Shown here one piece after another: positions 1 to 64,000 of a DNA stretch of 64,000 nucleotides. Position 1 is the stretch's first letter. Every line of letters begins with the position of its first letter. A model generated the notes under the pieces. The model was not told the origin of the DNA. It saw only the letters and a list, made by a program, of their open reading frames with translations, and did no database searches. Position numbers and translations under genes: made by a program. Origin of the DNA: Rhodococcus sp. Z13 (GTDB lineage Bacteria > Actinomycetota > Actinomycetes > Mycobacteriales > Mycobacteriaceae); contig NZ_CP107551.1 of assembly GCF_025837095.1 (NCBI RefSeq), positions 2,152,352 through 2,216,351 on the forward strand, written 5' to 3'.

Positions 1-190
1 CGACGGCCTCCGCGGGTAGCCAGGCGGGCAGCTCGTCCGCCCACGCGGCGTAGGTGGCGGTCCATCCCCGGTCCGGGCGCGCGTCGACGGCGGTGACCGT
101 CAGTCCGGCGGCCGTGGCCCGGGAGGCGAGGGAGCGGCCGGCGGGGCCGAGACCGGCCACCAGCAGGTCGGTGGGTGGGGAGTCCGTCAC
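1..190 (-). CDS. Lycopene cyclase family protein (N-terminal part, runs off the window)
   Basis: This is a partial gene on the minus strand with a GTG start at 188-190; only the first 63 codons are present. The N-terminus carries a dinucleotide-binding fold, DLLVAGLGPAGRSLA at about residues 8-22, followed by TAVDARPDRGWTATYAAWAD. The GxGxxG loop plus the WTATYAAWADELP-type segment is what I know from actinobacterial lycopene beta-cyclases (CrtL/CrtY type), which cyclise the ends of lycopene in carotenoid synthesis. Another FAD/NAD-dependent oxidoreductase is possible because most of the protein is missing. It is transcribed divergently from the ABC-F gene, with 196 bases between them. Confidence 0.6.
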   Translation of the reverse strand, partial: MTDSPPTDLLVAGLGPAGRSLASRATAAGLTVTAVDARPDRGWTATYAAWADELPAWLPAEAV

Positions 191-386
191 GGCGTCAGCC
201 TAGGCCGGGGGCCGGTAGGGCGACGCAGGCCGGGTCCGGCGGTTCCTGTGGAGGCGGCGGGGTGGGTAGCGCATCTCACCTCCGGAAACGAGCGGCGCCA
301 CGGTAAAATCAGTGGTTCGTGTGCCCGGCGATCCGGCATCCTGACACCCGTCCGAGAACTTTCCGATCCTTCTAGGAGTCCCCCGC

Positions 387-2018
<1,632 letters not shown>

Positions 2019-2094
2019 TCCGATCCGCACCGCGCGGGCCTGCGGTTCCTCTAGCCTGGGGACGGGACCTTTGGCGAGGTGCAGGGAGGATCCG

Positions 2095-2358
2095 ATGGCG
2101 CGGAATTCCGAACGTGGACAGGCACGTGAAGGCACGACCTACGCGAAGGGAGCTCGGGTCACCGGCGAATCGCGGGACCGTCTGCAGGAGGAGTTGAAGC
2201 GCCGCTACGAGGAGGGCGCGAGCATCCGCACCCTGGCGAAGGAGACCGGACGGTCCTACGGCTTCGTGCACAACGTCCTGGTGGAGTCCCGGGTGCAGCT
2301 GCGTGGCCGGGGAGGCCCGAACCGTCGCCGCGCCACGGCCGGCGACGCCCAGGGGTGA
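2095..2358 (+). CDS. Small helix-turn-helix protein (Rv1473A-like)
   Basis: An 87-residue basic protein. The central part, RRYEEGASIRTLAKETGRSY followed by GFVHNVLVESRV, reads as a single helix-turn-helix. The tails are basic and disordered. The ATG at 2095 is chosen because GGGAGGA lies 4-10 bases upstream; an in-frame start 24 bases earlier lacks such a site. It sits 76 bases after the ABC-F gene, as Rv1473A does after Rv1473, and converges with acnR. It is probably a small DNA-binding regulator; targets are unknown. Confidence 0.75.
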   Translation: MARNSERGQAREGTTYAKGARVTGESRDRLQEELKRRYEEGASIRTLAKETGRSYGFVHNVLVESRVQLRGRGGPNRRRATAGDAQG

Positions 2359-2374
2359 ACTCTGCGCCGGTGAT

Positions 2375-2971
2375 CTAGCCGGTGGGCCGGTCGGCGTCGG
2401 ACGGCCGATCGGGGCGCCGCACCGATTCCTCGACGAGGTCCAGCACCGCCTCCAGGTTCCGATCGGTGTGCCCGGAGGCGAGACGGGCGATGAGCCCGTC
2501 GAGTACGAGATCGAGATAGGCCAGCAGCACCTCGGTGGGCACGTCCTCGCGCAGCCGCCCGGCTTCGCGCTGCCGTTCGAGGCGGCCCACGGTGGCCTCG
2601 GTGAGTTCGACGGAGTGCTGGGTCCACGCCTTCGCGAACTCGGGGTCGGTGCGCAGACGGCGGGTGATCTCGAGGCGGGTGCCGAGCCAGTCGAACTGGT
2701 CGGGGGAGGACAGCATGTCGCGCATGACCTGCACGAGGCCCTCGTTGGCGGCGACGTCGGCCATCCGCTTGGCGTCCTCCTGCGCGAGCGCGAGGAACAG
2801 GCCGTCCTTGTCCTTGAAGTGGTGGAAGATCGCGCCGCGGGACAGGCCCGTGGCCTCCTCGATCAGCCGTACGGTCGCGCCGTCGTAGCCGTATTCGGCG
2901 AAGCAGCGACGGGCACCGTCGAGGATCTGCCTGCGCCGTGCGGCGAGATGGTCCTCACTGACCTTGGGCAC
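2375..2971 (-). CDS. acnR: TetR-family regulator of aconitase (AcnR-like)
   Basis: A 198-residue TetR protein. The N-terminal helix-turn-helix spans about residues 10-55 (RRQILDGARRCFAEYGYDGA, then LSRGAIFHHFKDKDGLF), and the rest is an alpha-helical ligand and dimerisation domain. In Corynebacterium, AcnR represses the adjacent aconitase gene; the same gene pair is Rv1474c-acn in Mycobacterium. Here acnR lies directly downstream of acnA on the same strand. I prefer the GTG at 2969-2971 (protein begins MPKVSEDHL) because GGAAAGG sits about nine bases upstream; an ATG three codons earlier (2980) overlaps that site. A strong hairpin separates it from acnA. Confidence 0.88.
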   Translation of the reverse strand: MPKVSEDHLAARRRQILDGARRCFAEYGYDGATVRLIEEATGLSRGAIFHHFKDKDGLFLALAQEDAKRMADVAANEGLVQVMRDMLSSPDQFDWLGTRLEITRRLRTDPEFAKAWTQHSVELTEATVGRLERQREAGRLREDVPTEVLLAYLDLVLDGLIARLASGHTDRNLEAVLDLVEESVRRPDRPSDADRPTG

Positions 2972-3000
2972 GAGCCACATCCTTTCCGCTCAGGGGAGAC

Positions 3001-3035
3001 GGCGGGCCCGAGACGAGTCTCGCCCCGGGCCCGCC
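3001..3035 (-). terminator. GC-rich hairpin between acnA and acnR
   Basis: GGCGGGCCCG (3001-3010) pairs exactly with CGGGCCCGCC (3026-3035); the loop contains a smaller AGAC/GTCT pairing. No T-run follows on the minus strand. It lies right after the acnA stop codon, so it may terminate or attenuate acnA transcription ahead of acnR, or stabilise the acnA 3' end. Confidence 0.5.
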
Positions 3036-3077
3036 GCCTTCACACAGATGTGACCACTGGGGTCACGCGCAGTGCAC

Positions 3078-6032
<2,955 letters not shown>

Positions 6033-6223
6033 CCGGATCGGGGGATGTCGCGCCGTGTCGCGGCCGCGCGGGATCGTCCCTGCTCGGTGGTGCGCGGCGG
6101 CGCCTGCTCGGGCCGATCGCGTAGTGTTCCCAGTGCCGCACGGGTGTCGCGCGCTCCGTCCCGGCCACCCGCGGTGGCAGGGACGGCGGACGCCCGCTCC
6201 TGCCCCAGCACCACCGGAGAGAG

Positions 6224-6778
6224 ATGTCTGCGCCACTGCTTCGAGTACCGGGTCCTGTGCACACGGATCTGCCCACCGGGGTGTCCGTCGACAAGGTTCT
6301 CGTCGACCTCGCCGACGACCAGGTCGCAGCGCCCCCGGAGTACGTGGACCGGCTCGTGGCCGAGGTGCAGCGGGCCCGGGACAACGGCATCGACCTCAGC
6401 GTGGTGGTGCTCGACGAGGACCCGAGGGTCGACTCGCAGCTGCGCGATCTCGCGACCGAGGTGGGTGTCGAGGACGGCGGCACGGTGCTCGTGCTCAGTC
6501 CCGGCTGGGTGGGTACCTACAGCGACAGTCTGGACCGGGTGACCCTCGAGGCCGCCCAGGACCGCACCTACACCGGCGACCCGGTCGTCTCCACCCGCAA
6601 CTTCGTCGACTCGGTGCTCGAACCCTCCCCGCCGTGGACCGGGATCACCCTGGTGCTCGTGCTGCTCGTCGCCCTGGTCGGCGGCGCCACCTACTGGGCG
6701 AAGGTGCGCCGGTCCCGTCACGAGCAGGCCTCGGAACACCGGGCCGAGCCTCCGCAGGCGCCGACGAAGACCCTCTGA
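6224..6778 (+). CDS. Rv1476-family membrane protein
   Basis: A 184-residue protein. The soluble part (about 1-135) has alternating strand and helix segments with LSVVVLDEDPRVDSQLRDLA and GTVLVLSPGWVGTYSD. It is followed by one membrane helix (about 139-159, GITLVLVLLVALVGGATYW) and a short, charged cytoplasmic tail. GGAGAGAG lies just before the ATG. Position between acnA and ripA and overall design match M. tuberculosis Rv1476. Placement before the cell-wall hydrolase suggests a link to septal or peptidoglycan processes, but no function is established from sequence. Confidence 0.8.
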   Translation: MSAPLLRVPGPVHTDLPTGVSVDKVLVDLADDQVAAPPEYVDRLVAEVQRARDNGIDLSVVVLDEDPRVDSQLRDLATEVGVEDGGTVLVLSPGWVGTYSDSLDRVTLEAAQDRTYTGDPVVSTRNFVDSVLEPSPPWTGITLVLVLLVALVGGATYWAKVRRSRHEQASEHRAEPPQAPTKTL

Positions 6779-6846
6779 CGTCCCGTCTGTCGTCGTCGCC
6801 GACGTCCCGTCTGCGTCATCACCGACGTCTCGTCTCCGTCACGACC
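6777..6846 (+). repeat. Three degenerate 23-24-base tandem repeats at the 3' end of the Rv1476-like gene
   Basis: Three units begin GACGTCYCGTCT (6777-6800, 6801-6823, 6824-6846). The first overlaps the TGA stop of the preceding gene. The copies differ at several positions, so this is an older duplication. No coding role is visible. Confidence 0.6.
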
Positions 6847-7174
6847 GGGTTCGGTGAGGTCGAAATCGAGTAGCGAACCCGTCATACCGGACGTAACGGT
6901 GCATTCGTTGTGGCCCGTCGTATCTCCGACCCGCGAAATTCGTGACTGTCGTGCGACATACACGCTCCATGTCGTACGGTGCTCATGACACTCTTGGGGA
7001 AGGTGTGTCACAACCCGGCTCGTGGGGACGCTGCCCGCAGCCGGTGCAGGACAGGCAGCGTGTGAACCGTGAGGTGCTCACGGTAGGGCGGTGCTGTCTG
7101 TCGATGCTGCGTGCCTTCCTTCGGGTGTCGGGCCGGATGTCTCGGCCACCAGGCACGACCGAGGGAGACGTGAA
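6847..7174 (+). other. Long leader region of ripA with two hairpins
   Basis: Together with the repeat before it, this makes a 396-base gap without a gene. Two inverted repeats stand out: CGTGCGACAT/ATGTCGTACG (6950-6978, ten pairs with one G-U) and CCGTGAG/CTCACGG (7067-7083, seven pairs, three-base loop). They could form a structured 5' leader ahead of ripA. I compared the region with the ydaO (cyclic-di-AMP) consensus as I remember it and could not match the core, so I do not name a riboswitch. Confidence 0.35.
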
Positions 7175-9064
7175 GTGAGACGGTTCGGCATCCACGGAGG
7201 GATTCCGCGACGGTCCGTGCCGGAAGGCACCGTCACGACCAGGGCCACGGTCGACGAGACGAACGGTTCGCCCCCGGCCCGCCGCTCACCCCGTCGCCGC
7301 ACCGGCAGACTCCTCGCAGGACTCGGTCTGGTCACCGCTGTACTGCTCACGGTCTCCACGACCGCCGGGGCCGCACCGCCCCCGCCGCCGAATCCGTCGG
7401 ACGCCGAGATCGACCGGGCCGGCGCCGCGGTCGCCGCGAACGTCGACCGGGTCGGCGAGCTGATCGTCCGCATCGCCGACGCCGACCAGCGCCTGTCCGA
7501 ACTCGACGCGCAGGTCGCGATCAAACGCGAGGACGTCAACCGCGCCCTCGTCGACCTGCAGGCCGCCCGCGACGCCGTCGACGCCGCCGAACGCTTCGTC
7601 GCCGACACCCGCCGGGCACTCGAGGACGCCGCGGCCCACATCGCCTTCGCTCAGAAGGACTTCGACGCGTTCGTCCGTAACAGCTACATGCGCGGGTCCA
7701 ACTCGGCGTCGCTCGCAGCCTTCCTCGACGTGGACGGTCCCGACGACCTGCTCGACCGCGCGCAGGTCATGCGGCTGCTGTCGACGGGCCGCGCCGCGGT
7801 GCTCGATGCCCTGCAGCGCGCCCGCACGGTCGAGGCCAACTCCAATTCGCGGGCCCGCGCGGCCAAGCTCGAGGCCGACGCCGCCGCGCAGGCCGCCGAG
7901 CAGCGCAAGGCCGAGGCCGAGGCCGCCATCGTCACCGCCCGGGAGGCCCTCGAGAAGCAGGCGGCGGAGAAGGCCCGCATCGAGCAGGAACGCGCGACCG
8001 CGCAGGCGGCGCTCGACGAGGCGCGGTCGACGGTCACCGGTCTCGAGGGTCAGCGCGCGCAGTATCTCGACTGGGAACGCCGCAAGGCCGCCGAGGAAGC
8101 CGCGGAAGCGGCTGCGGCCGAGGCCGCTCGGGCGGCCGCCGCGGAGGCGGCCGCGCGGGTCGCGGCCGACGAGGCGGCACGGGCGCGCGCGGAGGAACTC
8201 GCCAACGGCCGGCGACCGCACACCCAGATCGAGGACACGCCCCGGAACTCGGAGAGCGCCCCCGACACGAGCAGCGGCACGACCGGCGGCGGTACCACCA
8301 CCGATCCGGATCTGTCCGGTAGCGGACCGGTGCCCGACGACACCGATCCCGGCACCGGCCTCGGCGGCACCGAGTACGACCCCGACTACGGCTCCGGTGA
8401 CCCCGATTACAGCTCCGACGACGACACGGACTACGGATCGGGTGACGACTCCGGGTACGACGACCCCGATTACGGCACCGACGACGGCACGGAGGATTCC
8501 GACGACTCGGGCAGCGGCAGCGACACGGACAATCCGGATCCGAGCGATCCGGTCCACGAGGACGGCCCCTCGGGCACGGGTTCGCAGCCGTCGAACTCCG
8601 GCTCGACGCCGCGTACGGGCACGCGTCCGACGGTCACCGGCGCTGCTGCGATCGAGATCGTGATCGACCGCGCGATGTCGCAGATCGGGGTGCCCTACGC
8701 GTGGGGCGGTGGCAACGAGAACGGCCCGACCCGCGGCATCCGGGACGGCGGTGTCGCCGACGTCCACGGCGACTACAACAAGATCGGTTTCGACTGCTCG
8801 GGCCTGATGGTCTACGCCTTCGCCGGCATCGGTATCTCCCTGCCGCACTACACCGGCTACCAGTACACGGCCGGCACGCAGATCCCGTCCGCGCAGATGA
8901 GACGCGGCGACATGATCTTCTACGGGCCCAACGCCAGCCAGCACGTCGCGCTGTATCTCGGCAACGGGCAGATGCTCGAGGCGCCGCAGTCGGGATCGTT
9001 CGTGAAGATCTCGCCGGTACGCTGGGACGGCATGACACCGTACGTGGTGCGCATGGTGTCGTGA
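7175..9064 (+). CDS. ripA: Peptidoglycan endopeptidase, NlpC/P60 family (RipA-like)
   Basis: A 629-residue secreted hydrolase that would cut peptide stems of peptidoglycan during cell separation. The N-terminus is basic with a signal segment ending near TTAGAAPP (about 62-69). A long coiled coil follows (about 75-345), then an unusual acidic Tyr/Asp/Ser/Gly linker (about 395-465) and the C-terminal NlpC/P60 domain. The catalytic triad is Cys541 (FDCSGLMVYAF), His590 (QHVALYLG) and Glu602 (MLEAPQ). The spacing of 49 and 12 residues equals that of M. tuberculosis RipA Cys383-His432-Glu444. The protein is about 150 residues longer than mycobacterial RipA, mostly through the acidic linker. GTG 7175 follows GAGGGAG. 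No ripB follows. Confidence 0.9.
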   Translation: MRRFGIHGGIPRRSVPEGTVTTRATVDETNGSPPARRSPRRRTGRLLAGLGLVTAVLLTVSTTAGAAPPPPPNPSDAEIDRAGAAVAANVDRVGELIVRIADADQRLSELDAQVAIKREDVNRALVDLQAARDAVDAAERFVADTRRALEDAAAHIAFAQKDFDAFVRNSYMRGSNSASLAAFLDVDGPDDLLDRAQVMRLLSTGRAAVLDALQRARTVEANSNSRARAAKLEADAAAQAAEQRKAEAEAAIVTAREALEKQAAEKARIEQERATAQAALDEARSTVTGLEGQRAQYLDWERRKAAEEAAEAAAAEAARAAAAEAAARVAADEAARARAEELANGRRPHTQIEDTPRNSESAPDTSSGTTGGGTTTDPDLSGSGPVPDDTDPGTGLGGTEYDPDYGSGDPDYSSDDDTDYGSGDDSGYDDPDYGTDDGTEDSDDSGSGSDTDNPDPSDPVHEDGPSGTGSQPSNSGSTPRTGTRPTVTGAAAIEIVIDRAMSQIGVPYAWGGGNENGPTRGIRDGGVADVHGDYNKIGFDCSGLMVYAFAGIGISLPHYTGYQYTAGTQIPSAQMRRGDMIFYGPNASQHVALYLGNGQMLEAPQSGSFVKISPVRWDGMTPYVVRMVS

Positions 9065-9214
9065 CGGTGAGGTTGCCGCGGCCGACGTGCCGCCGAGGAC
9101 GGGTGCTCCCTCCCGGCCGGTGCTGTGGTGACGGCACACCGAGCCGACACCTGCCATAGTGGTGCGGCAGGTGATTTCCAGCGGAGCAACGTAGGCGAAA
9201 GCGGTGGATTCTTG

Positions 9215-10582
9215 GTGACCTCACGCGAGGGTGGGACGTCGGGTTCGGCAACGCCGGGCAACCAGGGCGGCAGTGACGAACGGAAGAACGACCGGACCGC
9301 AGGGGGAGCGGCCGCGACTCGGAAGGACACCCCCGCACAGCAGCCCGGGTCGTCGTCCGCGTCGGCGGAACCCACGGTGGACACCACGAAACGGATCGAC
9401 TCCCCGAAGACCGGCACCGACAAGGCCGACCCGAAGAAGGCCGATGCGGCGAAGGTCGACGCCCCCGAGAGCGACGTCACCGAGAAGGCGTACGACCCGG
9501 CCGAGGACGTCCGGCTCCTCGAACGCGCCATCTACGAGGTCAAGCGCGTGATCGTCGGCCAGGACCTGCTCGTCGAACGCATGCTCGTCGGTGTGCTCGC
9601 CCGCGGCCACGTGCTGCTCGAGGGTGTACCGGGTGTCGCGAAGACCCTCGCGGTCGAGACCTTCGCCAAGGTGGTCGGCGGGTCGTTCTCCCGCGTGCAG
9701 TTCACCCCCGACCTCGTGCCCACCGACCTCATCGGCACCCGCATCTACCGGCAGGGCCGCGAGGAGTTCGACACCGAACTCGGCCCCGTCGTCGCGAACT
9801 TCGTGCTCGCCGACGAGATCAACCGTGCCCCCGCCAAGGTGCAGTCGGCGCTGCTCGAGGTGATGGCCGAACGCCACGTCACCATCGGCGGCAGGACCTT
9901 CCCGATGCCGGAACCGTTCCTGGTGATGGCCACCCAGAACCCGATCGAGAACGAGGGCGTCTACCCGCTGCCCGAGGCGCAGCGCGACCGCTTCCTGTTC
10001 AAGGTGCTCGTCGACTACCCCACGGTCGAGGAGGAACGCGAGATCGTCTACCGGATGGGCGTCGCCGCACCGGAACCGAAGCAGGTGCTCGACAACGAGC
10101 AGCTGCTGCGGCTGCAGAAGATCGCCGGCCGGGTCTTCGTGCACCACGCGCTCGTCGACTACGTCGTGCGGGTCATCTTCGCGACGCGGCAGCCCGCCGA
10201 TCTCGGCCTGCACGACGTGCAGGGCTGGATCGCCTACGGCGCCTCCCCGCGCGCGACCCTCGGCATCATCTCCGCGGCCCGGGCCCTCGCCCTCGTGCGC
10301 GGCCGCGACTACGTCGTGCCGCAGGACATCGTCGACGTCATCCCCGACGTGCTCCGGCACCGGCTCGTGCTGTCCTACGACGCGCTCGCCGACGACGTGT
10401 CGGCGGACCGGATCATCACCCGGATCCTGCAGACCGTCGGGCTGCCGCAGGTCGCCCCGCAGGCCAACGTGCCGGTCCCGGCCGGACCCGCCCCGCAGCA
10501 GCCGGTCGGGCCTCGACCTCCTGCCGGTGCACAACCTCCCGTCGGCGCCCCCGGTCCCCAGGCGGGCACAGGCCCGCGGTGA
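9215..10582 (+). CDS. moxR1: MoxR-family AAA+ ATPase
   Basis: A 455-residue AAA+ ATPase of the MoxR type, thought to act as a chaperone with the downstream VWA-domain protein. Walker A GVPGVAKT is at 137-144, Walker B FVLADEINR near 196-204, and a sensor-1 segment MATQNPIENEGVYPLPEAQR follows. The first ~95 residues are low-complexity and charged (Lys/Asp/Pro repeats such as KADPKKADAAKVDAPE), and the tail is Pro/Gly/Ala-rich. GTG 9215 is chosen from GGTGGA seven bases upstream; a longer frame has no family support. Its stop overlaps the next start by four bases, so moxR, DUF58 and VWA form one coupled unit, as in Rv1479-Rv1481. Confidence 0.93.
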   Translation: MTSREGGTSGSATPGNQGGSDERKNDRTAGGAAATRKDTPAQQPGSSSASAEPTVDTTKRIDSPKTGTDKADPKKADAAKVDAPESDVTEKAYDPAEDVRLLERAIYEVKRVIVGQDLLVERMLVGVLARGHVLLEGVPGVAKTLAVETFAKVVGGSFSRVQFTPDLVPTDLIGTRIYRQGREEFDTELGPVVANFVLADEINRAPAKVQSALLEVMAERHVTIGGRTFPMPEPFLVMATQNPIENEGVYPLPEAQRDRFLFKVLVDYPTVEEEREIVYRMGVAAPEPKQVLDNEQLLRLQKIAGRVFVHHALVDYVVRVIFATRQPADLGLHDVQGWIAYGASPRATLGIISAARALALVRGRDYVVPQDIVDVIPDVLRHRLVLSYDALADDVSADRIITRILQTVGLPQVAPQANVPVPAGPAPQQPVGPRPPAGAQPPVGAPGPQAGTGPR

Positions 10583-11547
10583 GCACACGTCGTCACGACG
10601 GAGCGCCACCGACGTTCCGGTCCGGTGAACTGCGCGACCCCGCCCTCACGGCGGCGTTGCGCACCCTCGAGCTCACCGTGCGGCGCCGGCTCGACGGTGT
10701 TCTGCACGGCGACCATCTCGGGCTGATCCCCGGGCCGGGCTCCGAACCCGGCGACGCCCGCGAGTACCAGCCCGGCGACGACGTGCGGCAGATGGACTGG
10801 TCCGTCACCGCCCGCACCACCCACCCGCACGTGCGGCAGACCGTCGCCGACCGCGAACTCGAGACGTGGCTGGCGATCGACATGTCGGCCAGCCTCGACT
10901 TCGGCACCGGGGCCTGCGAGAAACGCGACCTGGCCGTCGCCGCGGTCGCCGCGCTGGCGCACCTGACCACCGGTGGCGGCAACCGTATCGGCGCCGTGAT
11001 CTCCACCGGTCACGACTCCGTCCGGATGCCCGCCCGCGGCGGCCGCCTGCACGCCCAGTCGCTGCTGCGCACCGTCGCGACCACCCCGCACCCGCCGGAC
11101 GGCACCCGCGGCGACCTGCGCGGCGTGATCGAGGCGCTGCGGCGTCCCCAGCGCCGCCGCGGTCTCGCCGTCGTCATCAGCGACTTCCTCGGCCCGATCG
11201 ACTGGGAACGCTCCCTGCGCGCCCTGTCCGCGCGGCACGAACTGCTCGCCGTCGAGGTGCTCGACCGGCGCGACCTCGAGCTGCCCGATCTCGGCGACGT
11301 GGTCCTCCACGACCCGGAGACCGGACGCACCCGGGAGTTCACCACCACACCCGAGCTGCAGGCCGACTTCGCGCAGGCCGCCGCCGAGCATCGCGCCGCG
11401 GTGCACCAGGCGTTGCGCAGCTGCGGAGCGCCCGTGATGACATTGCGGACCGACCGCGACTGGATCGGCGACATCGTGCGGTTCGTCGCCGCCCGCCGCC
11501 ACAGCTACGGCGCGCCCACCGGTCCCGCACGGAAGGGGGGACGATGA
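10579..11547 (+). CDS. DUF58 domain protein (Rv1480-like)
   Basis: A 322-residue DUF58 protein. The signature [20 protein letters not shown] followed by [15 protein letters not shown] (about 50-85) is the family core, and the C-terminal half (about 95-250, [14 protein letters not shown] onward) is a VWA-like fold with a partial metal site (DMSAS). No membrane helix is seen. It starts at GTG within the moxR stop (GTGA) and its own stop overlaps the VWA gene start (ATGA), so the three proteins are likely made in fixed ratio. DUF58 proteins accompany MoxR ATPases; the molecular role is not defined. Confidence 0.9.
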
Positions 11548-12524
11548 GCCTGTCCGGCTTCACCTCACCCTGGTGGCTGCTGCTGCTGTTCGTCGTCGCC
11601 GCACTCGGCGTCGGCTACGTGATCGTCCAGCGCAGACGCCTCACCAACACCCTGCGCTTCACCAACCTCGAACTCCTCGAGAAGGTCGCGCCCAACCGGC
11701 CCGGCCGGGCCCGCCACATCCCGATCGCGCTGCTGCTCGTCGGCCTGACCTTCCTCACCGTGGCACTGGCCGGACCGACCGCCGAACAGCGGGTGCCGCG
11801 CAACCGCGCCACCGTCGTGCTCGTCATCGACGTGTCGCTGTCCATGGAGGCCACCGACGTCGCCCCCACCCGCCTCGCGGCGGCGCAGGAGGCGGCGAAG
11901 CAGTTCGCCGACGACCTGACCCCCGGCATCAACCTCGGTCTCGTCGCGTTCTCCGGCACCGCCTCGGTGCTGGTCTCACCGACCACCAACCGCGAGGCCA
12001 CCAAGACCGCGATCGACAACCTGCAGCTGAGCGAGCGCACCGCCACCGGCGAGGCCATCTTCACCGCCATGCAGTCCATCGACACCCTCGCGGCGGTGCT
12101 CGGCGGCAGCGACCAGGCGCCACCCGCCCGGATCGTGTTGCTGTCCGACGGCAAGCAGACCGTCCCCGAGAGCCCCGACGACCCCCGCGGAGGATTCACC
12201 GCCGCCCGCCAGGCCGCCGAGAAGGGCATCCCCGTCTCGACGATCTCGTTCGGCACCGAGACCGGCACCGTCACCATCGAGGACGAACGCATCCCCGTGC
12301 CCGTCGACGATCCCTCGCTCAAGGAGATCGCCAACCTGTCGGGCGGAACCTTCTTCACCGCGTCGAGCCTCGAGGAACTCGAGGACGCCTACGACACGCT
12401 CGAGGAGCAGATCGGCTACGAGACCACCCGCGGCGACGCCAGCCGTCCCTGGCTGCTGCTCGGTGCCCTCTGCGTGGCGGGCGGGCTCGTCGCGGCGATG
12501 GTGCTCCGCCAGCGGCTGCCCTGA
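11544..12524 (+). CDS. Membrane-anchored VWA-domain protein (Rv1481-like)
   Basis: A 326-residue protein with membrane helices at about 8-28, 58-78 and 303-322, enclosing an extracytoplasmic von Willebrand A domain (about 88-290). The metal-ion-dependent adhesion site is intact: D96-V-S98-L-S100, with later conserved segments [15 protein letters not shown] and [13 protein letters not shown]. Layout matches BatA-like proteins and Rv1481. It is the last gene of the coupled MoxR-DUF58-VWA unit and lies 66 bases before fabG1. It is inferred to be the membrane partner of MoxR in envelope maintenance. Confidence 0.9.
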
Positions 12525-13370
<846 letters not shown>

Positions 13371-13429
13371 GCGGACCACACCGGATCGCATCGACCACAT
13401 CCGAATCTCACTGGAGGACCGACACACTC

Positions 13430-14236
13430 ATGGGCGGACTGCTCGAGGGCAAGACCATTCTCGTCACCGGCATCATCACCGATGCCTCGATCGCGTTCCA
13501 CACCGCGAAGGTCGCGCAGGAGCAGGGCGCGAAGGTGATCATCACCGGCTACGACCGGCTCCGGCTGATCGACCGTATCGCGCAGCGCCTGCCGCAGCCG
13601 GTGCCCCCGGCGATCGAACTCGACGTGCAGAACCCCGAGCACCTCGAGGGTCTCGCCGAGAAGATCCGCGAACTCGCACCCGAGGGTCTCGACGGCGTCG
13701 TCCACTCGATCGGCTTCGCACCCCGCTCGTGCCTGGGCAATCCCTTCCTGGACGCCCCGTGGAACGACGTCGCCGTCGCCGTCGAGGTGTCGGCCTACTC
13801 CTACGCCGCGCTCGCCAAGGCCGTCCTGCCGGTGATGAACGAGGGCGGCTCGATCGTGGGCATGGACTTCGACCCGTCGCGGGCCGTGCCGTTCTACAAC
13901 TGGATGGGCGTCTCGAAGGCCACGCTGGAGGCCGTGAACCGTTACGTCGCCAAGGAGGTCGGCCCGCGCGGCATCCGCTCCAACCTGGTCGCCGCCGGCC
14001 CGATCAAGACCCTCGCGGCCAAGGCCATCGCCGGCGACGCGACCGGCCCGGGCGCCGAGATGAACCGCCTCAACGAGGGCTGGGCCGCCGCGTCCCCGAT
14101 CGGCTGGGACGTCGACGACCCGACCCCGGTCGCCAAGACCGTGTGCACCGTGCTGTCCGACTGGCTGCCCGGCACCACCGGGTCGATCGTCTACGTCGAC
14201 GGCGGCTTCCACTCCCAGGTCGGATTCGGGGCCTGA
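13430..14236 (+). CDS. inhA: Enoyl-ACP reductase InhA
   Basis: A 268-residue NADH-dependent enoyl-ACP reductase of FAS-II, close in length and motif to M. tuberculosis InhA (269 residues). The cofactor segment is [20 protein letters not shown] (about 14-33); the VVHSIGF serine is at 93 (Ser94 equivalent). The catalytic Tyr156 ([10 protein letters not shown]) and Lys163 correspond to Tyr158 and Lys165. Ile21 and the serine known from isoniazid-resistance work are both in the sensitive form. CTGGAGG lies 11-17 bases before the ATG. hemH follows after four bases, so fabG1-inhA-hemH reads as one operon. Confidence 0.96.
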
Positions 14237-14240
14237 TCCG

Positions 14241-15314
14241 ATGAGCGAGAACGCCCCCTACGACGCACTGCTCGTGCTCTCCTTCGGCGGTCCGGAGGGA
14301 CCCGACGACGTGCGCCCGTTCCTCGAGAACGTCACGCGCGGCCGCGGCATCCCGCCGGAGCGGCTCGACGAGGTCGCCGAGCACTACCTGCACTTCGGGG
14401 GCGTCTCGCCCATCAACGCGCTCAACCGCGCCATCATCGACGCCGTGCGCGCCGAGTTCGACGCCCACGGCATCGATCTGCCGATCTACTTCGGCAACCG
14501 CAACTGGCACCCGATGGTCGAGGACACCGTCGCCGCCATGCGCGACGAGGGCATCCGCAACGCCCTGGTCTTCGCGACGTCCGCCTGGGGCGGCTACTCC
14601 GGCTGCCGGCAGTACCACGAGGACATCGCCCGGGCCCGCCAGGCCGTCGACGGCGCCCCGCAGCTGACGAAGCTGCGCCAGTTCTACGACCATCCGCTGT
14701 TCCTCGACGCGGTCGCCGACGCCGTGCGCGCAGCCCGCGTCGAACTGCCCGACGAGGTGCGCGACACCGCGCGGCTGGTGTTCACCGCGCACTCCGTCCC
14801 GAACTCCTTCGACGCCACCGGTGGTCCGGCGGAGGCGGGCGGGCACCTGTACAGCCGGCAGGTCGCCGAGGCGGCGCGGCTCGTCGCGGAAGCGCTCGGC
14901 GTCGCCGACTACGACCTGGTGTGGCAGTCCCGGTCCGGCCCGCCGCAGGTGCCGTGGCTCGAACCCGACATCGTCGACCACATCGACGCGCTGCACGAGC
15001 GCGGCACCGAGGCCGTCGTCGTCGTGCCCGTCGGGTTCGTCTCCGACCATCTCGAGGTGGTGTGGGATCTCGACACCGAGGCCCGCGACCGCGCCGCCGA
15101 GCACGGCATGGGCTTCGTGCGGGCCGGCACCGCCGGAACCGATCCGCGCTTCGCGCAGCTCGTCCGCGAACTCGTCGAGGAGCAGCGGAACGGCGTCGCC
15201 GCCCGCCGCCGCGGCACCGAGCCGCTGCTCGGGGTGGGCTGCAACGGCAGCCTGTGCGCGGCACGCTGCTGCGAGCCGCCCAAGCGGCCCACGCGTCCCG
15301 CGGCCTCGCGCTGA
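14241..15314 (+). CDS. hemH: Coproporphyrin/protoporphyrin ferrochelatase
   Basis: A 357-residue ferrochelatase that inserts Fe(II) into the porphyrin at the end of haem synthesis; in actinobacteria the substrate is usually coproporphyrin III (CpfC activity). Family segments visible are [19 protein letters not shown] at the N-terminus, [18 protein letters not shown] with Cys122, the active-site [10 protein letters not shown], and [14 protein letters not shown]. The C-terminus has a cysteine cluster (Cys334, 339, 343, 344), consistent with the [2Fe-2S] cluster of actinobacterial ferrochelatases. It starts four bases after inhA, the arrangement seen in mycobacteria, and converges with the next gene only three bases beyond its stop. 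Confidence 0.95.
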
Positions 15315-15317
15315 CCG

Positions 15318-15977
15318 TCAGACGGCGAGCGGGGAGACGAACCAACGCGGCAGGCTGCGGCGCAGCGGCGACGGCCCGTCGATCGTCACCGCACCCGACC
15401 GCTGCGCACCCTCCCAGGTGGCTTCGCCCCGCCAGATCTCGGTGAGTTCGCGCAGCCTCGCGGTGACGGTCACCGACACCTCGAAACCCGGGTCGACGTC
15501 GCACACGTCGACGTCGTCGGCGGTGACCACGAGCCACCACCGGCGCGACGCCCGCGTCACCCCGGGGAAGACGAACTGCACCACCACCCGGGCCTCGGGG
15601 ACCTGCGCGTGGTCGACGTGCCGGTGCATGTCCCACATCAGCAGTTTCGGATCGAGATCGGCGTCGCCGAGCCGGCCCGTCCACCGGGCACCCCACGCCC
15701 CGAGCGCGTCGACGACGGTCTCGAGTTCCCGGCCCGCCGGGGTGAGCACGTAACGCACCTCGGACCCGTCGGTCACGCGCCGCACGATGCCCGCCGCGGT
15801 GAGCTGGTGCAGCCGCTTCGACAGCAGGCTCGGCGACATCCGCGGCAGACCGCGCCGCAGGTCGTTGAAGCGTTCGCTGCCCAGGACGAGTTCACGCACC
15901 ACGAGCAGCGTCCACCGCTCGTCGAAGAGTTCCATCGCCTTGGCGACGGGACAGAACTGGTGGTAGGGCGAACCCAT
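15318..15977 (-). CDS. HxlR-family regulator with C-terminal sterol-carrier-like domain
   Basis: A 219-residue protein. The first ~100 residues are a winged helix of the HxlR type (FCPVAKAMELFDERWTLLVV, then RFNDLRRGLPRMSPSLLSKR). The remainder (about 115-219) resembles the SCP2-like domain fused to some actinobacterial HxlR proteins. A conserved Cys near residue 9 may sense redox or electrophiles. The ATG at 15977 gives the usual MGSPYHQFCPVAKAME start; a longer frame upstream lacks similarity. It is divergent from the methyltransferase gene (133-base gap), which it may regulate. Confidence 0.85.
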   Translation of the reverse strand: MGSPYHQFCPVAKAMELFDERWTLLVVRELVLGSERFNDLRRGLPRMSPSLLSKRLHQLTAAGIVRRVTDGSEVRYVLTPAGRELETVVDALGAWGARWTGRLGDADLDPKLLMWDMHRHVDHAQVPEARVVVQFVFPGVTRASRRWWLVVTADDVDVCDVDPGFEVSVTVTARLRELTEIWRGEATWEGAQRSGAVTIDGPSPLRRSLPRWFVSPLAV

Positions 15978-16110
15978 GGTCGAATCGTAGGCCCGCCGGG
16001 GGAGCGCGGTACAGATCCTGTACTGGAGGCGGATCTCCACGCGTTCCTACAGTCGAGACGTGACCCGGCACCGCGCCGGATCGCGATCGCATCCGACAGG
16101 AGGAATCGCG

Positions 16111-16956
16111 ATGACCGACACCTCGACGACCCCCGGCCTCTGGGCCACCGACGCCGACCGTGCCCTCAAGGCCAAGCATCGCATCATGTGGGCCCTCGGC
16201 GACTACCCCGCGGTGGCGACGGAGGTCATCGCCACCCTCGGCCCGACCCTCGTGGACGCCACCGGCATCGCTGCCGGAGACCGTGTCCTCGACGTCGCCG
16301 CCGGCTCGGGCAACGCCGCGATCCCGGCCGCACTCGCCGGCGCCGACGTGCTCGCCACCGACCTGACCCCCGAACTCTTCGACGCCGGCCGCCGTGCGGC
16401 CGCCGCGGCCGGCGCGACCCTGACCTGGCAGGAAGCCGACGCCGAGGCGCTGCCCTTCGACGACGCGAGCTTCGACGCCGTGCTCTCCTGCGTCGGCGTG
16501 ATGTTCGCGCCGCATCACCGTCTCGCCGCCGACGAACTGCTCCGCGTCACCCGCCCGGGCGGACGCATCGGGCTGCTGAACTGGACCCCCGGTGGGTTCA
16601 TCGGCCAGATGTTCGCGACCATGAAACCCTATGCGCCGCCGCCCCCTCCGGGTGCGCAACCACCGCCGCTGTGGGGCGACGAGACCCACGTGCGCGACCT
16701 GCTCGGGCACGCCGTCACCGACCTGGAGGTGCGCACCGACAACCTGCGCGTCGAACGGTTCGCGAGCGCCGAGGACTTCCTCGACTTCTTCAAGTCGACC
16801 TACGGACCCACGATCGTGGTCTACCGCAACATCGCCGACGATCCCGACCGCGTTGCCGCCCTCGACCGCGCCCTGCTCGAACTCGCCCTGCGCCACGACA
16901 TCGGTGGGGGAGCGATGAACTGGGAGTACCTGCTGGTCACCGCGCGTCGCGCCTGA
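16111..16956 (+). CDS. Class I SAM-dependent methyltransferase
   Basis: A 281-residue methyltransferase. Motif I is VLDVAAGSGNAAIPAALAGA (about 57-76), followed by the acidic end of strand 2 (ATDLTPELFDAG), QEADAEALPFDDASFDAVLS and the post-III motif LLRVTRPGGRIGLLNWTPGG. This is the UbiE/type-11 group; the substrate is unknown. A very strong AGGAGGAA lies before the ATG. It is divergent from the HxlR regulator, which is the likely controller, and ends seven bases from a convergent gene. Confidence 0.88.
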   Translation: MTDTSTTPGLWATDADRALKAKHRIMWALGDYPAVATEVIATLGPTLVDATGIAAGDRVLDVAAGSGNAAIPAALAGADVLATDLTPELFDAGRRAAAAAGATLTWQEADAEALPFDDASFDAVLSCVGVMFAPHHRLAADELLRVTRPGGRIGLLNWTPGGFIGQMFATMKPYAPPPPPGAQPPPLWGDETHVRDLLGHAVTDLEVRTDNLRVERFASAEDFLDFFKSTYGPTIVVYRNIADDPDRVAALDRALLELALRHDIGGGAMNWEYLLVTARRA

Positions 16957-16963
16957 GCCGCCG

Positions 16964-17773
16964 TCAGGGGTGGTGCTCGGCGCGCAGCGCGGCCGTCACC
17001 GCGCACACCCGCGCCTCCCGCACCGCCGTCCACAACGGCTGCAGCACCGCCTCCCGTCCGGCGGTCGCCGACGCGGACCCGGCCCGCAGGCCACCGCCGC
17101 GACCGGCGACGGTGAGGATCGCCGCGACCTGGTCGGCGGTGTCGAGGATGCGCGCCGCGCGCGGCGGCAGCGACCCCGGATACCGGTGCCGCGCGAGTTC
17201 GGCCACCTCGGTGGCGATCTCCTCCCGGGGATCGGCACGACGACCGTCGGTCCCGACGGTGGGGATACCGGTCAGCGCCGACGCCGCGTCGCGGACGGCC
17301 TCGCGCATCGCGAACTCGGCCTCCCCGAGACCCCGGTCCGCGGCGGACTCGGGCACCGACTCCAGGGCGAACACGCTCCAGCGCAGCACGTCCGGGCCCT
17401 CCCGGTGCGGGACGAGCCCGAGCCCCGGGGCGCCCGGCGCACCCACGACGACACCTTCACCCGTGGCGAGGGCCGCGCCCGCGAAATCCGTGCCGGCCGG
17501 CAGACCGCGCACGTCGCCGGGCGCCGGCAGCACCAGCCGCAGTCCCGCGCTCTCCGCCGAATCCACCTGCCGGATCAGCGCGAGCAGCAGGGCCGCACCG
17601 TCGGAGACACCCCGCTCGGGCAACCCGGCCGAGGCGGCCGCCGCCGCGTCGTGCGCGCCGACCAGATGCATCGGAGCCCACGCGTGCAGAGCGTCTATGA
17701 CGTCGTCGGGTGCGGCGTGCCCGGACAACCACGACCCGGCCCAGACGGTCAGTGTCAGGCTCGGAGAACTCAC
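16964..17773 (-). CDS. Conserved hypothetical protein (Rv1486c-like)
   Basis: A 269-residue alanine-rich protein with no signal peptide and no clear catalytic motif. Recognisable stretches include LTVWAGSWLSGHAAPDDVID near the N-terminus and GVVVGAPGAPGLGLVPHR in the middle. It sits just after hemH on the opposite strand, as Rv1486c does, which is the main basis for the assignment. The GTG at 17773 is preferred over a TTG two codons upstream; neither has a good ribosome site. Function unknown. Confidence 0.65.
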   Translation of the reverse strand: MSSPSLTLTVWAGSWLSGHAAPDDVIDALHAWAPMHLVGAHDAAAAASAGLPERGVSDGAALLLALIRQVDSAESAGLRLVLPAPGDVRGLPAGTDFAGAALATGEGVVVGAPGAPGLGLVPHREGPDVLRWSVFALESVPESAADRGLGEAEFAMREAVRDAASALTGIPTVGTDGRRADPREEIATEVAELARHRYPGSLPPRAARILDTADQVAAILTVAGRGGGLRAGSASATAGREAVLQPLWTAVREARVCAVTAALRAEHHP

Positions 17774-17857
17774 CCGCAAAGCATACGACCGGGACGGGTG
17801 CCGTGGCCCGGCGTGGCGGACGGATCCGGTTCGGACGATGTCCTAACGTGGGTCGGC

Positions 17858-18691
17858 GTGAGCCCACGCGACATGTATGCCGGCGACATCCTCGCCGGTC
17901 ACACCCGGAGGAAGAAGAAGTCCGTCCCCGAACTCGAAGCCGAGCGCGGGGTCGTCGTCGAGGACGCCGCCTCCGGCTGGTGCGGTGCGGTCGTGGGCTT
18001 CGAGAAGACCTACGACGGCGACTTCGTCCGGCTCGAGGACGCCCAGGGCCGCACCCGGCTGTTCGCGATGCGCCCCGCGGCGTTCCTCGTCGATGGTGCC
18101 CCTGTCACCCTCGTCAAGCCGAAGGCTCGGTCCGCCGCGCAACCGGCCCGGTCGGCCTCCGGGTCCACCCGCGTCGAGGGACTGCGGGCCCGGGTCGCGC
18201 GGGGCAGCCGCATCTGGGTGGAGGGTGTGCACGACGCCGCTCTCGTCGAACGGGTGTGGGGCCACGACCTGCGCGTCGAGGGTGTGGTCGTCGAACAGCT
18301 CGAGGGCCTCGACAATCTCGGTTCGCGGCTGGCCGAGTTCGGCCCCGGGCCCGGCCGGCGCGTCGGTGTCCTCGCCGACCACCTCGTCACCGGTTCCAAG
18401 GAAGAGCGGCTCACCGCGAACCTCGGCCCGCACGTCATGGTCACCGGCCATCCCTACATCGACGTGTGGCAGGCGGTGAAACCGAAGGCCGTGGGTATCG
18501 ACGCCTGGCCCGTGATCCCGCGCGGCGAGGACTGGAAGACCGGCGTGTGCCGTGAGCTCGGCTGGGGCACCCCGCAGGACGGCTGGCGCCGCGTCTACGA
18601 CGCCGTGAACTCGTTCCGTGACCTCGAATCGCACCTCATCGGTGCGGTCGAACGTCTCGTGGACTTCGTCACCGAGCCCGACGAGGGCTGA
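17858..18691 (+). CDS. DUF3097 family protein
   Basis: A 277-residue actinobacterial DUF3097 protein. The N-terminal part (about 1-100) includes MYAGDILAGHTRRKKKSVPE and a beta-rich section around GWCGAVVGFEKTYDGDFVRL. The C-terminal part (about 115-265), with RIWVEGVHDAALVERVWGHD and RRVGVLADHLVTGSKEERL, has the acidic residue pattern of a TOPRIM-like fold; that fold is my inference. GTG 17858 is used; an ATG five codons later is an alternative. The stop codon lies within the first unit of a tandem repeat. Confidence 0.85.
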   Translation: MSPRDMYAGDILAGHTRRKKKSVPELEAERGVVVEDAASGWCGAVVGFEKTYDGDFVRLEDAQGRTRLFAMRPAAFLVDGAPVTLVKPKARSAAQPARSASGSTRVEGLRARVARGSRIWVEGVHDAALVERVWGHDLRVEGVVVEQLEGLDNLGSRLAEFGPGPGRRVGVLADHLVTGSKEERLTANLGPHVMVTGHPYIDVWQAVKPKAVGIDAWPVIPRGEDWKTGVCRELGWGTPQDGWRRVYDAVNSFRDLESHLIGAVERLVDFVTEPDEG

Positions 18692-18749
18692 GCCCTCACA
18701 GAATCCGACGAGGGCTGAGCCCTCACAGAATCCGACGAGGGCTGAGCCC
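18680..18749 (+). repeat. 27-base tandem repeat (2.6 copies) with built-in hairpins
   Basis: The unit starts GACGAGGGCTGAGCCCTCAC and occurs at 18680-18706, 18707-18733 and partly at 18734-18749. Each copy holds GAGGGC-TGA-GCCC(TC), a four-to-six-pair stem whose loop in copy one is the DUF3097 stop codon. It lies between convergent genes, so it may act as a multiplied transcription terminator. Full copies are identical, which suggests recent expansion. Confidence 0.75.
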
Positions 18750-18769
18750 ACCCCGGGCTCGGGCCGGGC

Positions 18770-19408
18770 TCAGCGGCCGCCGGTCTCCGTGGGGGCGTCC
18801 CCGGTGCCGGGCAGGCCCGTGCCGACACCGCCGACGTCGACGATCGTCCAGTCGGAGGCGCGGTCCATCGTCACCGTGTAGGTCGCGGTGGCGGCGACCC
18901 CGTCGGGGGTCTGCTTGCTCTTCGACACCATGTCGACGAACACCTGTACCACGTAGGTGTCGCCGTCGGTGTGCGACGCCTCGGCGGCGAGCAGCCGCGC
19001 GTCGGCGGTGTACTCCATCTGCGTCAGCCACGGCGACACCACGTCGACGGCACCCTCGAGCTTCGGCGTCAGCTGTTCGCTGACGCCGTCGGTCAGCGCG
19101 GCCCGCCACCCCTCGAGGTCCCGGAAGTCGACCTCGGAGACGCTCAACGCGTACTCGGAGGCGACGGCTTCGGCCTCGGCTTCGACGTCGAGCCGGCTCT
19201 GCAGGGCCTGCAACTGCTCGGACGAGTCGTCGGTCGCCCACAGCGCCCCGAATACCACGGCGGCGACGACCGCCGGCGCCGCGACGATCCAGGCGGTGCG
19301 GGCGGAGGTGAGGCCGCGGCCCGGGCCCGCCGTCGCGGTGCCGGTGCCGGTGGTGGCCGGATCCTGTTCGGGGAACTCGGTGTTCGAGGCCGAGCCGGTG
19401 TTCGACAT
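18770..19408 (-). CDS. Mce-associated membrane protein
   Basis: A 212-residue protein with a short cytoplasmic N-terminus, one membrane helix (about 38-58, AWIVAAPAVVAAVVFGALWA) and an extracytoplasmic domain (about 60-200) containing VASEYALSVSEVDFRDLEGW and a C-terminal strand TYTVTMDRASDWTIVDVG. This is the design of Mas/Mam proteins encoded after mceF, which stabilise the Mce transporter. ATG 19408 follows AAGAAGGAA; a second ATG at 19429 overlaps the mceF stop as ATGA and is also possible, giving seven more residues. It is the last gene of the mce unit. Confidence 0.85.
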   Translation of the reverse strand: MSNTGSASNTEFPEQDPATTGTGTATAGPGRGLTSARTAWIVAAPAVVAAVVFGALWATDDSSEQLQALQSRLDVEAEAEAVASEYALSVSEVDFRDLEGWRAALTDGVSEQLTPKLEGAVDVVSPWLTQMEYTADARLLAAEASHTDGDTYVVQVFVDMVSKSKQTPDGVAATATYTVTMDRASDWTIVDVGGVGTGLPGTGDAPTETGGR

Positions 19409-19425
19409 GACGCTGTATTCCTTCT

Positions 19426-20376
19426 TCATCGGGGGACGCTCACGGTGAATCGGACGCTGTCGCCCGGTAGCGTGGCGATGGCCTGTTCGAGCAGAGTACC
19501 GAGATCCATCCGGCCCACCACGGATCCGGTGGCCTGGGTGGCCGGTCGCAGCGCCACCCCGATCGCGCCGAGTTCGGGTGCCATCTTCTTCAGGAAGTCG
19601 GCGAGCTCGATCTCCTGCTGACGCCACGACCCGAGGACCTCCTTGCCGCGCAGCACCGACGAGCCTTCGAACAGGTACTCGTAGGAGACGCCGAGGGTTT
19701 CGCCGAACTGGTCGAGCATCGGCGGTGCGGCGACCATTGCGGGCCGCACCCAGTCGACGTCACCCATCATCCACATCAGGTCGCTCAGCACCGTCTCCAG
19801 TGACCCGTCGTGCCGGGTGAGGGTCGCCAGCAGCAGTTCCGCACCGCGCGCGGCCGCCGGCATCGTCTCCTGCAGCCCGGACACCGACTCGGTGAACGTC
19901 GTGACCAGCTCGTTCAGTGACTCCGCGTCGGTCTGTTCGAGCAGTTCCGAGGTGGTCGCGAGCAGATCCGGTACCGAGGTGGGCAGCTCCACGACCTCCG
20001 TCAGGTGCGCGCCGTCCTCGAGATAGGGGCCCTGCGAGGTCGCCGGCAGGAACGAGAACACCGGCTCGCCGAGCGACGACAGGTTCTCCACCCGCATCGT
20101 GCTGTCGACGGGGATGCGGTGCTCGGCGTCGTAGGAGATGTTCAGGCGGACGAACCCGTCGAGGTTCTCCATGCCGTCCACGCGGCCGATGTTCACACCC
20201 CGGTAGACGACCTTCGAGCCGGTCCGCAGACCGGCGGCGTCGCGCACGTCGACCATCGCGTGGGTGCGGCTGCGCGTCGGGTCGATCTGCAGCACCCCGA
20301 CGACGAGATACCAGCTGCCGAGGGTCATCACCACGACCAGGGCGAGGGCGGACAGCCAGGCGGGAATACGGGTCAC
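19426..20376 (-). CDS. MCE family protein, MceF position
   Basis: A 316-residue protein with an N-terminal membrane anchor (about 6-26, WLSALALVVVMTLGSWYLVV), the MCE domain (about 35-110, DAAGLRTGSKVVYRGVNIGR) and a helical tail. MCE proteins form the periplasmic hexamer or tunnel of a lipid importer. GTG start overlaps the mceE stop by four bases. At 316 residues it is shorter than many MceF proteins (over 400), lacking a long proline-rich tail. Position, not sequence alone, gives the MceF label. Confidence 0.85.
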   Translation of the reverse strand: MTRIPAWLSALALVVVMTLGSWYLVVGVLQIDPTRSRTHAMVDVRDAAGLRTGSKVVYRGVNIGRVDGMENLDGFVRLNISYDAEHRIPVDSTMRVENLSSLGEPVFSFLPATSQGPYLEDGAHLTEVVELPTSVPDLLATTSELLEQTDAESLNELVTTFTESVSGLQETMPAAARGAELLLATLTRHDGSLETVLSDLMWMMGDVDWVRPAMVAAPPMLDQFGETLGVSYEYLFEGSSVLRGKEVLGSWRQQEIELADFLKKMAPELGAIGVALRPATQATGSVVGRMDLGTLLEQAIATLPGDSVRFTVSVPR

Positions 20377-21491
20377 GGCAGAGCTCCGATCATGCGCAGG
20401 AGGACCAGACCGTCGGCGAGGGGACTCTCCTCCTCGCCGGCGATGGTCACCTCACGGATGTCGATCCCCGGTTCGAGCAGGAACGGCACGAGTTTCTCGT
20501 CGACCAGCGCGACGAGTTCGGCGGCGTTGCCGCGCAGTTCGTCGGCGTTGGGGGACGGCTCGCGCAGCAGCGGCGTGAGGGTCTCGAGATTGTCGTTGAT
20601 GTGCGGCAGACGCGGGATCAGCCATTCGAGGCCCGTGACCATCGTGTTCACGTCGATGACGATGTTGAGCACGGCCTCCATGAAGTAGGGCACCCGGTCG
20701 AGGCGGTAGCGCGCGGTGTCGGAGAACAGGAATCCGATGTCGTCGCGCGCGGCGTCGAGCCGCTGGGACAGGTCGTCGGTGGCGACCACGATGCGGTCGA
20801 TCTGGTCGATGTTCGCGGCGGCCTCGTTCAGGTCGTTCGAGATCACCGCCGACAGGTCCCGGGTCTCGGCGGGGTCCTCGGGCAGCACCTCGTTGAGGCG
20901 GGCGATCGAGTCCTGCAGCCGGGTGATGCTGCCGCCGTTGACGAACATCGCGATCCGCTCGAGCATCTCCTCGATCTGCGGGCCGGGATCGGTGTCGCTC
21001 AACGGGATGGTGTCACCGTCCTGCAGGGGCGCGCCGCCGCCGTTCTCCGGCGGCAGCAGCGCGATGTAGATGTCGCCGAGCGCCGTGTTCTGACGTAGTT
21101 CGGCGCGGGTGCCGGCCGGCACGATCACCGAGTCGCGCACGTCGATGCGTGCGACGGCGCTGTGCGGTTCGAGGTCGATCGCGCGCAGGGTGCCGACGGA
21201 GATGCCGCCGCTGCGGACGTCGGCGCCCGCGGGCAGGCTCAGCAACGACTCGAACTCGAGGTTGAGCCGGTAGGTCGGGCCGCGCACCCCGGAGCCGGGC
21301 AGTGCGTGGTCGCTGGGGTCGAAACTGCACCCGCACAGCACGAGCAGCGCGGCGAGCATCGCGCCGACGAACCGCCCTGTGTGGGCGCGGTGGCCGAGCC
21401 GCCCTGTGTGGGCGCGGTGGCCGAGCCGCCCTGTGTGGGCGCGGTGGCCGAGCCGCCTCGAGTGGTCGGAGCGGGGGAACGAACGGGTCAC
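20373..21491 (-). CDS. MCE family lipoprotein, MceE position
   Basis: A 372-residue MCE protein with a lipoprotein signal: a hydrophobic stretch then VLCGC, with Cys55 the likely lipidated residue. The MCE domain follows (about 75-155, LPAGADVRSGGISVGTLRAI), then a helical region. MceE is the lipoprotein subunit of actinobacterial Mce complexes. The start is GTG overlapping the mceD stop. Ahead of the signal helix lie three exact copies of LGHRAHTGR (residues 14-40), encoded by a 27-base tandem repeat. That makes an unusually long, basic, histidine-rich n-region of about 41 residues. Confidence 0.88.
   Translation of the reverse strand: MTRSFPRSDHSRRLGHRAHTGRLGHRAHTGRLGHRAHTGRFVGAMLAALLVLCGCSFDPSDHALPGSGVRGPTYRLNLEFESLLSLPAGADVRSGGISVGTLRAIDLEPHSAVARIDVRDSVIVPAGTRAELRQNTALGDIYIALLPPENGGGAPLQDGDTIPLSDTDPGPQIEEMLERIAMFVNGGSITRLQDSIARLNEVLPEDPAETRDLSAVISNDLNEAAANIDQIDRIVVATDDLSQRLDAARDDIGFLFSDTARYRLDRVPYFMEAVLNIVIDVNTMVTGLEWLIPRLPHINDNLETLTPLLREPSPNADELRGNAAELVALVDEKLVPFLLEPGIDIREVTIAGEEESPLADGLVLLRMIGALP
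21372..21452 (-). repeat. Three exact 27-base tandem repeats inside the MceE signal region
   Basis: Units at 21372-21398, 21399-21425 and 21426-21452 are identical and in frame, each encoding LGHRAHTGR on the minus strand. A partial fourth follows. Perfect identity indicates recent slippage, and copy number probably varies between strains. The repeat lies upstream of the lipobox, so the mature lipoprotein would be unchanged. Confidence 0.9.
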
Positions 21492-22633
21492 GGCGTTGCT
21501 CCGATCGTCGACAGGACCAACTGGGGCAGCGGCACCGCCACCGACCGGGAGGACACCACGGTGCAGCTGCCCGGGGCGACCTGTTCGAGTGCCGCGCAGG
21601 TCAGGGCAGCGTCGGGGGTGGGTACCTCGGCGCGGGCCGGATCGAGTTCCATCGCGACGGATCCCGGATGGGACTGCACCATCGTCTCGAGCATGGTCAG
21701 CGTGCCGGGGATCGTCGCGAGCAGTTCGCTCGAGCTCTCCGCCTGGGTGCGCAGCATCGTCAGGGTGGGCAGCGACGAGTTCAGCGCGTTCATCAGGTGG
21801 GGGAAGTGCTCGTTGAACAACCGGTCGAGCGGGCCCACGGCCAGTGACAGTTTCTCGACGAGGATCTTCGCCACGACCAGCATCTGCTCGATGCCGGCCA
21901 GGCCCGGCGCGAACGTTTCGATGGTGGACTTGACGTTCTCCCAGTCGCCGACGAGGAGCGAGCTCATCTCGGCGGAGTTGTCGAGGATCTGCCCGAGCTG
22001 GTCCATGAAGTTGTCCGGGGAGGACAGCAGCTCCGCGAGATCCCGCAGTTCCCGGTTGAGGGTCGGGCCGAGTCCCTCGAACTCGCGGCCGGCGTCCTGC
22101 AGTGCCGACTCGAACGGCGCCGTGCCGTCGGGTCCGCGTTCGGTCATCTTCCGCACGAGCTCGGAGAACGAGCCGAGCGCGTCCGAGACGCTGACCGGGG
22201 TGCGGGTGCGGGCGGTGTCGATGCACGTCTCCGGCGACAGGGTCGGGCCGGGGCGTGGATCGGCGTCGACGAGTTCGAGTCTCCGGTCGGTGAGGATCGA
22301 CGCGTTGGTGATCACGGCGCCGGTCTCGGCGGGCAGGTCGCGGTCGTGGACGGCCATGTCGACGCGTACCCGTGTGCCGTCGGGTTCGACCCGGTCGACG
22401 CTGCCGACCGTGATCCCGCGGATCGTCACGGGCGAACCGGGGTACAGGCCGTATGAGTCCTCGAAGTACGCGCAGATCGAGGTGTCGTCGCGGGAGGTCG
22501 CGGTGAAGGCGGTTGCGCCGGCCACGGCCAGCGCCACCACCGTCACGGCGGGGACGAGTCGTCGAGTGTTCATGATCGCTGGTCGCAGGTCGGCTGGTCG
22601 CAGATCGGCTGGTCGCAGATCGGCTGGTCTCAT
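21488..22633 (-). CDS. MCE family protein, MceD position
   Basis: A 381-residue MCE protein. After a repeated RPADL leader, the signal/anchor begins MNTRRLVPAVTVVALAVAG. The MCE domain is at about 55-130 (YPGSPVTIRGITVGSVDRVE), and a long helical part follows with cysteines near the C-terminus. Two starts are possible: ATG 22633, one base after the mceC stop, or ATG 22573, which gives the family-like N-terminus at residue 21. The interval between them is a four-copy 15-base repeat, so the upstream start may be a product of the expansion. Confidence 0.86.
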   Translation of the reverse strand: MRPADLRPADLRPADLRPAIMNTRRLVPAVTVVALAVAGATAFTATSRDDTSICAYFEDSYGLYPGSPVTIRGITVGSVDRVEPDGTRVRVDMAVHDRDLPAETGAVITNASILTDRRLELVDADPRPGPTLSPETCIDTARTRTPVSVSDALGSFSELVRKMTERGPDGTAPFESALQDAGREFEGLGPTLNRELRDLAELLSSPDNFMDQLGQILDNSAEMSSLLVGDWENVKSTIETFAPGLAGIEQMLVVAKILVEKLSLAVGPLDRLFNEHFPHLMNALNSSLPTLTMLRTQAESSSELLATIPGTLTMLETMVQSHPGSVAMELDPARAEVPTPDAALTCAALEQVAPGSCTVVSSRSVAVPLPQLVLSTIGATP

Positions 22634-22635
22634 AT
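22576..22635 (-). repeat. Four 15-base tandem repeats at the mceC-mceD junction
   Basis: Units near CGGCTGGTCGCAGAT run 22576-22590, 22591-22605, 22606-22620 and 22621-22635. The two central copies are identical; the outer ones diverge slightly. On the minus strand they encode RPADL repeats and contain the upstream mceD start codon, and they touch the mceC stop codon. Confidence 0.85.
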
Positions 22636-23651
22636 CAGCACCGCACTCCCGGCCTCGGGAGACAGACGTCGGGTCGTTCGACCGTCAGTCCGCTCTGGTC
22701 GACGAGGGCCTGGCCTTCGGGCCCGGCGACGGCCGCCAGGCCCGTGAGGGTCTCGCGGAGGGACGCCGTCATGGACTCGACGGACGCCTGCAGTTCCGCG
22801 CCGCGCTCACCGGCCTCCACGAGGTGGGGGATGATCGGCTCGACCTTCTCCGGGTAGGGGCCGCTGAGGAAGTCGAACAGCAGTCCGGCGAGACCGGAGA
22901 GCCCGTCCGCGAAGATCCTCACGTCGTCGGCGGCCTCGATGATGTTCGGGCCGAGGACGGCGTAACCCCGGATGATCTCGAGTGCGAGTTCCTTGTTGTC
23001 GTTGGCGGTGCGCAGGTACTCGTTGGACAGCTCGAGCAGGCTCTCGATCTGGTCCTTCTGGGTTGCCATGACGTCCATGACCGACTCGAGGTCGGTGACG
23101 GTGATGCGTACCGAATCCGGGGATTCGCCGAGCAGCGCGGCGGTCTTGTCGAGGGCGGTGCGCAGCGCGCCGGTGTCGAGTTCCTCGACCACGGCGGTGG
23201 CCTCCTGGAACATATCGTCGACCAGGAACGGCAGGGCGGCGCGGTTCGCCGGGATGGGTTCGGTCAGCGGTTGCCGGCCGGCCGGGTGCAGGGCGAGGTA
23301 CAGGCCCCCGATCGGGGTGAGCATCCGCACCGACACGGAGGTCTGGTCGCCGACGAAATGCTCGGAGTCGACGGTGAACTCGACGTCGACGTGGTCGTTC
23401 GCCAGGCTCGTCCGGGTCACCGACCCGACCGGGACCCCGGCGATGCGCACGTCGTCGCCCGCCGCGAGACCCGCGGTCTCGGGCAGTTCGAGCCGGTAGG
23501 TGTGTGCCCCGACGGGACGCAGGTACAGGGCGAGGACGACACCGGCGATCAGGGCGAACACCAGCAGACCCGACAGCGCCCACCACATCTGGGTGCGGGG
23601 ATCGGCGTCCTCGGCGCCGAAGTCGAGTCGTCCGAACAGGCGGGTGCGCAT
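22635..23651 (-). CDS. MCE family protein, MceC position
   Basis: A 338-residue MCE protein with an N-terminal anchor (about 23-45, MWWALSGLLVFALIAGVVLA), the MCE domain (about 48-125, TAGLAAGDDVRIAGVPVGSV) and a helical domain to about 300. ATG 23651 overlaps the mceB stop (TGATG), showing translational coupling. It is part of a lipid-import complex with the YrbE permeases and an ATPase encoded elsewhere. The lipid substrate of this system is not evident. Confidence 0.88.
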   Translation of the reverse strand: MRTRLFGRLDFGAEDADPRTQMWWALSGLLVFALIAGVVLALYLRPVGAHTYRLELPETAGLAAGDDVRIAGVPVGSVTRTSLANDHVDVEFTVDSEHFVGDQTSVSVRMLTPIGGLYLALHPAGRQPLTEPIPANRAALPFLVDDMFQEATAVVEELDTGALRTALDKTAALLGESPDSVRITVTDLESVMDVMATQKDQIESLLELSNEYLRTANDNKELALEIIRGYAVLGPNIIEAADDVRIFADGLSGLAGLLFDFLSGPYPEKVEPIIPHLVEAGERGAELQASVESMTASLRETLTGLAAVAGPEGQALVDQSGLTVERPDVCLPRPGVRC

Positions 23652-24688
23652 CAGGCACCTCCGTTGCAGACGGTCAGGGCGCGGCCCTGGAGCAGGACGT
23701 CGGCGGCGATCGGCAGTTGCACCGTGCCGTTGCTGCACTGCCGGGCCGTGTCGGTGCGGGGGATGAGGGAGTTGATTCCCTCGAAGATCCCGGGCAGCAC
23801 CGTGAGCGTGTCGATCGCGGTCTTCGGATCCGGGATCACCTGGTCCACCCGGCGGATGAAGTCGTCGTTGCGTTCGAGGAACCCGTCGTGCTCGGTTTCG
23901 GCGCCGAGGCCCAACTGGGAGAGCAGGTTCACGGTGCGGTCCACCTCGGCCATCTCGATCGCGCCGAGCTCGGTCAGGGACAGGAACTCGGTCATGCGTG
24001 TCACCAGGGGGGTGAAGATCGAATGGAAGACCTCGAGGATGTTCTCGAGGTTCTCGGATCGGCTCTCCAGTCGGTCGTTGAGGGCGGTGAAGTTGTCGAG
24101 GAGCCGGCTCATCAGGGCGCTGCGGTCCTCGGCGTAGCTCGCGAGTTCGGCGATGTCGCGCATGACCGGGGTCGGGCTGGACTCACTGCCTTCGATCAAC
24201 GCCGCGACGTTGGTGGCCAGCCGGTTGTACACGGCCGGATCCGCTTCGCGCAGAAGCGGTTTGAGGCCGTTGAAGATCGTGGTGATGTCGAACGAGTCGA
24301 CGGTGTTCACCACCAGGCCGGCCGGGTCGAGTTCCTGCCCGCCCTCCTCGCTGCGCTGCAGTTCGAGATAACGCTGGCCCGTGAGGTTCTGGAACTTCAC
24401 GAGCAGCCGGTCCGTGTCGCGCAGCCGGTACTCCTCGAGCACGGTGAAATCCACGAGCGCACGGTTGCCGTCGGAGACCGAGATGTCGGTGACCTTGCCG
24501 ATCTGCACGCCGCGCAGACGCACGTCGGCGTTCTCCTTCAGACCGAAGACGTCACCGAACTGCGCCTTGTAGGCGATGGTCGTGCCGCCGACGGGACGTT
24601 CGATCGCCTGCACGATCAACACGATGATCAGGGCGACGACGCCGGCGAGCAATACCAGCCGGATCGCGGCCTGTCGGGGAGTCCTCAT
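23651..24688 (-). CDS. MCE family protein, MceB position
   Basis: A 345-residue MCE protein. A membrane anchor at about 9-29 (IRLVLLAGVVALIIVLIVQA) is followed by the MCE domain (about 35-115; GLKENADVRLRGVQIGKVTD) and helical segments; two cysteines near the C-terminus may pair. ATG 24688 overlaps the mceA stop by four bases. Confidence 0.9.
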   Translation of the reverse strand: MRTPRQAAIRLVLLAGVVALIIVLIVQAIERPVGGTTIAYKAQFGDVFGLKENADVRLRGVQIGKVTDISVSDGNRALVDFTVLEEYRLRDTDRLLVKFQNLTGQRYLELQRSEEGGQELDPAGLVVNTVDSFDITTIFNGLKPLLREADPAVYNRLATNVAALIEGSESSPTPVMRDIAELASYAEDRSALMSRLLDNFTALNDRLESRSENLENILEVFHSIFTPLVTRMTEFLSLTELGAIEMAEVDRTVNLLSQLGLGAETEHDGFLERNDDFIRRVDQVIPDPKTAIDTLTVLPGIFEGINSLIPRTDTARQCSNGTVQLPIAADVLLQGRALTVCNGGA

Positions 24689-25701
24689 CGGGTACCTCCG
24701 GTGGTCTCGAGCGGAACCCGGAAGGCGGGGAAGGTGTCGACCAGCACGTCCACTCCCAGCACCACACGATCGCCCTGCCGGTGCAGGGCACCGCCGGCGC
24801 CCTCGGTCAGCCGCGCGACCTGGTCGGGGTCGACCGTCTGCAGGCTCTGGTTCATCGGGATCAGGATGTCGAGCAGCATGTCCACGGCATCCGAGGTCGG
24901 TCCCAGCGCACCGACGATCTCACCGGACAGGGCGAGCACCAGGTGCGACACCTCGGTGATGGTCTCGCTGGCCTGCTGGGTGCGGAAGTCGTCCTCGAGT
25001 TCCTCGACGGACGCGATCGCCGACAGGGTGTTCAACGCCGACGGGGTGAACGCCGCGATCCCCTCGGTGACGTCGGCGAACTTCGGCAGCAGTTCGCTCA
25101 GCGGCTCGTTCTGGGTGCGGGCGATGTTCCGCATCACCAGCAGCGACGAGGCCAGCAACGGTGCCATCTGCTGGGTCAGCTCGGCGGCGCTGTCGATCGA
25201 GTCGGACAGCTGTGGTGTCACCACGTCGAGCAACAGGCGCCCGGAGTCGCGCAGCACCGTGGTGACGGTGTAGTCGCCGACGTCGCCGAGGTCGAGGGTG
25301 CTGCCCGGGGTGATCGGCTGCCCACCCGGCCGGGGGATGAGTTCGAAGGCCGTGGAGCCGAAGATGTTCGACGAGACGAAGCGGGTGTGCATCGTCGACG
25401 ACAGCTCGTCGAGGTGGTTCTCGTCGACGCTGAGGGTGACGACCTGCTGTTGCGGTCCCCGCGGCTCGACGTCGACCACCGAACCGATCGTCATGCCGCG
25501 CAGGCGGACCGCGGTGTCGGTGGAGACACCGTCGCCGAGATTCGATGCGGTGACGGCGAACTGGACCTGGCCCGAGCGGTCCGGTTTCGTTCCCCACCAG
25601 GCCGCGGCGGCGACCACGGCGGCGGCGACGAGGACCGCGAGGCCGCGGATGCGCAGCCCGCGCCGGGTAGGCCCGAAGGCCGTGTACTGTGCGTTGCTCA
25701 C
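24685..25701 (-). CDS. MCE family protein, MceA position
   Basis: A 338-residue MCE protein, first of the six. A basic N-terminus and anchor (about 18-40, GLAVLVAAAVVAAAAWWG) lead to the MCE domain (about 45-125; GVSTDTAVRLRGMTIGSVVD). A helical region follows that includes IARTQNEPLSELLPKFADVT. GTG 25701 with GAGG about ten bases upstream. It lies eight bases after yrbEB. The operon is not clearly Mce1 or Mce4: no fadD5 or cholesterol genes adjoin it. Confidence 0.88.
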   Translation of the reverse strand: MSNAQYTAFGPTRRGLRIRGLAVLVAAAVVAAAAWWGTKPDRSGQVQFAVTASNLGDGVSTDTAVRLRGMTIGSVVDVEPRGPQQQVVTLSVDENHLDELSSTMHTRFVSSNIFGSTAFELIPRPGGQPITPGSTLDLGDVGDYTVTTVLRDSGRLLLDVVTPQLSDSIDSAAELTQQMAPLLASSLLVMRNIARTQNEPLSELLPKFADVTEGIAAFTPSALNTLSAIASVEELEDDFRTQQASETITEVSHLVLALSGEIVGALGPTSDAVDMLLDILIPMNQSLQTVDPDQVARLTEGAGGALHRQGDRVVLGVDVLVDTFPAFRVPLETTGGTR

Positions 25702-25708
25702 GTGGTCC

Positions 25709-26593
25709 TCACCCCGAGAAACTGATCGTCGCGTCGAGGCCCCACATCACGAGCGTGAGCACCATGTCGGTGGTCACGATCAGGACGAGGCTTGCCCGGA
25801 TGGCGCGTCCGGAGGCGATGCCGACCCCCTCGGGGCCGCCGCTCGCGTGATAGCCCTGATAGGCGTGCACGAGCGTCACGACCAGGACGAACACCACCAC
25901 CTTGATCAGCGAGTAGATCAGGTCGACCGGTTCGGTGAACATGTGGAAGTAGTGGTCGTAGGCGCCGGATCCCTGTCCCTGCACGACGGTGACCGTCACG
26001 CCGGTCGCGGCGAAGCCGAGGGCGAGCGCGATGAGATAGGACGGCACGACCGCTCCGACCGCGGCGATGAGCCGGGTGGACACGACGTACGGGATCGAGT
26101 CGATGGCCTGCGCCTCGAGCGCGTCGATCTCCTCCGAGATCCGCATCGCGCCGACCTCCGCGGTGATCCGGCAGCCGGCCTGCGCGGCGAACCCGATGGC
26201 GGCGATCAGCGGGGCGAGTTCCCGCGGGTTGGCCAGTGCCGACATCGCGCCGGTCAGCGGACCCATCCCGAGCATGTCCAGGGCGGAGAAGCCGACGAGA
26301 CCGACCATCGCCCCGGCTACCACGCCGAGGATCGCCAGGACCGGGGCCACGCCGCCGCCGACGATGACGGCGCGGCCGTTGCCCCAGGTCAGGTCGGTGA
26401 AGATGGAGATGGTCTGTCGCCGGTTGCGGCGCAGGGCGTGCCCGATGCCGCGGAACGAGACGACGACGAAGTGCAGGTAGGCGCCGAGGGACTCGATCGG
26501 GATCCAGCCCCGGCGGGCGTGCCGTGTCCACCGCAGGCCGCGGGGCAGATAGGGGGACGGCGTTGCGACGGGGGTCTTCTGTGCGGCGCTCAT
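25709..26593 (-). CDS. YrbE-family permease (YrbEB position)
   Basis: A 294-residue MlaE/YrbE permease with about five membrane helices. The conserved cytoplasmic loop AAQAGCRITAEVGAMRISEE followed by IDALEAQAID contacts the ATPase. ATG 26593 overlaps the stop of the preceding permease gene (TGATG). Two YrbE paralogues plus six Mce proteins make a standard actinobacterial Mce lipid importer. Confidence 0.92.
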   Translation of the reverse strand: MSAAQKTPVATPSPYLPRGLRWTRHARRGWIPIESLGAYLHFVVVSFRGIGHALRRNRRQTISIFTDLTWGNGRAVIVGGGVAPVLAILGVVAGAMVGLVGFSALDMLGMGPLTGAMSALANPRELAPLIAAIGFAAQAGCRITAEVGAMRISEEIDALEAQAIDSIPYVVSTRLIAAVGAVVPSYLIALALGFAATGVTVTVVQGQGSGAYDHYFHMFTEPVDLIYSLIKVVVFVLVVTLVHAYQGYHASGGPEGVGIASGRAIRASLVLIVTTDMVLTLVMWGLDATISFSG

Positions 26594-27459
26594 CAGAGGA
26601 ACCTCATCGGGACGAACATCAGGACCACCTGGGTGATGAAGAGGTTGACGACCATGCAGGCGATGATGCTGAGCACCACGGCCGCATTGACGCTGTCGGC
26701 CACGCCTTTCGGGCCGCCCTTGGCCTCGAGGCCGCGCTGGCTCGAGATGATCGCCACCACGTACCCGAAGACCGCCGCCTTGAACAGGCACACCAGCAGG
26801 TCGGTGGTGGAGGCGAAGCTGCCGAAGGACAGCCAGTACGAGCCCGGCGCGACTCCCTGACCGAGGGAGGCCACCGCGAAGCTCGCGACGATGCTCATGA
26901 GGATGATCAGCACCGACAGCATCGGTGCGACGACCGCCATCGCCAGGATGCGGGGGGAGACCAGACGACGCTGGGGGTCGATGCCCAGGGTGCGCAGCGC
27001 GTCGATCTCCTCGCGGATGGTGCGCGAGGCCAGGTCCGCGGAGATCGCCGAACCACCGGCGCCGCCGATGAGCAGGGCCGCGGCCAGCGGGGCGATCTGC
27101 TGCATCACACCCATGCCGCCGACCGCGCCGGCCATGGAGTTGGCGCCGACGTTGTCGGTCATGCTGCCGACCTGCACGGCGATGACGACACCGAGCGGCA
27201 GGGCCACCAGCACGGCCGGGACCGCGGACACCGAGATGAAGAACCAGCCCTGCACGATCGCCTCCCGCAGCGGGAAGCGGCCACGGAGGATGTCGACGAT
27301 CAGGTAGGCCGTCGCGCGGAACGCCAGCCGGAGGGTGCGGCCGAAGGTGCGCATCGACTCGGCCAGGCGTGCCGCGAAGGCGTTCCCGCGAGGTGGTGCA
27401 CCTGCGGTGCCGTGTGGCGGCGCGCCCGGGACGGCGCCGTCCGCGGTGTGCGAAGTCAT
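26593..27459 (-). CDS. YrbE-family permease (YrbEA position)
   Basis: A 288-residue MlaE/YrbE permease. The loop GGSAISADLASRTIREEIDA marks the family, with about five membrane helices around it. The ATG at 27459 follows AGGGGGA. It is the first mce-type gene, 128 bases after the MpaB-like gene on the same strand, so the importer may share a transcript with that gene and the TetR regulator further upstream. Confidence 0.92.
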   Translation of the reverse strand: MTSHTADGAVPGAPPHGTAGAPPRGNAFAARLAESMRTFGRTLRLAFRATAYLIVDILRGRFPLREAIVQGWFFISVSAVPAVLVALPLGVVIAVQVGSMTDNVGANSMAGAVGGMGVMQQIAPLAAALLIGGAGGSAISADLASRTIREEIDALRTLGIDPQRRLVSPRILAMAVVAPMLSVLIILMSIVASFAVASLGQGVAPGSYWLSFGSFASTTDLLVCLFKAAVFGYVVAIISSQRGLEAKGGPKGVADSVNAAVVLSIIACMVVNLFITQVVLMFVPMRFL

Positions 27460-27587
27460 GTGGATCCCCCTGAGAAAAGCGATGGTGAGCGGCCCGGCGC
27501 GAAGACCGCGACCCGGTGGGGTCGGCGGTGTGCCGCAGCGCGGGCGGTGTCCGTCACGGATATGGAGACGATGACGGTGGTCGGCGG

Positions 27588-28451
27588 TCAGACCCCCAGA
27601 GCCGCACGGGCTTCCGGGATCATCCGGAAGCGCGCGGGCAGTGTACGGGAGGCGAGGAGCATGAACGCCAGCAGTGCCCGGAACTCGCGTTCGCGGGCGG
27701 CGCTCCACGGCACACCCCAGATCTGCCGGACGTGTTCGGGGAACGCCCCGAACATCAGCGTCTTCACCGGGCGGCCCGTGAGTTTCTTCAGCACGGCCGG
27801 AAGGGGCCGGGGGAGTTCCGCGAGCCTGGGTTCGAGGGTCGCGATGACGTCCTGCTCGTCGACGAGCTGCTGCATGCGGCGGGTGCCGGGCGACATCGCG
27901 AGCTTCTCCCGGACCCCGTCCTCGACGTAGCGGCGCAGGCCGGCGACGTCGGCGGGCATGTCGTCCTCGCGCACCCCGAACAGCCGGCCGAGGCGGCAGC
28001 TCTCCCGGTAGAAGGCCTCGACCCGGTCCTGCGGTTGCGGGCCGAAGCACACGTCGATGGCGTAGAGGAGCGATTCGACGGTGGTCAGGTGCACCCAGGC
28101 CCACACGTCGCGGTTCCACGCGTGGTAGCGGCGTCCCTCGTAGTCCTGCCCGGTGATGGGACGGTGCATCTCGCGCAGTTCCCGCGCGGATTCGGCGACG
28201 TTCTCACCGAAGTAGATGCGATAGGTGTAGGCGAGGGTGTTCTCGGCGCGTTCCGAGGGCCGGTCCCACGACTTCGAGTGCTGTTCGAGAGCCGCCATGA
28301 CGGTGGGGTGCGTGCCCTGCAGGGCCAGGGCGCGGAACAGGAACATGGGCCAGATGCGCCGGTCCGCCAGCAGGTGCACGAAGGTGCGCTGCGCGACGGG
28401 AATGTCGGCTTCGATGTTCTCGGGAACGCGCTGTGCGGGAGTGATGTCCAT
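27588..28451 (-). CDS. MpaB/DUF2236-family oxygenase-like protein
   Basis: A 287-residue protein of the DUF2236 (MpaB, latex-clearing-protein related) family. The typical helical block with YHAWNRDVWAWVHLTTVESL (about 107-126) carries His residues that bind haem or metal in characterised relatives. No signal peptide. GAGGAG sits eight bases before ATG 28451. It lies between a TetR gene and yrbEA on one strand, so oxidation of a lipid taken up by the Mce system is possible; this is inference. Confidence 0.82.
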   Translation of the reverse strand: MDITPAQRVPENIEADIPVAQRTFVHLLADRRIWPMFLFRALALQGTHPTVMAALEQHSKSWDRPSERAENTLAYTYRIYFGENVAESARELREMHRPITGQDYEGRRYHAWNRDVWAWVHLTTVESLLYAIDVCFGPQPQDRVEAFYRESCRLGRLFGVREDDMPADVAGLRRYVEDGVREKLAMSPGTRRMQQLVDEQDVIATLEPRLAELPRPLPAVLKKLTGRPVKTLMFGAFPEHVRQIWGVPWSAAREREFRALLAFMLLASRTLPARFRMIPEARAALGV

Positions 28452-28504
28452 CGCTGGGCTCCTCGGACTCGATGGCGGTGATGGCGGTGGGAAGGGTGCC
28501 GTGG

Positions 28505-29149
28505 TCACTCGGCGTCGGGGGAGGGGGAGGGGGAGGGCGGCGCACTCAGGAAGGACAGCAGGATCCTGGCGATCCGGCGCACGCCGTCGTCGGTGGCGGT
28601 GGCGGTACCGAGTTCGGGTGCCAGCCACACGCTCGCGAAGAAGCGCGAGACGATCTCCGCCGCGGTCTCGGTGTCGAACTCGACCCCGGCGTGCGTCGCG
28701 GTGAGTTCGAGTTCGTGGCGCACGGACACGAGCAGCATCGTGGTCAGCTGCGGGTCGTGGAGGACCGGGAGGGCGGCACCGTCGTCGACGAACCGGCGGG
28801 ACACCGGATGGTTGCGGACCGTGCGTACCGCTTCGACGATCCACTCGATGGCCCGCTCGAGGGGATCCTCGATGTCGTCGATCGCATCGTGGAAGGAGCG
28901 GACGAGGCGGTCGAGTTCCCACGCGAACGCGCGGCTGAGCAGTTCCTCCTTGGTGTCGAAGCGGCGGAAGACGGTCGCCCGTCCCACCCCGGCCTCGGCT
29001 GCGACGTCCGCGACCGTGGTCCGTTCGAGGCCGTGCCGGCTGAGGCACCGGATCGTCGCCTCCATGATCGCGGTGTCCGTCGGGTCGATATCGGAGGAGT
29101 TGCCGACCAGTGCTCCTACCAGGAGCGAACGCACCGGAGTGATACCCAT
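28505..29149 (-). CDS. TetR-family regulator
   Basis: A 214-residue TetR protein. The helix-turn-helix covers about residues 25-72 (MEATIRCLSRHGLERTTVAD, then VGRATVFRRFDTKEELLSRA). The rest is a helical ligand domain, with a Pro/Ser tail. It is the first gene of the minus-strand unit containing the MpaB-like gene and the mce operon, and is divergent from nfeD, so it may control either side. No ribosome site is obvious; the N-terminal ~25 residues are less certain. Confidence 0.85.
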   Translation of the reverse strand: MGITPVRSLLVGALVGNSSDIDPTDTAIMEATIRCLSRHGLERTTVADVAAEAGVGRATVFRRFDTKEELLSRAFAWELDRLVRSFHDAIDDIEDPLERAIEWIVEAVRTVRNHPVSRRFVDDGAALPVLHDPQLTTMLLVSVRHELELTATHAGVEFDTETAAEIVSRFFASVWLAPELGTATATDDGVRRIARILLSFLSAPPSPSPSPDAE

Positions 29150-29362
29150 AGTTCGGGGACGGTATCACCGATCTCACATCCGGGGAAGGACGTGTTTCAG
29201 CCAACTATCGTTACGGGGAACAGATTCCGGGCATGACGGAAACAATCGATTGACCGAATCCAGTGGCGGCGATCCTCCCTGCTCGCGAACCCGGAAGGGC
29301 GCGAATGGGGCCTGTGGCCGCTCTCACCTGGGCTGCTGCCGCGATGTCCGATTTGTGGTTCG

Positions 29363-29803
29363 ATGGTGACCGTGGCCGCACTGATTTGGTTGATCGCCGG
29401 CCTGGCGTTGGCGGCCGGCGAAGCCCTCACGGGCGACTTCGCGCTGCTGATGCTCGGCGGTGCCGCAGTGGTCACTGCAGGGTTCTCGGCACTCACCGAG
29501 CTGCCGCTCTGGACCGATGCGGTGATCTTCGCGCTGACCTCGGTGGTGCTGCTGCTGGGGGTGCGGCCGGTGCTGCAGCGCCGCTATGCGCAGCCGCCCG
29601 CGCTGCCCACCGGGGTCGAGGCCCTGCCCGGCAAGCACGCACTCGTGCTCGAGCGGGTGGGGGAGCATTCGGGGCAGGTCAAGATCGACGGTGAGGTGTG
29701 GACGGCCCGGCCGCTCGACGCCACCGAGGTGTACGAACCGGGCACGACCGTGACGGTGATGGAGATAGACGGCGCGACCGCCGTCGTATGGAGGGGGGTC
29801 TGA
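29363..29803 (+). CDS. NfeD-family membrane protein (Rv1487-like)
   Basis: A 146-residue protein with two to three membrane helices (about 4-24, 30-47, 50-70) and a C-terminal OB-fold (about 85-146, GKHALVLERVGEHSGQVKID, then WRGV). This is the short NfeD type, which partners SPFH/stomatin proteins in membrane microdomains. The SPFH gene follows two bases after the stop, the same pair as Rv1487-Rv1488. ATG 29363 or the adjacent GTG 29366 could be used. Confidence 0.9.
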   Translation: MVTVAALIWLIAGLALAAGEALTGDFALLMLGGAAVVTAGFSALTELPLWTDAVIFALTSVVLLLGVRPVLQRRYAQPPALPTGVEALPGKHALVLERVGEHSGQVKIDGEVWTARPLDATEVYEPGTTVTVMEIDGATAVVWRGV

Positions 29804-29805
29804 GA

Positions 29806-31044
29806 ATGGAAGCGTTGATCGTGCTCGCCGTCGTGGTGGCACTGGTCGTGCTCCTGGTGTCCAAGTCGGTGGTGCTGGTACCGCAGGCGGAGGCTGCGGT
29901 GATCGAACGGCTGGGCCGGTACTACCGCACCGCCTCGGGCCAGCTGACCTTCCTGGTGCCCTTCGTCGACCGGATCCGCGACAAGGTCGATCTGCGCGAG
30001 CGCGTGGTCTCCTTCCCGCCGCAGCCCGTCATCACCGAGGACAACCTCACCCTGAGCATCGACACGGTCGTCTACTTCCAGGTCACGAACCCGCAGGCCG
30101 CCGTCTACGAGATCAGCAACTACATCGCCGCCGTCGAGCAGCTGACGGTCACCACGCTGCGCAACGTCGTCGGTGGGATGACCCTGGAACAGACGCTCAC
30201 CTCCCGCGATTCGATCAACGGGCAGCTCCGCGGTGTCCTCGACGAGGCGACCGGCCGGTGGGGCCTGCGCGTCGCTCGCGTCGAGCTCAAGAGCATCGAT
30301 CCGCCGCCGTCGATCCAGGAGTCGATGGAGAAGCAGATGAAGGCGGACCGTGAGAAGCGCGCCATGATCCTCACGGCCGAGGGTCATCGCGAGTCGGCGA
30401 TCAAGACCGCCGAAGGCGAGAAGCAGTCCCGCATCCTCTCCGCGGAGGGCGCGAAGCAGGCCGCGATCCTCGAGGCGGAGGCCGACCGGCAGTCGCGGAT
30501 CCTGCGCGCGCAGGGCGACCGCGCCGCCCGCTATCTCGAGGCACAGGGCGAGGCGAAGTCCATCGAGAAGGTGTTCGCCGCGATCAAGTCCTCCCGCCCC
30601 ACCCCCGAACTGCTCGCCTACCAGTACCTGCAGACCCTGCCGCAGATGGCGCAGGGCGACGCGAACAAGATGTGGGTGGTGCCGAGCGATTTCGGCAAGG
30701 CGCTCGAAGGATTCGCGCGGAGCCTCGGTCAGCAGGGCGAGGACGGCGTGTTCCGGTTCGAGCCCAGCCCCGTCGAGGAGGATCTGGAACGGCCCGAGGA
30801 CGACTCGGCCGAGGTCGAGGACTGGTTCACCACCAAGCGCGATCCCGAGGTGGCGCAGGCCGTCGCCGAAGCCGAGGCCGTGGCCCGCACCCCGGTGGAT
30901 CCGGCGGTCCGGACCGCCGCGCCGAAGCAGGACACCGGACCGGGCGGCGATCAGGCGGCGCTGCCGACCCCGACGCCGCCCACGCAGACCTGGCCGGCGC
31001 AGGACGCCGACGAGGCCCCGGCGCCGCGGCACTCCCAGCAGTAG
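29806..31044 (+). CDS. SPFH/band 7 (stomatin-like) protein (Rv1488-like)
   Basis: A 412-residue protein with an N-terminal membrane helix (about 3-22) and the SPFH domain (about 25-190; VVLVPQAEAAVIERLGRYYR and KVDLRERVVSFPPQPVITED). A long Glu/Ala-rich coiled coil follows (about 190-265; SILxAEGxKQxAI-type repeats), then a disordered acidic/proline tail of about 100 residues. Such proteins oligomerise on the membrane with NfeD. GGAGGGGG lies seven bases before the ATG. The tail is longer than in typical bacterial stomatins. Confidence 0.93.
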   Translation: MEALIVLAVVVALVVLLVSKSVVLVPQAEAAVIERLGRYYRTASGQLTFLVPFVDRIRDKVDLRERVVSFPPQPVITEDNLTLSIDTVVYFQVTNPQAAVYEISNYIAAVEQLTVTTLRNVVGGMTLEQTLTSRDSINGQLRGVLDEATGRWGLRVARVELKSIDPPPSIQESMEKQMKADREKRAMILTAEGHRESAIKTAEGEKQSRILSAEGAKQAAILEAEADRQSRILRAQGDRAARYLEAQGEAKSIEKVFAAIKSSRPTPELLAYQYLQTLPQMAQGDANKMWVVPSDFGKALEGFARSLGQQGEDGVFRFEPSPVEEDLERPEDDSAEVEDWFTTKRDPEVAQAVAEAEAVARTPVDPAVRTAAPKQDTGPGGDQAALPTPTPPTQTWPAQDADEAPAPRHSQQ

Positions 31045-31053
31045 ACGGAAGAC

Positions 31054-31089
31054 GGTGCGGGGCGGCCACCGAAGTGGGCGCCCCGCACC
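31054..31089. terminator. Bidirectional terminator between SPFH and EamA genes
   Basis: GGTGCGGGGCG (31054-31064) pairs exactly with CGCCCCGCACC (31079-31089) over a 14-base loop. It sits in the 52-base gap between two convergent genes. Confidence 0.75.
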
Positions 31090-31096
31090 CGCGTCG

Positions 31097-32065
31097 TCAT
31101 CGCGCTCGCGCGACCAGTGGTAGTGCCATCGACAGCAGGATCAGGCCGGCGCCCAGTGCGGCGAGGGTCGAGACCGCCTCGCCGAACGCGAGCATGCCCA
31201 CGGCGAGAGCGACGACGACCTCCAGATAGGACAGCCCGGACAGTTCGGCGGCACGCAGGTGCTTGCCGGCGACCACCAGCAGCCCCAGGGCGAGTAGACC
31301 GCAGACGGCGAAGAAGCCGCCGGCCCACATCCAGTTCTCCGTCGTCATCCCCGACAGGTCGGGACGGGTCACCACGACCATCGCGCCGGTGGCGACGGCG
31401 CCGAACGCAAAGTTCCAGAAGCACCGCACATCCGACGGCATGTCGCGGCGGTAGCGATAGCAGAGCAGCGCGGCGCCGTAGAACAGGCCCGACGCGACAC
31501 CCAGCACCGTCCCGAGCGTCTCGTGCTCGCCGCTGGACGCGTCGCCGCCGACGAAACCCGCGGCGAGCAGCATGCCCGCGAAGGCGGTACCGATCGACAG
31601 CGCATCGAGTCGGGCGATCCGTTCCTTCAACACGACGCGGGCGAGGACGGTGGCGACGACCGGACCGAGATAGTGCAGCACCACCGCTCGGGAGAGATCG
31701 GTCAGCACCGTCGCCGACAGATAGGTCGCCAGCGACAGGCCGAGGAACACCCCGCCGCCCACGACCGACCACGACAGTCGCTCCCGGCGCACCTGCCCGA
31801 GACGTCGGGTGGCGGCGAGCAGCACGAGCATGCCCAGTGCGCCGACCGCCATCCGGCCCAGGGTCAGAGCCTCACCGAGCACCGCTCCGTCCGGGCTGGC
31901 CTTGCGCCCGAACAGGCCGGCCGCGCCCATCGCGGTGGCGGACACCACGATGGCAACGATGCCGAGCCGACGATTCGGGCGTGGAGCGGCGACAGGGGTG
32001 GTTCGAACAGCAGCAGGTGGAACAGCGATATCGGCGCGCGCAGGCGCGCCCAGGGAAACGGTCAC
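31097..32065 (-). CDS. EamA/DMT-family transporter under a glycine riboswitch
   Basis: A 322-residue protein with about ten membrane helices and two EamA repeats (about 35-165 and 180-315), characteristic of drug/metabolite exporters. Sequence such as TDLSRAVVLHYLGPVVATVL and YLEVVVALAVGMLAFGEAVS is typical. GTG 32065 is preceded by GAGGA with six-base spacing; the long open frame upstream is the riboswitch and is not coding. Control by a glycine aptamer suggests that this protein exports glycine or a related small amino acid, or relieves glycine stress; the specificity itself is not visible in the protein. Confidence 0.88.
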   Translation of the reverse strand: MTVSLGAPARADIAVPPAAVRTTPVAAPRPNRRLGIVAIVVSATAMGAAGLFGRKASPDGAVLGEALTLGRMAVGALGMLVLLAATRRLGQVRRERLSWSVVGGGVFLGLSLATYLSATVLTDLSRAVVLHYLGPVVATVLARVVLKERIARLDALSIGTAFAGMLLAAGFVGGDASSGEHETLGTVLGVASGLFYGAALLCYRYRRDMPSDVRCFWNFAFGAVATGAMVVVTRPDLSGMTTENWMWAGGFFAVCGLLALGLLVVAGKHLRAAELSGLSYLEVVVALAVGMLAFGEAVSTLAALGAGLILLSMALPLVARAR

Positions 32066-32112
32066 ACGTCTTCCTCGGGTCCAGGGTGCACGAAAGAGGG
32101 CACCAGCGGGTG

Positions 32113-32303
32113 TCTGTCGTTTCCCCGCTCTGTCATCGGACCTGAGAGCTTTCGCGGACGTGGATCCGCCTACACCGTCGGTGAACTCGAAATCGAGTTG
32201 CTTTCCAGAGGAGCCTCGCCGTCGGCGGTCTGGGGGCCTGAGAGATTCCCGGGGAGGTTGCTCCTTCGGCGCCCGCGCATGCGGGACTCTCCCGCCGCGG
32301 TTC
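32113..32303 (-). ncRNA. Tandem glycine riboswitch
   Basis: Read on the minus strand, aptamer 1 contains GGGAGAGTCCC, GCGCCGAAGGAGCAACC, GAATCTCTCAGGC and GACCGCC. Aptamer 2 contains TCTGGAAAGC, CACCGACGGTGTAGGCGG and GAAAGCTCTCAGGTCCGATG followed by ACAGAGCGGGG. These are the conserved gcvT-element blocks in order and with the short inter-aptamer linker. About 48 bases separate aptamer 2 from the start codon. GGTGC/GCACC can form a hairpin there, and CCTC upstream could pair with the GAGG of the ribosome site, so control is probably at translation. Confidence 0.93.
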
Positions 32304-32430
32304 GGTGGCTGTTCAGTTGTCGCGGTCAGTATGCCATGCCCTTCGGAACGGAGCGTCGTTGCCCTGAGGCATGGGGCGTGTCTCACATTCCTGCTGGTGA
32401 GAGGGCTGCCGAAAAACTTCTGCCGATACC

Positions 32431-32459
32431 TTCACAAATATTGGCATAATTGCTATGGT
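32431..32459 (+). promoter_or_regulatory. Promoter of the acyl-CoA synthetase operon with operator-like dyad (site 1)
   Basis: TTCACA (32431-32436) and TATGGT (32454-32459) are 17 bases apart, and TGC precedes the -10 (extended -10). The spacer is filled by AAATATTGGCATAATT (32436-32451), an AT-rich imperfect dyad found again upstream of other units in this island. A repressor bound here would block polymerase. The 509-base gap 32066-32574 thus holds the riboswitch leader of one gene and the promoter of the other. Confidence 0.6.
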
Positions 32460-32574
32460 GTGCATCACACGGTCTCGTGAGGGGTGTGGACGACATTCCG
32501 CATCCGGGGGGCACGAGGTCCGATCCCTTCGTCTCTTCTCGTACGGCACTAGGTATCTACAGACAGGTGGTCAC

Positions 32575-34068
32575 ATGGGCATCGGGATGGTTCTCGACAT
32601 GGCGTCTGCCGCTACCCCCGGGCGGATCGCGACCGGTTCGCGACAGGGTGGCACGACCTATCGGCAACTCGACGAACTCGCCTCGCGGGGGGCGGGACTG
32701 ATCGGCGAGCTCGGCGCGCGCCACCTCGTGTTCGTGGGGGTCAACGGGCCGGTGCTGCCGGTGTTGATGTTCTCCACCGCGCGAGCCGGTATCCCGTTGG
32801 CGCCGTTGAACTACCGCCTTCCGTCCCATCAGTTGCTCGAGTTGATCGACCGCTTGGGCGATCCGGTGGTGGTGGCGGACGCCGAATACGTCGACAAGCT
32901 CGCCGGATGCCGGCACCGCATCCTCTCGACCGACGAATTCCTCCGCCTCGCAGGCGAGACGGAACCTGTCGCGGGAGACCGCTCGGAGGACGAGGGCACC
33001 GCGGTCGTCCTGTTCACCTCCGGTACCACCTCGGCCCCCAAGGGTGTGCTGCTCCGGCACCGCAACCTGCTGTCGTACCTGATCAACACCGTCGAATTCG
33101 GTTCCGCTGCAGAGGAACAGGCTGCATTGGTCAGTACGCCCCCCTATCACATCGCCGGTCTCGGTGCCGTGCTGAGCAACGTCTACTCGGGTCGGCGCAT
33201 GGTGTATCTCCCCGACTTCACCCCGCAGGGCTGGCTCGACGTCGTCCGGCGCGAAGGGGTCACCAGTGCGATGGTCGTCCCCACCATGCTCGCGCGCATC
33301 GTCGACCACCTCGACGGTGCGCCCGCCGAGTGCCCCACACTCGAATCGCTCGCCTACGGAGGGGCGCGGATGCCGCAGCCCGTCCTCGAGCGGGCACTCG
33401 CGGCGTTCGGGAACACCGGCTTCGTCAACGCCTACGGACTGACCGAGACCAGTTCGACCATCGCGGTCCTCGGTCCCGAGGACCACCGTGAAGCCTTCGC
33501 GAACCCCGAACTGCGAGGACGTCTTTCGTCGACGGGACGGATCGTTCCCGGGGTCGAGGCCCAGATCCGGTCCGAGGACGGGACCCGGGTGCTCCCCGAG
33601 GGGGAGACGGGACTGCTGTGGGTACGTGGTGCCCAGGTCAGTGGGGAGTACATGGGCAACGGCTCGGTGCTCGACGAGGACGGTTGGTTCCCCACCCGCG
33701 ACCGCGCCCGAATCGAGGACGGCTATCTCTACATCGGGGGCCGCGCGGACGACACCATCATCCGCGGGGGCGAGAACATCGCCCCGGCCGAGATCGAGGA
33801 CGTGCTGGCCCATCACCCCCACGTCCGCGAGGTCGCGGTGATCGGCACCCCCGACGACGAGTGGGGTGAGCGGATCTGCGCCGTGATCGTCCCGTCGGTC
33901 GACGACCACGACGACCCCGAGGAGATCCGCACCTGGTGCCGCGCGCGTCTGCGCGGCTCGCGGACGCCGGACGATGTCGTCTTCGCCGACGACCTGCCCC
34001 GCACCCCCACGGGCAAGCTCGTGCGCCGCGACCTCGTGGAACAGATCACCGCGGGACTCGCGGGCTGA
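32575..34068 (+). CDS. AMP-dependent acyl-CoA synthetase/ligase
   Basis: A 497-residue ANL-superfamily enzyme that activates a carboxylic acid to its CoA thioester via an acyl-adenylate. Motifs: VLFTSGTTSAPKGVLLRHRN (P-loop-like, about 145-165), NAYGLTETSST (about 285), the hinge-region TRDRARIEDGYLYIGGRADD and IIRGGENIAPAEIEDVL, and the C-terminal catalytic lysine in PRTPTGKLVRRD. ATG 32575 follows CAGGTGG; an upstream frame would lie in the promoter. It is the first gene of a plus-strand operon running to about 44.5 kb. The acid substrate cannot be told. Confidence 0.92.
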   Translation: MGIGMVLDMASAATPGRIATGSRQGGTTYRQLDELASRGAGLIGELGARHLVFVGVNGPVLPVLMFSTARAGIPLAPLNYRLPSHQLLELIDRLGDPVVVADAEYVDKLAGCRHRILSTDEFLRLAGETEPVAGDRSEDEGTAVVLFTSGTTSAPKGVLLRHRNLLSYLINTVEFGSAAEEQAALVSTPPYHIAGLGAVLSNVYSGRRMVYLPDFTPQGWLDVVRREGVTSAMVVPTMLARIVDHLDGAPAECPTLESLAYGGARMPQPVLERALAAFGNTGFVNAYGLTETSSTIAVLGPEDHREAFANPELRGRLSSTGRIVPGVEAQIRSEDGTRVLPEGETGLLWVRGAQVSGEYMGNGSVLDEDGWFPTRDRARIEDGYLYIGGRADDTIIRGGENIAPAEIEDVLAHHPHVREVAVIGTPDDEWGERICAVIVPSVDDHDDPEEIRTWCRARLRGSRTPDDVVFADDLPRTPTGKLVRRDLVEQITAGLAG

Positions 34069-34107
34069 CCCGCCCGGCAACGCCTTCCGCACAGAACAGG
34101 TTCTTCC

Positions 34108-35151
34108 GTGAGCACTCACCCCACCACCACGGCCACGCGACTCGAATGGGTCCTGCGTGCCCGCCCGAGCGGCCGGCCCCGGCCGAGCGACGTCGAACTG
34201 GTCGACTCCCCGCTCGCCGAGCGGGGCCCGGACCGGGTCCGTGTCCGCAACCTCGTCATGTCGGTCGAGCCGTACATGCGGGGCCGGATGGGCGGTGAGG
34301 CGACCTACGCGGAGCCCTACGCACTGGGGGAGCCGATGCTCGCACCGACCGTCGGGATCGTCACCGAGTCCGACGACCCGGCGCTCCCGGTCGGTGCCCA
34401 CGTCCTCCACGATCTCGGCTGGCGCACCGAGGCCCTCGTCCCGGTGGCCGACTGTCGCCGCTTGCGGCACGCCGACCTGCCCGCCGCCGTGCACCTGAGC
34501 GTGCTGGGTATCCCCGGCATGACGGCCTGGGTGGGGATCGACCGGATCGCGCAGGTCCGTGCCGGGGACGTCGTGTTCGTCTCCTCCGCTGCCGGCGCGG
34601 TCGGTTCGACCGCCGTCCAGCTGGCGAAACGACGCGGCGCCGTGGTGATCGGCAGCGCCGGGTCGCCCGAGAAGGTCGCACTCGTGCGCGACCTCGGAGC
34701 GGACGCGGCGTTCGACCACCACGACGGGCCGGCGAAGGACCTGCTGCGCGAGGCCATGGCCGAGGCCGGGGTTACGGCCCTGGACGTGTACTTCGACAAC
34801 GTCGGTGGCGAACAGCTCGAAGCGGCGATCCGGGTCCTGGCCGACCACGCCCGCATCGCCCTGTGCGGGATGATCAGCCTCTACAACTCCGCCGAGCCCG
34901 TGCCCGGCCCCCGCAACCTGCTCCGGCTGATCTGGCGCCGCGCCCGCATGGAGGGCTTCCTGCTGGCCGACCACCTCGACGCCCGCGAGGAGTTCGAGGA
35001 CGAGATGGCCACCCTCGTGCGGGAAGGACACATCCGGCCCGTCCACACCGAGTTCCCCGGCGGCATCTCCGGAGCATGGGACGCCTTCGTCGGGATGCTC
35101 GACGGCACCGCCACCGGCAAGGCCCTCGTCCCCCTCGACCCCGCCACCTGA
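34108..35151 (+). CDS. Zinc-independent medium-chain NADP-dependent reductase
   Basis: A 347-residue MDR protein of the leukotriene B4 dehydrogenase/prostaglandin reductase group. The N-terminal part includes VRNLVMSVEPYMRGRM (about 47-62) and the cofactor domain has VFVSSAAGAVGSTAVQLAKR (about 154-173). No zinc ligands are seen. Relatives reduce the double bond of alpha,beta-unsaturated ketones or thioesters. GTG start 39 bases after the ligase, in the same operon. Confidence 0.9.
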   Translation: MSTHPTTTATRLEWVLRARPSGRPRPSDVELVDSPLAERGPDRVRVRNLVMSVEPYMRGRMGGEATYAEPYALGEPMLAPTVGIVTESDDPALPVGAHVLHDLGWRTEALVPVADCRRLRHADLPAAVHLSVLGIPGMTAWVGIDRIAQVRAGDVVFVSSAAGAVGSTAVQLAKRRGAVVIGSAGSPEKVALVRDLGADAAFDHHDGPAKDLLREAMAEAGVTALDVYFDNVGGEQLEAAIRVLADHARIALCGMISLYNSAEPVPGPRNLLRLIWRRARMEGFLLADHLDAREEFEDEMATLVREGHIRPVHTEFPGGISGAWDAFVGMLDGTATGKALVPLDPAT

Positions 35152-35257
35152 TCCGCACCGGGACCGATCCCGACGTCGCGCCCGCGACGCCGGTGTCCCG
35201 CCGTACCTTCCCACCCCCGTCCGGCGCCCCGCGCCGACCACATCGACAGGAGCCCCC

Positions 35258-36022
35258 ATGACCACGCATCCCCGTCCTCTCGAAGGAAAGGTCGCGCTCG
35301 TCACCGGCGGCAGCCGCGGTCTGGGCCGCGAGATGGTGCTTGCCTTCGCGCAGGCCGGAGCCGACGTCGTCATCGTCAGCCGCAAGGTCGACAGCTGCGA
35401 GAAACTCGCCGCGGAGGTCGCCGAGACCACCGGCCGCAAGGCTCTCCCGCTCGCTCTCCACGTCGGTGACTGGGACGCCCACGAACCCGTCGTCGACCGG
35501 GTCTACGACGAATTCGGCCACCTGGACGTCCTCGTCAACAACGCCGGGATGGCCCCGCTGTATCCGAGCCTCGACCAGGTCTCGGAGGAGCTGTTCGACA
35601 AGGTGATCGGCGTCAACCTCAAGGGCGCCTTCCGTCTGACCGCCCTCGTCGGACCGCGCATGGCGGCCGGCGACGGCGGATCCATCATCAACATCAGCTC
35701 GATCGCCTCCGAGCGGCCGATGACCACCGACCTGCCCTATGCGGCCGCCAAGGCCGGACTCAATACCCTCACCAAGGGGTTCGCGCAGGCCTACGGTCCC
35801 ACGGTGCGGGTCAACACCATCATGGCCGGTGCGTTCCTCACCGACATCAGCAAGGCCTGGGACATGGACTCGGCCAACGAACTGTTCCGTGCCATGCCGC
35901 TCCAGCGTGCCGGTGACCCCAGCGAGATCGTCGGGGCTGCACTGTATCTCGCCGGACCCGGCTCCACCTACACCACCGGTGCAGTGATCCCCGTCGACGG
36001 CGGCCGCACCTCCACCCCCTGA
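35258..36022 (+). CDS. SDR-family oxidoreductase
   Basis: A 254-residue classical SDR with cofactor loop TGGSRGLG (about 16-23), VNNAGMAPL, Ser in NISSIASERP and the YAAAKAG Tyr/Lys pair (about 165-169). Ends in VIPVDGGRTSTP. ACAGGAG precedes the ATG. Probably a hydroxyacyl or alcohol dehydrogenase of the catabolic operon; the exact step is unknown. Confidence 0.9.
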   Translation: MTTHPRPLEGKVALVTGGSRGLGREMVLAFAQAGADVVIVSRKVDSCEKLAAEVAETTGRKALPLALHVGDWDAHEPVVDRVYDEFGHLDVLVNNAGMAPLYPSLDQVSEELFDKVIGVNLKGAFRLTALVGPRMAAGDGGSIINISSIASERPMTTDLPYAAAKAGLNTLTKGFAQAYGPTVRVNTIMAGAFLTDISKAWDMDSANELFRAMPLQRAGDPSEIVGAALYLAGPGSTYTTGAVIPVDGGRTSTP

Positions 36023-36065
36023 CCGATCCCGGCAACCCCACCGGACCGACGACCAGGAGCCCCAC

Positions 36066-37151
36066 ATGACCCCCATCAAGTCCCGGCGCACCTTCCTGTC
36101 CGCCCTGACCGCCGCCGCACTCGCTGCGACCCTCGCGGCCTGCGGCGGTAGCAGCAACGCCGACGACCGCATCACCGCCGACTCCGTCGGTGCCACCGGC
36201 CCGGCCGGTGACGAGGCGTGGCAGCAGATCGTCGAGGCTGCCCAGCAGGAGGGTGAGGTCACCATCTATTCCTCCAACGCCGCCGATGCTCTCGCCGAAC
36301 TCGGACGCCGCTTCGAGGCCGACTACGGCATCCGCCTCAACGTGGTCCGAGATGTCGACGCGAACCTGCACCAGAAGATCGGTGCGGAGGCGGAGACGGG
36401 CAACCGTGTCGCCGACGTGATCACCCAGGCCAGCGTGCCCTGGGCCGTCGAGAACGGCGCGAACGGTGTCTTCGCCCAACCGGTCGGCCCCGCCTTCACC
36501 GACTCCGCGAGCGAATACGACGTCGCGACGTTGATGGACGACGACGGCTACTTCGTCACCAACGCCTCGGTGCTGACCTTCGGCTGGAACACCCAGCGTT
36601 ACCCCGACGGCCTCGACAGCTACACCGACCTGCTCGATCCGTCCCTCGCCGACGGCAAGATCGGCATCGTCACCCCCACCTCGACCGCCCACGTCGACTT
36701 CTACGACAGCTATCTCGAACAGGTCGGGGGAGAGGGATTCCTCGAGAAGCTCTCCGCCCAGAAGCCGCGGATCTACCCCAGCGCACTGCCACTGGCTCAG
36801 GCCCTCGCCTCCGGTGAGATCGCCGTCGCCGCCTTCGTGCAGGACCAGAAGAGCGAACAGAAGACCGGTGCGCCCGTCGACTCGGCGTTCGGGGACGTCG
36901 TGTGGGGCGCACCCATGTACACCGCGATCCTCGCCGACGCCGTTCATCCCAACGCGGCACAGGTCCTCGCCAACTACATGATCACGCCCGCCGGCCAGGA
37001 GGCCGTCTCGTTCCGCAACGCCGCGGTGCTGCCGAACATCGCCTCGTCGGTCACCACCGTGGACAAGGTCGCCCCGCAGGACACCGAGGCGATGACGCCG
37101 GAAGCACTCGAGGACCTCAAGGCCCGCTTCGGTCGCCTGTTCAACCAGTAG
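36066..37151 (+). CDS. ABC transporter substrate-binding lipoprotein (family 1, Fe3+/organic-anion type)
   Basis: A 361-residue extracellular solute-binding protein. The signal is SRRTFLSALTAAALAATLAAC: a twin-arginine-like start and lipobox with Cys26, so possibly a Tat-exported lipoprotein. Body segments EGEVTIYSSNAADALAELGR and LTFGWNTQRYPDGLDSYTDL match the FbpA-like group, whose members bind ferric iron, phosphonates or organic anions. No adjacent permease; the likely membrane partners are encoded at 56.5-59.4 kb next to a second binding protein (53.8 kb) with the same design. Its location in a catabolic operon favours an organic acid ligand. Confidence 0.9.
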   Translation: MTPIKSRRTFLSALTAAALAATLAACGGSSNADDRITADSVGATGPAGDEAWQQIVEAAQQEGEVTIYSSNAADALAELGRRFEADYGIRLNVVRDVDANLHQKIGAEAETGNRVADVITQASVPWAVENGANGVFAQPVGPAFTDSASEYDVATLMDDDGYFVTNASVLTFGWNTQRYPDGLDSYTDLLDPSLADGKIGIVTPTSTAHVDFYDSYLEQVGGEGFLEKLSAQKPRIYPSALPLAQALASGEIAVAAFVQDQKSEQKTGAPVDSAFGDVVWGAPMYTAILADAVHPNAAQVLANYMITPAGQEAVSFRNAAVLPNIASSVTTVDKVAPQDTEAMTPEALEDLKARFGRLFNQ

Positions 37152-37180
37152 CCCCGGATCGCCGGAGAAGGAGTCACCCC

Positions 37181-38008
37181 ATGGGAAGAGTCGAAGGCAA
37201 GGTCGCGCTGATCACCGGCGCGGCCCGCGGCCAGGGACGCTCGCACGCCCTGCGTCTCGCCGAAGAAGGAGCCGACGTCGTCCTCCTCGACGTGTGCGCA
37301 CCCATCGAATCGGTGCCGTATCCCCTCGCCACCGAGGACGATCTGAAGGAGACCGAGGCACTGGTCGCCGCGACCGGTCGCCGGGTGCTCTCCCGGATCG
37401 CCGACGTACGCGACCAGGCGCAGCTGGACGCCGCCGTGGCCGACGCGATCGGCACCTTCGGCCACATCGACATCGTCTGCGCCAACGCGGGCATCGTCGG
37501 TTTCCGGCCCACCTGGGAGCTGAGCGACGCCGAATGGCAGGACATGCTCGACGTCAACCTCACCGGTGTGTTCCACACCGTCCGGGCAGTCGTCCCCGAG
37601 ATGATCCGGGCCGGTCGCGGCGGTTCCATCGTCATCACCAGTTCCATCCAGGCGATGCTCGGTTCGGCCAACATCGGGCACTACAACGCCTCCAAGAGCG
37701 GTGTCGTCGGCCTGATGCGCACCCTCGCCACCGAACTCGGGCCGCACGGGATCCGCGTCAACACCGTCAATCCCAGTGCCGTCGAGACCCCGATGCTGCA
37801 CAACGACGCAACCTTCCGGATCTTCGCCCCCGATCTCGAGGCTCCCGGGCCGGACGATCTGTGGGAGCGCTCGAAGGGGCGCAATCCGATGGGCATCGGC
37901 TGGGTCGCCACTCAGGACATGACCAACGCCGTGTTGTTCCTGGCTTCCGACGAGGCACGATTCATCACCGGCGTGGCACTGCCGGTCGACGCAGGAGTTC
38001 GACTGTGA
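37181..38008 (+). CDS. Mycofactocin-coupled SDR-family oxidoreductase
   Basis: A 275-residue SDR carrying the extra segment after strand 2 (VLLDVCAPIESVPYPLATED followed by DLKETEALV, about 34-62) that typifies mycofactocin-dependent dehydrogenases, which hold NAD tightly and pass electrons to mycofactocin. The cofactor loop is TGAARGQG (about 12-19), and the catalytic Tyr/Lys are in HYNASKSGVVG. Ends VALPVDAGVRL. AGAAGGAG precedes the ATG. The stop overlaps the next SDR start. It implies that the host makes mycofactocin and that an alcohol is oxidised in this pathway. Confidence 0.9.
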   Translation: MGRVEGKVALITGAARGQGRSHALRLAEEGADVVLLDVCAPIESVPYPLATEDDLKETEALVAATGRRVLSRIADVRDQAQLDAAVADAIGTFGHIDIVCANAGIVGFRPTWELSDAEWQDMLDVNLTGVFHTVRAVVPEMIRAGRGGSIVITSSIQAMLGSANIGHYNASKSGVVGLMRTLATELGPHGIRVNTVNPSAVETPMLHNDATFRIFAPDLEAPGPDDLWERSKGRNPMGIGWVATQDMTNAVLFLASDEARFITGVALPVDAGVRL

Positions 38009-38820
38009 CAACTCTGGACAACGAAACCCGTCCCGACACCGCCCGAGGGCTGCGCCGCCTCGAAGGACGCCGCATCTTCGTCACCGGTGGCGGCAGCGGA
38101 ATCGGGGAGGCCGTCGCCCACCGCCTCGCCGCCGAGGGCGCCCTGGTCGCCGTGACCGACGCACGGGGCGAGGCCGCCGAATCGGTCTCCGCCGCGGTCG
38201 CCGACACCGGCGCCCGTACCCTGGGTCTGCGCTGTGACGTCGGCGACGAGACCTCGGTGGAGGAAGCGATGGCCGCCTCGGTCGCCGAGTTCGGCGGCCT
38301 CGACGGGGTGGTGACGTGCGCCGGTGTCAACGGCACCGCGATGCTGCACGAGATGGACCTCGCCCACTGGGAACGCATCCTCCGGGTGAACCTCACGGGC
38401 ACCTTCCTGCCGTTGCGCGCGGCGCTGCCGCACCTGCTCGAGGCCGGGGGCGGGTCGATCGTCACCGTCGGGTCGGTCGCCTCACTGGTGGCGACCAATC
38501 TGAACACCCCCGGTTACGACGCGTCCAAGGGCGGTGTCCTGCAGCTCACCAGGTCGATCGCCATGGGCTACGCCGACCGCAACATCCGCGCGAACTGCCT
38601 GTGCCCGGGCCTCGTCCGCACCGGGCTGCGGGTGAACTCGCAGGCGTTGCAGGGACCGGAACCGGAGCCGACCCGCAGCCGGGTCGTGGAGAACACCGCG
38701 CTCGGCCGCTCCGCGGATCCCGCGGAGATGGCGTCGGTGGTGGCCTTCCTGCTCTCCGACGACGCGTCCTTCGTGACCGGCGCGGCCATCGCCGCCGACG
38801 GTGGCCTGACCGCGAACTGA
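38005..38820 (+). CDS. SDR-family oxidoreductase
   Basis: A 271-residue classical SDR: TGGGSGIG (about 28-35), VTCAGVNGT, VTVGSVASLV with the catalytic Ser, and YDASKGG with Tyr/Lys (about 171-175). GTG 38005 overlaps the preceding stop by four bases, and GCAGGAG lies nine bases upstream, so the two SDRs are translationally coupled. They may act on successive or alternative intermediates. Confidence 0.9.
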   Translation: MTTLDNETRPDTARGLRRLEGRRIFVTGGGSGIGEAVAHRLAAEGALVAVTDARGEAAESVSAAVADTGARTLGLRCDVGDETSVEEAMAASVAEFGGLDGVVTCAGVNGTAMLHEMDLAHWERILRVNLTGTFLPLRAALPHLLEAGGGSIVTVGSVASLVATNLNTPGYDASKGGVLQLTRSIAMGYADRNIRANCLCPGLVRTGLRVNSQALQGPEPEPTRSRVVENTALGRSADPAEMASVVAFLLSDDASFVTGAAIAADGGLTAN

Positions 38821-38845
38821 CCCACTAGACAGAGGTGACCCACAC

Positions 38846-40033
38846 ATGTCCACCGACCCGACCTGGCGCAGGGATGCCTGTGCCATCGCAGGAATCGGGA
38901 CCACCCGGTTCTCCAAGGATTCCGGCGTGTCCGTCACGGCGCTCGCCGTCGAGGCCGCCGCTGCGGCGCTCGAGGACGCCGGCCTGACCCCCGCCGACGT
39001 CGACGGCGTCGTCCGCAACGACATGGACCTGGTCTCGTGCGCGGCGCTCGCCGACGGCCTCGGCGTACCGCATCTGACCTACTGGGGCGAAGCGGGACCG
39101 GGTGGCTCCGGTCCGGCCGCGATGGTCGCCCAGGCCGTCGCCGCGATCATGAGCGGCCAGGCGACCACCGTCGTCGTCTTCCGCTCGCTCAACGGCCGCT
39201 CCGGCCGCCGTTTCGGTCTCTCCCCGGTCGTCACCCCCGAGGTGGGCGGCAACGAGACCTTCGAGGAGTTCTTCGGTCCCTACGGGCTGCTCTCGTCCGG
39301 CCAGTACTTCGCGCTCATGGCCCAGCGCTACATGACCGAGACCGGCCTGACCTCCGAACAGCTCGCGCAGATCGCGCTGGTGACCCGCAAGCGTGCCAAC
39401 GCCAACCCGGCCGCCCAGATGTACGACCGGCCGATGACCCTCGACGACTACTTCGCCTCGCGGATGCTGTCGTCACCGCTGCGCCTGTTCGACTACTGCC
39501 TCGAGACCGACGGCGCCGCTGCGGTCGTCGTCACCACCACCGAACGCGCCAAGGACCTGCGCCAGCCCCCGGCGCTGATCCGCTCGGTCGCGATGTCGAC
39601 CTGCCGGCACCCGCAGCCGGGTCTGATGTACCCGACGCTCATGCGCGAGAACATCACCGTGCTGCCCTCACGTGAATGCCAGGACACGCTCTACAGCCGT
39701 GCGGGGCTCGGGCCAGCAGACGTCGACGTCGCCCAGATCTACGACTGCTATTCGATCACCGCCCTCATCCAGCTCGAGGACTACGGCTTCTGCAAGCGCG
39801 GCGACACCGGGGACTTCCTCGCCGACGGCCAGATCGACCTGGGTGGGTCCATCCCGATCAACACCAGTGGAGGACACATGTCCGAGGGATACATCCACGG
39901 AATGAACCACGTCGTCGAAGGGGTGCGGCAGATCCGCGGCACCTCCACCAGTCAGGTCGAGGGCGCCGAGGTCTCCCTCGTCACCTCGGCCCCGCCGCCG
40001 GCGGCGTCCGCACTGCTCCTGGTGGCGGCATGA
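38846..40033 (+). CDS. Thiolase-like protein lacking the nucleophilic cysteine (Ltp2/aldolase-like)
   Basis: A 395-residue SCP-x-type thiolase fold. Where true thiolases have the active cysteine this protein reads YWGEAGPGGSGPAAMVAQ, with no cysteine. The C-terminal blocks IYDCYSITALIQLEDYGFC and NTSGGHMSEGYIHGMNHVVE are those of the Ltp2/DitF-like group, in which Ltp2 with a DUF35 partner performs retro-aldol cleavage of steroid side-chain CoA thioesters. The next gene, overlapping by four bases, is a DUF35 protein, which fits such a complex. Retro-aldolase activity is inferred. Confidence 0.85.
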   Translation: MSTDPTWRRDACAIAGIGTTRFSKDSGVSVTALAVEAAAAALEDAGLTPADVDGVVRNDMDLVSCAALADGLGVPHLTYWGEAGPGGSGPAAMVAQAVAAIMSGQATTVVVFRSLNGRSGRRFGLSPVVTPEVGGNETFEEFFGPYGLLSSGQYFALMAQRYMTETGLTSEQLAQIALVTRKRANANPAAQMYDRPMTLDDYFASRMLSSPLRLFDYCLETDGAAAVVVTTTERAKDLRQPPALIRSVAMSTCRHPQPGLMYPTLMRENITVLPSRECQDTLYSRAGLGPADVDVAQIYDCYSITALIQLEDYGFCKRGDTGDFLADGQIDLGGSIPINTSGGHMSEGYIHGMNHVVEGVRQIRGTSTSQVEGAEVSLVTSAPPPAASALLLVAA

Positions 40034-40518
40034 GCGCCGCGCCCGCCGCGACCGCGGCCACCCCCGATACCCCCCGACTCCGCCCGCTCGTCACCGAACG
40101 GGGCAGCGCCGGCTTCTTCTCCGCCGCCGCGCGGCGCCGCATCGAGATCCTCACCTGCGAGGACTGCGGCCGGCGTATCCACCTGCCGCGTCCGCGCTGT
40201 GTGCACTGCGGCAGCACGAACGTGTCGTGGACCCCGGCCCCGCACACCGGCACGGTCTACAGCCACACGGTCGTCGAACACCAGGTCCATCCGCTGTTCC
40301 CCGTGCCCTACACGGTGATCGTCGTCGACCTCGACGGCGAGGAGGACGGCGTACGCCTGATCGGCAACCTGCCCGGCCGTGCCGAGGTCACCGCCGGCAC
40401 CCCCGTCCGCTGCACCTTCGAGGACCTCGGAGAGGACGCGGCCGGAAACCCTGTGGTCCTGCCCGTATGGGAGATCGATACCGAGCGCGCGAGCAGCGGA
40501 ACCGAGGAGGACGCGTGA
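40030..40518 (+). CDS. DUF35 OB-fold protein with zinc ribbon
   Basis: A 162-residue DUF35 protein. The N-terminal zinc ribbon has CEDC (about 46-49) and CVHC (about 60-63); the OB-fold follows (about 75-150), with TGTVYSHTVVEHQVHPLFPV. DUF35 proteins bind thiolase-like partners and shape the acyl-CoA site (ChsH2-Ltp2 type). ATG and GTG overlaps on both sides couple it with the thiolase-like gene and the second DUF35 gene. Confidence 0.9.
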   Translation: MSAAPAATAATPDTPRLRPLVTERGSAGFFSAAARRRIEILTCEDCGRRIHLPRPRCVHCGSTNVSWTPAPHTGTVYSHTVVEHQVHPLFPVPYTVIVVDLDGEEDGVRLIGNLPGRAEVTAGTPVRCTFEDLGEDAAGNPVVLPVWEIDTERASSGTEEDA

Positions 40519-40946
40519 CCACGACATCCACCCGCCCGATCGATCCGGTCCTGTTCGTCGACGACGATCCGAACGGCGCGCTGCGCGGTGCCCGTTGCGC
40601 CCGCTGCGCGACCGTCACCTTCCCGGTCCAGCACAGCTGCCCCCGTTGCGGGGCCGCGGAGATGAACCCCGAGGCACTGCCCACCGAAGGGGTGCTCTGG
40701 TCCTACACCGTGCAGTCCTTCGCCCCGAAGAAGCCGTTCCTGCACACCGAACCGTTCACCCCCTTCGGGGTCGGTTACATCGATCTCGGTGACGTGATCG
40801 TCGAGTCCCGGCTCACCGTGAACGATCCGGAGTCGCTGGAGATCGGGATGCCGATGCGGTTGTGCAGCATCGTCAACCACGTCGACGACGACGGCACCGA
40901 GGTCGTCACCTTCGCATTCGCACCGAGCAAGGAGGAGGCGGCATGA
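40515..40946 (+). CDS. DUF35 OB-fold protein, second copy
   Basis: A 143-residue DUF35 protein with CARC (about 28-31) and CPRC (about 42-45) and an OB-fold containing LWSYTVQSFAPKKPFLHTEP. It differs clearly from the preceding copy, so they are not a recent duplication. GTG start inside the previous stop; its stop overlaps the next thiolase start. It probably serves as partner of that downstream thiolase. Confidence 0.9.
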   Translation: MTTTSTRPIDPVLFVDDDPNGALRGARCARCATVTFPVQHSCPRCGAAEMNPEALPTEGVLWSYTVQSFAPKKPFLHTEPFTPFGVGYIDLGDVIVESRLTVNDPESLEIGMPMRLCSIVNHVDDDGTEVVTFAFAPSKEEAA

Positions 40947-42085
40947 AGGTCGCGATCGTCGGTATCGGCATCCACAGGTTCGGCCGCACCGAGGGTGTGA
41001 GCGGTCTCGAACAGGGCGCCTACGCGGCCCGGCAGGCGATGGCCGACGCCGGAGTCGAGTTCAAGGACATCCAGTTCGCCTACGGCGGCAGCGATTCCGC
41101 GGGTAACGCAGACACCCTCGTGTCCACCCTGGGCCTGACGGGCCTGCCGTTCGTCAACGTGTCCAACGGATGCGCCACCGGTGGCAGCGCGCTGACCTCG
41201 GCGGTGAGCCGGATCCGTTCCGGCGAGTCCGATCTCGGCCTCGTCGTCGGGTTCGACAAGCATCCCCGCGGTGCGTTCAACCCTCGTCCCGAGGACAACG
41301 GGCTCGGCCGCTGGTACGGCGAGTCCGGGATGATGGTCACCACCCAGTTCTTCGCCATGAAGATCCAGCGGTACCTCGTCGAACACGGGCTGCCGAAGTC
41401 GCTGCTGGCGACGGTGGCCGCCAAGGCGTTCCGCAACGGCTCGCTCGCCCCGCACGCCTGGCGCCGCACCCCTCTGACCGAAGAGGAGATCGCCGGCGCG
41501 ACGATGGTCAACGACCCGCTCACCCAGTACATGTTCTGCTCCCCGGCCGAGGGCGGGGTCGCGCTGGTGCTCGCCCGCGCCGACCACGCCCACCGTTACA
41601 CCGACACCCCGGTCTTCCTCGAGGCCGCCGAGCTGCGGTCCCGGTTGTTCGGATCGTTCGAGGTGTTCAGCCCGTGGATCTCACCCGAACGGGCCGACGG
41701 GCCGACGGTGACCGCCTCCCGGGCCGCGTTCGAAGCCGCCGGGATCGACCCGAGCGACGTCGACGTGGCGCAGATCCAGGACACCGAGGCCGGCGCGGAG
41801 ATCATGCACCTGGCCGAGACGGGTCTGTGCAAGCACGGCGAGCAGGAGACGCTCATCCGGTCCGGCGCCACCGAGATCGGTGGCTCGATCCCGGTCAACA
41901 CAGACGGCGGGTGCCTCGCGAACGGAGAGCCGATCGGCGCGACCGGCCTGCGGCAGGTCTACGAGAACGTCGTGCAGCTGCGTGGCGCGGCGGGCGCCCG
42001 TCAGGTCCCGGGCGACCCCAAGGTCGGGTTCACCCATGTGTACGGGGCTCCGGGCATCAGCGCGTGCACGGTCCTCACCCGCTGA
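40943..42085 (+). CDS. SCP-x-type thiolase with catalytic cysteine
   Basis: A 380-residue thiolase-superfamily protein. The nucleophile Cys77 is present in VNVSNGCATGGSAL. The C-terminal motif is NTDGGCLANGEPIGATGLRQ, with Glu where canonical thiolases have His. Thiolytic cleavage or formation of a C-C bond on an acyl-CoA is expected. Together with the Cys-less paralogue and two DUF35 genes it forms a four-gene block joined by four-base overlaps, implying co-assembly. Confidence 0.87.
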   Translation: MKVAIVGIGIHRFGRTEGVSGLEQGAYAARQAMADAGVEFKDIQFAYGGSDSAGNADTLVSTLGLTGLPFVNVSNGCATGGSALTSAVSRIRSGESDLGLVVGFDKHPRGAFNPRPEDNGLGRWYGESGMMVTTQFFAMKIQRYLVEHGLPKSLLATVAAKAFRNGSLAPHAWRRTPLTEEEIAGATMVNDPLTQYMFCSPAEGGVALVLARADHAHRYTDTPVFLEAAELRSRLFGSFEVFSPWISPERADGPTVTASRAAFEAAGIDPSDVDVAQIQDTEAGAEIMHLAETGLCKHGEQETLIRSGATEIGGSIPVNTDGGCLANGEPIGATGLRQVYENVVQLRGAAGARQVPGDPKVGFTHVYGAPGISACTVLTR

Positions 42086-42132
42086 CCCGTCCCACCGACG
42101 AGAACTTTCACCAACGCTAGGAGACGATCGAC

Positions 42133-43422
42133 ATGGCATGGGATTTCGAAACCGACCCGGAGTTCCAGGAGAAGCTGGACTGGGTGCAGACCTTCGTGAA
42201 GGAGGAGGTCGCCCCCGTCGACCGCGTCATCGAGCACGCGTGGGACGTCACCGATCCGACGCGCAACAAGCTCATCCGCCCGCTGCAGGACATCGTGCGG
42301 GAGAAGGGCCTGTGGGCGTGCCATCTCGGCCCGAAGCTCGGTGGCCCCGGTTACGGGCAGCTCAAGCTCGCGCTGCTCAACGAGATCCTCGGCGCCACCC
42401 ACAGCGGCCCGGTCGTGTTCGGCTGTCAGGCACCGGATTCCGGCAACGCGGAGATCCTCGCGCACTACGGCACACCCGAACTGAAGGAACGCTACCTGCA
42501 GCCGCTCATCGACGGCGACATCGTCTCCTGCTACTCGATGACCGAACCCCAGGGCGGCTCGGACCCGACGAGCTTCGTCACCCGCGCCGTCCGCGACGGC
42601 GACCACTACGTCATCAACGGTGAGAAGTGGTTCTCCTCGCACGCCCGGTTCTCGTCGTTCCTCATCGTGATGGCCGTGACCGACCCCGACGCCCCGCGCA
42701 CCAAGCGGGCGTCGATGTTCGTCGTCCCCATGGACACCCCGGGCATCGAGATCGTCCGGAACGTCAGCGTGTGGGGGCACCAGGAATCCGAGGGCACCCA
42801 CGCGTACATCCGCTACACCGACGTGCGCGTGCCCGCCGACCACCTGCTCGGGGAGGAGGGCGAGGGCTTCGCCGTCGCCCAGACCCGGCTCGGCGGTGGC
42901 CGCATCCATCACGCGATGCGTACCGTCGGCCTGGTCAAGGCGTCGCTGGAGATGATGCTCGAACGCGCCGTGTCGCGGCAGACCCGCGGTCGCTCCCTCG
43001 CGGACATGCAGATGGTGCAGGACATGATCGCCGAATCGTGGGTCGATCTCGAACAGTTCCGCCTGCTCGTGCTGCAGACCGCCTGGAAGATCGACCGGCT
43101 CGACGACTACAAGAAGGTCATCGCCGACATCTCCGCCGTGAAGATGGTGATGCCGAAGGTCCTCAACAACGTCGTCTCCCGGGCGATCCAGCTGCACGGC
43201 TCACTCGGCATCTCCACCGAGATGCCGTTCGGCAAGTGGCTGCTCGAGAGCTACCACATGGGCCTGGCGGACGGCGCCACCGAGCTGCACAAGCAGCAGA
43301 TCGCCAAGCAGCTGCTCAAGACCGCCACGCCGGCCGAGGGCCTGTTCCCGACCGGGCATCTGCTCGCGCAGAACGCCGCGGCGGAAGCGAAGTTCGGGCT
43401 GCCGGCGCTGGGGGTGCAGTGA
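42133..43422 (+). CDS. Acyl-CoA dehydrogenase, ACAD10/11-like
   Basis: A 429-residue FAD enzyme. FAD-binding segments are CYSMTEPQGGSDPTSFVTRA and VINGEKWFSSHARFSSF; the C-terminal region has AIQLHGSLGISTEMPFGKWL and LADGATELHKQQIAKQLL. The SDPT and DG-x2-E-x-H forms resemble ACAD10/11 and LvaC rather than ordinary short-chain dehydrogenases. The next gene, overlapping by one base, is an APH-type kinase, the domain fused to ACAD in mammalian ACAD10 and ACAD11. That pairing supports action on phosphorylated 4-hydroxyacyl-CoA. Confidence 0.87.
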   Translation: MAWDFETDPEFQEKLDWVQTFVKEEVAPVDRVIEHAWDVTDPTRNKLIRPLQDIVREKGLWACHLGPKLGGPGYGQLKLALLNEILGATHSGPVVFGCQAPDSGNAEILAHYGTPELKERYLQPLIDGDIVSCYSMTEPQGGSDPTSFVTRAVRDGDHYVINGEKWFSSHARFSSFLIVMAVTDPDAPRTKRASMFVVPMDTPGIEIVRNVSVWGHQESEGTHAYIRYTDVRVPADHLLGEEGEGFAVAQTRLGGGRIHHAMRTVGLVKASLEMMLERAVSRQTRGRSLADMQMVQDMIAESWVDLEQFRLLVLQTAWKIDRLDDYKKVIADISAVKMVMPKVLNNVVSRAIQLHGSLGISTEMPFGKWLLESYHMGLADGATELHKQQIAKQLLKTATPAEGLFPTGHLLAQNAAAEAKFGLPALGVQ

Positions 43423-44537
43423 TGACCGACCTCGCAGCGCGGCCGCGCGCCGGGGAGGTGGAGGAGCCGCGCGTCGAGGTCGCGCCCGTGAGGCCGGGGG
43501 AGGAGCTGGACTGGGCTGCCCTCGAGGCCTACCTGCGCACCCACCTCGACGATCTCGACGGCGAGTTCTCGGTGCTGCAGTTCCCCCGCGGCTCGGCGAA
43601 CCTGACCTACCGGGTGGCGTTCGGTGACCGCTTGCTCGTGGTGCGCCGTCCCCCCTTCGGGAAGATCGCGCGCGGCGCCCACGACATGGCCCGTGAGCAT
43701 CGCGTCCTGTCGCGGCTGTACCGCGCGTACGACCGCGCCCCGCGGGCGCTGCTGCACTGTGCGGACACCTCCGTCGTCGGTGCGGAGTTCTTCGCCTCCG
43801 AGTACCGCGAGGGGGTCGTCGTGTGGGACGAGATCCCCGAGTCGATGGCACAGCATCCGGACGCCGGTCGGCGGATCGGGTTCGCCGTCGTCGATGCGCT
43901 CGCCGAACTGCACGCCGTCGATCCGGCGTCGTGTGATCTCGCGGATCTCGGCCGGCCGGAGGGATATCTGGAACGGCAGGTCGCGGGGTGGTCCTCGCGG
44001 TGGGAGGCCGTCGCCGAGTACGCCTCCGACCGGGAGGTCGCCGAGCTCGTGGAGGAGGTCGGCCGCCGGATCCGCGCGGACGTGCCCGGCAGCCAGCGGG
44101 CCGGCATCGTCCACAACGATTACAAGGTCGACAACTGCCAGTTCCCGCACGGTGATCCGGACCGGGTGAAGTCGGTGTTCGACTGGGACATGGCCACCAC
44201 CGGTGACGTGCTCGTGGATCTGGGCACCCTGCTCAACTACTGGCCGGACCGGACGGTGGACCCGGACTCGGACGCGGCGTTCATCGTGGTGCCCGGCATG
44301 CACGCCCTCGACCTGCCGTCGCGGGCCGAGATCGTCGAGCGCTACACGGCCGGAAGCGATCTCGATCTGTCGCGCATCGACTGGTACGAGGCCTTCGGTT
44401 GCTGGAAGACCGTGGTCATCCTGCAGCAGCTCTACGCGCGGTTCGTGCGGGGGGAGACCACCGATCCGCGGATGGGCCAGCGTGGGGAACTCGTCGCGCC
44501 GCTCGCGCGCCGGGCTCTCGGCCTGCTGCCCGCCTGA
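43422..44537 (+). CDS. APH-type phosphotransferase (ACAD10/11 kinase-domain-like)
   Basis: A 371-residue aminoglycoside-phosphotransferase-fold kinase. Nucleotide-binding segment LVVRRPPFGKIARGAHDMAR (about 69-88), catalytic loop H231-N-D233-x4-N238 (IVHNDYKVDNCQF) and metal-binding D254 (VFDWDMATTGD) are all intact. The phrase EYREGVVVWDEIP resembles the kinase domain of ACAD10/11. With the preceding dehydrogenase it probably phosphorylates a 4-hydroxyacyl-CoA so that the oxygen can be removed, as in LvaA of levulinate catabolism. True aminoglycoside resistance is unlikely. The start overlaps the upstream stop (TGATG). Confidence 0.87.
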   Translation: MTDLAARPRAGEVEEPRVEVAPVRPGEELDWAALEAYLRTHLDDLDGEFSVLQFPRGSANLTYRVAFGDRLLVVRRPPFGKIARGAHDMAREHRVLSRLYRAYDRAPRALLHCADTSVVGAEFFASEYREGVVVWDEIPESMAQHPDAGRRIGFAVVDALAELHAVDPASCDLADLGRPEGYLERQVAGWSSRWEAVAEYASDREVAELVEEVGRRIRADVPGSQRAGIVHNDYKVDNCQFPHGDPDRVKSVFDWDMATTGDVLVDLGTLLNYWPDRTVDPDSDAAFIVVPGMHALDLPSRAEIVERYTAGSDLDLSRIDWYEAFGCWKTVVILQQLYARFVRGETTDPRMGQRGELVAPLARRALGLLPA

Positions 44538-44547
44538 CCGTACACAC

Positions 44548-44593
44548 CGACGGGGCACGTCCGGTGGCGCGAGCCGCCCGGCGTGCCCCGTCG
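44548..44593 (+). terminator. Terminator after the kinase gene
   Basis: CGACGGGGCACG (44548-44559) pairs exactly with CGTGCCCCGTCG (44582-44593); the loop can form an inner GGYGGC/GCCGCC stem. It is followed by TCGTTTC. It probably ends the operon that starts at 32575, with some read-through into the LLM gene. Confidence 0.7.
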
Positions 44594-44619
44594 TCGTTTC
44601 GCCACCACGAGGAGAGAAC

Positions 44620-45513
44620 GTGCCCACTGTCGGACTGTGCACCTACGGCATCACCCCGCACGACGCGCTCGACCTGGCCCGCGCCGCGGACGAACTCGGA
44701 TTCCACGCCCTGTGGCTCGGGGAGCACGTGCTGCACCCGATCTCGTACGGGAGCGCGCACCCGTCGACAGGCACCCGCCAGCACCATTCGGGGCCGATCG
44801 TCGACGACACCACCGAACTCACCGACCCGCTCGCCCTGCACGCCGCGATCGCGGCGTGCACGCAACGGCTGATGCTCGGCACAGCCGTCTACGTCACCGC
44901 CCTCCGGCACCCCCTGCACACGGCCCGTACGACGATCACCCTGCAGGAACTCAGCGGTGGACGGTTGCTGTTCGGGATCGGTTCGGGCTGGCTCGAGGAG
45001 GAGTTCACCGCCCTCGACGTGCCCTTCACCCGGCGGTTCGCCCGCACCGACGAGTGTGTGGAGATCCTGCGTAAGGCGTGGGGCGGCGAGTCGTTCGCCC
45101 ACGAGGGTGCCCACTACCGGTTCGACGAGGTACGGCTGCACCCGCGGCCGGTGACGGTGCCGGTCGTCTACGGCGGCAACGGGCCTCGTGCCCTCGCCCG
45201 CGCAGCACGTCTCGGCGATGCGTGGATCTCCTCGGGCACACCGACCTTCGAGGAGGCGGTGGAGTTGGTGGGTACCCTGCGTCGGCACCGCCGGGAGATC
45301 GACGGCAATGCGGATTTCCCGTGCTATGTGCGTGTCGAGATCACCGAGGAGACGACGGCGTCGGATCTCCACCGTTACCGGGAGCACGGACTCGACGATC
45401 TGGTCGTGTGGGCCGACGCGGGTTGGAAGGGCGCCACCCTCGCGCAGCGGCGGGAGAATCTGGCGGCCCTGGCGGATCGGCTCGGGGTGCGGTCGCCGGC
45501 GACCGTGGGCTGA
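44620..45513 (+). CDS. LLM-class (luciferase-like) flavin/F420-dependent oxidoreductase
   Basis: A 297-residue TIM-barrel protein of the F420-dependent LLM group: LGEHVLHPISYGSAHPSTG (about 33-51), LMLGTAVYVTALRHPLHTAR, then LSGGRLLFGIGSGWLEEEFT. C-terminal VVYGGNGPRALARAARLGDA. Such enzymes use F420 or FMN to oxidise or reduce alcohols, ketones or acyl-CoA compounds. GTG 44620 with GAGGAGAG upstream. It follows a terminator and ends at another, so it may have its own promoter. Confidence 0.88.
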   Translation: MPTVGLCTYGITPHDALDLARAADELGFHALWLGEHVLHPISYGSAHPSTGTRQHHSGPIVDDTTELTDPLALHAAIAACTQRLMLGTAVYVTALRHPLHTARTTITLQELSGGRLLFGIGSGWLEEEFTALDVPFTRRFARTDECVEILRKAWGGESFAHEGAHYRFDEVRLHPRPVTVPVVYGGNGPRALARAARLGDAWISSGTPTFEEAVELVGTLRRHRREIDGNADFPCYVRVEITEETTASDLHRYREHGLDDLVVWADAGWKGATLAQRRENLAALADRLGVRSPATVG

Positions 45514-45523
45514 GCCGAACAGC

Positions 45524-45570
45524 ACGAGACCCCGCGGCCGGGCGCGGAATCCGGAACCGCGGGGTCTCGT
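45524..45570. terminator. Terminator between convergent LLM and SDR genes
   Basis: ACGAGACCCCGCGG (45524-45537) and CCGCGGGGTCTCGT (45557-45570) form a perfect 14-pair stem with a 19-base loop, in the 88-base gap between convergent genes. Confidence 0.85.
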
Positions 45571-45601
45571 CGTCCGTCCCTGGGATCGGACGGCGGCGGG
45601 G

Positions 45602-46321
45602 TCAGCGGGCAGCGGTGCTGCCGGTGACCGGGACGAGAGCGCCGGTCACGGCGCGGGAGGCGTCGCTCAGGAGGAACGCGATGACCTCGGCGATGTCGGT
45701 GGGGCGCGCCCATGAGGAGGTGTCGGCGTCGGGCATGGCCTGTCGGTTCGCCGGGGTGTCGATCATGGACGGCACCAGGCCGTTGACGCGGATGGAGTCG
45801 GGGGCGTACTCCACGGCCATGCTCTGCACCAGCGCGGCGACGGCGGCCTTGGAGGCGATGTAGCCGGCGGCGCCGGGGAAGGGGCTCGTGGCAGCGGCCG
45901 ACCCGATGCACACGATCGATCCGCCGCCGTGCCGGATGAGTTCGGGCAGCGCGGCCTGGGTGACGAGGTAGGCGATGCGCAGGTTGAGGGAGAGCTGGGC
46001 GTCGAGCACGTCGACGGGGGTCTCGTGCACGCGGCTGCCGGAGTGGAACCCGCCGACGAGGTTGACCAACCCCGTCATGGGACGGGAGTCGTCCTCGGCG
46101 GCAAGGGAGATCACGCGCTCGACGTCGTTCTCGTCGGACAGGTCGGCCTTGACGAGCAGGAGATCGGGGTGCGGGGTGAGCCGATCGACCTCGGCCTCGT
46201 CGTACCACGGGACGACCACACGGGCGCCGGTCGCGAGGAGACGTTCGGTGACGGCGGTGCCGAGACCGCCGGTGCCGCCGGTGACCACGACGGAGCCGGA
46301 TCCGGGGGTGTGTTCACTCAT
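45602..46321 (-). CDS. SDR-family oxidoreductase
   Basis: A 239-residue SDR: cofactor loop TGGTGGLG (about 14-21), VNLVGGFHSGS instead of the usual NNAG, CIGSAAATSPF with Ser, and YIASKAA Tyr/Lys (about 151-155). The altered NNAG motif sets it apart from the other SDRs in the island. ATG 46321 follows AAAGG. An operator-like dyad lies 67-82 bases upstream. Confidence 0.88.
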   Translation of the reverse strand: MSEHTPGSGSVVVTGGTGGLGTAVTERLLATGARVVVPWYDEAEVDRLTPHPDLLLVKADLSDENDVERVISLAAEDDSRPMTGLVNLVGGFHSGSRVHETPVDVLDAQLSLNLRIAYLVTQAALPELIRHGGGSIVCIGSAAATSPFPGAAGYIASKAAVAALVQSMAVEYAPDSIRVNGLVPSMIDTPANRQAMPDADTSSWARPTDIAEVIAFLLSDASRAVTGALVPVTGSTAAR

Positions 46322-46387
46322 GACGAAGCCTTTCGGTGCGGTGCTGGGAGCGACTCTCCTGCAGGAGAGTTCATGTCGGGTGGACAT

Positions 46388-46403
46388 AAACATGCCCATA
46401 TTT
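46388..46403 (-). promoter_or_regulatory. Operator-like dyad upstream of the SDR gene (site 2)
   Basis: Read on the minus strand this is AAATATGGGCATGTTT, an imperfect inverted repeat (AAATAT/ATGTTT) that closely matches sites at 32436 and 48684. It lies in the 119-base gap between the MFS and SDR genes, in an AT-rich patch unlike its surroundings. Confidence 0.55.
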
Positions 46404-46440
46404 AGGATGGTTGTGAGTGTACCGCGGAAAGTGGCCCGCG

Positions 46441-47673
46441 TCACCCTTCGGTCGGCACCGGTTCGGAGGTGGGCTCCGTCCGGGTACGCCGCCGCGACGG
46501 CAGCAGTCGCCCGCCGAGTGCGAGAGCGCCCAGACCGAGGAACGCCGCGGCCGCGGTGGCTGCGAAGGGAACCCACGGCTCGGTGGTCTGGCCGAGCCAT
46601 CCGGCCAGCCACGGCGCGCAGGCGCCACCACCGAAACGGACGAAACTGTAGCTCGCCGCGACGGTGGCGCCGTCCACCGTCGAGACGTGCATCCCGATCT
46701 CCGTCACCAATGCGTTGAGCAGGCCGACGAACAGGCCGGAGACGACGATGCAGGCCGTGACCACGGCCCGGTCGTCGACGAAGACCGCGACCAGGGCCAG
46801 GGTGGCGGCGAACGACACCAGTGCCGTGGCCACGGTGGGTACCGCCCCGACGGTCGACTGCAGTCGAGGTGCCAGAAGGACGGAGGCGCAGACCAGGCAC
46901 AGGCCCCATCCGGAGAACACGAAACCGATTCGGGTCGACGAGTATCCGAGGACGAACGGGCCGTAGGAGAACAGCGTGAACAGACCGAGGTGGTAGAGCA
47001 GCGATACCACCGCCACCGAGAACAACCCCCGATGCGCGAGGGCGCGGAACGGGGCGGTGAGCGAGGTCGGAGCCGCCGGGCGCGGGGCGGGGGGCAGAAT
47101 CGCCACCAGCACGACGAACGAGGCGACGACCAGCGCGGCCGATCCGAGGAAGGCCGCGCGCCACGAGATCTGCCCCAGCAGTCCACCGAGCAACGGGCCC
47201 GTGGCGATTCCCGCGCCCACCGCCGCCTCGTAGAACGTGATCGCCCGGGAACGCTCACCGGGCATCGCCGCCACGATCGCAGCCAGGGAGGTCGCGACGA
47301 ACAGGGCATTCCCGAGACCCCAGCCGGCGCGGAAGCCGACGATCTGCCCGACCGTCCACGACAGGCTCGATCCGAGGGCGGCCAGCGCGATGACCGCCAG
47401 CCCGACCAGCAGGGTCGTGCGCATACCGATCCGGCTGGAGATCCAGCCGGTGGCCACCATCGCCAGTCCCATCACCGCCATGTAACTGGTGAACAGCAGG
47501 GACACCTGGGCCGGTGACCCACCGAGTTCGAGGGCCAGGGTCGGGAGGATGGGGCTCACCACTCCGATGCCCATGAACACGCCGACGGTGGCGAAGGCGA
47601 CCGCCAGACCGGCGCGGGGGAGAGGGGAGCGACCGCGCGAACGGTCACGGCGGATGACAGGTTTCGATGACAC
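46441..47673 (-). CDS. MFS transporter
   Basis: A 410-residue major facilitator protein with 12 predicted membrane helices. The loop 2-3 motif is GWISSRIGMRTTLLVG (about 76-91), and helix 5 has GAGIATGPLLGGLLGQ, which is usual for drug/H+ antiporters of the 12-helix group. GTG start. Upstream of it lie a strong hairpin and the GntR regulator. It may export a pathway intermediate or toxic acid, or import substrate; specificity unknown. Confidence 0.88.
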   Translation of the reverse strand: MSSKPVIRRDRSRGRSPLPRAGLAVAFATVGVFMGIGVVSPILPTLALELGGSPAQVSLLFTSYMAVMGLAMVATGWISSRIGMRTTLLVGLAVIALAALGSSLSWTVGQIVGFRAGWGLGNALFVATSLAAIVAAMPGERSRAITFYEAAVGAGIATGPLLGGLLGQISWRAAFLGSAALVVASFVVLVAILPPAPRPAAPTSLTAPFRALAHRGLFSVAVVSLLYHLGLFTLFSYGPFVLGYSSTRIGFVFSGWGLCLVCASVLLAPRLQSTVGAVPTVATALVSFAATLALVAVFVDDRAVVTACIVVSGLFVGLLNALVTEIGMHVSTVDGATVAASYSFVRFGGGACAPWLAGWLGQTTEPWVPFAATAAAAFLGLGALALGGRLLPSRRRTRTEPTSEPVPTEG

Positions 47674-47705
47674 GCAGGTCTCCGGCTGGGTGCGACGACC
47701 TGCAG

Positions 47706-47742
47706 CGTCCGTCCGGCGGCCGCGGTGGCCGCCGGACGGACG
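47706..47742. terminator. Strong hairpin between gntR-type gene and MFS gene
   Basis: CGTCCGTCCGGCGGCC (47706-47721) pairs perfectly with GGCCGCCGGACGGACG (47727-47742) around a five-base loop. It lies after the regulator stop and should isolate the MFS gene from it. Confidence 0.8.
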
Positions 47743-47795
47743 ATGTTCAGGTCACGGGTGGGGGACCCGGATGCCGATCGAACCGGAGGGAGTGG

Positions 47796-48584
47796 TCAGC
47801 GCCAGTCCACGCGTTCGTCCAGCATCCGGGGATTCACTGAGGAGAGGTTGTCCATCACGTCGCGCATGTGCTCGCGCGCGAGGCGGCGGGCGAGTTCGGG
47901 GTCGCCTGCGGCGATGGCGTCGTGGATCGCCTGGTGGGGACTCTCGAAGCTCTGACGTTCCTCCTCGCTCCACACCTGGGGATGTGCCTCGAGCATCCGA
48001 TCGGTGTAGATGTGGGCGAGCGCGGAGCCCGTGAGAGTGAGGATGTAGTTGCCGGACAGCTCCCGCAGGGTCTCGTGGAACCCGACGGCGGCCTCGGTGA
48101 CCTCCTCGTCCGTCATGTCCGTGGAGATGCGCTTGCCGGCCAGTGCGTCGAGGTCGACCTTCTCGCCGGCGGCGACACGGTCGGCGAGCATCGCGGCCGC
48201 GAGTCCTTCCATCTCGAGTGCCGCCTCGGCGACCTGGCGGAAGCTGACGCCCTTCGCCTGCAGATACATCGACAGGGTGTCCCCGAACTCGCTGCCCGAC
48301 GGCTCGGAGACGATCGGGCCGCCGCCGAGTCCCTGCCGTACGGTCACCAGGCCCTGGGCCTCGAGCAGACGCAGTCCCTCTCGAACCGAGGCGCGTCCGA
48401 CGCCGAAACGGCGGGCCATCTCGGATTCCGCCTCGAGGGCGGATCCGGGGGCGAGCTGCCGGTCGGCGATCTCCTTGGCCACCATCCGGGCCACGGTGCG
48501 CGAGACCTTCTCGTGCCGGGTCATCGCCACCGCGCGCCGGCGCGCCGCGGTGTCCGACTGCGAGCTCGTGATGTTGCGGGTCAT
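47796..48584 (-). CDS. GntR-family regulator, FadR/FCD subfamily
   Basis: A 262-residue regulator. The winged helix covers about residues 22-95 (RMVAKEIADRQLAPGSALEA, then RRFGVGRASVREGLRLLEAQ). The C-terminal all-helical FCD domain (about 110-250) retains metal or ligand-binding histidines in VGFHETLREL, SPHQAIHDAI and REHMRDVMD. FCD regulators usually sense organic acids or acyl-CoA and repress catabolic genes. GAGGA precedes the ATG. It is divergent from an SDR gene, and the 141-base gap contains one copy of the shared dyad, consistent with autoregulation. It is the only regulator gene inside the island. Confidence 0.9.
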   Translation of the reverse strand: MTRNITSSQSDTAARRRAVAMTRHEKVSRTVARMVAKEIADRQLAPGSALEAESEMARRFGVGRASVREGLRLLEAQGLVTVRQGLGGGPIVSEPSGSEFGDTLSMYLQAKGVSFRQVAEAALEMEGLAAAMLADRVAAGEKVDLDALAGKRISTDMTDEEVTEAAVGFHETLRELSGNYILTLTGSALAHIYTDRMLEAHPQVWSEEERQSFESPHQAIHDAIAAGDPELARRLAREHMRDVMDNLSSVNPRMLDERVDWR

Positions 48585-48683
48585 GGTGTCCTCGTCGTTT
48601 CAAGCGGGTTCCCGCACTCGTCCGAGCGGGGTGAGCGTGCCGCCGAGTATAGGGATGGCGGCCCCTCGATGAGGCTACTTTAC

Positions 48684-48719
48684 AAATATATGTATGTTTC
48701 GCGTGTTTGATGCTATACC
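48684..48719 (+). promoter_or_regulatory. Operator-like dyad (site 3) and promoter of the SDR gene
   Basis: AAATATATGTATGTTT (48684-48699) matches the shared dyad. TGCTATACC with -10 TATACC (48714-48719) follows, and the SDR ATG begins six bases after the -10, so the message should start at or next to the ATG (leaderless). No ribosome site is visible. The dyad lies about 100-115 bases upstream of the GntR start, so it could control both directions. Confidence 0.55.
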
Positions 48720-48725
48720 ACTCCT

Positions 48726-49532
48726 ATGACCCAGAACACACCCACCTACGAATCGTTGGCGCACAACACGAACGCGCACCCCCTGTCCGGGCAGCACGTC
48801 CTGGTCACAGGCGGAAGCGAGGGTATCGGCTACGGCATCGCGGAACGTCTGCTCGACGCGGGCGGCACGCTCACCCTCGCCGCCCGGCGGCCGCAGGTGC
48901 TCGACGACGCGGTCGAACGGTTGCGGACCCGATGCGGCGACGCGGCGCGCGTGACGGGCGTCGTCGCCGACATCCGCGACGCGGACTCGATCGCCGCGAT
49001 GTTCGACACGGCGCAGGACCGGAACGGGCCGCTGAACGTGCTCGTCGCCAATGCCGGCAGCGGTACCGTCGTTCCCTTCCTCGATCTCACCCGTCAGCAG
49101 TGGCAGGACTGCATCGACCTGAACCTGACGGGAACCTTCCTGTGCGTGCAGGCCGCGGCCCGCTCGATGGTCGACCGCGCAGGGGAGAACCGCTCGATCG
49201 TCGTGGTCTCGTCGATCCGGGCGCTCGGCGCGCGGCCCTCCCTCGTGCCCTACGGTACGGCGAAGGCGGGACTCAACCAGCTCGTGCGCCTGGCCGCGTA
49301 CGAACTCGCCTCCACCGGCGTGCGCGTGAACGCCCTGTCTCCCGGTATCACCGCGACACCGCTCACGCAGGATCGCAACAGCCTCTTCGAGGAACGGGCC
49401 GCCACCGTGCCCATGGGCCGGGCGGGAACGCCGGCCGACATGGCTGCTGCGGCACTGTATCTCGCAAGTCCCGACTCGTCCTTCGTGACCGGGACGAATC
49501 TCGTGGTGGACGGCGGCGAATCGCTCTACTGA
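48726..49532 (+). CDS. SDR-family oxidoreductase, probably leaderless
   Basis: A 268-residue classical SDR: TGGSEGIG (about 28-35), VANAGSGTVV, VVVSSIRALGARP with Ser, and YGTAKAG Tyr/Lys (about 177-181). Ends LVVDGGESLY. It has no Shine-Dalgarno sequence and its ATG lies six bases after a -10 hexamer, which is typical of leaderless actinobacterial messages. Monocistronic, divergent from the regulator. Confidence 0.88.
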   Translation: MTQNTPTYESLAHNTNAHPLSGQHVLVTGGSEGIGYGIAERLLDAGGTLTLAARRPQVLDDAVERLRTRCGDAARVTGVVADIRDADSIAAMFDTAQDRNGPLNVLVANAGSGTVVPFLDLTRQQWQDCIDLNLTGTFLCVQAAARSMVDRAGENRSIVVVSSIRALGARPSLVPYGTAKAGLNQLVRLAAYELASTGVRVNALSPGITATPLTQDRNSLFEERAATVPMGRAGTPADMAAAALYLASPDSSFVTGTNLVVDGGESLY

Positions 49533-49570
49533 GGCCGACGGCGGGTGCTCGGGGGCACGCCCGAAAAAAT

Positions 49571-49605
49571 TTGTGATGTACAACGCACAAAACATTGCTA
49601 TAGTT
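49571..49605 (+). promoter_or_regulatory. Promoter region of the CoA-transferase gene with dyads (site 5, weaker)
   Basis: AAACATTGCTATAGTT (49590-49605) fits the shared dyad more loosely, and contains an extended -10 (TGC-TATAGT, 49599-49604). Just upstream TTTGTG and CACAAA (ending about 49591) form a separate six-pair inverted repeat with a ten-base spacer. Either could be an operator. The gap 49533-49731 holds nothing else evident. Confidence 0.45.
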
Positions 49606-49731
49606 ACAGTGTTTTCAGCTCACGTCCGAGCATCCGCCGGATTCCTCACCCCGATCACGGAGTCGTCCGGCGCTCACTCCCATCCTGCGCGCGGCCCGTC
49701 GTGGCCGTGAGACGACGAAGGAGAACACTCG

Positions 49732-50949
49732 ATGACCACGGTGATGAACGGGATCAAGGTCGTGGAGGTGGCGCTGTACGCGTTCGTCCCCTCGGCGGCC
49801 GCGATCCTCTCCGACTGGGGAGCCGACGTCGTGAAGGTCGAGCACTCCGATTTCGGGGACCCCACCCGATCCACCGCTGCGTGGGGCGTGCCCGCCGAGG
49901 TGGACGGCCTCGCAAGCCTCTTCGAGATCAACAACCGCGGAAAGCGTGCCGTCGCACTGGATATCGCGCACCCCGACGGGCGCGAAGTGCTCATGAAGCT
50001 CGTCGAGTCCGCCGACGTGTTCATGACCAACTTCCTGCCCGACGCCCGTGCCAAGCTGGGCATCGACGTCGACGACATCTTCGCGCGCAACCCCCGCATC
50101 GTGTACGCCCGCGGCACCGCCCAGGGTGTGGCTGGTCCCGAGAGCGACAAGGGTGGATTCGACGGCATCACCTACTGGGCGCGCTCCGGCGCGGCCGGAT
50201 CCATCGCGCCGGACGACCTCGACTGGCCGGCCAACATGCCCGGCCCGGCCTTCGGTGACTCCCAGAGCGGCATGGCCCTCGCCGGTGGTATCGCCGCGGG
50301 CCTGTTCCACCGCGAGCGCACGGGCAAGGGCATCGTGGTCGACACCTCCCTGTTCTCGATGGGTGCCTGGGCCATGCAGGCGACCATCGCGGGCTGCCAG
50401 GTGATCGGCGCCGACGAACTGCCCTATCCCGATCGGAACAACCCCGTCAATCCGGTGTCGAACATCTACCGCACCAAGGACGGTCGCTACATCCATCTCG
50501 CGCTGCTGCAGAGTCAGAAGTTCTGGCCCGGCCTGTGCGAGGCGATCGGACTGTCCCACCTCATCGACGACCCGCGGTTCGCGACCTTCGAGGACCGGGC
50601 GCGCAACTCCCGTGAGTGCACGGCGATCCTGACCGAGTTGTTCGAGCAGCGCACCCTCGAGGAGTGGACCGACATCCTCGGCAAGCAGGAAGGTCAGTGG
50701 GACGTCTTCCGCAAGCCGATCGACGTGCTGTCCGATCCGCAGGCGCTGGCCAACGGGTTCGTGCGGACCGTGGAGTACGAGAACGGGCGCACCCTCGACA
50801 TGGTCACGGCCCCGACCAGTTTCGACGGGCAGGCCCCCACGCTGACGCGGGCTCCCCGCCACGGTGAGCACACCGACGAGGTGCTCCTCGAGCACGGCCT
50901 GGACTGGGATCGCATCGTCGAACTCAAGATCTCCGGCGCGATCAAGTAG
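49732..50949 (+). CDS. CaiB/BaiF-type (class III) CoA-transferase
   Basis: A 405-residue class III CoA-transferase, moving CoA between carboxylic acids. N-terminal segments are [20 protein letters not shown] and [39 protein letters not shown] is a family block. The catalytic aspartate is the Asp in [16 protein letters not shown] (about 180). AAGGAG lies about ten bases before the ATG. Provides an ATP-free route to activate the substrate, complementing the ligase at 32.6 kb. Confidence 0.92.
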
Positions 50950-51048
50950 CGCCCTTCCCCGGCCGCGACCGGCCCGGTCGTCGCCCGCCTCCGCGCGCAC
51001 CTGCGCGCCGACGGTTTCCGTTTCCCCTCATCCCGAGAAGGAGTTCTC

Positions 51049-52218
51049 GTGTACGACCTTCGAGACATCAAGATCATCGACACCGACACCCATGTCGTCG
51101 AGCCGCCGGACCTGTGGACCTCCCGCATGTCGAAGAAGTGGGGCGACCTCGTCCCGCACGTGCGCTGGGACGAGCAGCGCGGCGACGAGGCGTGGTTCGT
51201 CTCCGGCACCCGTATGAGTGCCGTCGGCTCGCCCGCGATGGCCGGCTGGCACGAGTACCCGCCGAACTGCCCGCCGCGCTTCGAGGACACCGATCCGCGC
51301 TCCTGGGATCCGGGCAAGCGACTGGCCCTGATGGACGACTACGGCATCCATGCCCAGATCCTGTACCCGAACGTCGCGGTCTTCAGCCAGAAGACCCTGC
51401 AGTCCAACGGATCCAACGAGCTCCAGCTCGAGTGCGTGCGCGCCTACAACGACTTCCTCACCGAGTGGGCGCAGTTCGCGCCCGGCCGTTACATCCCGGT
51501 CGGCATCCTGCCCTTCTGGGACATGGAGGCCACCCTCGCCGAGATCGACCGTATCGCCGCCGCCGGCCACAAGGGCCTGGTGTTCACGCAGAACCCGGCG
51601 GCCTTCGGCCTGCCGATGCTGACCGATCCCTACTGGGACCGGCTGTGGGCCTCGGCGCAGGAGAAGAAGCTGCCGATCAACTTCCACATCGCCTCGGGTG
51701 AGGTCGACCTGAGCGGCTTCGGGCACGAGAGCGTCGGCACGCACGCCAACTACGGCATGATGGGCATCTCCTTCTTCATGGACAACGCCCGTACGCTGTC
51801 GCAGCTCATCTTCGGTGGTATCTGCGACCGTTTCCCGGATCTGAAGTTCGTCTCCGTCGAGTCGGGTATCGGTTGGATGCCGTTCGCGCTCGAGGGCATG
51901 GACTGGCAGTGGAAGAACAGCGGCGTGCACAAGGAGCACCCGAACTACGAGCTGCTGCCCAGCGAGTACTTCAAGCGGCAGATCTACGGCTGCTTCTGGT
52001 TCGAGCAGGACTCGGCCCGCAGTGCGATCGAGCAGCTCGGCGCCGACAACATCCTCTACGAGACGGACTACCCGCATCCGACGTCGATGTCGCCCGGACC
52101 GGCGACCGACGCGGTCCGTCCCGACGACTACCTGCGCCGCAACTTCGCGCACCTGTCGGAGGAGGATGCCCGCAAGATCCTCCACGACAACGCCGCAGCG
52201 CTCTACAACCTGGACTGA
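51049..52218 (+). CDS. Amidohydrolase-2 family protein (metal-dependent hydrolase/decarboxylase)
   Basis: A 389-residue TIM-barrel protein of the amidohydrolase-2 (ACMSD-related) family. The metal motif is DTDTHVVEPPDLW (about 11-23), the later histidine is in INFHIASGE, and the final acidic residue in YETDYPHPTS (about 336-345). Members hydrolyse C-N bonds or decarboxylate aromatic or beta-keto acids. GTG with GAAGGAG upstream. It follows the CoA-transferase by 99 bases and ends at a strong terminator, so the two genes are probably co-transcribed. Confidence 0.9.
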   Translation: MYDLRDIKIIDTDTHVVEPPDLWTSRMSKKWGDLVPHVRWDEQRGDEAWFVSGTRMSAVGSPAMAGWHEYPPNCPPRFEDTDPRSWDPGKRLALMDDYGIHAQILYPNVAVFSQKTLQSNGSNELQLECVRAYNDFLTEWAQFAPGRYIPVGILPFWDMEATLAEIDRIAAAGHKGLVFTQNPAAFGLPMLTDPYWDRLWASAQEKKLPINFHIASGEVDLSGFGHESVGTHANYGMMGISFFMDNARTLSQLIFGGICDRFPDLKFVSVESGIGWMPFALEGMDWQWKNSGVHKEHPNYELLPSEYFKRQIYGCFWFEQDSARSAIEQLGADNILYETDYPHPTSMSPGPATDAVRPDDYLRRNFAHLSEEDARKILHDNAAALYNLD

Positions 52219-52233
52219 CGTCCTCGAATCCCA

Positions 52234-52268
52234 GGTGCCGGCCCGTATGCGACGGGCGGGCCGGCACC
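52234..52268 (+). terminator. Terminator after the amidohydrolase gene
   Basis: GGTGCCGGCCCG (52234-52245) pairs exactly with CGGGCCGGCACC (52257-52268), 11-base loop. Confidence 0.8.
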
Positions 52269-52347
52269 ACGGTCCGCGGTGGGGTGCACGATCCGGCGTG
52301 GGTGACATGAATCTCCCTTGCTGCTGGACTGTGACGTAAATCTCCGT

Positions 52348-52363
52348 TAATATGCGTATGTTC
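52348..52363 (+). promoter_or_regulatory. Operator-like dyad upstream of the acyl-CoA dehydrogenase gene (site 4)
   Basis: TAATATGCGTATGTTC matches the shared dyad at most positions, in an AT-rich patch (52320-52370) between a terminator and the dehydrogenase gene. It lies 96-111 bases before the ATG. No clear -10 could be assigned. Confidence 0.5.
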
Positions 52364-52458
52364 CGAATGGATGCCGAGCGGGTAGTTCCTGCCACCGGCC
52401 GCGGACCGACCAGAAGCCCGACTGTCCTGCCCGGACGGTCTCAGCCAGTGGAGTATTC

Positions 52459-53712
52459 ATGTCCCTCTCGGAATTCGAGACCCGCGCCCGGAACTGGGTG
52501 GTGGACACCCTGACCCGACTGGAGTTCACCGCCGTCGACGACGAGTTCGACGTCTCGGTCTTCCACGACCTCACCGAGGACGAGGAACGCGCCCTCCTCG
52601 ACCGCCACCGCACCTGGCAGCGCGAGAAGTTCGACGCCGGCTACGGCGCTCTCGACTGGCCGCGCGAGTACGGCGGCGCGGAGGCGGGAACCGAGATCGC
52701 CGAGGCGTTCGCCCGGATCGACAACGAACTGTGCCCGCTCCCGCCGCACGAACTCGTCTCGGTCACCCTGCACCTCATCGCCCCCACCATCCGCCTCCTC
52801 GGCACCGACGAGCAGAAGCAGCGGTTCCTGCCTCGTATGCTCCGCGGCGAACTGCTCGCGTGCCAGCTCTTCTCCGAGCCCGACGCGGGGTCCGACCTCG
52901 CCGACCTCGGCACACGGGCCGTGCGTGACGGCGACGACTGGATCGTCTCCGGCCAGAAGGTGTGGACCTCGGGCGCACAGTTCGCCGAATGGGGTGAGCT
53001 CATCGCCCGTACCGATCCCGATCAGCCCAAGCACCAGGGCATGACGGCCTTCCTCGTCCCGCTCGACGCCCCCGGCGTCGAGATCCGCCCGATCCGGCAG
53101 ATGTCCGGCGGCAGCAGCTTCAACGAGGTCTTCCTCGACAACGTCCGTATCCCCGACACGAACCGTCTCGGTGAGGTCGGCAAGGGATGGTCGGTCGCAC
53201 TGACCACCCTGGCCTTCGAACGCGAGGGTGGATCGAACACCGCCAACGTCGGTGGGCAGTTCTCACAGCTCGTCGCCACCGCCCGCCGACTCGGCCGGGA
53301 GGACGACCCGCGGGTGCGTGAACAGCTGGCCCGCGTGTACCTGCGCCAGCAACTCGCCGCCGTCGACCTGCTGCGCGACCGGCAGGCACGCGAGGAAGGT
53401 GCCGCGCCCTCGGCGATCGGCTCCGTCCGCAAGATCCAATGGGTCGACAAGCTCACCGCCGTGTCGACCGCGGCGCGAACGATATTGGGCCGCAACCTGA
53501 TCGCCGATACCGGAGTGCCCGGGACCTACGCCTGGAACGCCCACGTGCTCGGTGCGCCCGGCTACAGCATCGCCGGCGGTTCGGACCAGATCCAGCGCAA
53601 CATCGTCGCCGAACGACTGCTGGGACTGCCCACCGAACCCCGGGCCGACCGGGGCCTGAGCTGGCGCGAAGGACGACAGCGCGCCCGCGAACGCGCCGGC
53701 TCGGCGCACTGA
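52459..53712 (+). CDS. Acyl-CoA dehydrogenase (FadE-type, catalytic-like subunit)
   Basis: A 417-residue acyl-CoA dehydrogenase. FAD site SEPDAGSDLADLGTRAV (about 138-154), WIVSGQKVWTSGAQFAEWGE, and the C-terminal GGSDQIQRNIVAERLLGLP (about 373-391). The family introduces a double bond alpha-beta to a CoA thioester. The smaller, divergent dehydrogenase at 55.3 kb is a likely partner, since actinobacterial sterol and side-chain FadEs often work as alpha2-beta2 pairs; the pairing is inferred. First gene of a plus-strand unit. Confidence 0.92.
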   Translation: MSLSEFETRARNWVVDTLTRLEFTAVDDEFDVSVFHDLTEDEERALLDRHRTWQREKFDAGYGALDWPREYGGAEAGTEIAEAFARIDNELCPLPPHELVSVTLHLIAPTIRLLGTDEQKQRFLPRMLRGELLACQLFSEPDAGSDLADLGTRAVRDGDDWIVSGQKVWTSGAQFAEWGELIARTDPDQPKHQGMTAFLVPLDAPGVEIRPIRQMSGGSSFNEVFLDNVRIPDTNRLGEVGKGWSVALTTLAFEREGGSNTANVGGQFSQLVATARRLGREDDPRVREQLARVYLRQQLAAVDLLRDRQAREEGAAPSAIGSVRKIQWVDKLTAVSTAARTILGRNLIADTGVPGTYAWNAHVLGAPGYSIAGGSDQIQRNIVAERLLGLPTEPRADRGLSWREGRQRARERAGSAH

Positions 53713-53798
53713 GAACTTCCCCCCTCGGCTCCGCCTCCCGACAGTCCCGGGATGTGCGGTCGCCGGACCCCGTCGGATCATCCCCCGAAAGGTCTGCC

Positions 53799-54863
53799 AT
53801 GAGACTTGCGTCGTTTCGTCGCTCCCTCGCCGGAATCGGCATCGCCGCAGCAACCTTCGCTGCTGCCGCATGCGGTTCCGGTAGTGCCGCCGAGATCTCG
53901 GAAGAAGACCTCGGCCCAGCGGGTGACGGTGCCTGGGAGGAGGTGATCGAAGCAGCCAAGCAGGAGGGCTCGATCACCTACTTCACCGGCCAGGCGACGG
54001 ACAACCTGCAGGAACTCGCCTCCCGCTTCGAATCCGTCTACGGCATCGACGTCGAGATCGTCCGCGACACCGACGCCAACCTCCAGACCAAGCTCGCGGC
54101 GGAAGCGGACACCGGCCGGCACACGGCCGACCTCATCGCGACCGCCTCCCGCCCCTGGGTGGACGAGAAGCTCGCCGAGGACTACTTCGTCCCGGTCACC
54201 GGTCCCGCCTTCGGCGCTCCCGAATTCGATCGCGAGAAGTTCCTGCGCGACGACGACCGGATCTTCGTCTCGTCCGCCGCCGTCCTCACCTACGGCTGGA
54301 ACACCAGTCGTGTCCCGGACGGCATCGACGGCTACGAGGATCTGCTCGATCCTGCTCTCGCGGACGGCAAGATCGGGGTGATGCTCCCCGTGTCGTCGGC
54401 GGTCGTCGACTTCTACGACTACCTCGAGGAGACGGTCTCGCCGGACTACGTCGAACGTCTCGCAGCGCAGAAGCCCCGCACGTACCCGGGCGCGCAGGCC
54501 ATGGCGCAGGCGCTCACCTCCGGTGAACTCGCCGCCACCGTCTACACCCTGCCGCTCACCGCGGAGAAGGAGGCCGGAGCTCCCGTCGAATCCGGCATGC
54601 CCTCGCCGGTGTTCGGCGCACCCTTCCTCACCGGGGTGCCGGCGACCGCGCCGCATCCCAACGCCGCGCAGCTGTTCGCGAACTTCCTGGTCACCAAGGC
54701 CGGTCAGGAGGCCGTCGCCAGCCGCGCCGGCGCAGTGCTGCCCGACATCCCCACGGCCGCGACCTCCGCGGACGGTATCTGGGTGAGTGGCCGGGTCGTC
54801 ACCGCCGACGAGACCGAGGCGTTCCGTGCGGAGTTCACGGACATGTTCGGTTCCAGCCAGTAA
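53799..54863 (+). CDS. ABC transporter substrate-binding lipoprotein, second copy
   Basis: A 354-residue solute-binding protein clearly paralogous to the one at 36.1 kb (shared design: GDGAWEEVIEAAKQEGSITY, LTYGWNTSRVPDGIDGYEDL). Lipobox AAAACGS with Cys25; no twin-arginine phenylalanine motif of the type seen in the paralogue. It lies with the ATPase and permease genes, so it is the dedicated receptor of that importer. Substitutions between the copies suggest different ligands. Confidence 0.9.
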   Translation: MRLASFRRSLAGIGIAAATFAAAACGSGSAAEISEEDLGPAGDGAWEEVIEAAKQEGSITYFTGQATDNLQELASRFESVYGIDVEIVRDTDANLQTKLAAEADTGRHTADLIATASRPWVDEKLAEDYFVPVTGPAFGAPEFDREKFLRDDDRIFVSSAAVLTYGWNTSRVPDGIDGYEDLLDPALADGKIGVMLPVSSAVVDFYDYLEETVSPDYVERLAAQKPRTYPGAQAMAQALTSGELAATVYTLPLTAEKEAGAPVESGMPSPVFGAPFLTGVPATAPHPNAAQLFANFLVTKAGQEAVASRAGAVLPDIPTAATSADGIWVSGRVVTADETEAFRAEFTDMFGSSQ

Positions 54864-54896
54864 CCGCATCCCTGCCTGACACATCCCCAGCCACCA

Positions 54897-54943
54897 CACC
54901 GGCGGGGAGCGCCCGTCGTACGGGCGCCCCCGTCCCTCCGGTG
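54897..54943 (+). terminator. Nested hairpin after the binding-protein gene
   Basis: GCGCCCG/CGGGCGC (54909-54927, five-base loop) is nested in CACCGG/CCGGTG (54897-54902, 54938-54943). It lies between the binding-protein gene and the rest of the unit, where a partial terminator or RNA-stabilising hairpin would keep the binding protein in excess. Confidence 0.6.
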
Positions 54944-54981
54944 ACCGTGACCGGTCCCGGACACGAGAGGAACGACGAAAG

Positions 54982-55266
54982 ATGAAGGTCGGAGAACGTC
55001 TCAAGAGCCCCGTCTGCGGCGCCGAGGTCGTGGTCGTCCGCGTGGACGACGGCGTGACCGGCCCCCTGCTCTGCGGGGGAGCGCCGATGGCCGCCGATGC
55101 GGAGACCCCCGCGGCACCCGTGACCGATCCGGGGTTGCTCATCGGCAAGCGCTACGAGGGCGGAGGAGTCGAGGTGCTGTGCGTGCGGCCCGGCGCCGGC
55201 CCCCTGGCCGTCGGCGATGCGGTCCTCGCCGAGAAGCAGGCCCGTCCCCTCCCGTCCTCGGACTGA
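54982..55266 (+). CDS. Small conserved-looking protein of unknown function, cysteine-containing
   Basis: A 94-residue protein with three cysteines: Cys12 in LKSPVCGAEVVVVRV, Cys31 in PLLCGGAPMA, and Cys66 in VEVLCVRPGAG. The pattern suggests a small metal-binding or zinc-ribbon-like beta fold. AGAGGAACGACGAAAG precedes the ATG. It lies between a substrate-binding protein and an acyl-CoA dehydrogenase on one strand. I recall similar small proteins beside acyl-CoA metabolism genes in actinobacteria but know no function. It is comparable in size to LvaB, the small partner of the LvaA kinase, but I see no sequence basis for equating them. Confidence 0.7.
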   Translation: MKVGERLKSPVCGAEVVVVRVDDGVTGPLLCGGAPMAADAETPAAPVTDPGLLIGKRYEGGGVEVLCVRPGAGPLAVGDAVLAEKQARPLPSSD

Positions 55267-55296
55267 GCACACCCGGCACCCAGGAAAGGCGACACC

Positions 55297-56481
55297 ATGA
55301 TTCTCTCGAGCGCGGCCGGCGCCGAGGACACGGCGCTCCTCGTCGACACCATCCGGGCCGCCGTCGGCAGGACCGACCCCGCCGACGGACGATCCGAGCG
55401 GGTGTACCGCGACGGGCCCGTCGATCACGACCTGTGGTCGGTGCTCGGCCGCGAGGTCGGCGTCGGGGCCCTCGCCGTCCCGGAATCCTTCGGCGGCCTC
55501 GGCACCTCCTACGCCACGGTGGCGGCCGTCCTCGAAACCCTCGGGGCGGAACTGACCCGGGTCCCGGTGCTCGGCGGCGTCGTCGCCGCCGGCACGCTGG
55601 CCCGCTGCCCGGAACACCCGCTCGCCGGTGACCTGCTCACCGGGATCGCGGCCGGCACCCGGATCGTCGCCACTGTGATCCCCGGCGACGGCCTCGACTC
55701 CCCGGGAGAGGGGATCCTGCGGGCCGACGACACCGATGGAGCCGTAACCCTCACGGGAACAGTCCACTTCGTCCTCGACGCCGACATCGCCGACACCGTC
55801 CTGGTCCACGCCGTCGACCGGCGGGGAGCGCTGGGGCTGTACGCGGTCGAGCGCACGGACCTTCGGGTCGAGCGGATGGAGACCACCGACGCGACCCGCA
55901 GCCTCGCCCGTCTCGAGGCGGCCGCAGCCCCGGCGACCCTGCTCACCGACCGTCCCGAACCCGCCCGGGTCCGCGACCTGGCCCTGGTGGCCCTGGCCTG
56001 CGACAGCCTCGGTGTCGCCCGCGCCTGCCTGGACGCCGCGGTCGGCTACGCGAAGGAACGCATCCAGTTCGGTCGGCTCATCGGCGAGTTCCAGGCGATC
56101 AAGCACATGCTCGCCGAGGTGGCCGTCGCCGTCGAACTCGCCGACTCCGCGGTGGCCCACGCCGCCTGGGCGATCGAGGAGGGAACGGACCACGATCTCG
56201 CCGAGGCCGCCGCGATCGCCGCGCTGACCTGCGGGGACGCCGCAGGCCTGGCATCCGCCACCAACATCCAGGTGCACGGGGGCATCGGTTTCACCTGGGA
56301 ACACACCGCACACCTCTACTACCGCCGGGCCCTGAGCTCGAGCGTGTTGTGGGGCACCGCCGACGATCACGCCCAGCGTCTGTATCGGCTCGCGACCGGT
56401 CGCTCGGACCGGGAAGGCGGCACCCCGTCCTCCGAACCCGCCCGCGAGGCGGCCACGGCCCTGTCCGCCACCGAGGCCTGA
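55297..56481 (+). CDS. Acyl-CoA dehydrogenase, smaller divergent subunit type
   Basis: A 394-residue acyl-CoA dehydrogenase-fold protein. The N-terminal half is degenerate in FAD motifs, but the C-terminal half keeps ACLDAAVGYAKERIQFGRLI and NIQVHGGIGFTWEHTAHLYY with RRA. This is the profile of the second subunit in actinobacterial heteromeric FadE enzymes. Partner is probably the protein at 52.5 kb. The stop is 28 bases before the ABC ATPase gene, so import and oxidation genes are in one operon. Confidence 0.88.
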   Translation: MILSSAAGAEDTALLVDTIRAAVGRTDPADGRSERVYRDGPVDHDLWSVLGREVGVGALAVPESFGGLGTSYATVAAVLETLGAELTRVPVLGGVVAAGTLARCPEHPLAGDLLTGIAAGTRIVATVIPGDGLDSPGEGILRADDTDGAVTLTGTVHFVLDADIADTVLVHAVDRRGALGLYAVERTDLRVERMETTDATRSLARLEAAAAPATLLTDRPEPARVRDLALVALACDSLGVARACLDAAVGYAKERIQFGRLIGEFQAIKHMLAEVAVAVELADSAVAHAAWAIEEGTDHDLAEAAAIAALTCGDAAGLASATNIQVHGGIGFTWEHTAHLYYRRALSSSVLWGTADDHAQRLYRLATGRSDREGGTPSSEPAREAATALSATEA

Positions 56482-56509
56482 TCCCCGCCGGTCAGAAAGT
56501 GAGTACACG

Positions 56510-57673
56510 ATGTCCCACGTCTCGATACGCCAACTCCTGAAGAACTTCGACGGCAAGCCCCCGACGGTGGCCGTGGACCACCTCGACCTCGAGATCGAGG
56601 ACGGCGAGTTCCTCGTGCTGCTGGGCCCCTCGGGCTGCGGCAAGACGACGACCCTCCGGTGCCTGGCGGGGCTCGAACAGCCCGCGAGCGGCTCGATCAC
56701 CCTCGGCGACCAGGTGGTCTACGACGGAGCCCGCGGCGTGAACCTGCCGCCCGACAAGCGCTTCATCGGCATGGTCTTCCAGTCGTACGCCCTGTGGCCC
56801 CACATGACCGTGCGCAAGAACATCGCCTACCCGCTCAAGTCCCGCAAGCTCACCGACGCCCTCGCGAGCGGTCGCGTCGAGGAGACCGCCGCCCTCGTCG
56901 ACTGCGAACGGCTGCTCGACCGGCTTCCCGCCGAACTGTCCGGCGGCCAGCAGCAGCGCGTCGCGCTGGCGCGCGGCCTCGTCTCCCACCCCGACCTCGT
57001 GCTGTTCGACGAACCGCTGAGCAATCTCGACGCGCGGCTGCGCGACCAGGTCCGGGCGGAACTGCACGACCTGCACCAGCGCAAGCCGTTCACCGCCGTG
57101 TTCGTCACCCACGACCAGAGCGAGGCGCTGGCGCTGGGCACCCGGATGGCCATCATGCGCGCCGGCCGCATCGTCCAGATCGGGCCGCCGCGCGAGGTCT
57201 TCGAGGAGCCCGTCGACGAGTACGTCGCCGGCTTCACCGGCATGTCCAACCGGCTGCCTTGCGAATACGTCGACGGACGGTGGTACGCGCTGGGCACCGA
57301 GATCCACGGAACCCAACCGGGGACGGTCGCCGCCGGCGAGTTCGTCCTGCGCCTGCGCCCCGAGAAGATCCGTCTGGTGACCGACGTCGCAGACCTGCTG
57401 CCCGGCGAGGCCGGTGTCGCCGTGACCGTCGACGACGTCGAGTACGGCGGCCTGCACTTCGACGTCATGTGCTCGGTGGTCGGCGACGGTGCGGTGCGCC
57501 GCCAGCTGCACGCCCGGATCCCGACCTTCGATTCGGCGCGCACGCCCCGCACGGTGAACCGCGGCGCGACGATGATCTTCGCGTTCGATCCGCGCGACGC
57601 CCGCACCTTCGACACCGACGGCAACGCGCTGGCCGTGCCGCAGCAGGCGCTGACCGGCGCTCTGGTGGGGTGA
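56510..57673 (+). CDS. ABC transporter ATP-binding protein (PotA/FbpC type)
   Basis: A 387-residue ATPase. Walker A GPSGCGKTT (39-47), Q-loop VFQSYALWPHMTVRKN, signature LSGGQQQRVALARGL, Walker B VLFDEPLSNLDARLR, and H-loop VFVTHDQSEAL. The C-terminal part (about 245-380) is a TOBE domain. This subclass energises importers for polyamines, ferric iron or organic anions. Coupled to the permease gene just downstream. Confidence 0.93.
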   Translation: MSHVSIRQLLKNFDGKPPTVAVDHLDLEIEDGEFLVLLGPSGCGKTTTLRCLAGLEQPASGSITLGDQVVYDGARGVNLPPDKRFIGMVFQSYALWPHMTVRKNIAYPLKSRKLTDALASGRVEETAALVDCERLLDRLPAELSGGQQQRVALARGLVSHPDLVLFDEPLSNLDARLRDQVRAELHDLHQRKPFTAVFVTHDQSEALALGTRMAIMRAGRIVQIGPPREVFEEPVDEYVAGFTGMSNRLPCEYVDGRWYALGTEIHGTQPGTVAAGEFVLRLRPEKIRLVTDVADLLPGEAGVAVTVDDVEYGGLHFDVMCSVVGDGAVRRQLHARIPTFDSARTPRTVNRGATMIFAFDPRDARTFDTDGNALAVPQQALTGALVG

Positions 57674-57681
57674 GGGCGGAC

Positions 57682-59415
57682 ATGGCTGTCATGACACTGC
57701 CGACCCGTGAAGTCGGCGAGGCCCCCACGAGCGTTCCCCGCGGCCTGCAGAACGAGGCGGTGCGGGTCGTGGCCCGACGCCTCGGCGTCATTGCCTTCGT
57801 GGCGCTGCTCGGCTATCTCGTCGTGCTGCCGGTAGTTCGGCTGCAGGCGACCGCCTTCGAGGACGGCGCCGCCGGTTACAGCCGGGCCTTCGGGCTGCCG
57901 CGCATCGGCCAGATCCTGTGGAACACCGTCGGTCTGGCGTTCGGATCGCTGGTCATCGCGATGGTGCTCGGCACCGCCCTGGCATGGGCGGCGAACCGGC
58001 TGCCCCGGCGGCTCGCGGTGCTGCAGATCCTGCCGATCCTGCCGATCGTGATCCCCGCCGTCGCCGCCATCGTCGGCTGGGCGTTCCTGCTCTCCCCGCG
58101 CCCGGGCTACCTCAACGCGATGCTGCGGAACCTGCCGTGGTGGTCGCACCTCGAGGAGGGCCCGATCGACATCTACTCCATCCAGTGGATCGTCATCATC
58201 ACCGGTTTCTCCCTGAGCTCGTTCGTGTACATGTTCGTCCGGTCCGGGTTCGAGAACATCAACTCCGAGATGATCGAGGCGGCGCAGGTCTCGGGCCTGC
58301 CGGAATGGAAGGTCTTCTTCAAGATCACCCTTCCGCTGCTGCGGCCCACCCTGATCTACGGCGCGGGCGTCGCCCTGCTGCTCGGCCTCGGCCAGTTCAC
58401 CGGGCCGTTGCTGCTCGGCACCAACACCGGCGTCAGCGTGCTGACCACGGAGATGTACTTCCAGATCAGCGATTCGCCGGCGCAGTTCGCCACCGCCGCG
58501 GCCCTCGGCTCCCCGCTGCTGATCGTCGGGATCGTCGTGGTCTTCGCCCAGAAGGCCCTGCTCGGCAACCAGCGCCGTTTCGTCACCCACGGCGGTAAGG
58601 CGTTCCGCTCCCAGGGGCGCCCCTCGAAGACCGGTGTGGCGATCATCCTGCTGTTCTCGTTGCTGTCGACGGTGCTGCCGCTGCTCGCGCTGGTGTTCGT
58701 CGCCCTGTCGCGGTACTGGAGCGGGACGATCACGTTCTCGGCGTTGTCCTTCGACAACTTCCGGACCATCTTCTCCGGTTCGGCCGTGCCCGCGGCCGTG
58801 AGCAACAGCGTGATGTTCTCCCTGGTCGCCATGGCGATCGTGCTGCCACTCGGATTCGTGGCCGCGAACCTCATCGTCCGCGGTACGCGGTACCCGATCC
58901 TGCGGGTCGTCGCCGACGTCCTCGTCTCGATGCCGCTCGGTGTGCCCGCGGTGATCTTCGGTGCGGCCTTCCTGCTCACCTACACCCGCGGACCGCTGGT
59001 GCTCTACGGCACCCCGTGGGTGGTGATCCTGGTGTACGTCACGCTGATGCTGCCGTTCGCGACCCGCATGCAGCTGTCGTCGATGCTCGCCCTGGGCGAC
59101 ACCTATCTCGAGGCCTCCCGGGTCAGTGGCGCCGGCTTCGTCGCGACCAACGTCAAGATCCTGCTGCCGCTGATGCGGGGCAGCCTCGGCGGCACCGCGG
59201 CACTGCTGTTCGTGCTGCTCACCCACGAGTTCACCGCGTCGCTGCTGGTGCGGGCCTCGCAGACCCAGGTGATGGGCACCATCTTGTTCGAGTACTGGTC
59301 CAACGGCGGATACCCGCTCGTCGCCGCCGTCGCCCTGGTCATGACCGGGGTCACCGCGGTCGGTGTCGCCGCCGCGATGCTGGTCGGCGGGGCCGACGCC
59401 CTCAGCAAGATGTGA
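57682..59415 (+). CDS. ABC transporter permease with two fused transmembrane domains
   Basis: A 577-residue protein with about 12 membrane helices formed by two BPD_transp_1 domains. Both ATPase-contact loops are present: EAAQVSGLPEWKVFFKITLP (about 195-215) and EASRVSGAGFVATNVKILLP (about 475-495). This FbpB-like fusion is typical of ferric/organic-anion importers. ATG 57682 follows GAGGGCGGA; a GTG at 57670 overlaps the ATPase stop as GTGA and is equally plausible. With the ATPase and two binding proteins it makes a complete importer. Confidence 0.92.
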   Translation: MAVMTLPTREVGEAPTSVPRGLQNEAVRVVARRLGVIAFVALLGYLVVLPVVRLQATAFEDGAAGYSRAFGLPRIGQILWNTVGLAFGSLVIAMVLGTALAWAANRLPRRLAVLQILPILPIVIPAVAAIVGWAFLLSPRPGYLNAMLRNLPWWSHLEEGPIDIYSIQWIVIITGFSLSSFVYMFVRSGFENINSEMIEAAQVSGLPEWKVFFKITLPLLRPTLIYGAGVALLLGLGQFTGPLLLGTNTGVSVLTTEMYFQISDSPAQFATAAALGSPLLIVGIVVVFAQKALLGNQRRFVTHGGKAFRSQGRPSKTGVAIILLFSLLSTVLPLLALVFVALSRYWSGTITFSALSFDNFRTIFSGSAVPAAVSNSVMFSLVAMAIVLPLGFVAANLIVRGTRYPILRVVADVLVSMPLGVPAVIFGAAFLLTYTRGPLVLYGTPWVVILVYVTLMLPFATRMQLSSMLALGDTYLEASRVSGAGFVATNVKILLPLMRGSLGGTAALLFVLLTHEFTASLLVRASQTQVMGTILFEYWSNGGYPLVAAVALVMTGVTAVGVAAAMLVGGADALSKM

Positions 59416-59447
59416 CGACCGCCGGGCGTCGAGCCCGGTACCGACCC

Positions 59448-59490
59448 GCGCTGTGCCCGGCGGCGACCCGTTCGCCACCGGGCACAGCGC
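59448..59490 (+). terminator. Terminator after the permease gene
   Basis: GCGCTGTGCCCGG (59448-59460) pairs perfectly with CCGGGCACAGCGC (59478-59490), 17-base loop. Ends the 52.5-59.4 kb unit. Confidence 0.85.
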
Positions 59491-59563
59491 CCGTTGACCC
59501 CCATCGACCACAGGGCGCCGCCCTGTTCGCCGGCCGGCGCCGGCGCGGAGGAAAGGACAATCC

Positions 59564-60367
59564 ATGACCCACGAGACCGGACCGGAACACCTCCGGGACG
59601 CGGGCGCCGTCGTCACCGGTGCCGGGCACGGCATCGGCCGGGCCCTCGCGCACCGGCTCGCCCGGGCCGGAGCTCGGGTCGTCGTCAACGACCTCGACGC
59701 CGAGGCCTGCACGCGGGTCGCCGAGGAGATCGGTGGGATCGCGGCCCCGGGCGACGCCGCCGGGGAGGACGGCGTCGCCGATCTCGTCGCCCGCGCGCAG
59801 GCCGCGCTGGGTGCGGTGGACATCTGGTTCGCCAACGCCGGCGTCGAGACGGGGGCGGCCGAGACCGAGGCGGCCTGGCAGCTGTCCTGGGACGTCAACG
59901 TCATGGGGCACGTCCGGGCGGCCCGGCTGCTGCTGCCGGAATGGCTCGAGCGGGGCCGTGGCCGGTTCGTGGCGACGGCGTCGGCGGCGGGACTGCTCAC
60001 GATGCTGGGATCCCCGGCCTACTCGGTGACCAAGCATGCGGCCGTCGCCCACGCCGAGTGGCTCGCCGCCACCTACGGGGACAAGGGTGTGATCGTGCAG
60101 TGCCTGTGCCCGCAGGGTGTGGCGACGGATCTGCTGCCGACCGACGCCGCGGGGCGGGTGATCTTCGAATCGGGGGTGATCACCCCCGAGCAGGTCGCCG
60201 ACGAGGTGCTGCGCGCACTCGCGGACGACCGGTTCCTGATCCTGCCGCACCCCGAGGTCGCCGACTACTACGCGGGGCGGGCGGCGGATACCGAACGGTG
60301 GTTGCGGGGGATGCGCCGGATCCAGCGGCGCATCGAGGAGGCCCGACAGCTCGACACGGTCAGCTGA
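59564..60367 (+). CDS. SDR-family oxidoreductase
   Basis: A 267-residue SDR: TGAGHGIG (about 19-26), FANAGVETGA, ATASAAGLLT with Ser, and YSVTKHA Tyr/Lys (about 150-154). The C-terminal part differs from the other SDRs here and resembles the longer group ending in HPEVADYYAGRAADTERWLR. GGAAAGGA precedes the ATG. It follows a terminator, and its last eight bases overlap a convergent gene. Confidence 0.88.
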   Translation: MTHETGPEHLRDAGAVVTGAGHGIGRALAHRLARAGARVVVNDLDAEACTRVAEEIGGIAAPGDAAGEDGVADLVARAQAALGAVDIWFANAGVETGAAETEAAWQLSWDVNVMGHVRAARLLLPEWLERGRGRFVATASAAGLLTMLGSPAYSVTKHAAVAHAEWLAATYGDKGVIVQCLCPQGVATDLLPTDAAGRVIFESGVITPEQVADEVLRALADDRFLILPHPEVADYYAGRAADTERWLRGMRRIQRRIEEARQLDTVS

Positions 60368-60872
60368 GCAGCGCGTTCCCCGCTCCGCACACCGCGACCG
60401 CCCACAGCACCGAGGTGGAGGTGCCGATGATGAACTGCTCGGAGGCGTTCGGGTTGCGCAGTTCCGGATACCGGGCCAGGCCCTTGACCGCCATGACGAC
60501 GGCGATGCCCTCCGGCCACCCCGCGAGGATCGAGGCGGCGACGGCGCCGCGTTCGAGCGCGCCGATGACCCGGCCGCCGCGCAGCGGGCCGGGCGGGGGA
60601 GAGGGCTCGGGTCCGGCGTCCGGCTGACGGCGGGCGATCCGGAACGCCACGAGCACGGCCGGGCCACCGCCGGTGATCGCGGCCAGGGCGGTGAGGACGA
60701 GGGTCGCGGCGAGCGCGACACCGTGCACGGGTGCGACGGCCGTCGCGGCCAGTGCCGCACCGGCGAGCCCGGCGACGCTCAGTCCCGCACCCGGCCACAG
60801 CAGCGCCGGCCGCAACGCGAGCAGGGGTGCGAGGGCGGCGGTGGCCAGGCACAGCAGCGCGAGAACGGTCAC
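60360..60872 (-). CDS. Small membrane protein coupled to a SatD-like gene
   Basis: A 170-residue protein with about four or five membrane helices (two near the N-terminus, one at about 50-72, one at about 104-125, and one at the C-terminus, TSTSVLWAVAVCGAGNALLS). A Pro/Gly-rich loop (about 78-100) separates the halves. GTG 60872 overlaps the SatD-like stop as GTGA, so the pair is translated together. I do not recognise a family with confidence. Confidence 0.75.
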   Translation of the reverse strand: MTVLALLCLATAALAPLLALRPALLWPGAGLSVAGLAGAALAATAVAPVHGVALAATLVLTALAAITGGGPAVLVAFRIARRQPDAGPEPSPPPGPLRGGRVIGALERGAVAASILAGWPEGIAVVMAVKGLARYPELRNPNASEQFIIGTSTSVLWAVAVCGAGNALLS

Positions 60873-61450
60873 CGATCGGCCCTTTCCAGGAGACGGCGCG
60901 CGAGTTCGCGCCCGGCGACCTCGGCCTGCCAGGCGGCGGTGGTCAGCCGCTGGGACACCGCCTGGCGGCTGATGCCCAGGCGTTCGGCGATCCCGGCCTG
61001 CGACAGGCCTTCGCGGGCGAGGTCGACGGCCTCGTGCCCCTGGGCGGAGCGACGCAGCACGAGGGTGGCGAGCAATGTCAGGGCGGCGTCGGCGTCGCCG
61101 GCCGCGTCGCTGTCCGCCCCGTCGACGGCGACCCGGCCCGGCGCGTTCTTGGCGCGTTCGACGGCGCTGCGGGCGTGTTCGAAGGCGCGGCCGCGCCCGG
61201 CCCGGGTCTGCTCCGGGAGGGGGTGTTCGACGGGGCCGACGCCGACACCGATGCTCCAGTGTTCGCGACGCAGCAGGTCGAGGACGAGATCGACGACCAC
61301 CACCGGATCGTCGGTGACGGCCTGGATCTCGTCGCCCGCGGTGCGTTCGAAGGGGCGCAGCAGCGGGGCGTCGCGCAGGTCGGTGAGCAGATCCGCGACG
61401 CGGTCGACGTCGCGACGGCTGTCTCGCTGGTCGACGGTCAGCACGAACAT
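60869..61450 (-). CDS. SatD-like protein with C-terminal helix-turn-helix
   Basis: A 193-residue protein. The N-terminal part (MFVLTVDQRDSRRDVDRVAD, then PFERTAGDEIQAVTDDP and EHWSIGVGVGPVE) resembles the SatD family. The C-terminal part has REGLSQAGIAERLGISRQAV and SQRL, a clear helix-turn-helix. The SatD-like region has the look of a nucleotide-cyclase-like fold without known activity. Paired with the membrane protein above, it may be a small signalling module; function unknown. Confidence 0.75.
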   Translation of the reverse strand: MFVLTVDQRDSRRDVDRVADLLTDLRDAPLLRPFERTAGDEIQAVTDDPVVVVDLVLDLLRREHWSIGVGVGPVEHPLPEQTRAGRGRAFEHARSAVERAKNAPGRVAVDGADSDAAGDADAALTLLATLVLRRSAQGHEAVDLAREGLSQAGIAERLGISRQAVSQRLTTAAWQAEVAGRELARRLLERADR

Positions 61451-61506
61451 CCGTCAAGTCTGAATACTTGATCGGAAGAATGCAAGTCTCCGAGCTTGCA
61501 GAGAGG

Positions 61507-62211
61507 TCAGTGGGCCTGCTCGTTGCCGACCATCTCGTGGTGGGCGGTGATCGCCTCGACGACATCCCCCTCGTAGGTCATCCGCTTCGCCAGGATCAGG
61601 CGCAACGCCGAGGGCAGCCCCGGAGCGAACTTCTTGAAATAGGCCCGCAGCCATTCCGGGCGGCCCATGAGGAACGGGAAGTCCGTCGTCATCATGTTGC
61701 GCGCGACCAGCATCGGAAGCGGGGCGTCGAGTGGGTGGAAGTCGTGGTTCCACAGTCCCGGCTGGGAGCATCCGGGATAGAACTGGCCGAGCATGCATCC
61801 GCGTTCGACGAACCGCGACTTGCAGCCGGCGTGCACCTCGTCGATCACGGTGAAGTCCGTGAGATCGGGCAGCACGGTGGCCAGTGCTTTCAGAGTGCGG
61901 TCCCTGTCGTCCTCGTCGACCAGGCGGAGGTAGAGATCGTACTGGTCGGCCACGATGGTGGTCAGCGTGCCGGCGTCGACGTGGGCTCCGTGCACGAACG
62001 CCACGCCGAAGAGGTGCTTCTCGACGGAAGGGCGCACGAAGGGGCACACGGGTCCGGCGCGACCGAGGTCCGGGTGGGGTTCGACGAGATAGCCACCGAT
62101 CCACGCTCGCAGCACCTGCGCGCTCGCTTCGTGTGAGTGGTCGGGGAGGTCTCCGAAGAGGTCCGCCCAGACCGTGCCCGACCGGGGCCCCACATGTCTC
62201 TGCATCGACAT
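61507..62211 (-). CDS. Uncharacterised protein with CPFV motif (possibly DUF6875)
   Basis: A 234-residue soluble protein. VEPHPDLGRAGPVCPFVRPS (about 43-62) contains the conserved-looking CPF motif, and later RGCMLGQFYPGCSQPGLWNH and PLPMLVARNMMTTDFPFL (about 137-185) are also distinctive. From memory this fits the DUF6875 group, often found near specialised-metabolism genes, but I cannot verify that. ATG 62211 is used. Neighbouring DNA upstream is lower in GC than the rest of the window, and an insertion sequence has landed 253 bases upstream. Confidence 0.6.
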   Translation of the reverse strand: MSMQRHVGPRSGTVWADLFGDLPDHSHEASAQVLRAWIGGYLVEPHPDLGRAGPVCPFVRPSVEKHLFGVAFVHGAHVDAGTLTTIVADQYDLYLRLVDEDDRDRTLKALATVLPDLTDFTVIDEVHAGCKSRFVERGCMLGQFYPGCSQPGLWNHDFHPLDAPLPMLVARNMMTTDFPFLMGRPEWLRAYFKKFAPGLPSALRLILAKRMTYEGDVVEAITAHHEMVGNEQAH

Positions 62212-62241
62212 GTCGGCATCCTTGTTTCCGTGGAGGGAAAG

Positions 62242-62298
62242 ATGGAAACTATTGACGAATCCCCCTGTCGAAGCGATCGGATCGACGCGAGCGGGTAA
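62242..62298 (+). CDS. Possible 18-codon small ORF
   Basis: ATG at 62242 with GGAGG six bases upstream opens a frame METIDESPCRSDRIDASG ending in TAA (62296-62298). It is divergent from the gene at 61507-62211 in AT-richer DNA (62220-62400). A strong ribosome site before so short a frame may mean a leader peptide or chance. The rest of the 252-base gap to the insertion sequence shows no convincing gene. Confidence 0.2.
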   Translation: METIDESPCRSDRIDASG

Positions 62299-62455
62299 AG
62301 AATCCTTTCAGGAATGTTTTGCTCGTCGATTGGACTTCGAAGTCCTGAATCGAGCATATCCCGGACCGTGGGTTCGCTCCATATCCGAAAACGAACTCTA
62401 GCCTCAATCTTTCGCGCGGACCGCGTGCCGGCCTGAGCGGTCTCGGATTGGGTGT

Positions 62456-62463
62456 GGAAACCG
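62456..62463 (+). repeat. Left copy of ISL3 target-site duplication
   Basis: GGAAACCG, identical to 63923-63930 on the other side of the insertion sequence. Confidence 0.93.
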
Positions 62464-63922
62464 GGCTCTTCGCACTTGGTAGGGGCGGGTGTCGATCGAC
62501 GCCGTTGCCGTGTCGGTGATTGAAAAAGGGCCCGCGCCCTTGTGAGCTGGGTGTTCTCAGGCATCCAGGACAGCAAGGAACGCGGGCATGCACCACGGTA
62601 GTTCATTGCTGCTCGATCTCGACGGCGTCATCGTCGAATCGGTGCAGCGCACGGTCGAGGGCAGCCGGATCGTGCAGATCGCGACGGCCCCACAGTGGGT
62701 CGGGGTGTGCCCGCAGTGCGGGCAGAAGTCCACGCGTTCGAAGGGCTGGGTCACCACCAGACCGCGGGACGTGCAGGTCGGACCCGACCGTCCACTGCTG
62801 GTGTGGCGGAAACGGAAATGGTTGTGCACCAATAGCGCCTGTGACCGTAAGGTGTTCACCGAGTCGACGCCGGGGGTGCCGTCCCGGGCACGGGTCACGC
62901 CACGAGCGAAGGCGCTGCTGGTCGAGGCGGTCCTCGACGGGGACCGGTCGGTCGCCGCGGTCGCGGGCGACTACGGGTGCGCCGGGCACACCGTCCACGG
63001 CCACCTCGTCGTGGTCGCCGACGCCGCCCTGGCCGGCGAACCCGAACCGGTGGTCGTCCTCGGGATCGATGAAACCCGCCGCGGGAAGGCGAAATGGGAA
63101 ACCGATCCGGACACCGGTGTGCGGTCGTGGGTGGACCGGTGGGACACCGGACTGGTCGACCTGACCGGCGATCAAGGGTTGCTGGCGCAGGTCAACGGAC
63201 GCACCTCCGCCGTGGTGATCGACTGGTTCGACGCCCGCGACGAGACGTGGAAGGCACAGATCACCCATGTCGCGATCGACATGTCGACGGTGTACGCAAA
63301 GGCGGTGCGCGAGGCACTGCCGCACGCACAACTGGTGGTGGACCGGTTCCACCTGGTCAAGAAGGCCAACGAGATGGTCGATACCGTCCGGCGCAGGGTC
63401 ACCCAGGCCGAGCGGGGTCGGCGCGGCCGCAAGAGCGATGTCGAATGGATCAATCGACGACGGTTGTTGAGGGCCTCCGAACGCCTGACCAACGAACAAC
63501 GATCGGCCCTGTTCGAGAAGCTGACCTCCGCCGACCCGCACGGGGACATCGCCGCCGCATGGATCGTCAAAGAACTACTGCGCGATGTGTTGCGCTGCAC
63601 CGACCGTGGTGGCCTTCGCCATGAAATCCGGGACAGACTGTACCGGTTCTACACGTTCTGCGCGGCATGCCGGGTCCCGGAGATCGGCAAGCTGGCGACG
63701 ACCATCTCGGCGTGGCAGGAACCGATGATCCTGGCGATCACCACCGGCCTGTCGAATGCGCGCAGTGAAGGCTACAACCGGATCGTCAAGCACGTCGGCC
63801 GCATCGCGTTCGGATTCCGTACCCCGGAGAACCAACGCCGCCGGGTACGCTGGGCCTGCACTCGACGGTCACGTCGGGTCGCACCCAGCCGGCACCAGTA
63901 CCACTGCTAACTGCGAAGAGCC
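62464..63922 (+). mobile_element. Complete ISL3-family insertion sequence with 8-bp target duplication
   Basis: The left end GGCTCTTCGCA (62464-62474) and right end TGCGAAGAGCC (63912-63922) are exact inverted repeats; similarity continues inward for about 12 bases (about 8 matches). The eight bases GGAAACCG flank both ends (62456-62463 and 63923-63930). GGCTCTTCGC ends and 8-bp duplications are characteristic of ISL3. The element is 1459 bp with one intact transposase gene, so insertion is probably recent and the element may be active. Confidence 0.95.
62588..63910 (+). CDS. ISL3-family transposase
   Basis: A 440-residue transposase. The N-terminal zinc motif has CPQC (about 38-41) and CTNSAC; a helix-turn-helix region follows (about 95-135). 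The DDE catalytic residues are visible as Asp161 (LGIDETRRGK), Asp252 (LVVDRFHLVKKAN) and Glu394 (NARSEGYNRIVK). The C-terminal FRTPENQRRRVRWACTRRSR is usual for actinobacterial ISL3. The frame is full length and ends two bases before the right inverted repeat. Confidence 0.95.
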   Translation: MHHGSSLLLDLDGVIVESVQRTVEGSRIVQIATAPQWVGVCPQCGQKSTRSKGWVTTRPRDVQVGPDRPLLVWRKRKWLCTNSACDRKVFTESTPGVPSRARVTPRAKALLVEAVLDGDRSVAAVAGDYGCAGHTVHGHLVVVADAALAGEPEPVVVLGIDETRRGKAKWETDPDTGVRSWVDRWDTGLVDLTGDQGLLAQVNGRTSAVVIDWFDARDETWKAQITHVAIDMSTVYAKAVREALPHAQLVVDRFHLVKKANEMVDTVRRRVTQAERGRRGRKSDVEWINRRRLLRASERLTNEQRSALFEKLTSADPHGDIAAAWIVKELLRDVLRCTDRGGLRHEIRDRLYRFYTFCAACRVPEIGKLATTISAWQEPMILAITTGLSNARSEGYNRIVKHVGRIAFGFRTPENQRRRVRWACTRRSRRVAPSRHQYHC

Positions 63923-63930
63923 GGAAACCG
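63923..63930 (+). repeat. Right copy of ISL3 target-site duplication
   Basis: GGAAACCG, matching the left copy at 62456-62463. Confidence 0.93.
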
Positions 63931-63952
63931 TGGATCCGGCGTGCATCCACGG
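63928..63952. terminator. Hairpin just outside the insertion sequence
   Basis: CCGTGGAT (63928-63935) pairs with ATCCACGG (63945-63952) over nine bases. It is immediately followed by a second small stem (CCCGAC/GTCGGG, about 63961-63975). It could be a terminator of a gene beyond the window, and the insertion touches its left arm. Confidence 0.4.
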
Positions 63953-64000
63953 TCGACTGCCCGACACGGTCGGGTGGCGTCGGGGTCCACGGCCCCGGAA

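Follow-up and report, generated by a model that had tools for sequence, protein, structure and literature searches.

Five copies of a 16-bp palindrome in the analyzed window (the whole 64,000-nucleotide stretch of Rhodococcus sp. Z13 DNA) are very probably (probability about 0.83) operators at which a single local repressor acts, namely the FadR-type GntR regulator encoded at 47796-48584. Computation showed where the sites lie, how well they are conserved, how they sit relative to promoter elements and that the motif is linked to GntR relatives; we infer GntR binding, repression, autoregulation, a ligand and the operon extents. For the 25-gene breakdown pathway, as yet uncharacterised, this offers a regulator and an operator that can be tested together, and it predicts similar regulons in relatives.

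The island and its putative operators

The cluster comprises 25 genes in 28 kb (about 32.4-60.4 kb), and each of its five predicted transcription units is preceded by one operator. All five 16-mers were located where the first-pass annotation had placed them.

32431-32459, plus strand: promoter-like element of unit 1, TTCACA-N17-TATGGT with TG ahead of the -10, from a consensus scan
32436-32451, plus strand: operator 1, AAATAT-TGGC-ATAATT (AAATATTGGCATAATT), read from the sequence and kept in related islands
32575-45513, plus strand: unit 1, 13 genes, from Pfam and synteny (putative operon extent)
45602-46321, minus strand: unit 2, SDR-family dehydrogenase, ATG read from the sequence
46388-46403, minus strand: operator 2, AAATAT-GGGC-ATGTTT (plus strand AAACATGCCCATATTT, minus strand AAATATGGGCATGTTT)
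46441-47673, minus strand: MFS transporter, downstream of gntR
47796-48584, minus strand: gntR, FadR-type GntR regulator with GntR wHTH and FCD domains, the proposed repressor
48684-48699, plus strand: operator 3, AAATAT-ATGT-ATGTTT (AAATATATGTATGTTT), between the divergent gntR and SDR genes
48726-49532, plus strand: unit 3, SDR-family dehydrogenase
49572-49587, plus strand: TGTGATGTACAACGCA box, directly upstream of operator 4
49590-49605, plus strand: operator 4, AAACAT-TGCT-ATAGTT (AAACATTGCTATAGTT)
49732-52218, plus strand: unit 4, CaiB-type CoA-transferase and amidohydrolase-2
52348-52363, plus strand: operator 5, TAATAT-GCGT-ATGTTC (TAATATGCGTATGTTC)
52459-60367, plus strand: unit 5 (putative operon extent, final gene least certain)

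According to Pfam, the first part of unit 1 encodes a CoA ligase, a zinc ADH, an SDR, a solute-binding protein, two further SDRs and two thiolase-like proteins, and the rest encodes two DUF35/ChsH2-like proteins, an acyl-CoA dehydrogenase, an APH-like protein and a luciferase-like monooxygenase. Unit 5 encodes an acyl-CoA dehydrogenase, a solute-binding protein, another acyl-CoA dehydrogenase, an ABC ATPase, an ABC permease and an SDR. The division into five units was retained from the earlier annotation, but its end of the block was too early, since the fifth predicted unit reaches about 59.4 or 60.4 kb. The MFS transporter gene, possibly co-transcribed with gntR, had no match in the G068 or G095 islands. 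The nearest relatives of the amidohydrolase are DitZ (the closest solved sequence) and PtmU3; the thiolase is nearest to SCP2-type and benzoylsuccinyl-CoA thiolases, and the ligase to a feruloyl-CoA synthetase. The sequences suggest, but do not settle, an alicyclic or terpenoid-like acid as the pathway substrate, and a literature search on DitZ gave nothing usable for it.

The motif had been described as an AT-rich dyad. The dyad is real, while the site counts are better described by nAnYAT-N4-ATRnTn. The distance from site to start codon is 123 (site 1), 66 (site 2), 126 (site 4) and 95 bases (site 5); site 3 lies 26 bases from the SDR start and 99 from the gntR start. These spacings (26-126 bases) therefore fall within the range of 25-140 proposed earlier. 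The sites lie in AT-rich gaps, against about 70% GC in the window. With up to two mismatches, the window contained nine strand-matches at five places versus 0.08 expected from shuffles. In the 4.53-Mb genome, AAAYAT-N4-ATRTTT with up to one mismatch was found at four places, all inside the island (reversed control, 0), and with up to two mismatches at 14 places, five of which are the island operators (reversed control, 4). The random genome-wide spread considered in the first-pass annotation was thus not seen at up to one mismatch. Since the motif was derived from these five sites, the fair tests are orthologous islands and other GntR loci.

Promoter geometry and conservation

Four of the five copies lie on, or just beyond, consensus-like promoter elements (within the spacer, over the -10 or immediately after it), and the promoter hexamers of the island units are weak. 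In the CoA-ligase promoter, site 1 takes up the spacer between -35 and -10, as had been claimed, and its first base is common with the -35; both hexamers were present in 8/8 islands as read by eye. Operator 2 starts 12 bases beyond the -10-like hexamer of the SDR promoter GTGACG-N17-TACACT (46444-46416), falling outside the promoter hexamers. Operator 3 is located upstream of the SDR TGC-TATACC, a -10 read by eye and missed by the consensus scans. Relative to the gntR TATACT, this operator lies 32 bases upstream; the SDR ATG of unit 3 is just 6 bases past TATACC. Operator 4 includes the -10 of TGTACA-N16-TATAGT (49577-49604), and the left arm of operator 5 is the -10-like hexamer of TGGACT-N17-TAATAT (52325-52353). 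The TGTGATGTACAACGCA box was the same in 7/8 islands and one base off in G151; it resembles a CRP-like half-site and may act as one.

All five sites were kept in eight related islands, so that the conservation on which the first-pass annotation had made its proposal depend was found. Footprinting over these islands gave a mean pairwise identity of 0.92-1.00 for the arms, versus 0.34 (spacer) and 0.36 (flank) at site 2 and 0.60 and 0.51 at site 3; at these two sites the arms are conserved while the centre and flanks drift. A weight-matrix scan, not an independent test since these sites served to train the matrix, returned five sites and no more (18.3-29.0 bits) in seven islands each and 4+1 on the two contigs of G157, with the next best place there at 9.9; the rearranged island of G095 had four sites of 22-28 bits followed by 17.8, 13.1, 11.1 and 9.2. 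The G095 sites (GntR 56-57%) lie ahead of the CoA ligase, two SDRs and the amidohydrolase, with none just upstream of gntR. Within the genus, 8 of 18 genomes match this GntR, each with four island sites at up to one mismatch and the fifth at two, and the other ten contain 0-3 places (up to one mismatch) and no island-type cluster.

A co-loss test was abandoned, as the amidohydrolase (at least 91%) and GntR are inseparable: of 401 family genomes, the nine that have one also have the other. Such co-occurrence alone is weak because island genes are inherited together. Two other genomes point in opposite directions. G563 encodes a 57% amidohydrolase and 60-65% ABC genes, and the 40 kb fetched had no homologue of this GntR and one 2-mismatch place only, inside the permease match, which fits GntR as the reader. 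G668 has a 1-mismatch site ahead of an amidohydrolase gene and no such GntR within the 20 kb fetched, which does not fit.

The probable reader of the motif

The GntR protein has an N-terminal GntR winged helix (PF00392, 46.7 bits, cut-off 27) and a C-terminal FCD ligand domain (PF07729, 47.5 bits, cut-off 24.3). His170, His217 and His239, possible metal ligands, are invariant across 13 aligned members. None of the curated equivalogues NanR, PdhR, LldR, GlcC and FadR passed its cut-off (best 86.1 bits versus 260), the best curated matches being NanR, PdhR and LldR, all far below. At the position preceding a conserved HTH Arg, motif-linked GntRs have Gly/Ala and the majority of other FCD regulators Ser; as a recognition signature this was rejected, since several motif-free GntRs have the same residue. 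Absence of an equivalent of FadR Arg35 was also rejected as a marker, being general (of 41 aligned rows that have a residue at this position, one has Arg; E. coli FadR numbering was mapped from a published table plus an alignment).

The earlier choice of this GntR as the best candidate reader is supported, at the sequence level: in three further gene clusters the motif recurs close to diverged relatives of this GntR (31-36% identity where measured), and it does not recur near other FCD regulators. At locus B it occurs near the GntR of G154, G068 and G155 (33-34% identity). At locus C an exact site lies 113 bases upstream of the gntR match of G297 (GntR 36%), and one is present in G706. Locus D contained seven sites at up to two mismatches in 20.6 kb of G111 (GntR 31%) and six in G606, both with a control of 0. 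Among 97 FCD-domain matches in G000, G111, G154, G068 and G155 (some of the last being fragments), eight had a place with up to one mismatch no more than 3 kb away. The eight comprise four GntRs from islands, three from locus B and one from locus D; the other 89 had none. At 1.5-kb flanks 0/28 FCD genes had a site, the 28 including the locus-D GntR, scored motif-free because its G111 sites lie 1.8-2.0 kb from the FCD domain.

When the arms were permuted, the true pattern was found in 13/13 motif-type GntR loci, nine of them the island orthologues that define the motif, and in 0/17 weaker family homologues fetched, all without a site at up to one mismatch; among the 29 other permutations the near-variant AAATAY matched ten loci, one matched a single locus and the rest none. 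GntR homologues of 36-39% in G326, G378, G183 and G318 had no site at up to two mismatches in 17-18 kb. In the tree, motif-linked GntRs form three clades with motif-free ones between them. The gap in GntR scores is partly circular because the model was built from motif-linked members, and one of the 18 GntRs above it (G111 C3:687804) had no site within 1.5 kb or the 15 kb fetched. Of 17 non-island places in the genus at up to one mismatch, ten are outside any known GntR cluster. A relaxed core search near motif-free relatives found AACCAT-GCGC-ATGRTT at two related loci (L149 and L153) and not at their sister L157, a weak lead to a variant operator; the three motif-free GntR groups yielded no common palindrome.

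It is improbable that a regulator encoded outside the window, e.g., of the CRP/FNR type, binds the motif. The motif does lack the GT...AC core of FadR-type sites, FNR sites have the same 5-N4-5 geometry, and CRP-like half-boxes (TGTGA or TCACA) occur within 60 bases of 13/20 motif copies versus 16% of control windows of low GC, so a further regulator may be at work close by. However, such a regulator should have targets elsewhere, and the genome has no other place at up to one mismatch; the site cluster is also missing from the ten genomes of the genus in which this GntR has no match, and the motif recurs beside GntR relatives in other clusters. The CRP/FNR sites TGTGA-N6-TCACA and TTGAT-N4-ATCAA were not found in the operators, whose arms differ, the half-boxes being only nearby.

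A still smaller chance is given to GntR activating transcription from these sites, either instead of repressing it or in addition. E. coli FadR works in both directions (available part of PMC4259882), and the weak hexamers agree with this, but at four sites the operator overlaps the spacer or -10 or directly follows the -10, an arrangement that suits blocking better than recruitment. It is very hard to regard the motif as a mere AT-rich promoter signature, or as a target of AT-silencers such as Lsr2-type proteins, and no specific operator: the -10 itself is inside two sites and the gaps are AT-rich, but the palindrome is exact (6-4-6), its arms are kept against drifting spacer and flanks (sites 2 and 3), site 2 is outside the promoter hexamers, and palindromes with permuted arms and the same composition do not recur, bar one near-variant.

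Proposed mechanism and known FadR-type systems

As a local repressor, a GntR dimer would bind AAAYAT-N4-ATRTTT over core-promoter elements and block RNA polymerase at five units of the catabolic island, its own divergent promoter probably among the targets. GntR would be released by an intermediate of the pathway, most likely a carboxylate or CoA ester in the FCD domain, and the uptake and breakdown genes would be switched on together. The conservation in eight islands and the promoter geometry support the earlier prediction that the five units form one regulon. The operators could be used to find the inducer and hence the substrate.

The solved relatives of the island GntR include Rv0494 (9wfi) of mycobacteria, likewise an actinobacterial FadR-type regulator; the match is limited to the DNA-binding part (query residues 24-103), and the comparison concerns the protein. 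Mce1R and Mce2R are also FadR-type regulators of mycobacteria. A literature search found no title or abstract opening on the AAAYAT-N4-ATRTTT motif.

In the available part of PMC4494728, FadR-subfamily operators are TKGT/ACMA with a GT-AC gap of mostly 3 and sometimes 2 bases. This palindrome was not found in the island operators, whose lack of the usual GT...AC core had been correctly pointed out and which therefore represent a non-canonical variant; where position 4 is C, the site reads AC...GT, with the polarity reversed. The same part of that source lists BioR (TTATMKATAA) and NanR (direct repeats TGGTATAW) as FadR-subfamily operators outside the consensus. Compared by sequence description, the BioR site is a compact 10-mer without the free 4-base centre and the NanR site is a direct repeat, unlike the island palindrome. 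Tentatively, with slightly under an even chance, AAAYAT-N4-ATRTTT may represent a second, old recognition mode within FadR-type GntRs, with AC...GT across a free 4-base centre, spanning at least three clades down to about 31% identity and different acyl-CoA/oxidative breakdown clusters in Rhodococcus and three other genera of the family (G095, G606 and G297/G706). If GntR binds the site, the published amino acid-base rules, which in the part available omit members with non-consensus sites (PMC4494728), would need a second class.

In its winged helix and FCD domain, the island GntR is like FadR-subfamily repressors of catabolic operons (PdhR, LldR, GlcC and NanR type). It is also like them in having one site in the divergon with the regulator gene: as far as the available part of PMC4494728 describes single-site divergons, the site is nearer to the structural gene than to the regulator gene, and operator 3 has this arrangement, kept in eight islands.

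Predicted operators and transcription units of the island

The motif AAAYAT-N4-ATRTTT recurs at five sites in the island, a 25-gene catabolic cluster, and all five 16-mers claimed in the first-pass annotation were found at its coordinates. They are listed with their promoter-like surroundings and the predicted units that follow them, together with the gene of the FadR-type regulator (coordinates are those of the window).

32436-32451: site 1, filling the -35/-10 spacer of promoter-like TTCACA-N17-TATGGT, as first annotated; unit 1, CoA ligase to luciferase-like monooxygenase
46388-46403, minus: site 2, starting 12 bases past the -10 of promoter-like GTGACG-N17-TACACT; unit 2, SDR
47796-48584, minus: FadR-type GntR regulator gene
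48684-48699: site 3, over the SDR -35 region if TGC-TATACC (read by eye, not called by the promoter scans) is its -10; unit 3, SDR divergent from gntR
49590-49605: site 4, including the -10 of promoter-like TGTACA-N16-TATAGT; unit 4, CaiB-amidohydrolase
52348-52363: site 5, its left arm being the -10 of promoter-like TGGACT-N17-TAATAT; unit 5, acyl-CoA dehydrogenase to ABC transporter

Where sites 4 and 5 deviate from the consensus, the changes lie partly at bases serving as the -10, as would be expected if polymerase and repressor used one sequence. A CRP-like half-box was seen upstream of operator 4 (49572-49587); at both site 4 and site 5, such a box is centred about 10 bases ahead of the motif. 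Of 20 motif copies, 13 had TGTGA or its complement no more than 60 bases away, versus 16% of 3,633 low-GC windows; this is only a lead because the test was conceived after the sites had been seen, genomes G111 and G606 contribute related copies, and the control windows overlap and were drawn from genes as well as intergenic gaps. A CRP-type activator may work alongside the GntR repressor.

The 26 window genes mapped across islands comprised the 25 island genes and the adjoining EamA transporter, which is outside the regulon. All 26 were matched in G123, G154, G158, and G157, in the last split over two contigs. Missing from the fetched stretches were the EamA gene in G111, the MFS gene in G068, the EamA and last SDR genes in G151, and the EamA, MFS, and last SDR genes in the rearranged island of G095, which represents another genus of the family. 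The amidohydrolase (within 49732-52218) most closely resembles DitZ and PtmU3. Together with the two thiolase and DUF35 sets at 38846-42085, it hints that a cyclic acid undergoes ring cleavage and thiolysis.

Upstream of the EamA-type transporter gene (31097-about 31948, minus) lies a glycine riboswitch aptamer (32216-32304, minus; Rfam RF00504, 63.5 bits), adjoining operator 1 in the opposite orientation. An mce-type operon (19426-27354) encodes one MlaD and two MlaE proteins (Pfam), with an MPAB/Lcp-type oxygenase (27588-28451) and a TetR gene (28505-29065) close by. The ISL3-family transposase directly outside the island (62588-63910) may be relevant to its mobility.

Occurrence and conservation of the motif

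In the whole genome (G000, a single contig of 4.53 Mb with the window at C1:2152352-2216351), the motif occurred at four places at ≤1 mismatch, all inside the island, while the reversed control gave none; the random genome-wide occurrence that would speak against a regulon was looked for and not seen at this threshold. At ≤2 mismatches, 14 places were found, five of them being the five sites, and the control gave four. Eight of the 18 genomes of the genus matched the island GntR at 1e-40, and each carried the four island places at 1 mismatch and the fifth site at 2. The remaining 10 lacked an island-type cluster and had 0-3 places each; among them is G155, which holds a GntR of the locus B type described below.

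Across eight islands, the mean pairwise identity of the arms was 0.98, 0.96, 0.92, 0.98, and 1.00 for sites 1-5, which bears out the conservation in orthologous promoters that had been named as a test. The spacer and 60-base flanks were at 0.34 and 0.36 for site 2 and at 0.60 and 0.51 for site 3. Spacer identity at sites 1, 4, and 5 was 0.74, 1.00, and 0.88, and that of the nearest 10 bases was 0.91-0.96; since promoter elements are located there, operator and promoter conservation are separable at sites 2 and 3 only. In 40 orthologous copies, the consensus was nAnYAT-N4-ATRnTn, and A2 and A5, like their mirror counterparts T12 and T15, never varied in symmetrised counts. With a different gene order and a GntR 56-57% identical, G095 had high-scoring sites before the CoA ligase, two SDRs, and the amidohydrolase. 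The same GntR gene was found at 84-87% in Rhodococcus sp. HM1, Rhodococcus sp. CH91, and R. zopfii.

The GntR protein as candidate reader

Family scans showed GntR as the sole transcription factor among the called genes of the window's island, and the motif also accompanies its diverged relatives elsewhere. At locus B (G154, G068, and G155), a site separates a CoA ligase from a divergent acyl-CoA dehydrogenase with a 33-34% identical GntR; in G154 and G068, the ligase shares 64% identity with that of the island. At locus C, G297 has an exact site between a 36% GntR and a 32% amidohydrolase, and G706 has one at the equivalent position. Locus D of G111 (C3:658638-679246; L066, L067) contains seven sites at ≤2 mismatches (control 0) around a 31% GntR, with SDR, P450, MFS, aldehyde dehydrogenase, and amidohydrolase genes nearby; that of G606 (C6:3196264-3213916; L159, L160) contains six (control 0) around two GntRs. 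Locus D, a second and different catabolic cluster, shares the operator with the island and has related GntR genes. Of 97 FCD-domain matches in five genomes, eight had a ≤1-mismatch place within 3 kb, namely four island, three locus B, and one locus D GntR.

For a survey, a model was made from 13 GntRs, most of them motif-linked or close relatives of such. Searched against 401 family genomes, it returned 54 matches at 1e-60; 18 of these scored about 295 bits or higher, and the others 223 or less. Thirty were fetched with 1.5-kb flanks. All 13 fetched from above this gap had a site at ≤1 mismatch (nine were island orthologues), as did none of the 17 from below it (209-223 bits; two had a two-mismatch place). 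The gap is partly circular. G706 and G606 had no part in building the model, which did include relatives of theirs.

Some observations point the other way. One of the 18 matches above the gap (G111 C3:687804) had no site in its 1.5-kb flanks or in 15 kb fetched, and G668 has a site and no local GntR in the 20 kb fetched. Of 17 places at ≤1 mismatch outside the island in the 18 genus genomes, 10 were outside every known GntR cluster, five were ≤3 kb from an FCD-domain match, and two more fell in the same G111 cluster, FCD genes being listed for four genomes with such places (G111, G154, G068, and G155); a GntR model search of 3-14 kb stretches in the others gave no match. Two other families of the order have GntR homologues of 36-39% identity, with no motif at ≤2 mismatches in the 17-18 kb fetched. 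In a tree of 47 GntR proteins, unsure because of some long branches, motif-linked members formed three clades (island and locus C, locus B, and locus D) with motif-free clades between them, requiring four changes. This leaves either an ancestral motif that was lost or replaced, or more than one origin.

Two genomes have a GC-richer version of the palindrome, AACCAT-GCGC-ATGRTT (L149:812-827, L153:2920-2935), lying upstream of a related GntR by about 670-690 bases; no such copy was found in L157, a close relative.

Taken together, evidence from beyond the window favors the original interpretation of one regulon with the local GntR as candidate: a computed regulon of five predicted operators, probably read by the local GntR repressor (probability about 0.83).

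Comparison with known FadR-type operators

Its two domains place the island GntR in the FCD subfamily. A literature search, mostly outside subscription papers, returned nothing evidently about this motif. According to PMC4494728, FadR-subfamily operators are TKGT/ACMA palindromes with three or sometimes two bases between GT and AC, BioR and NanR being given as exceptions. The consensus nAnYAT-N4-ATRnTn does not fit TKGT/ACMA, in agreement with the earlier remark that the GT...AC core is absent. Compared with the FadR subfamily, the putative operator of the island GntR is non-canonical.
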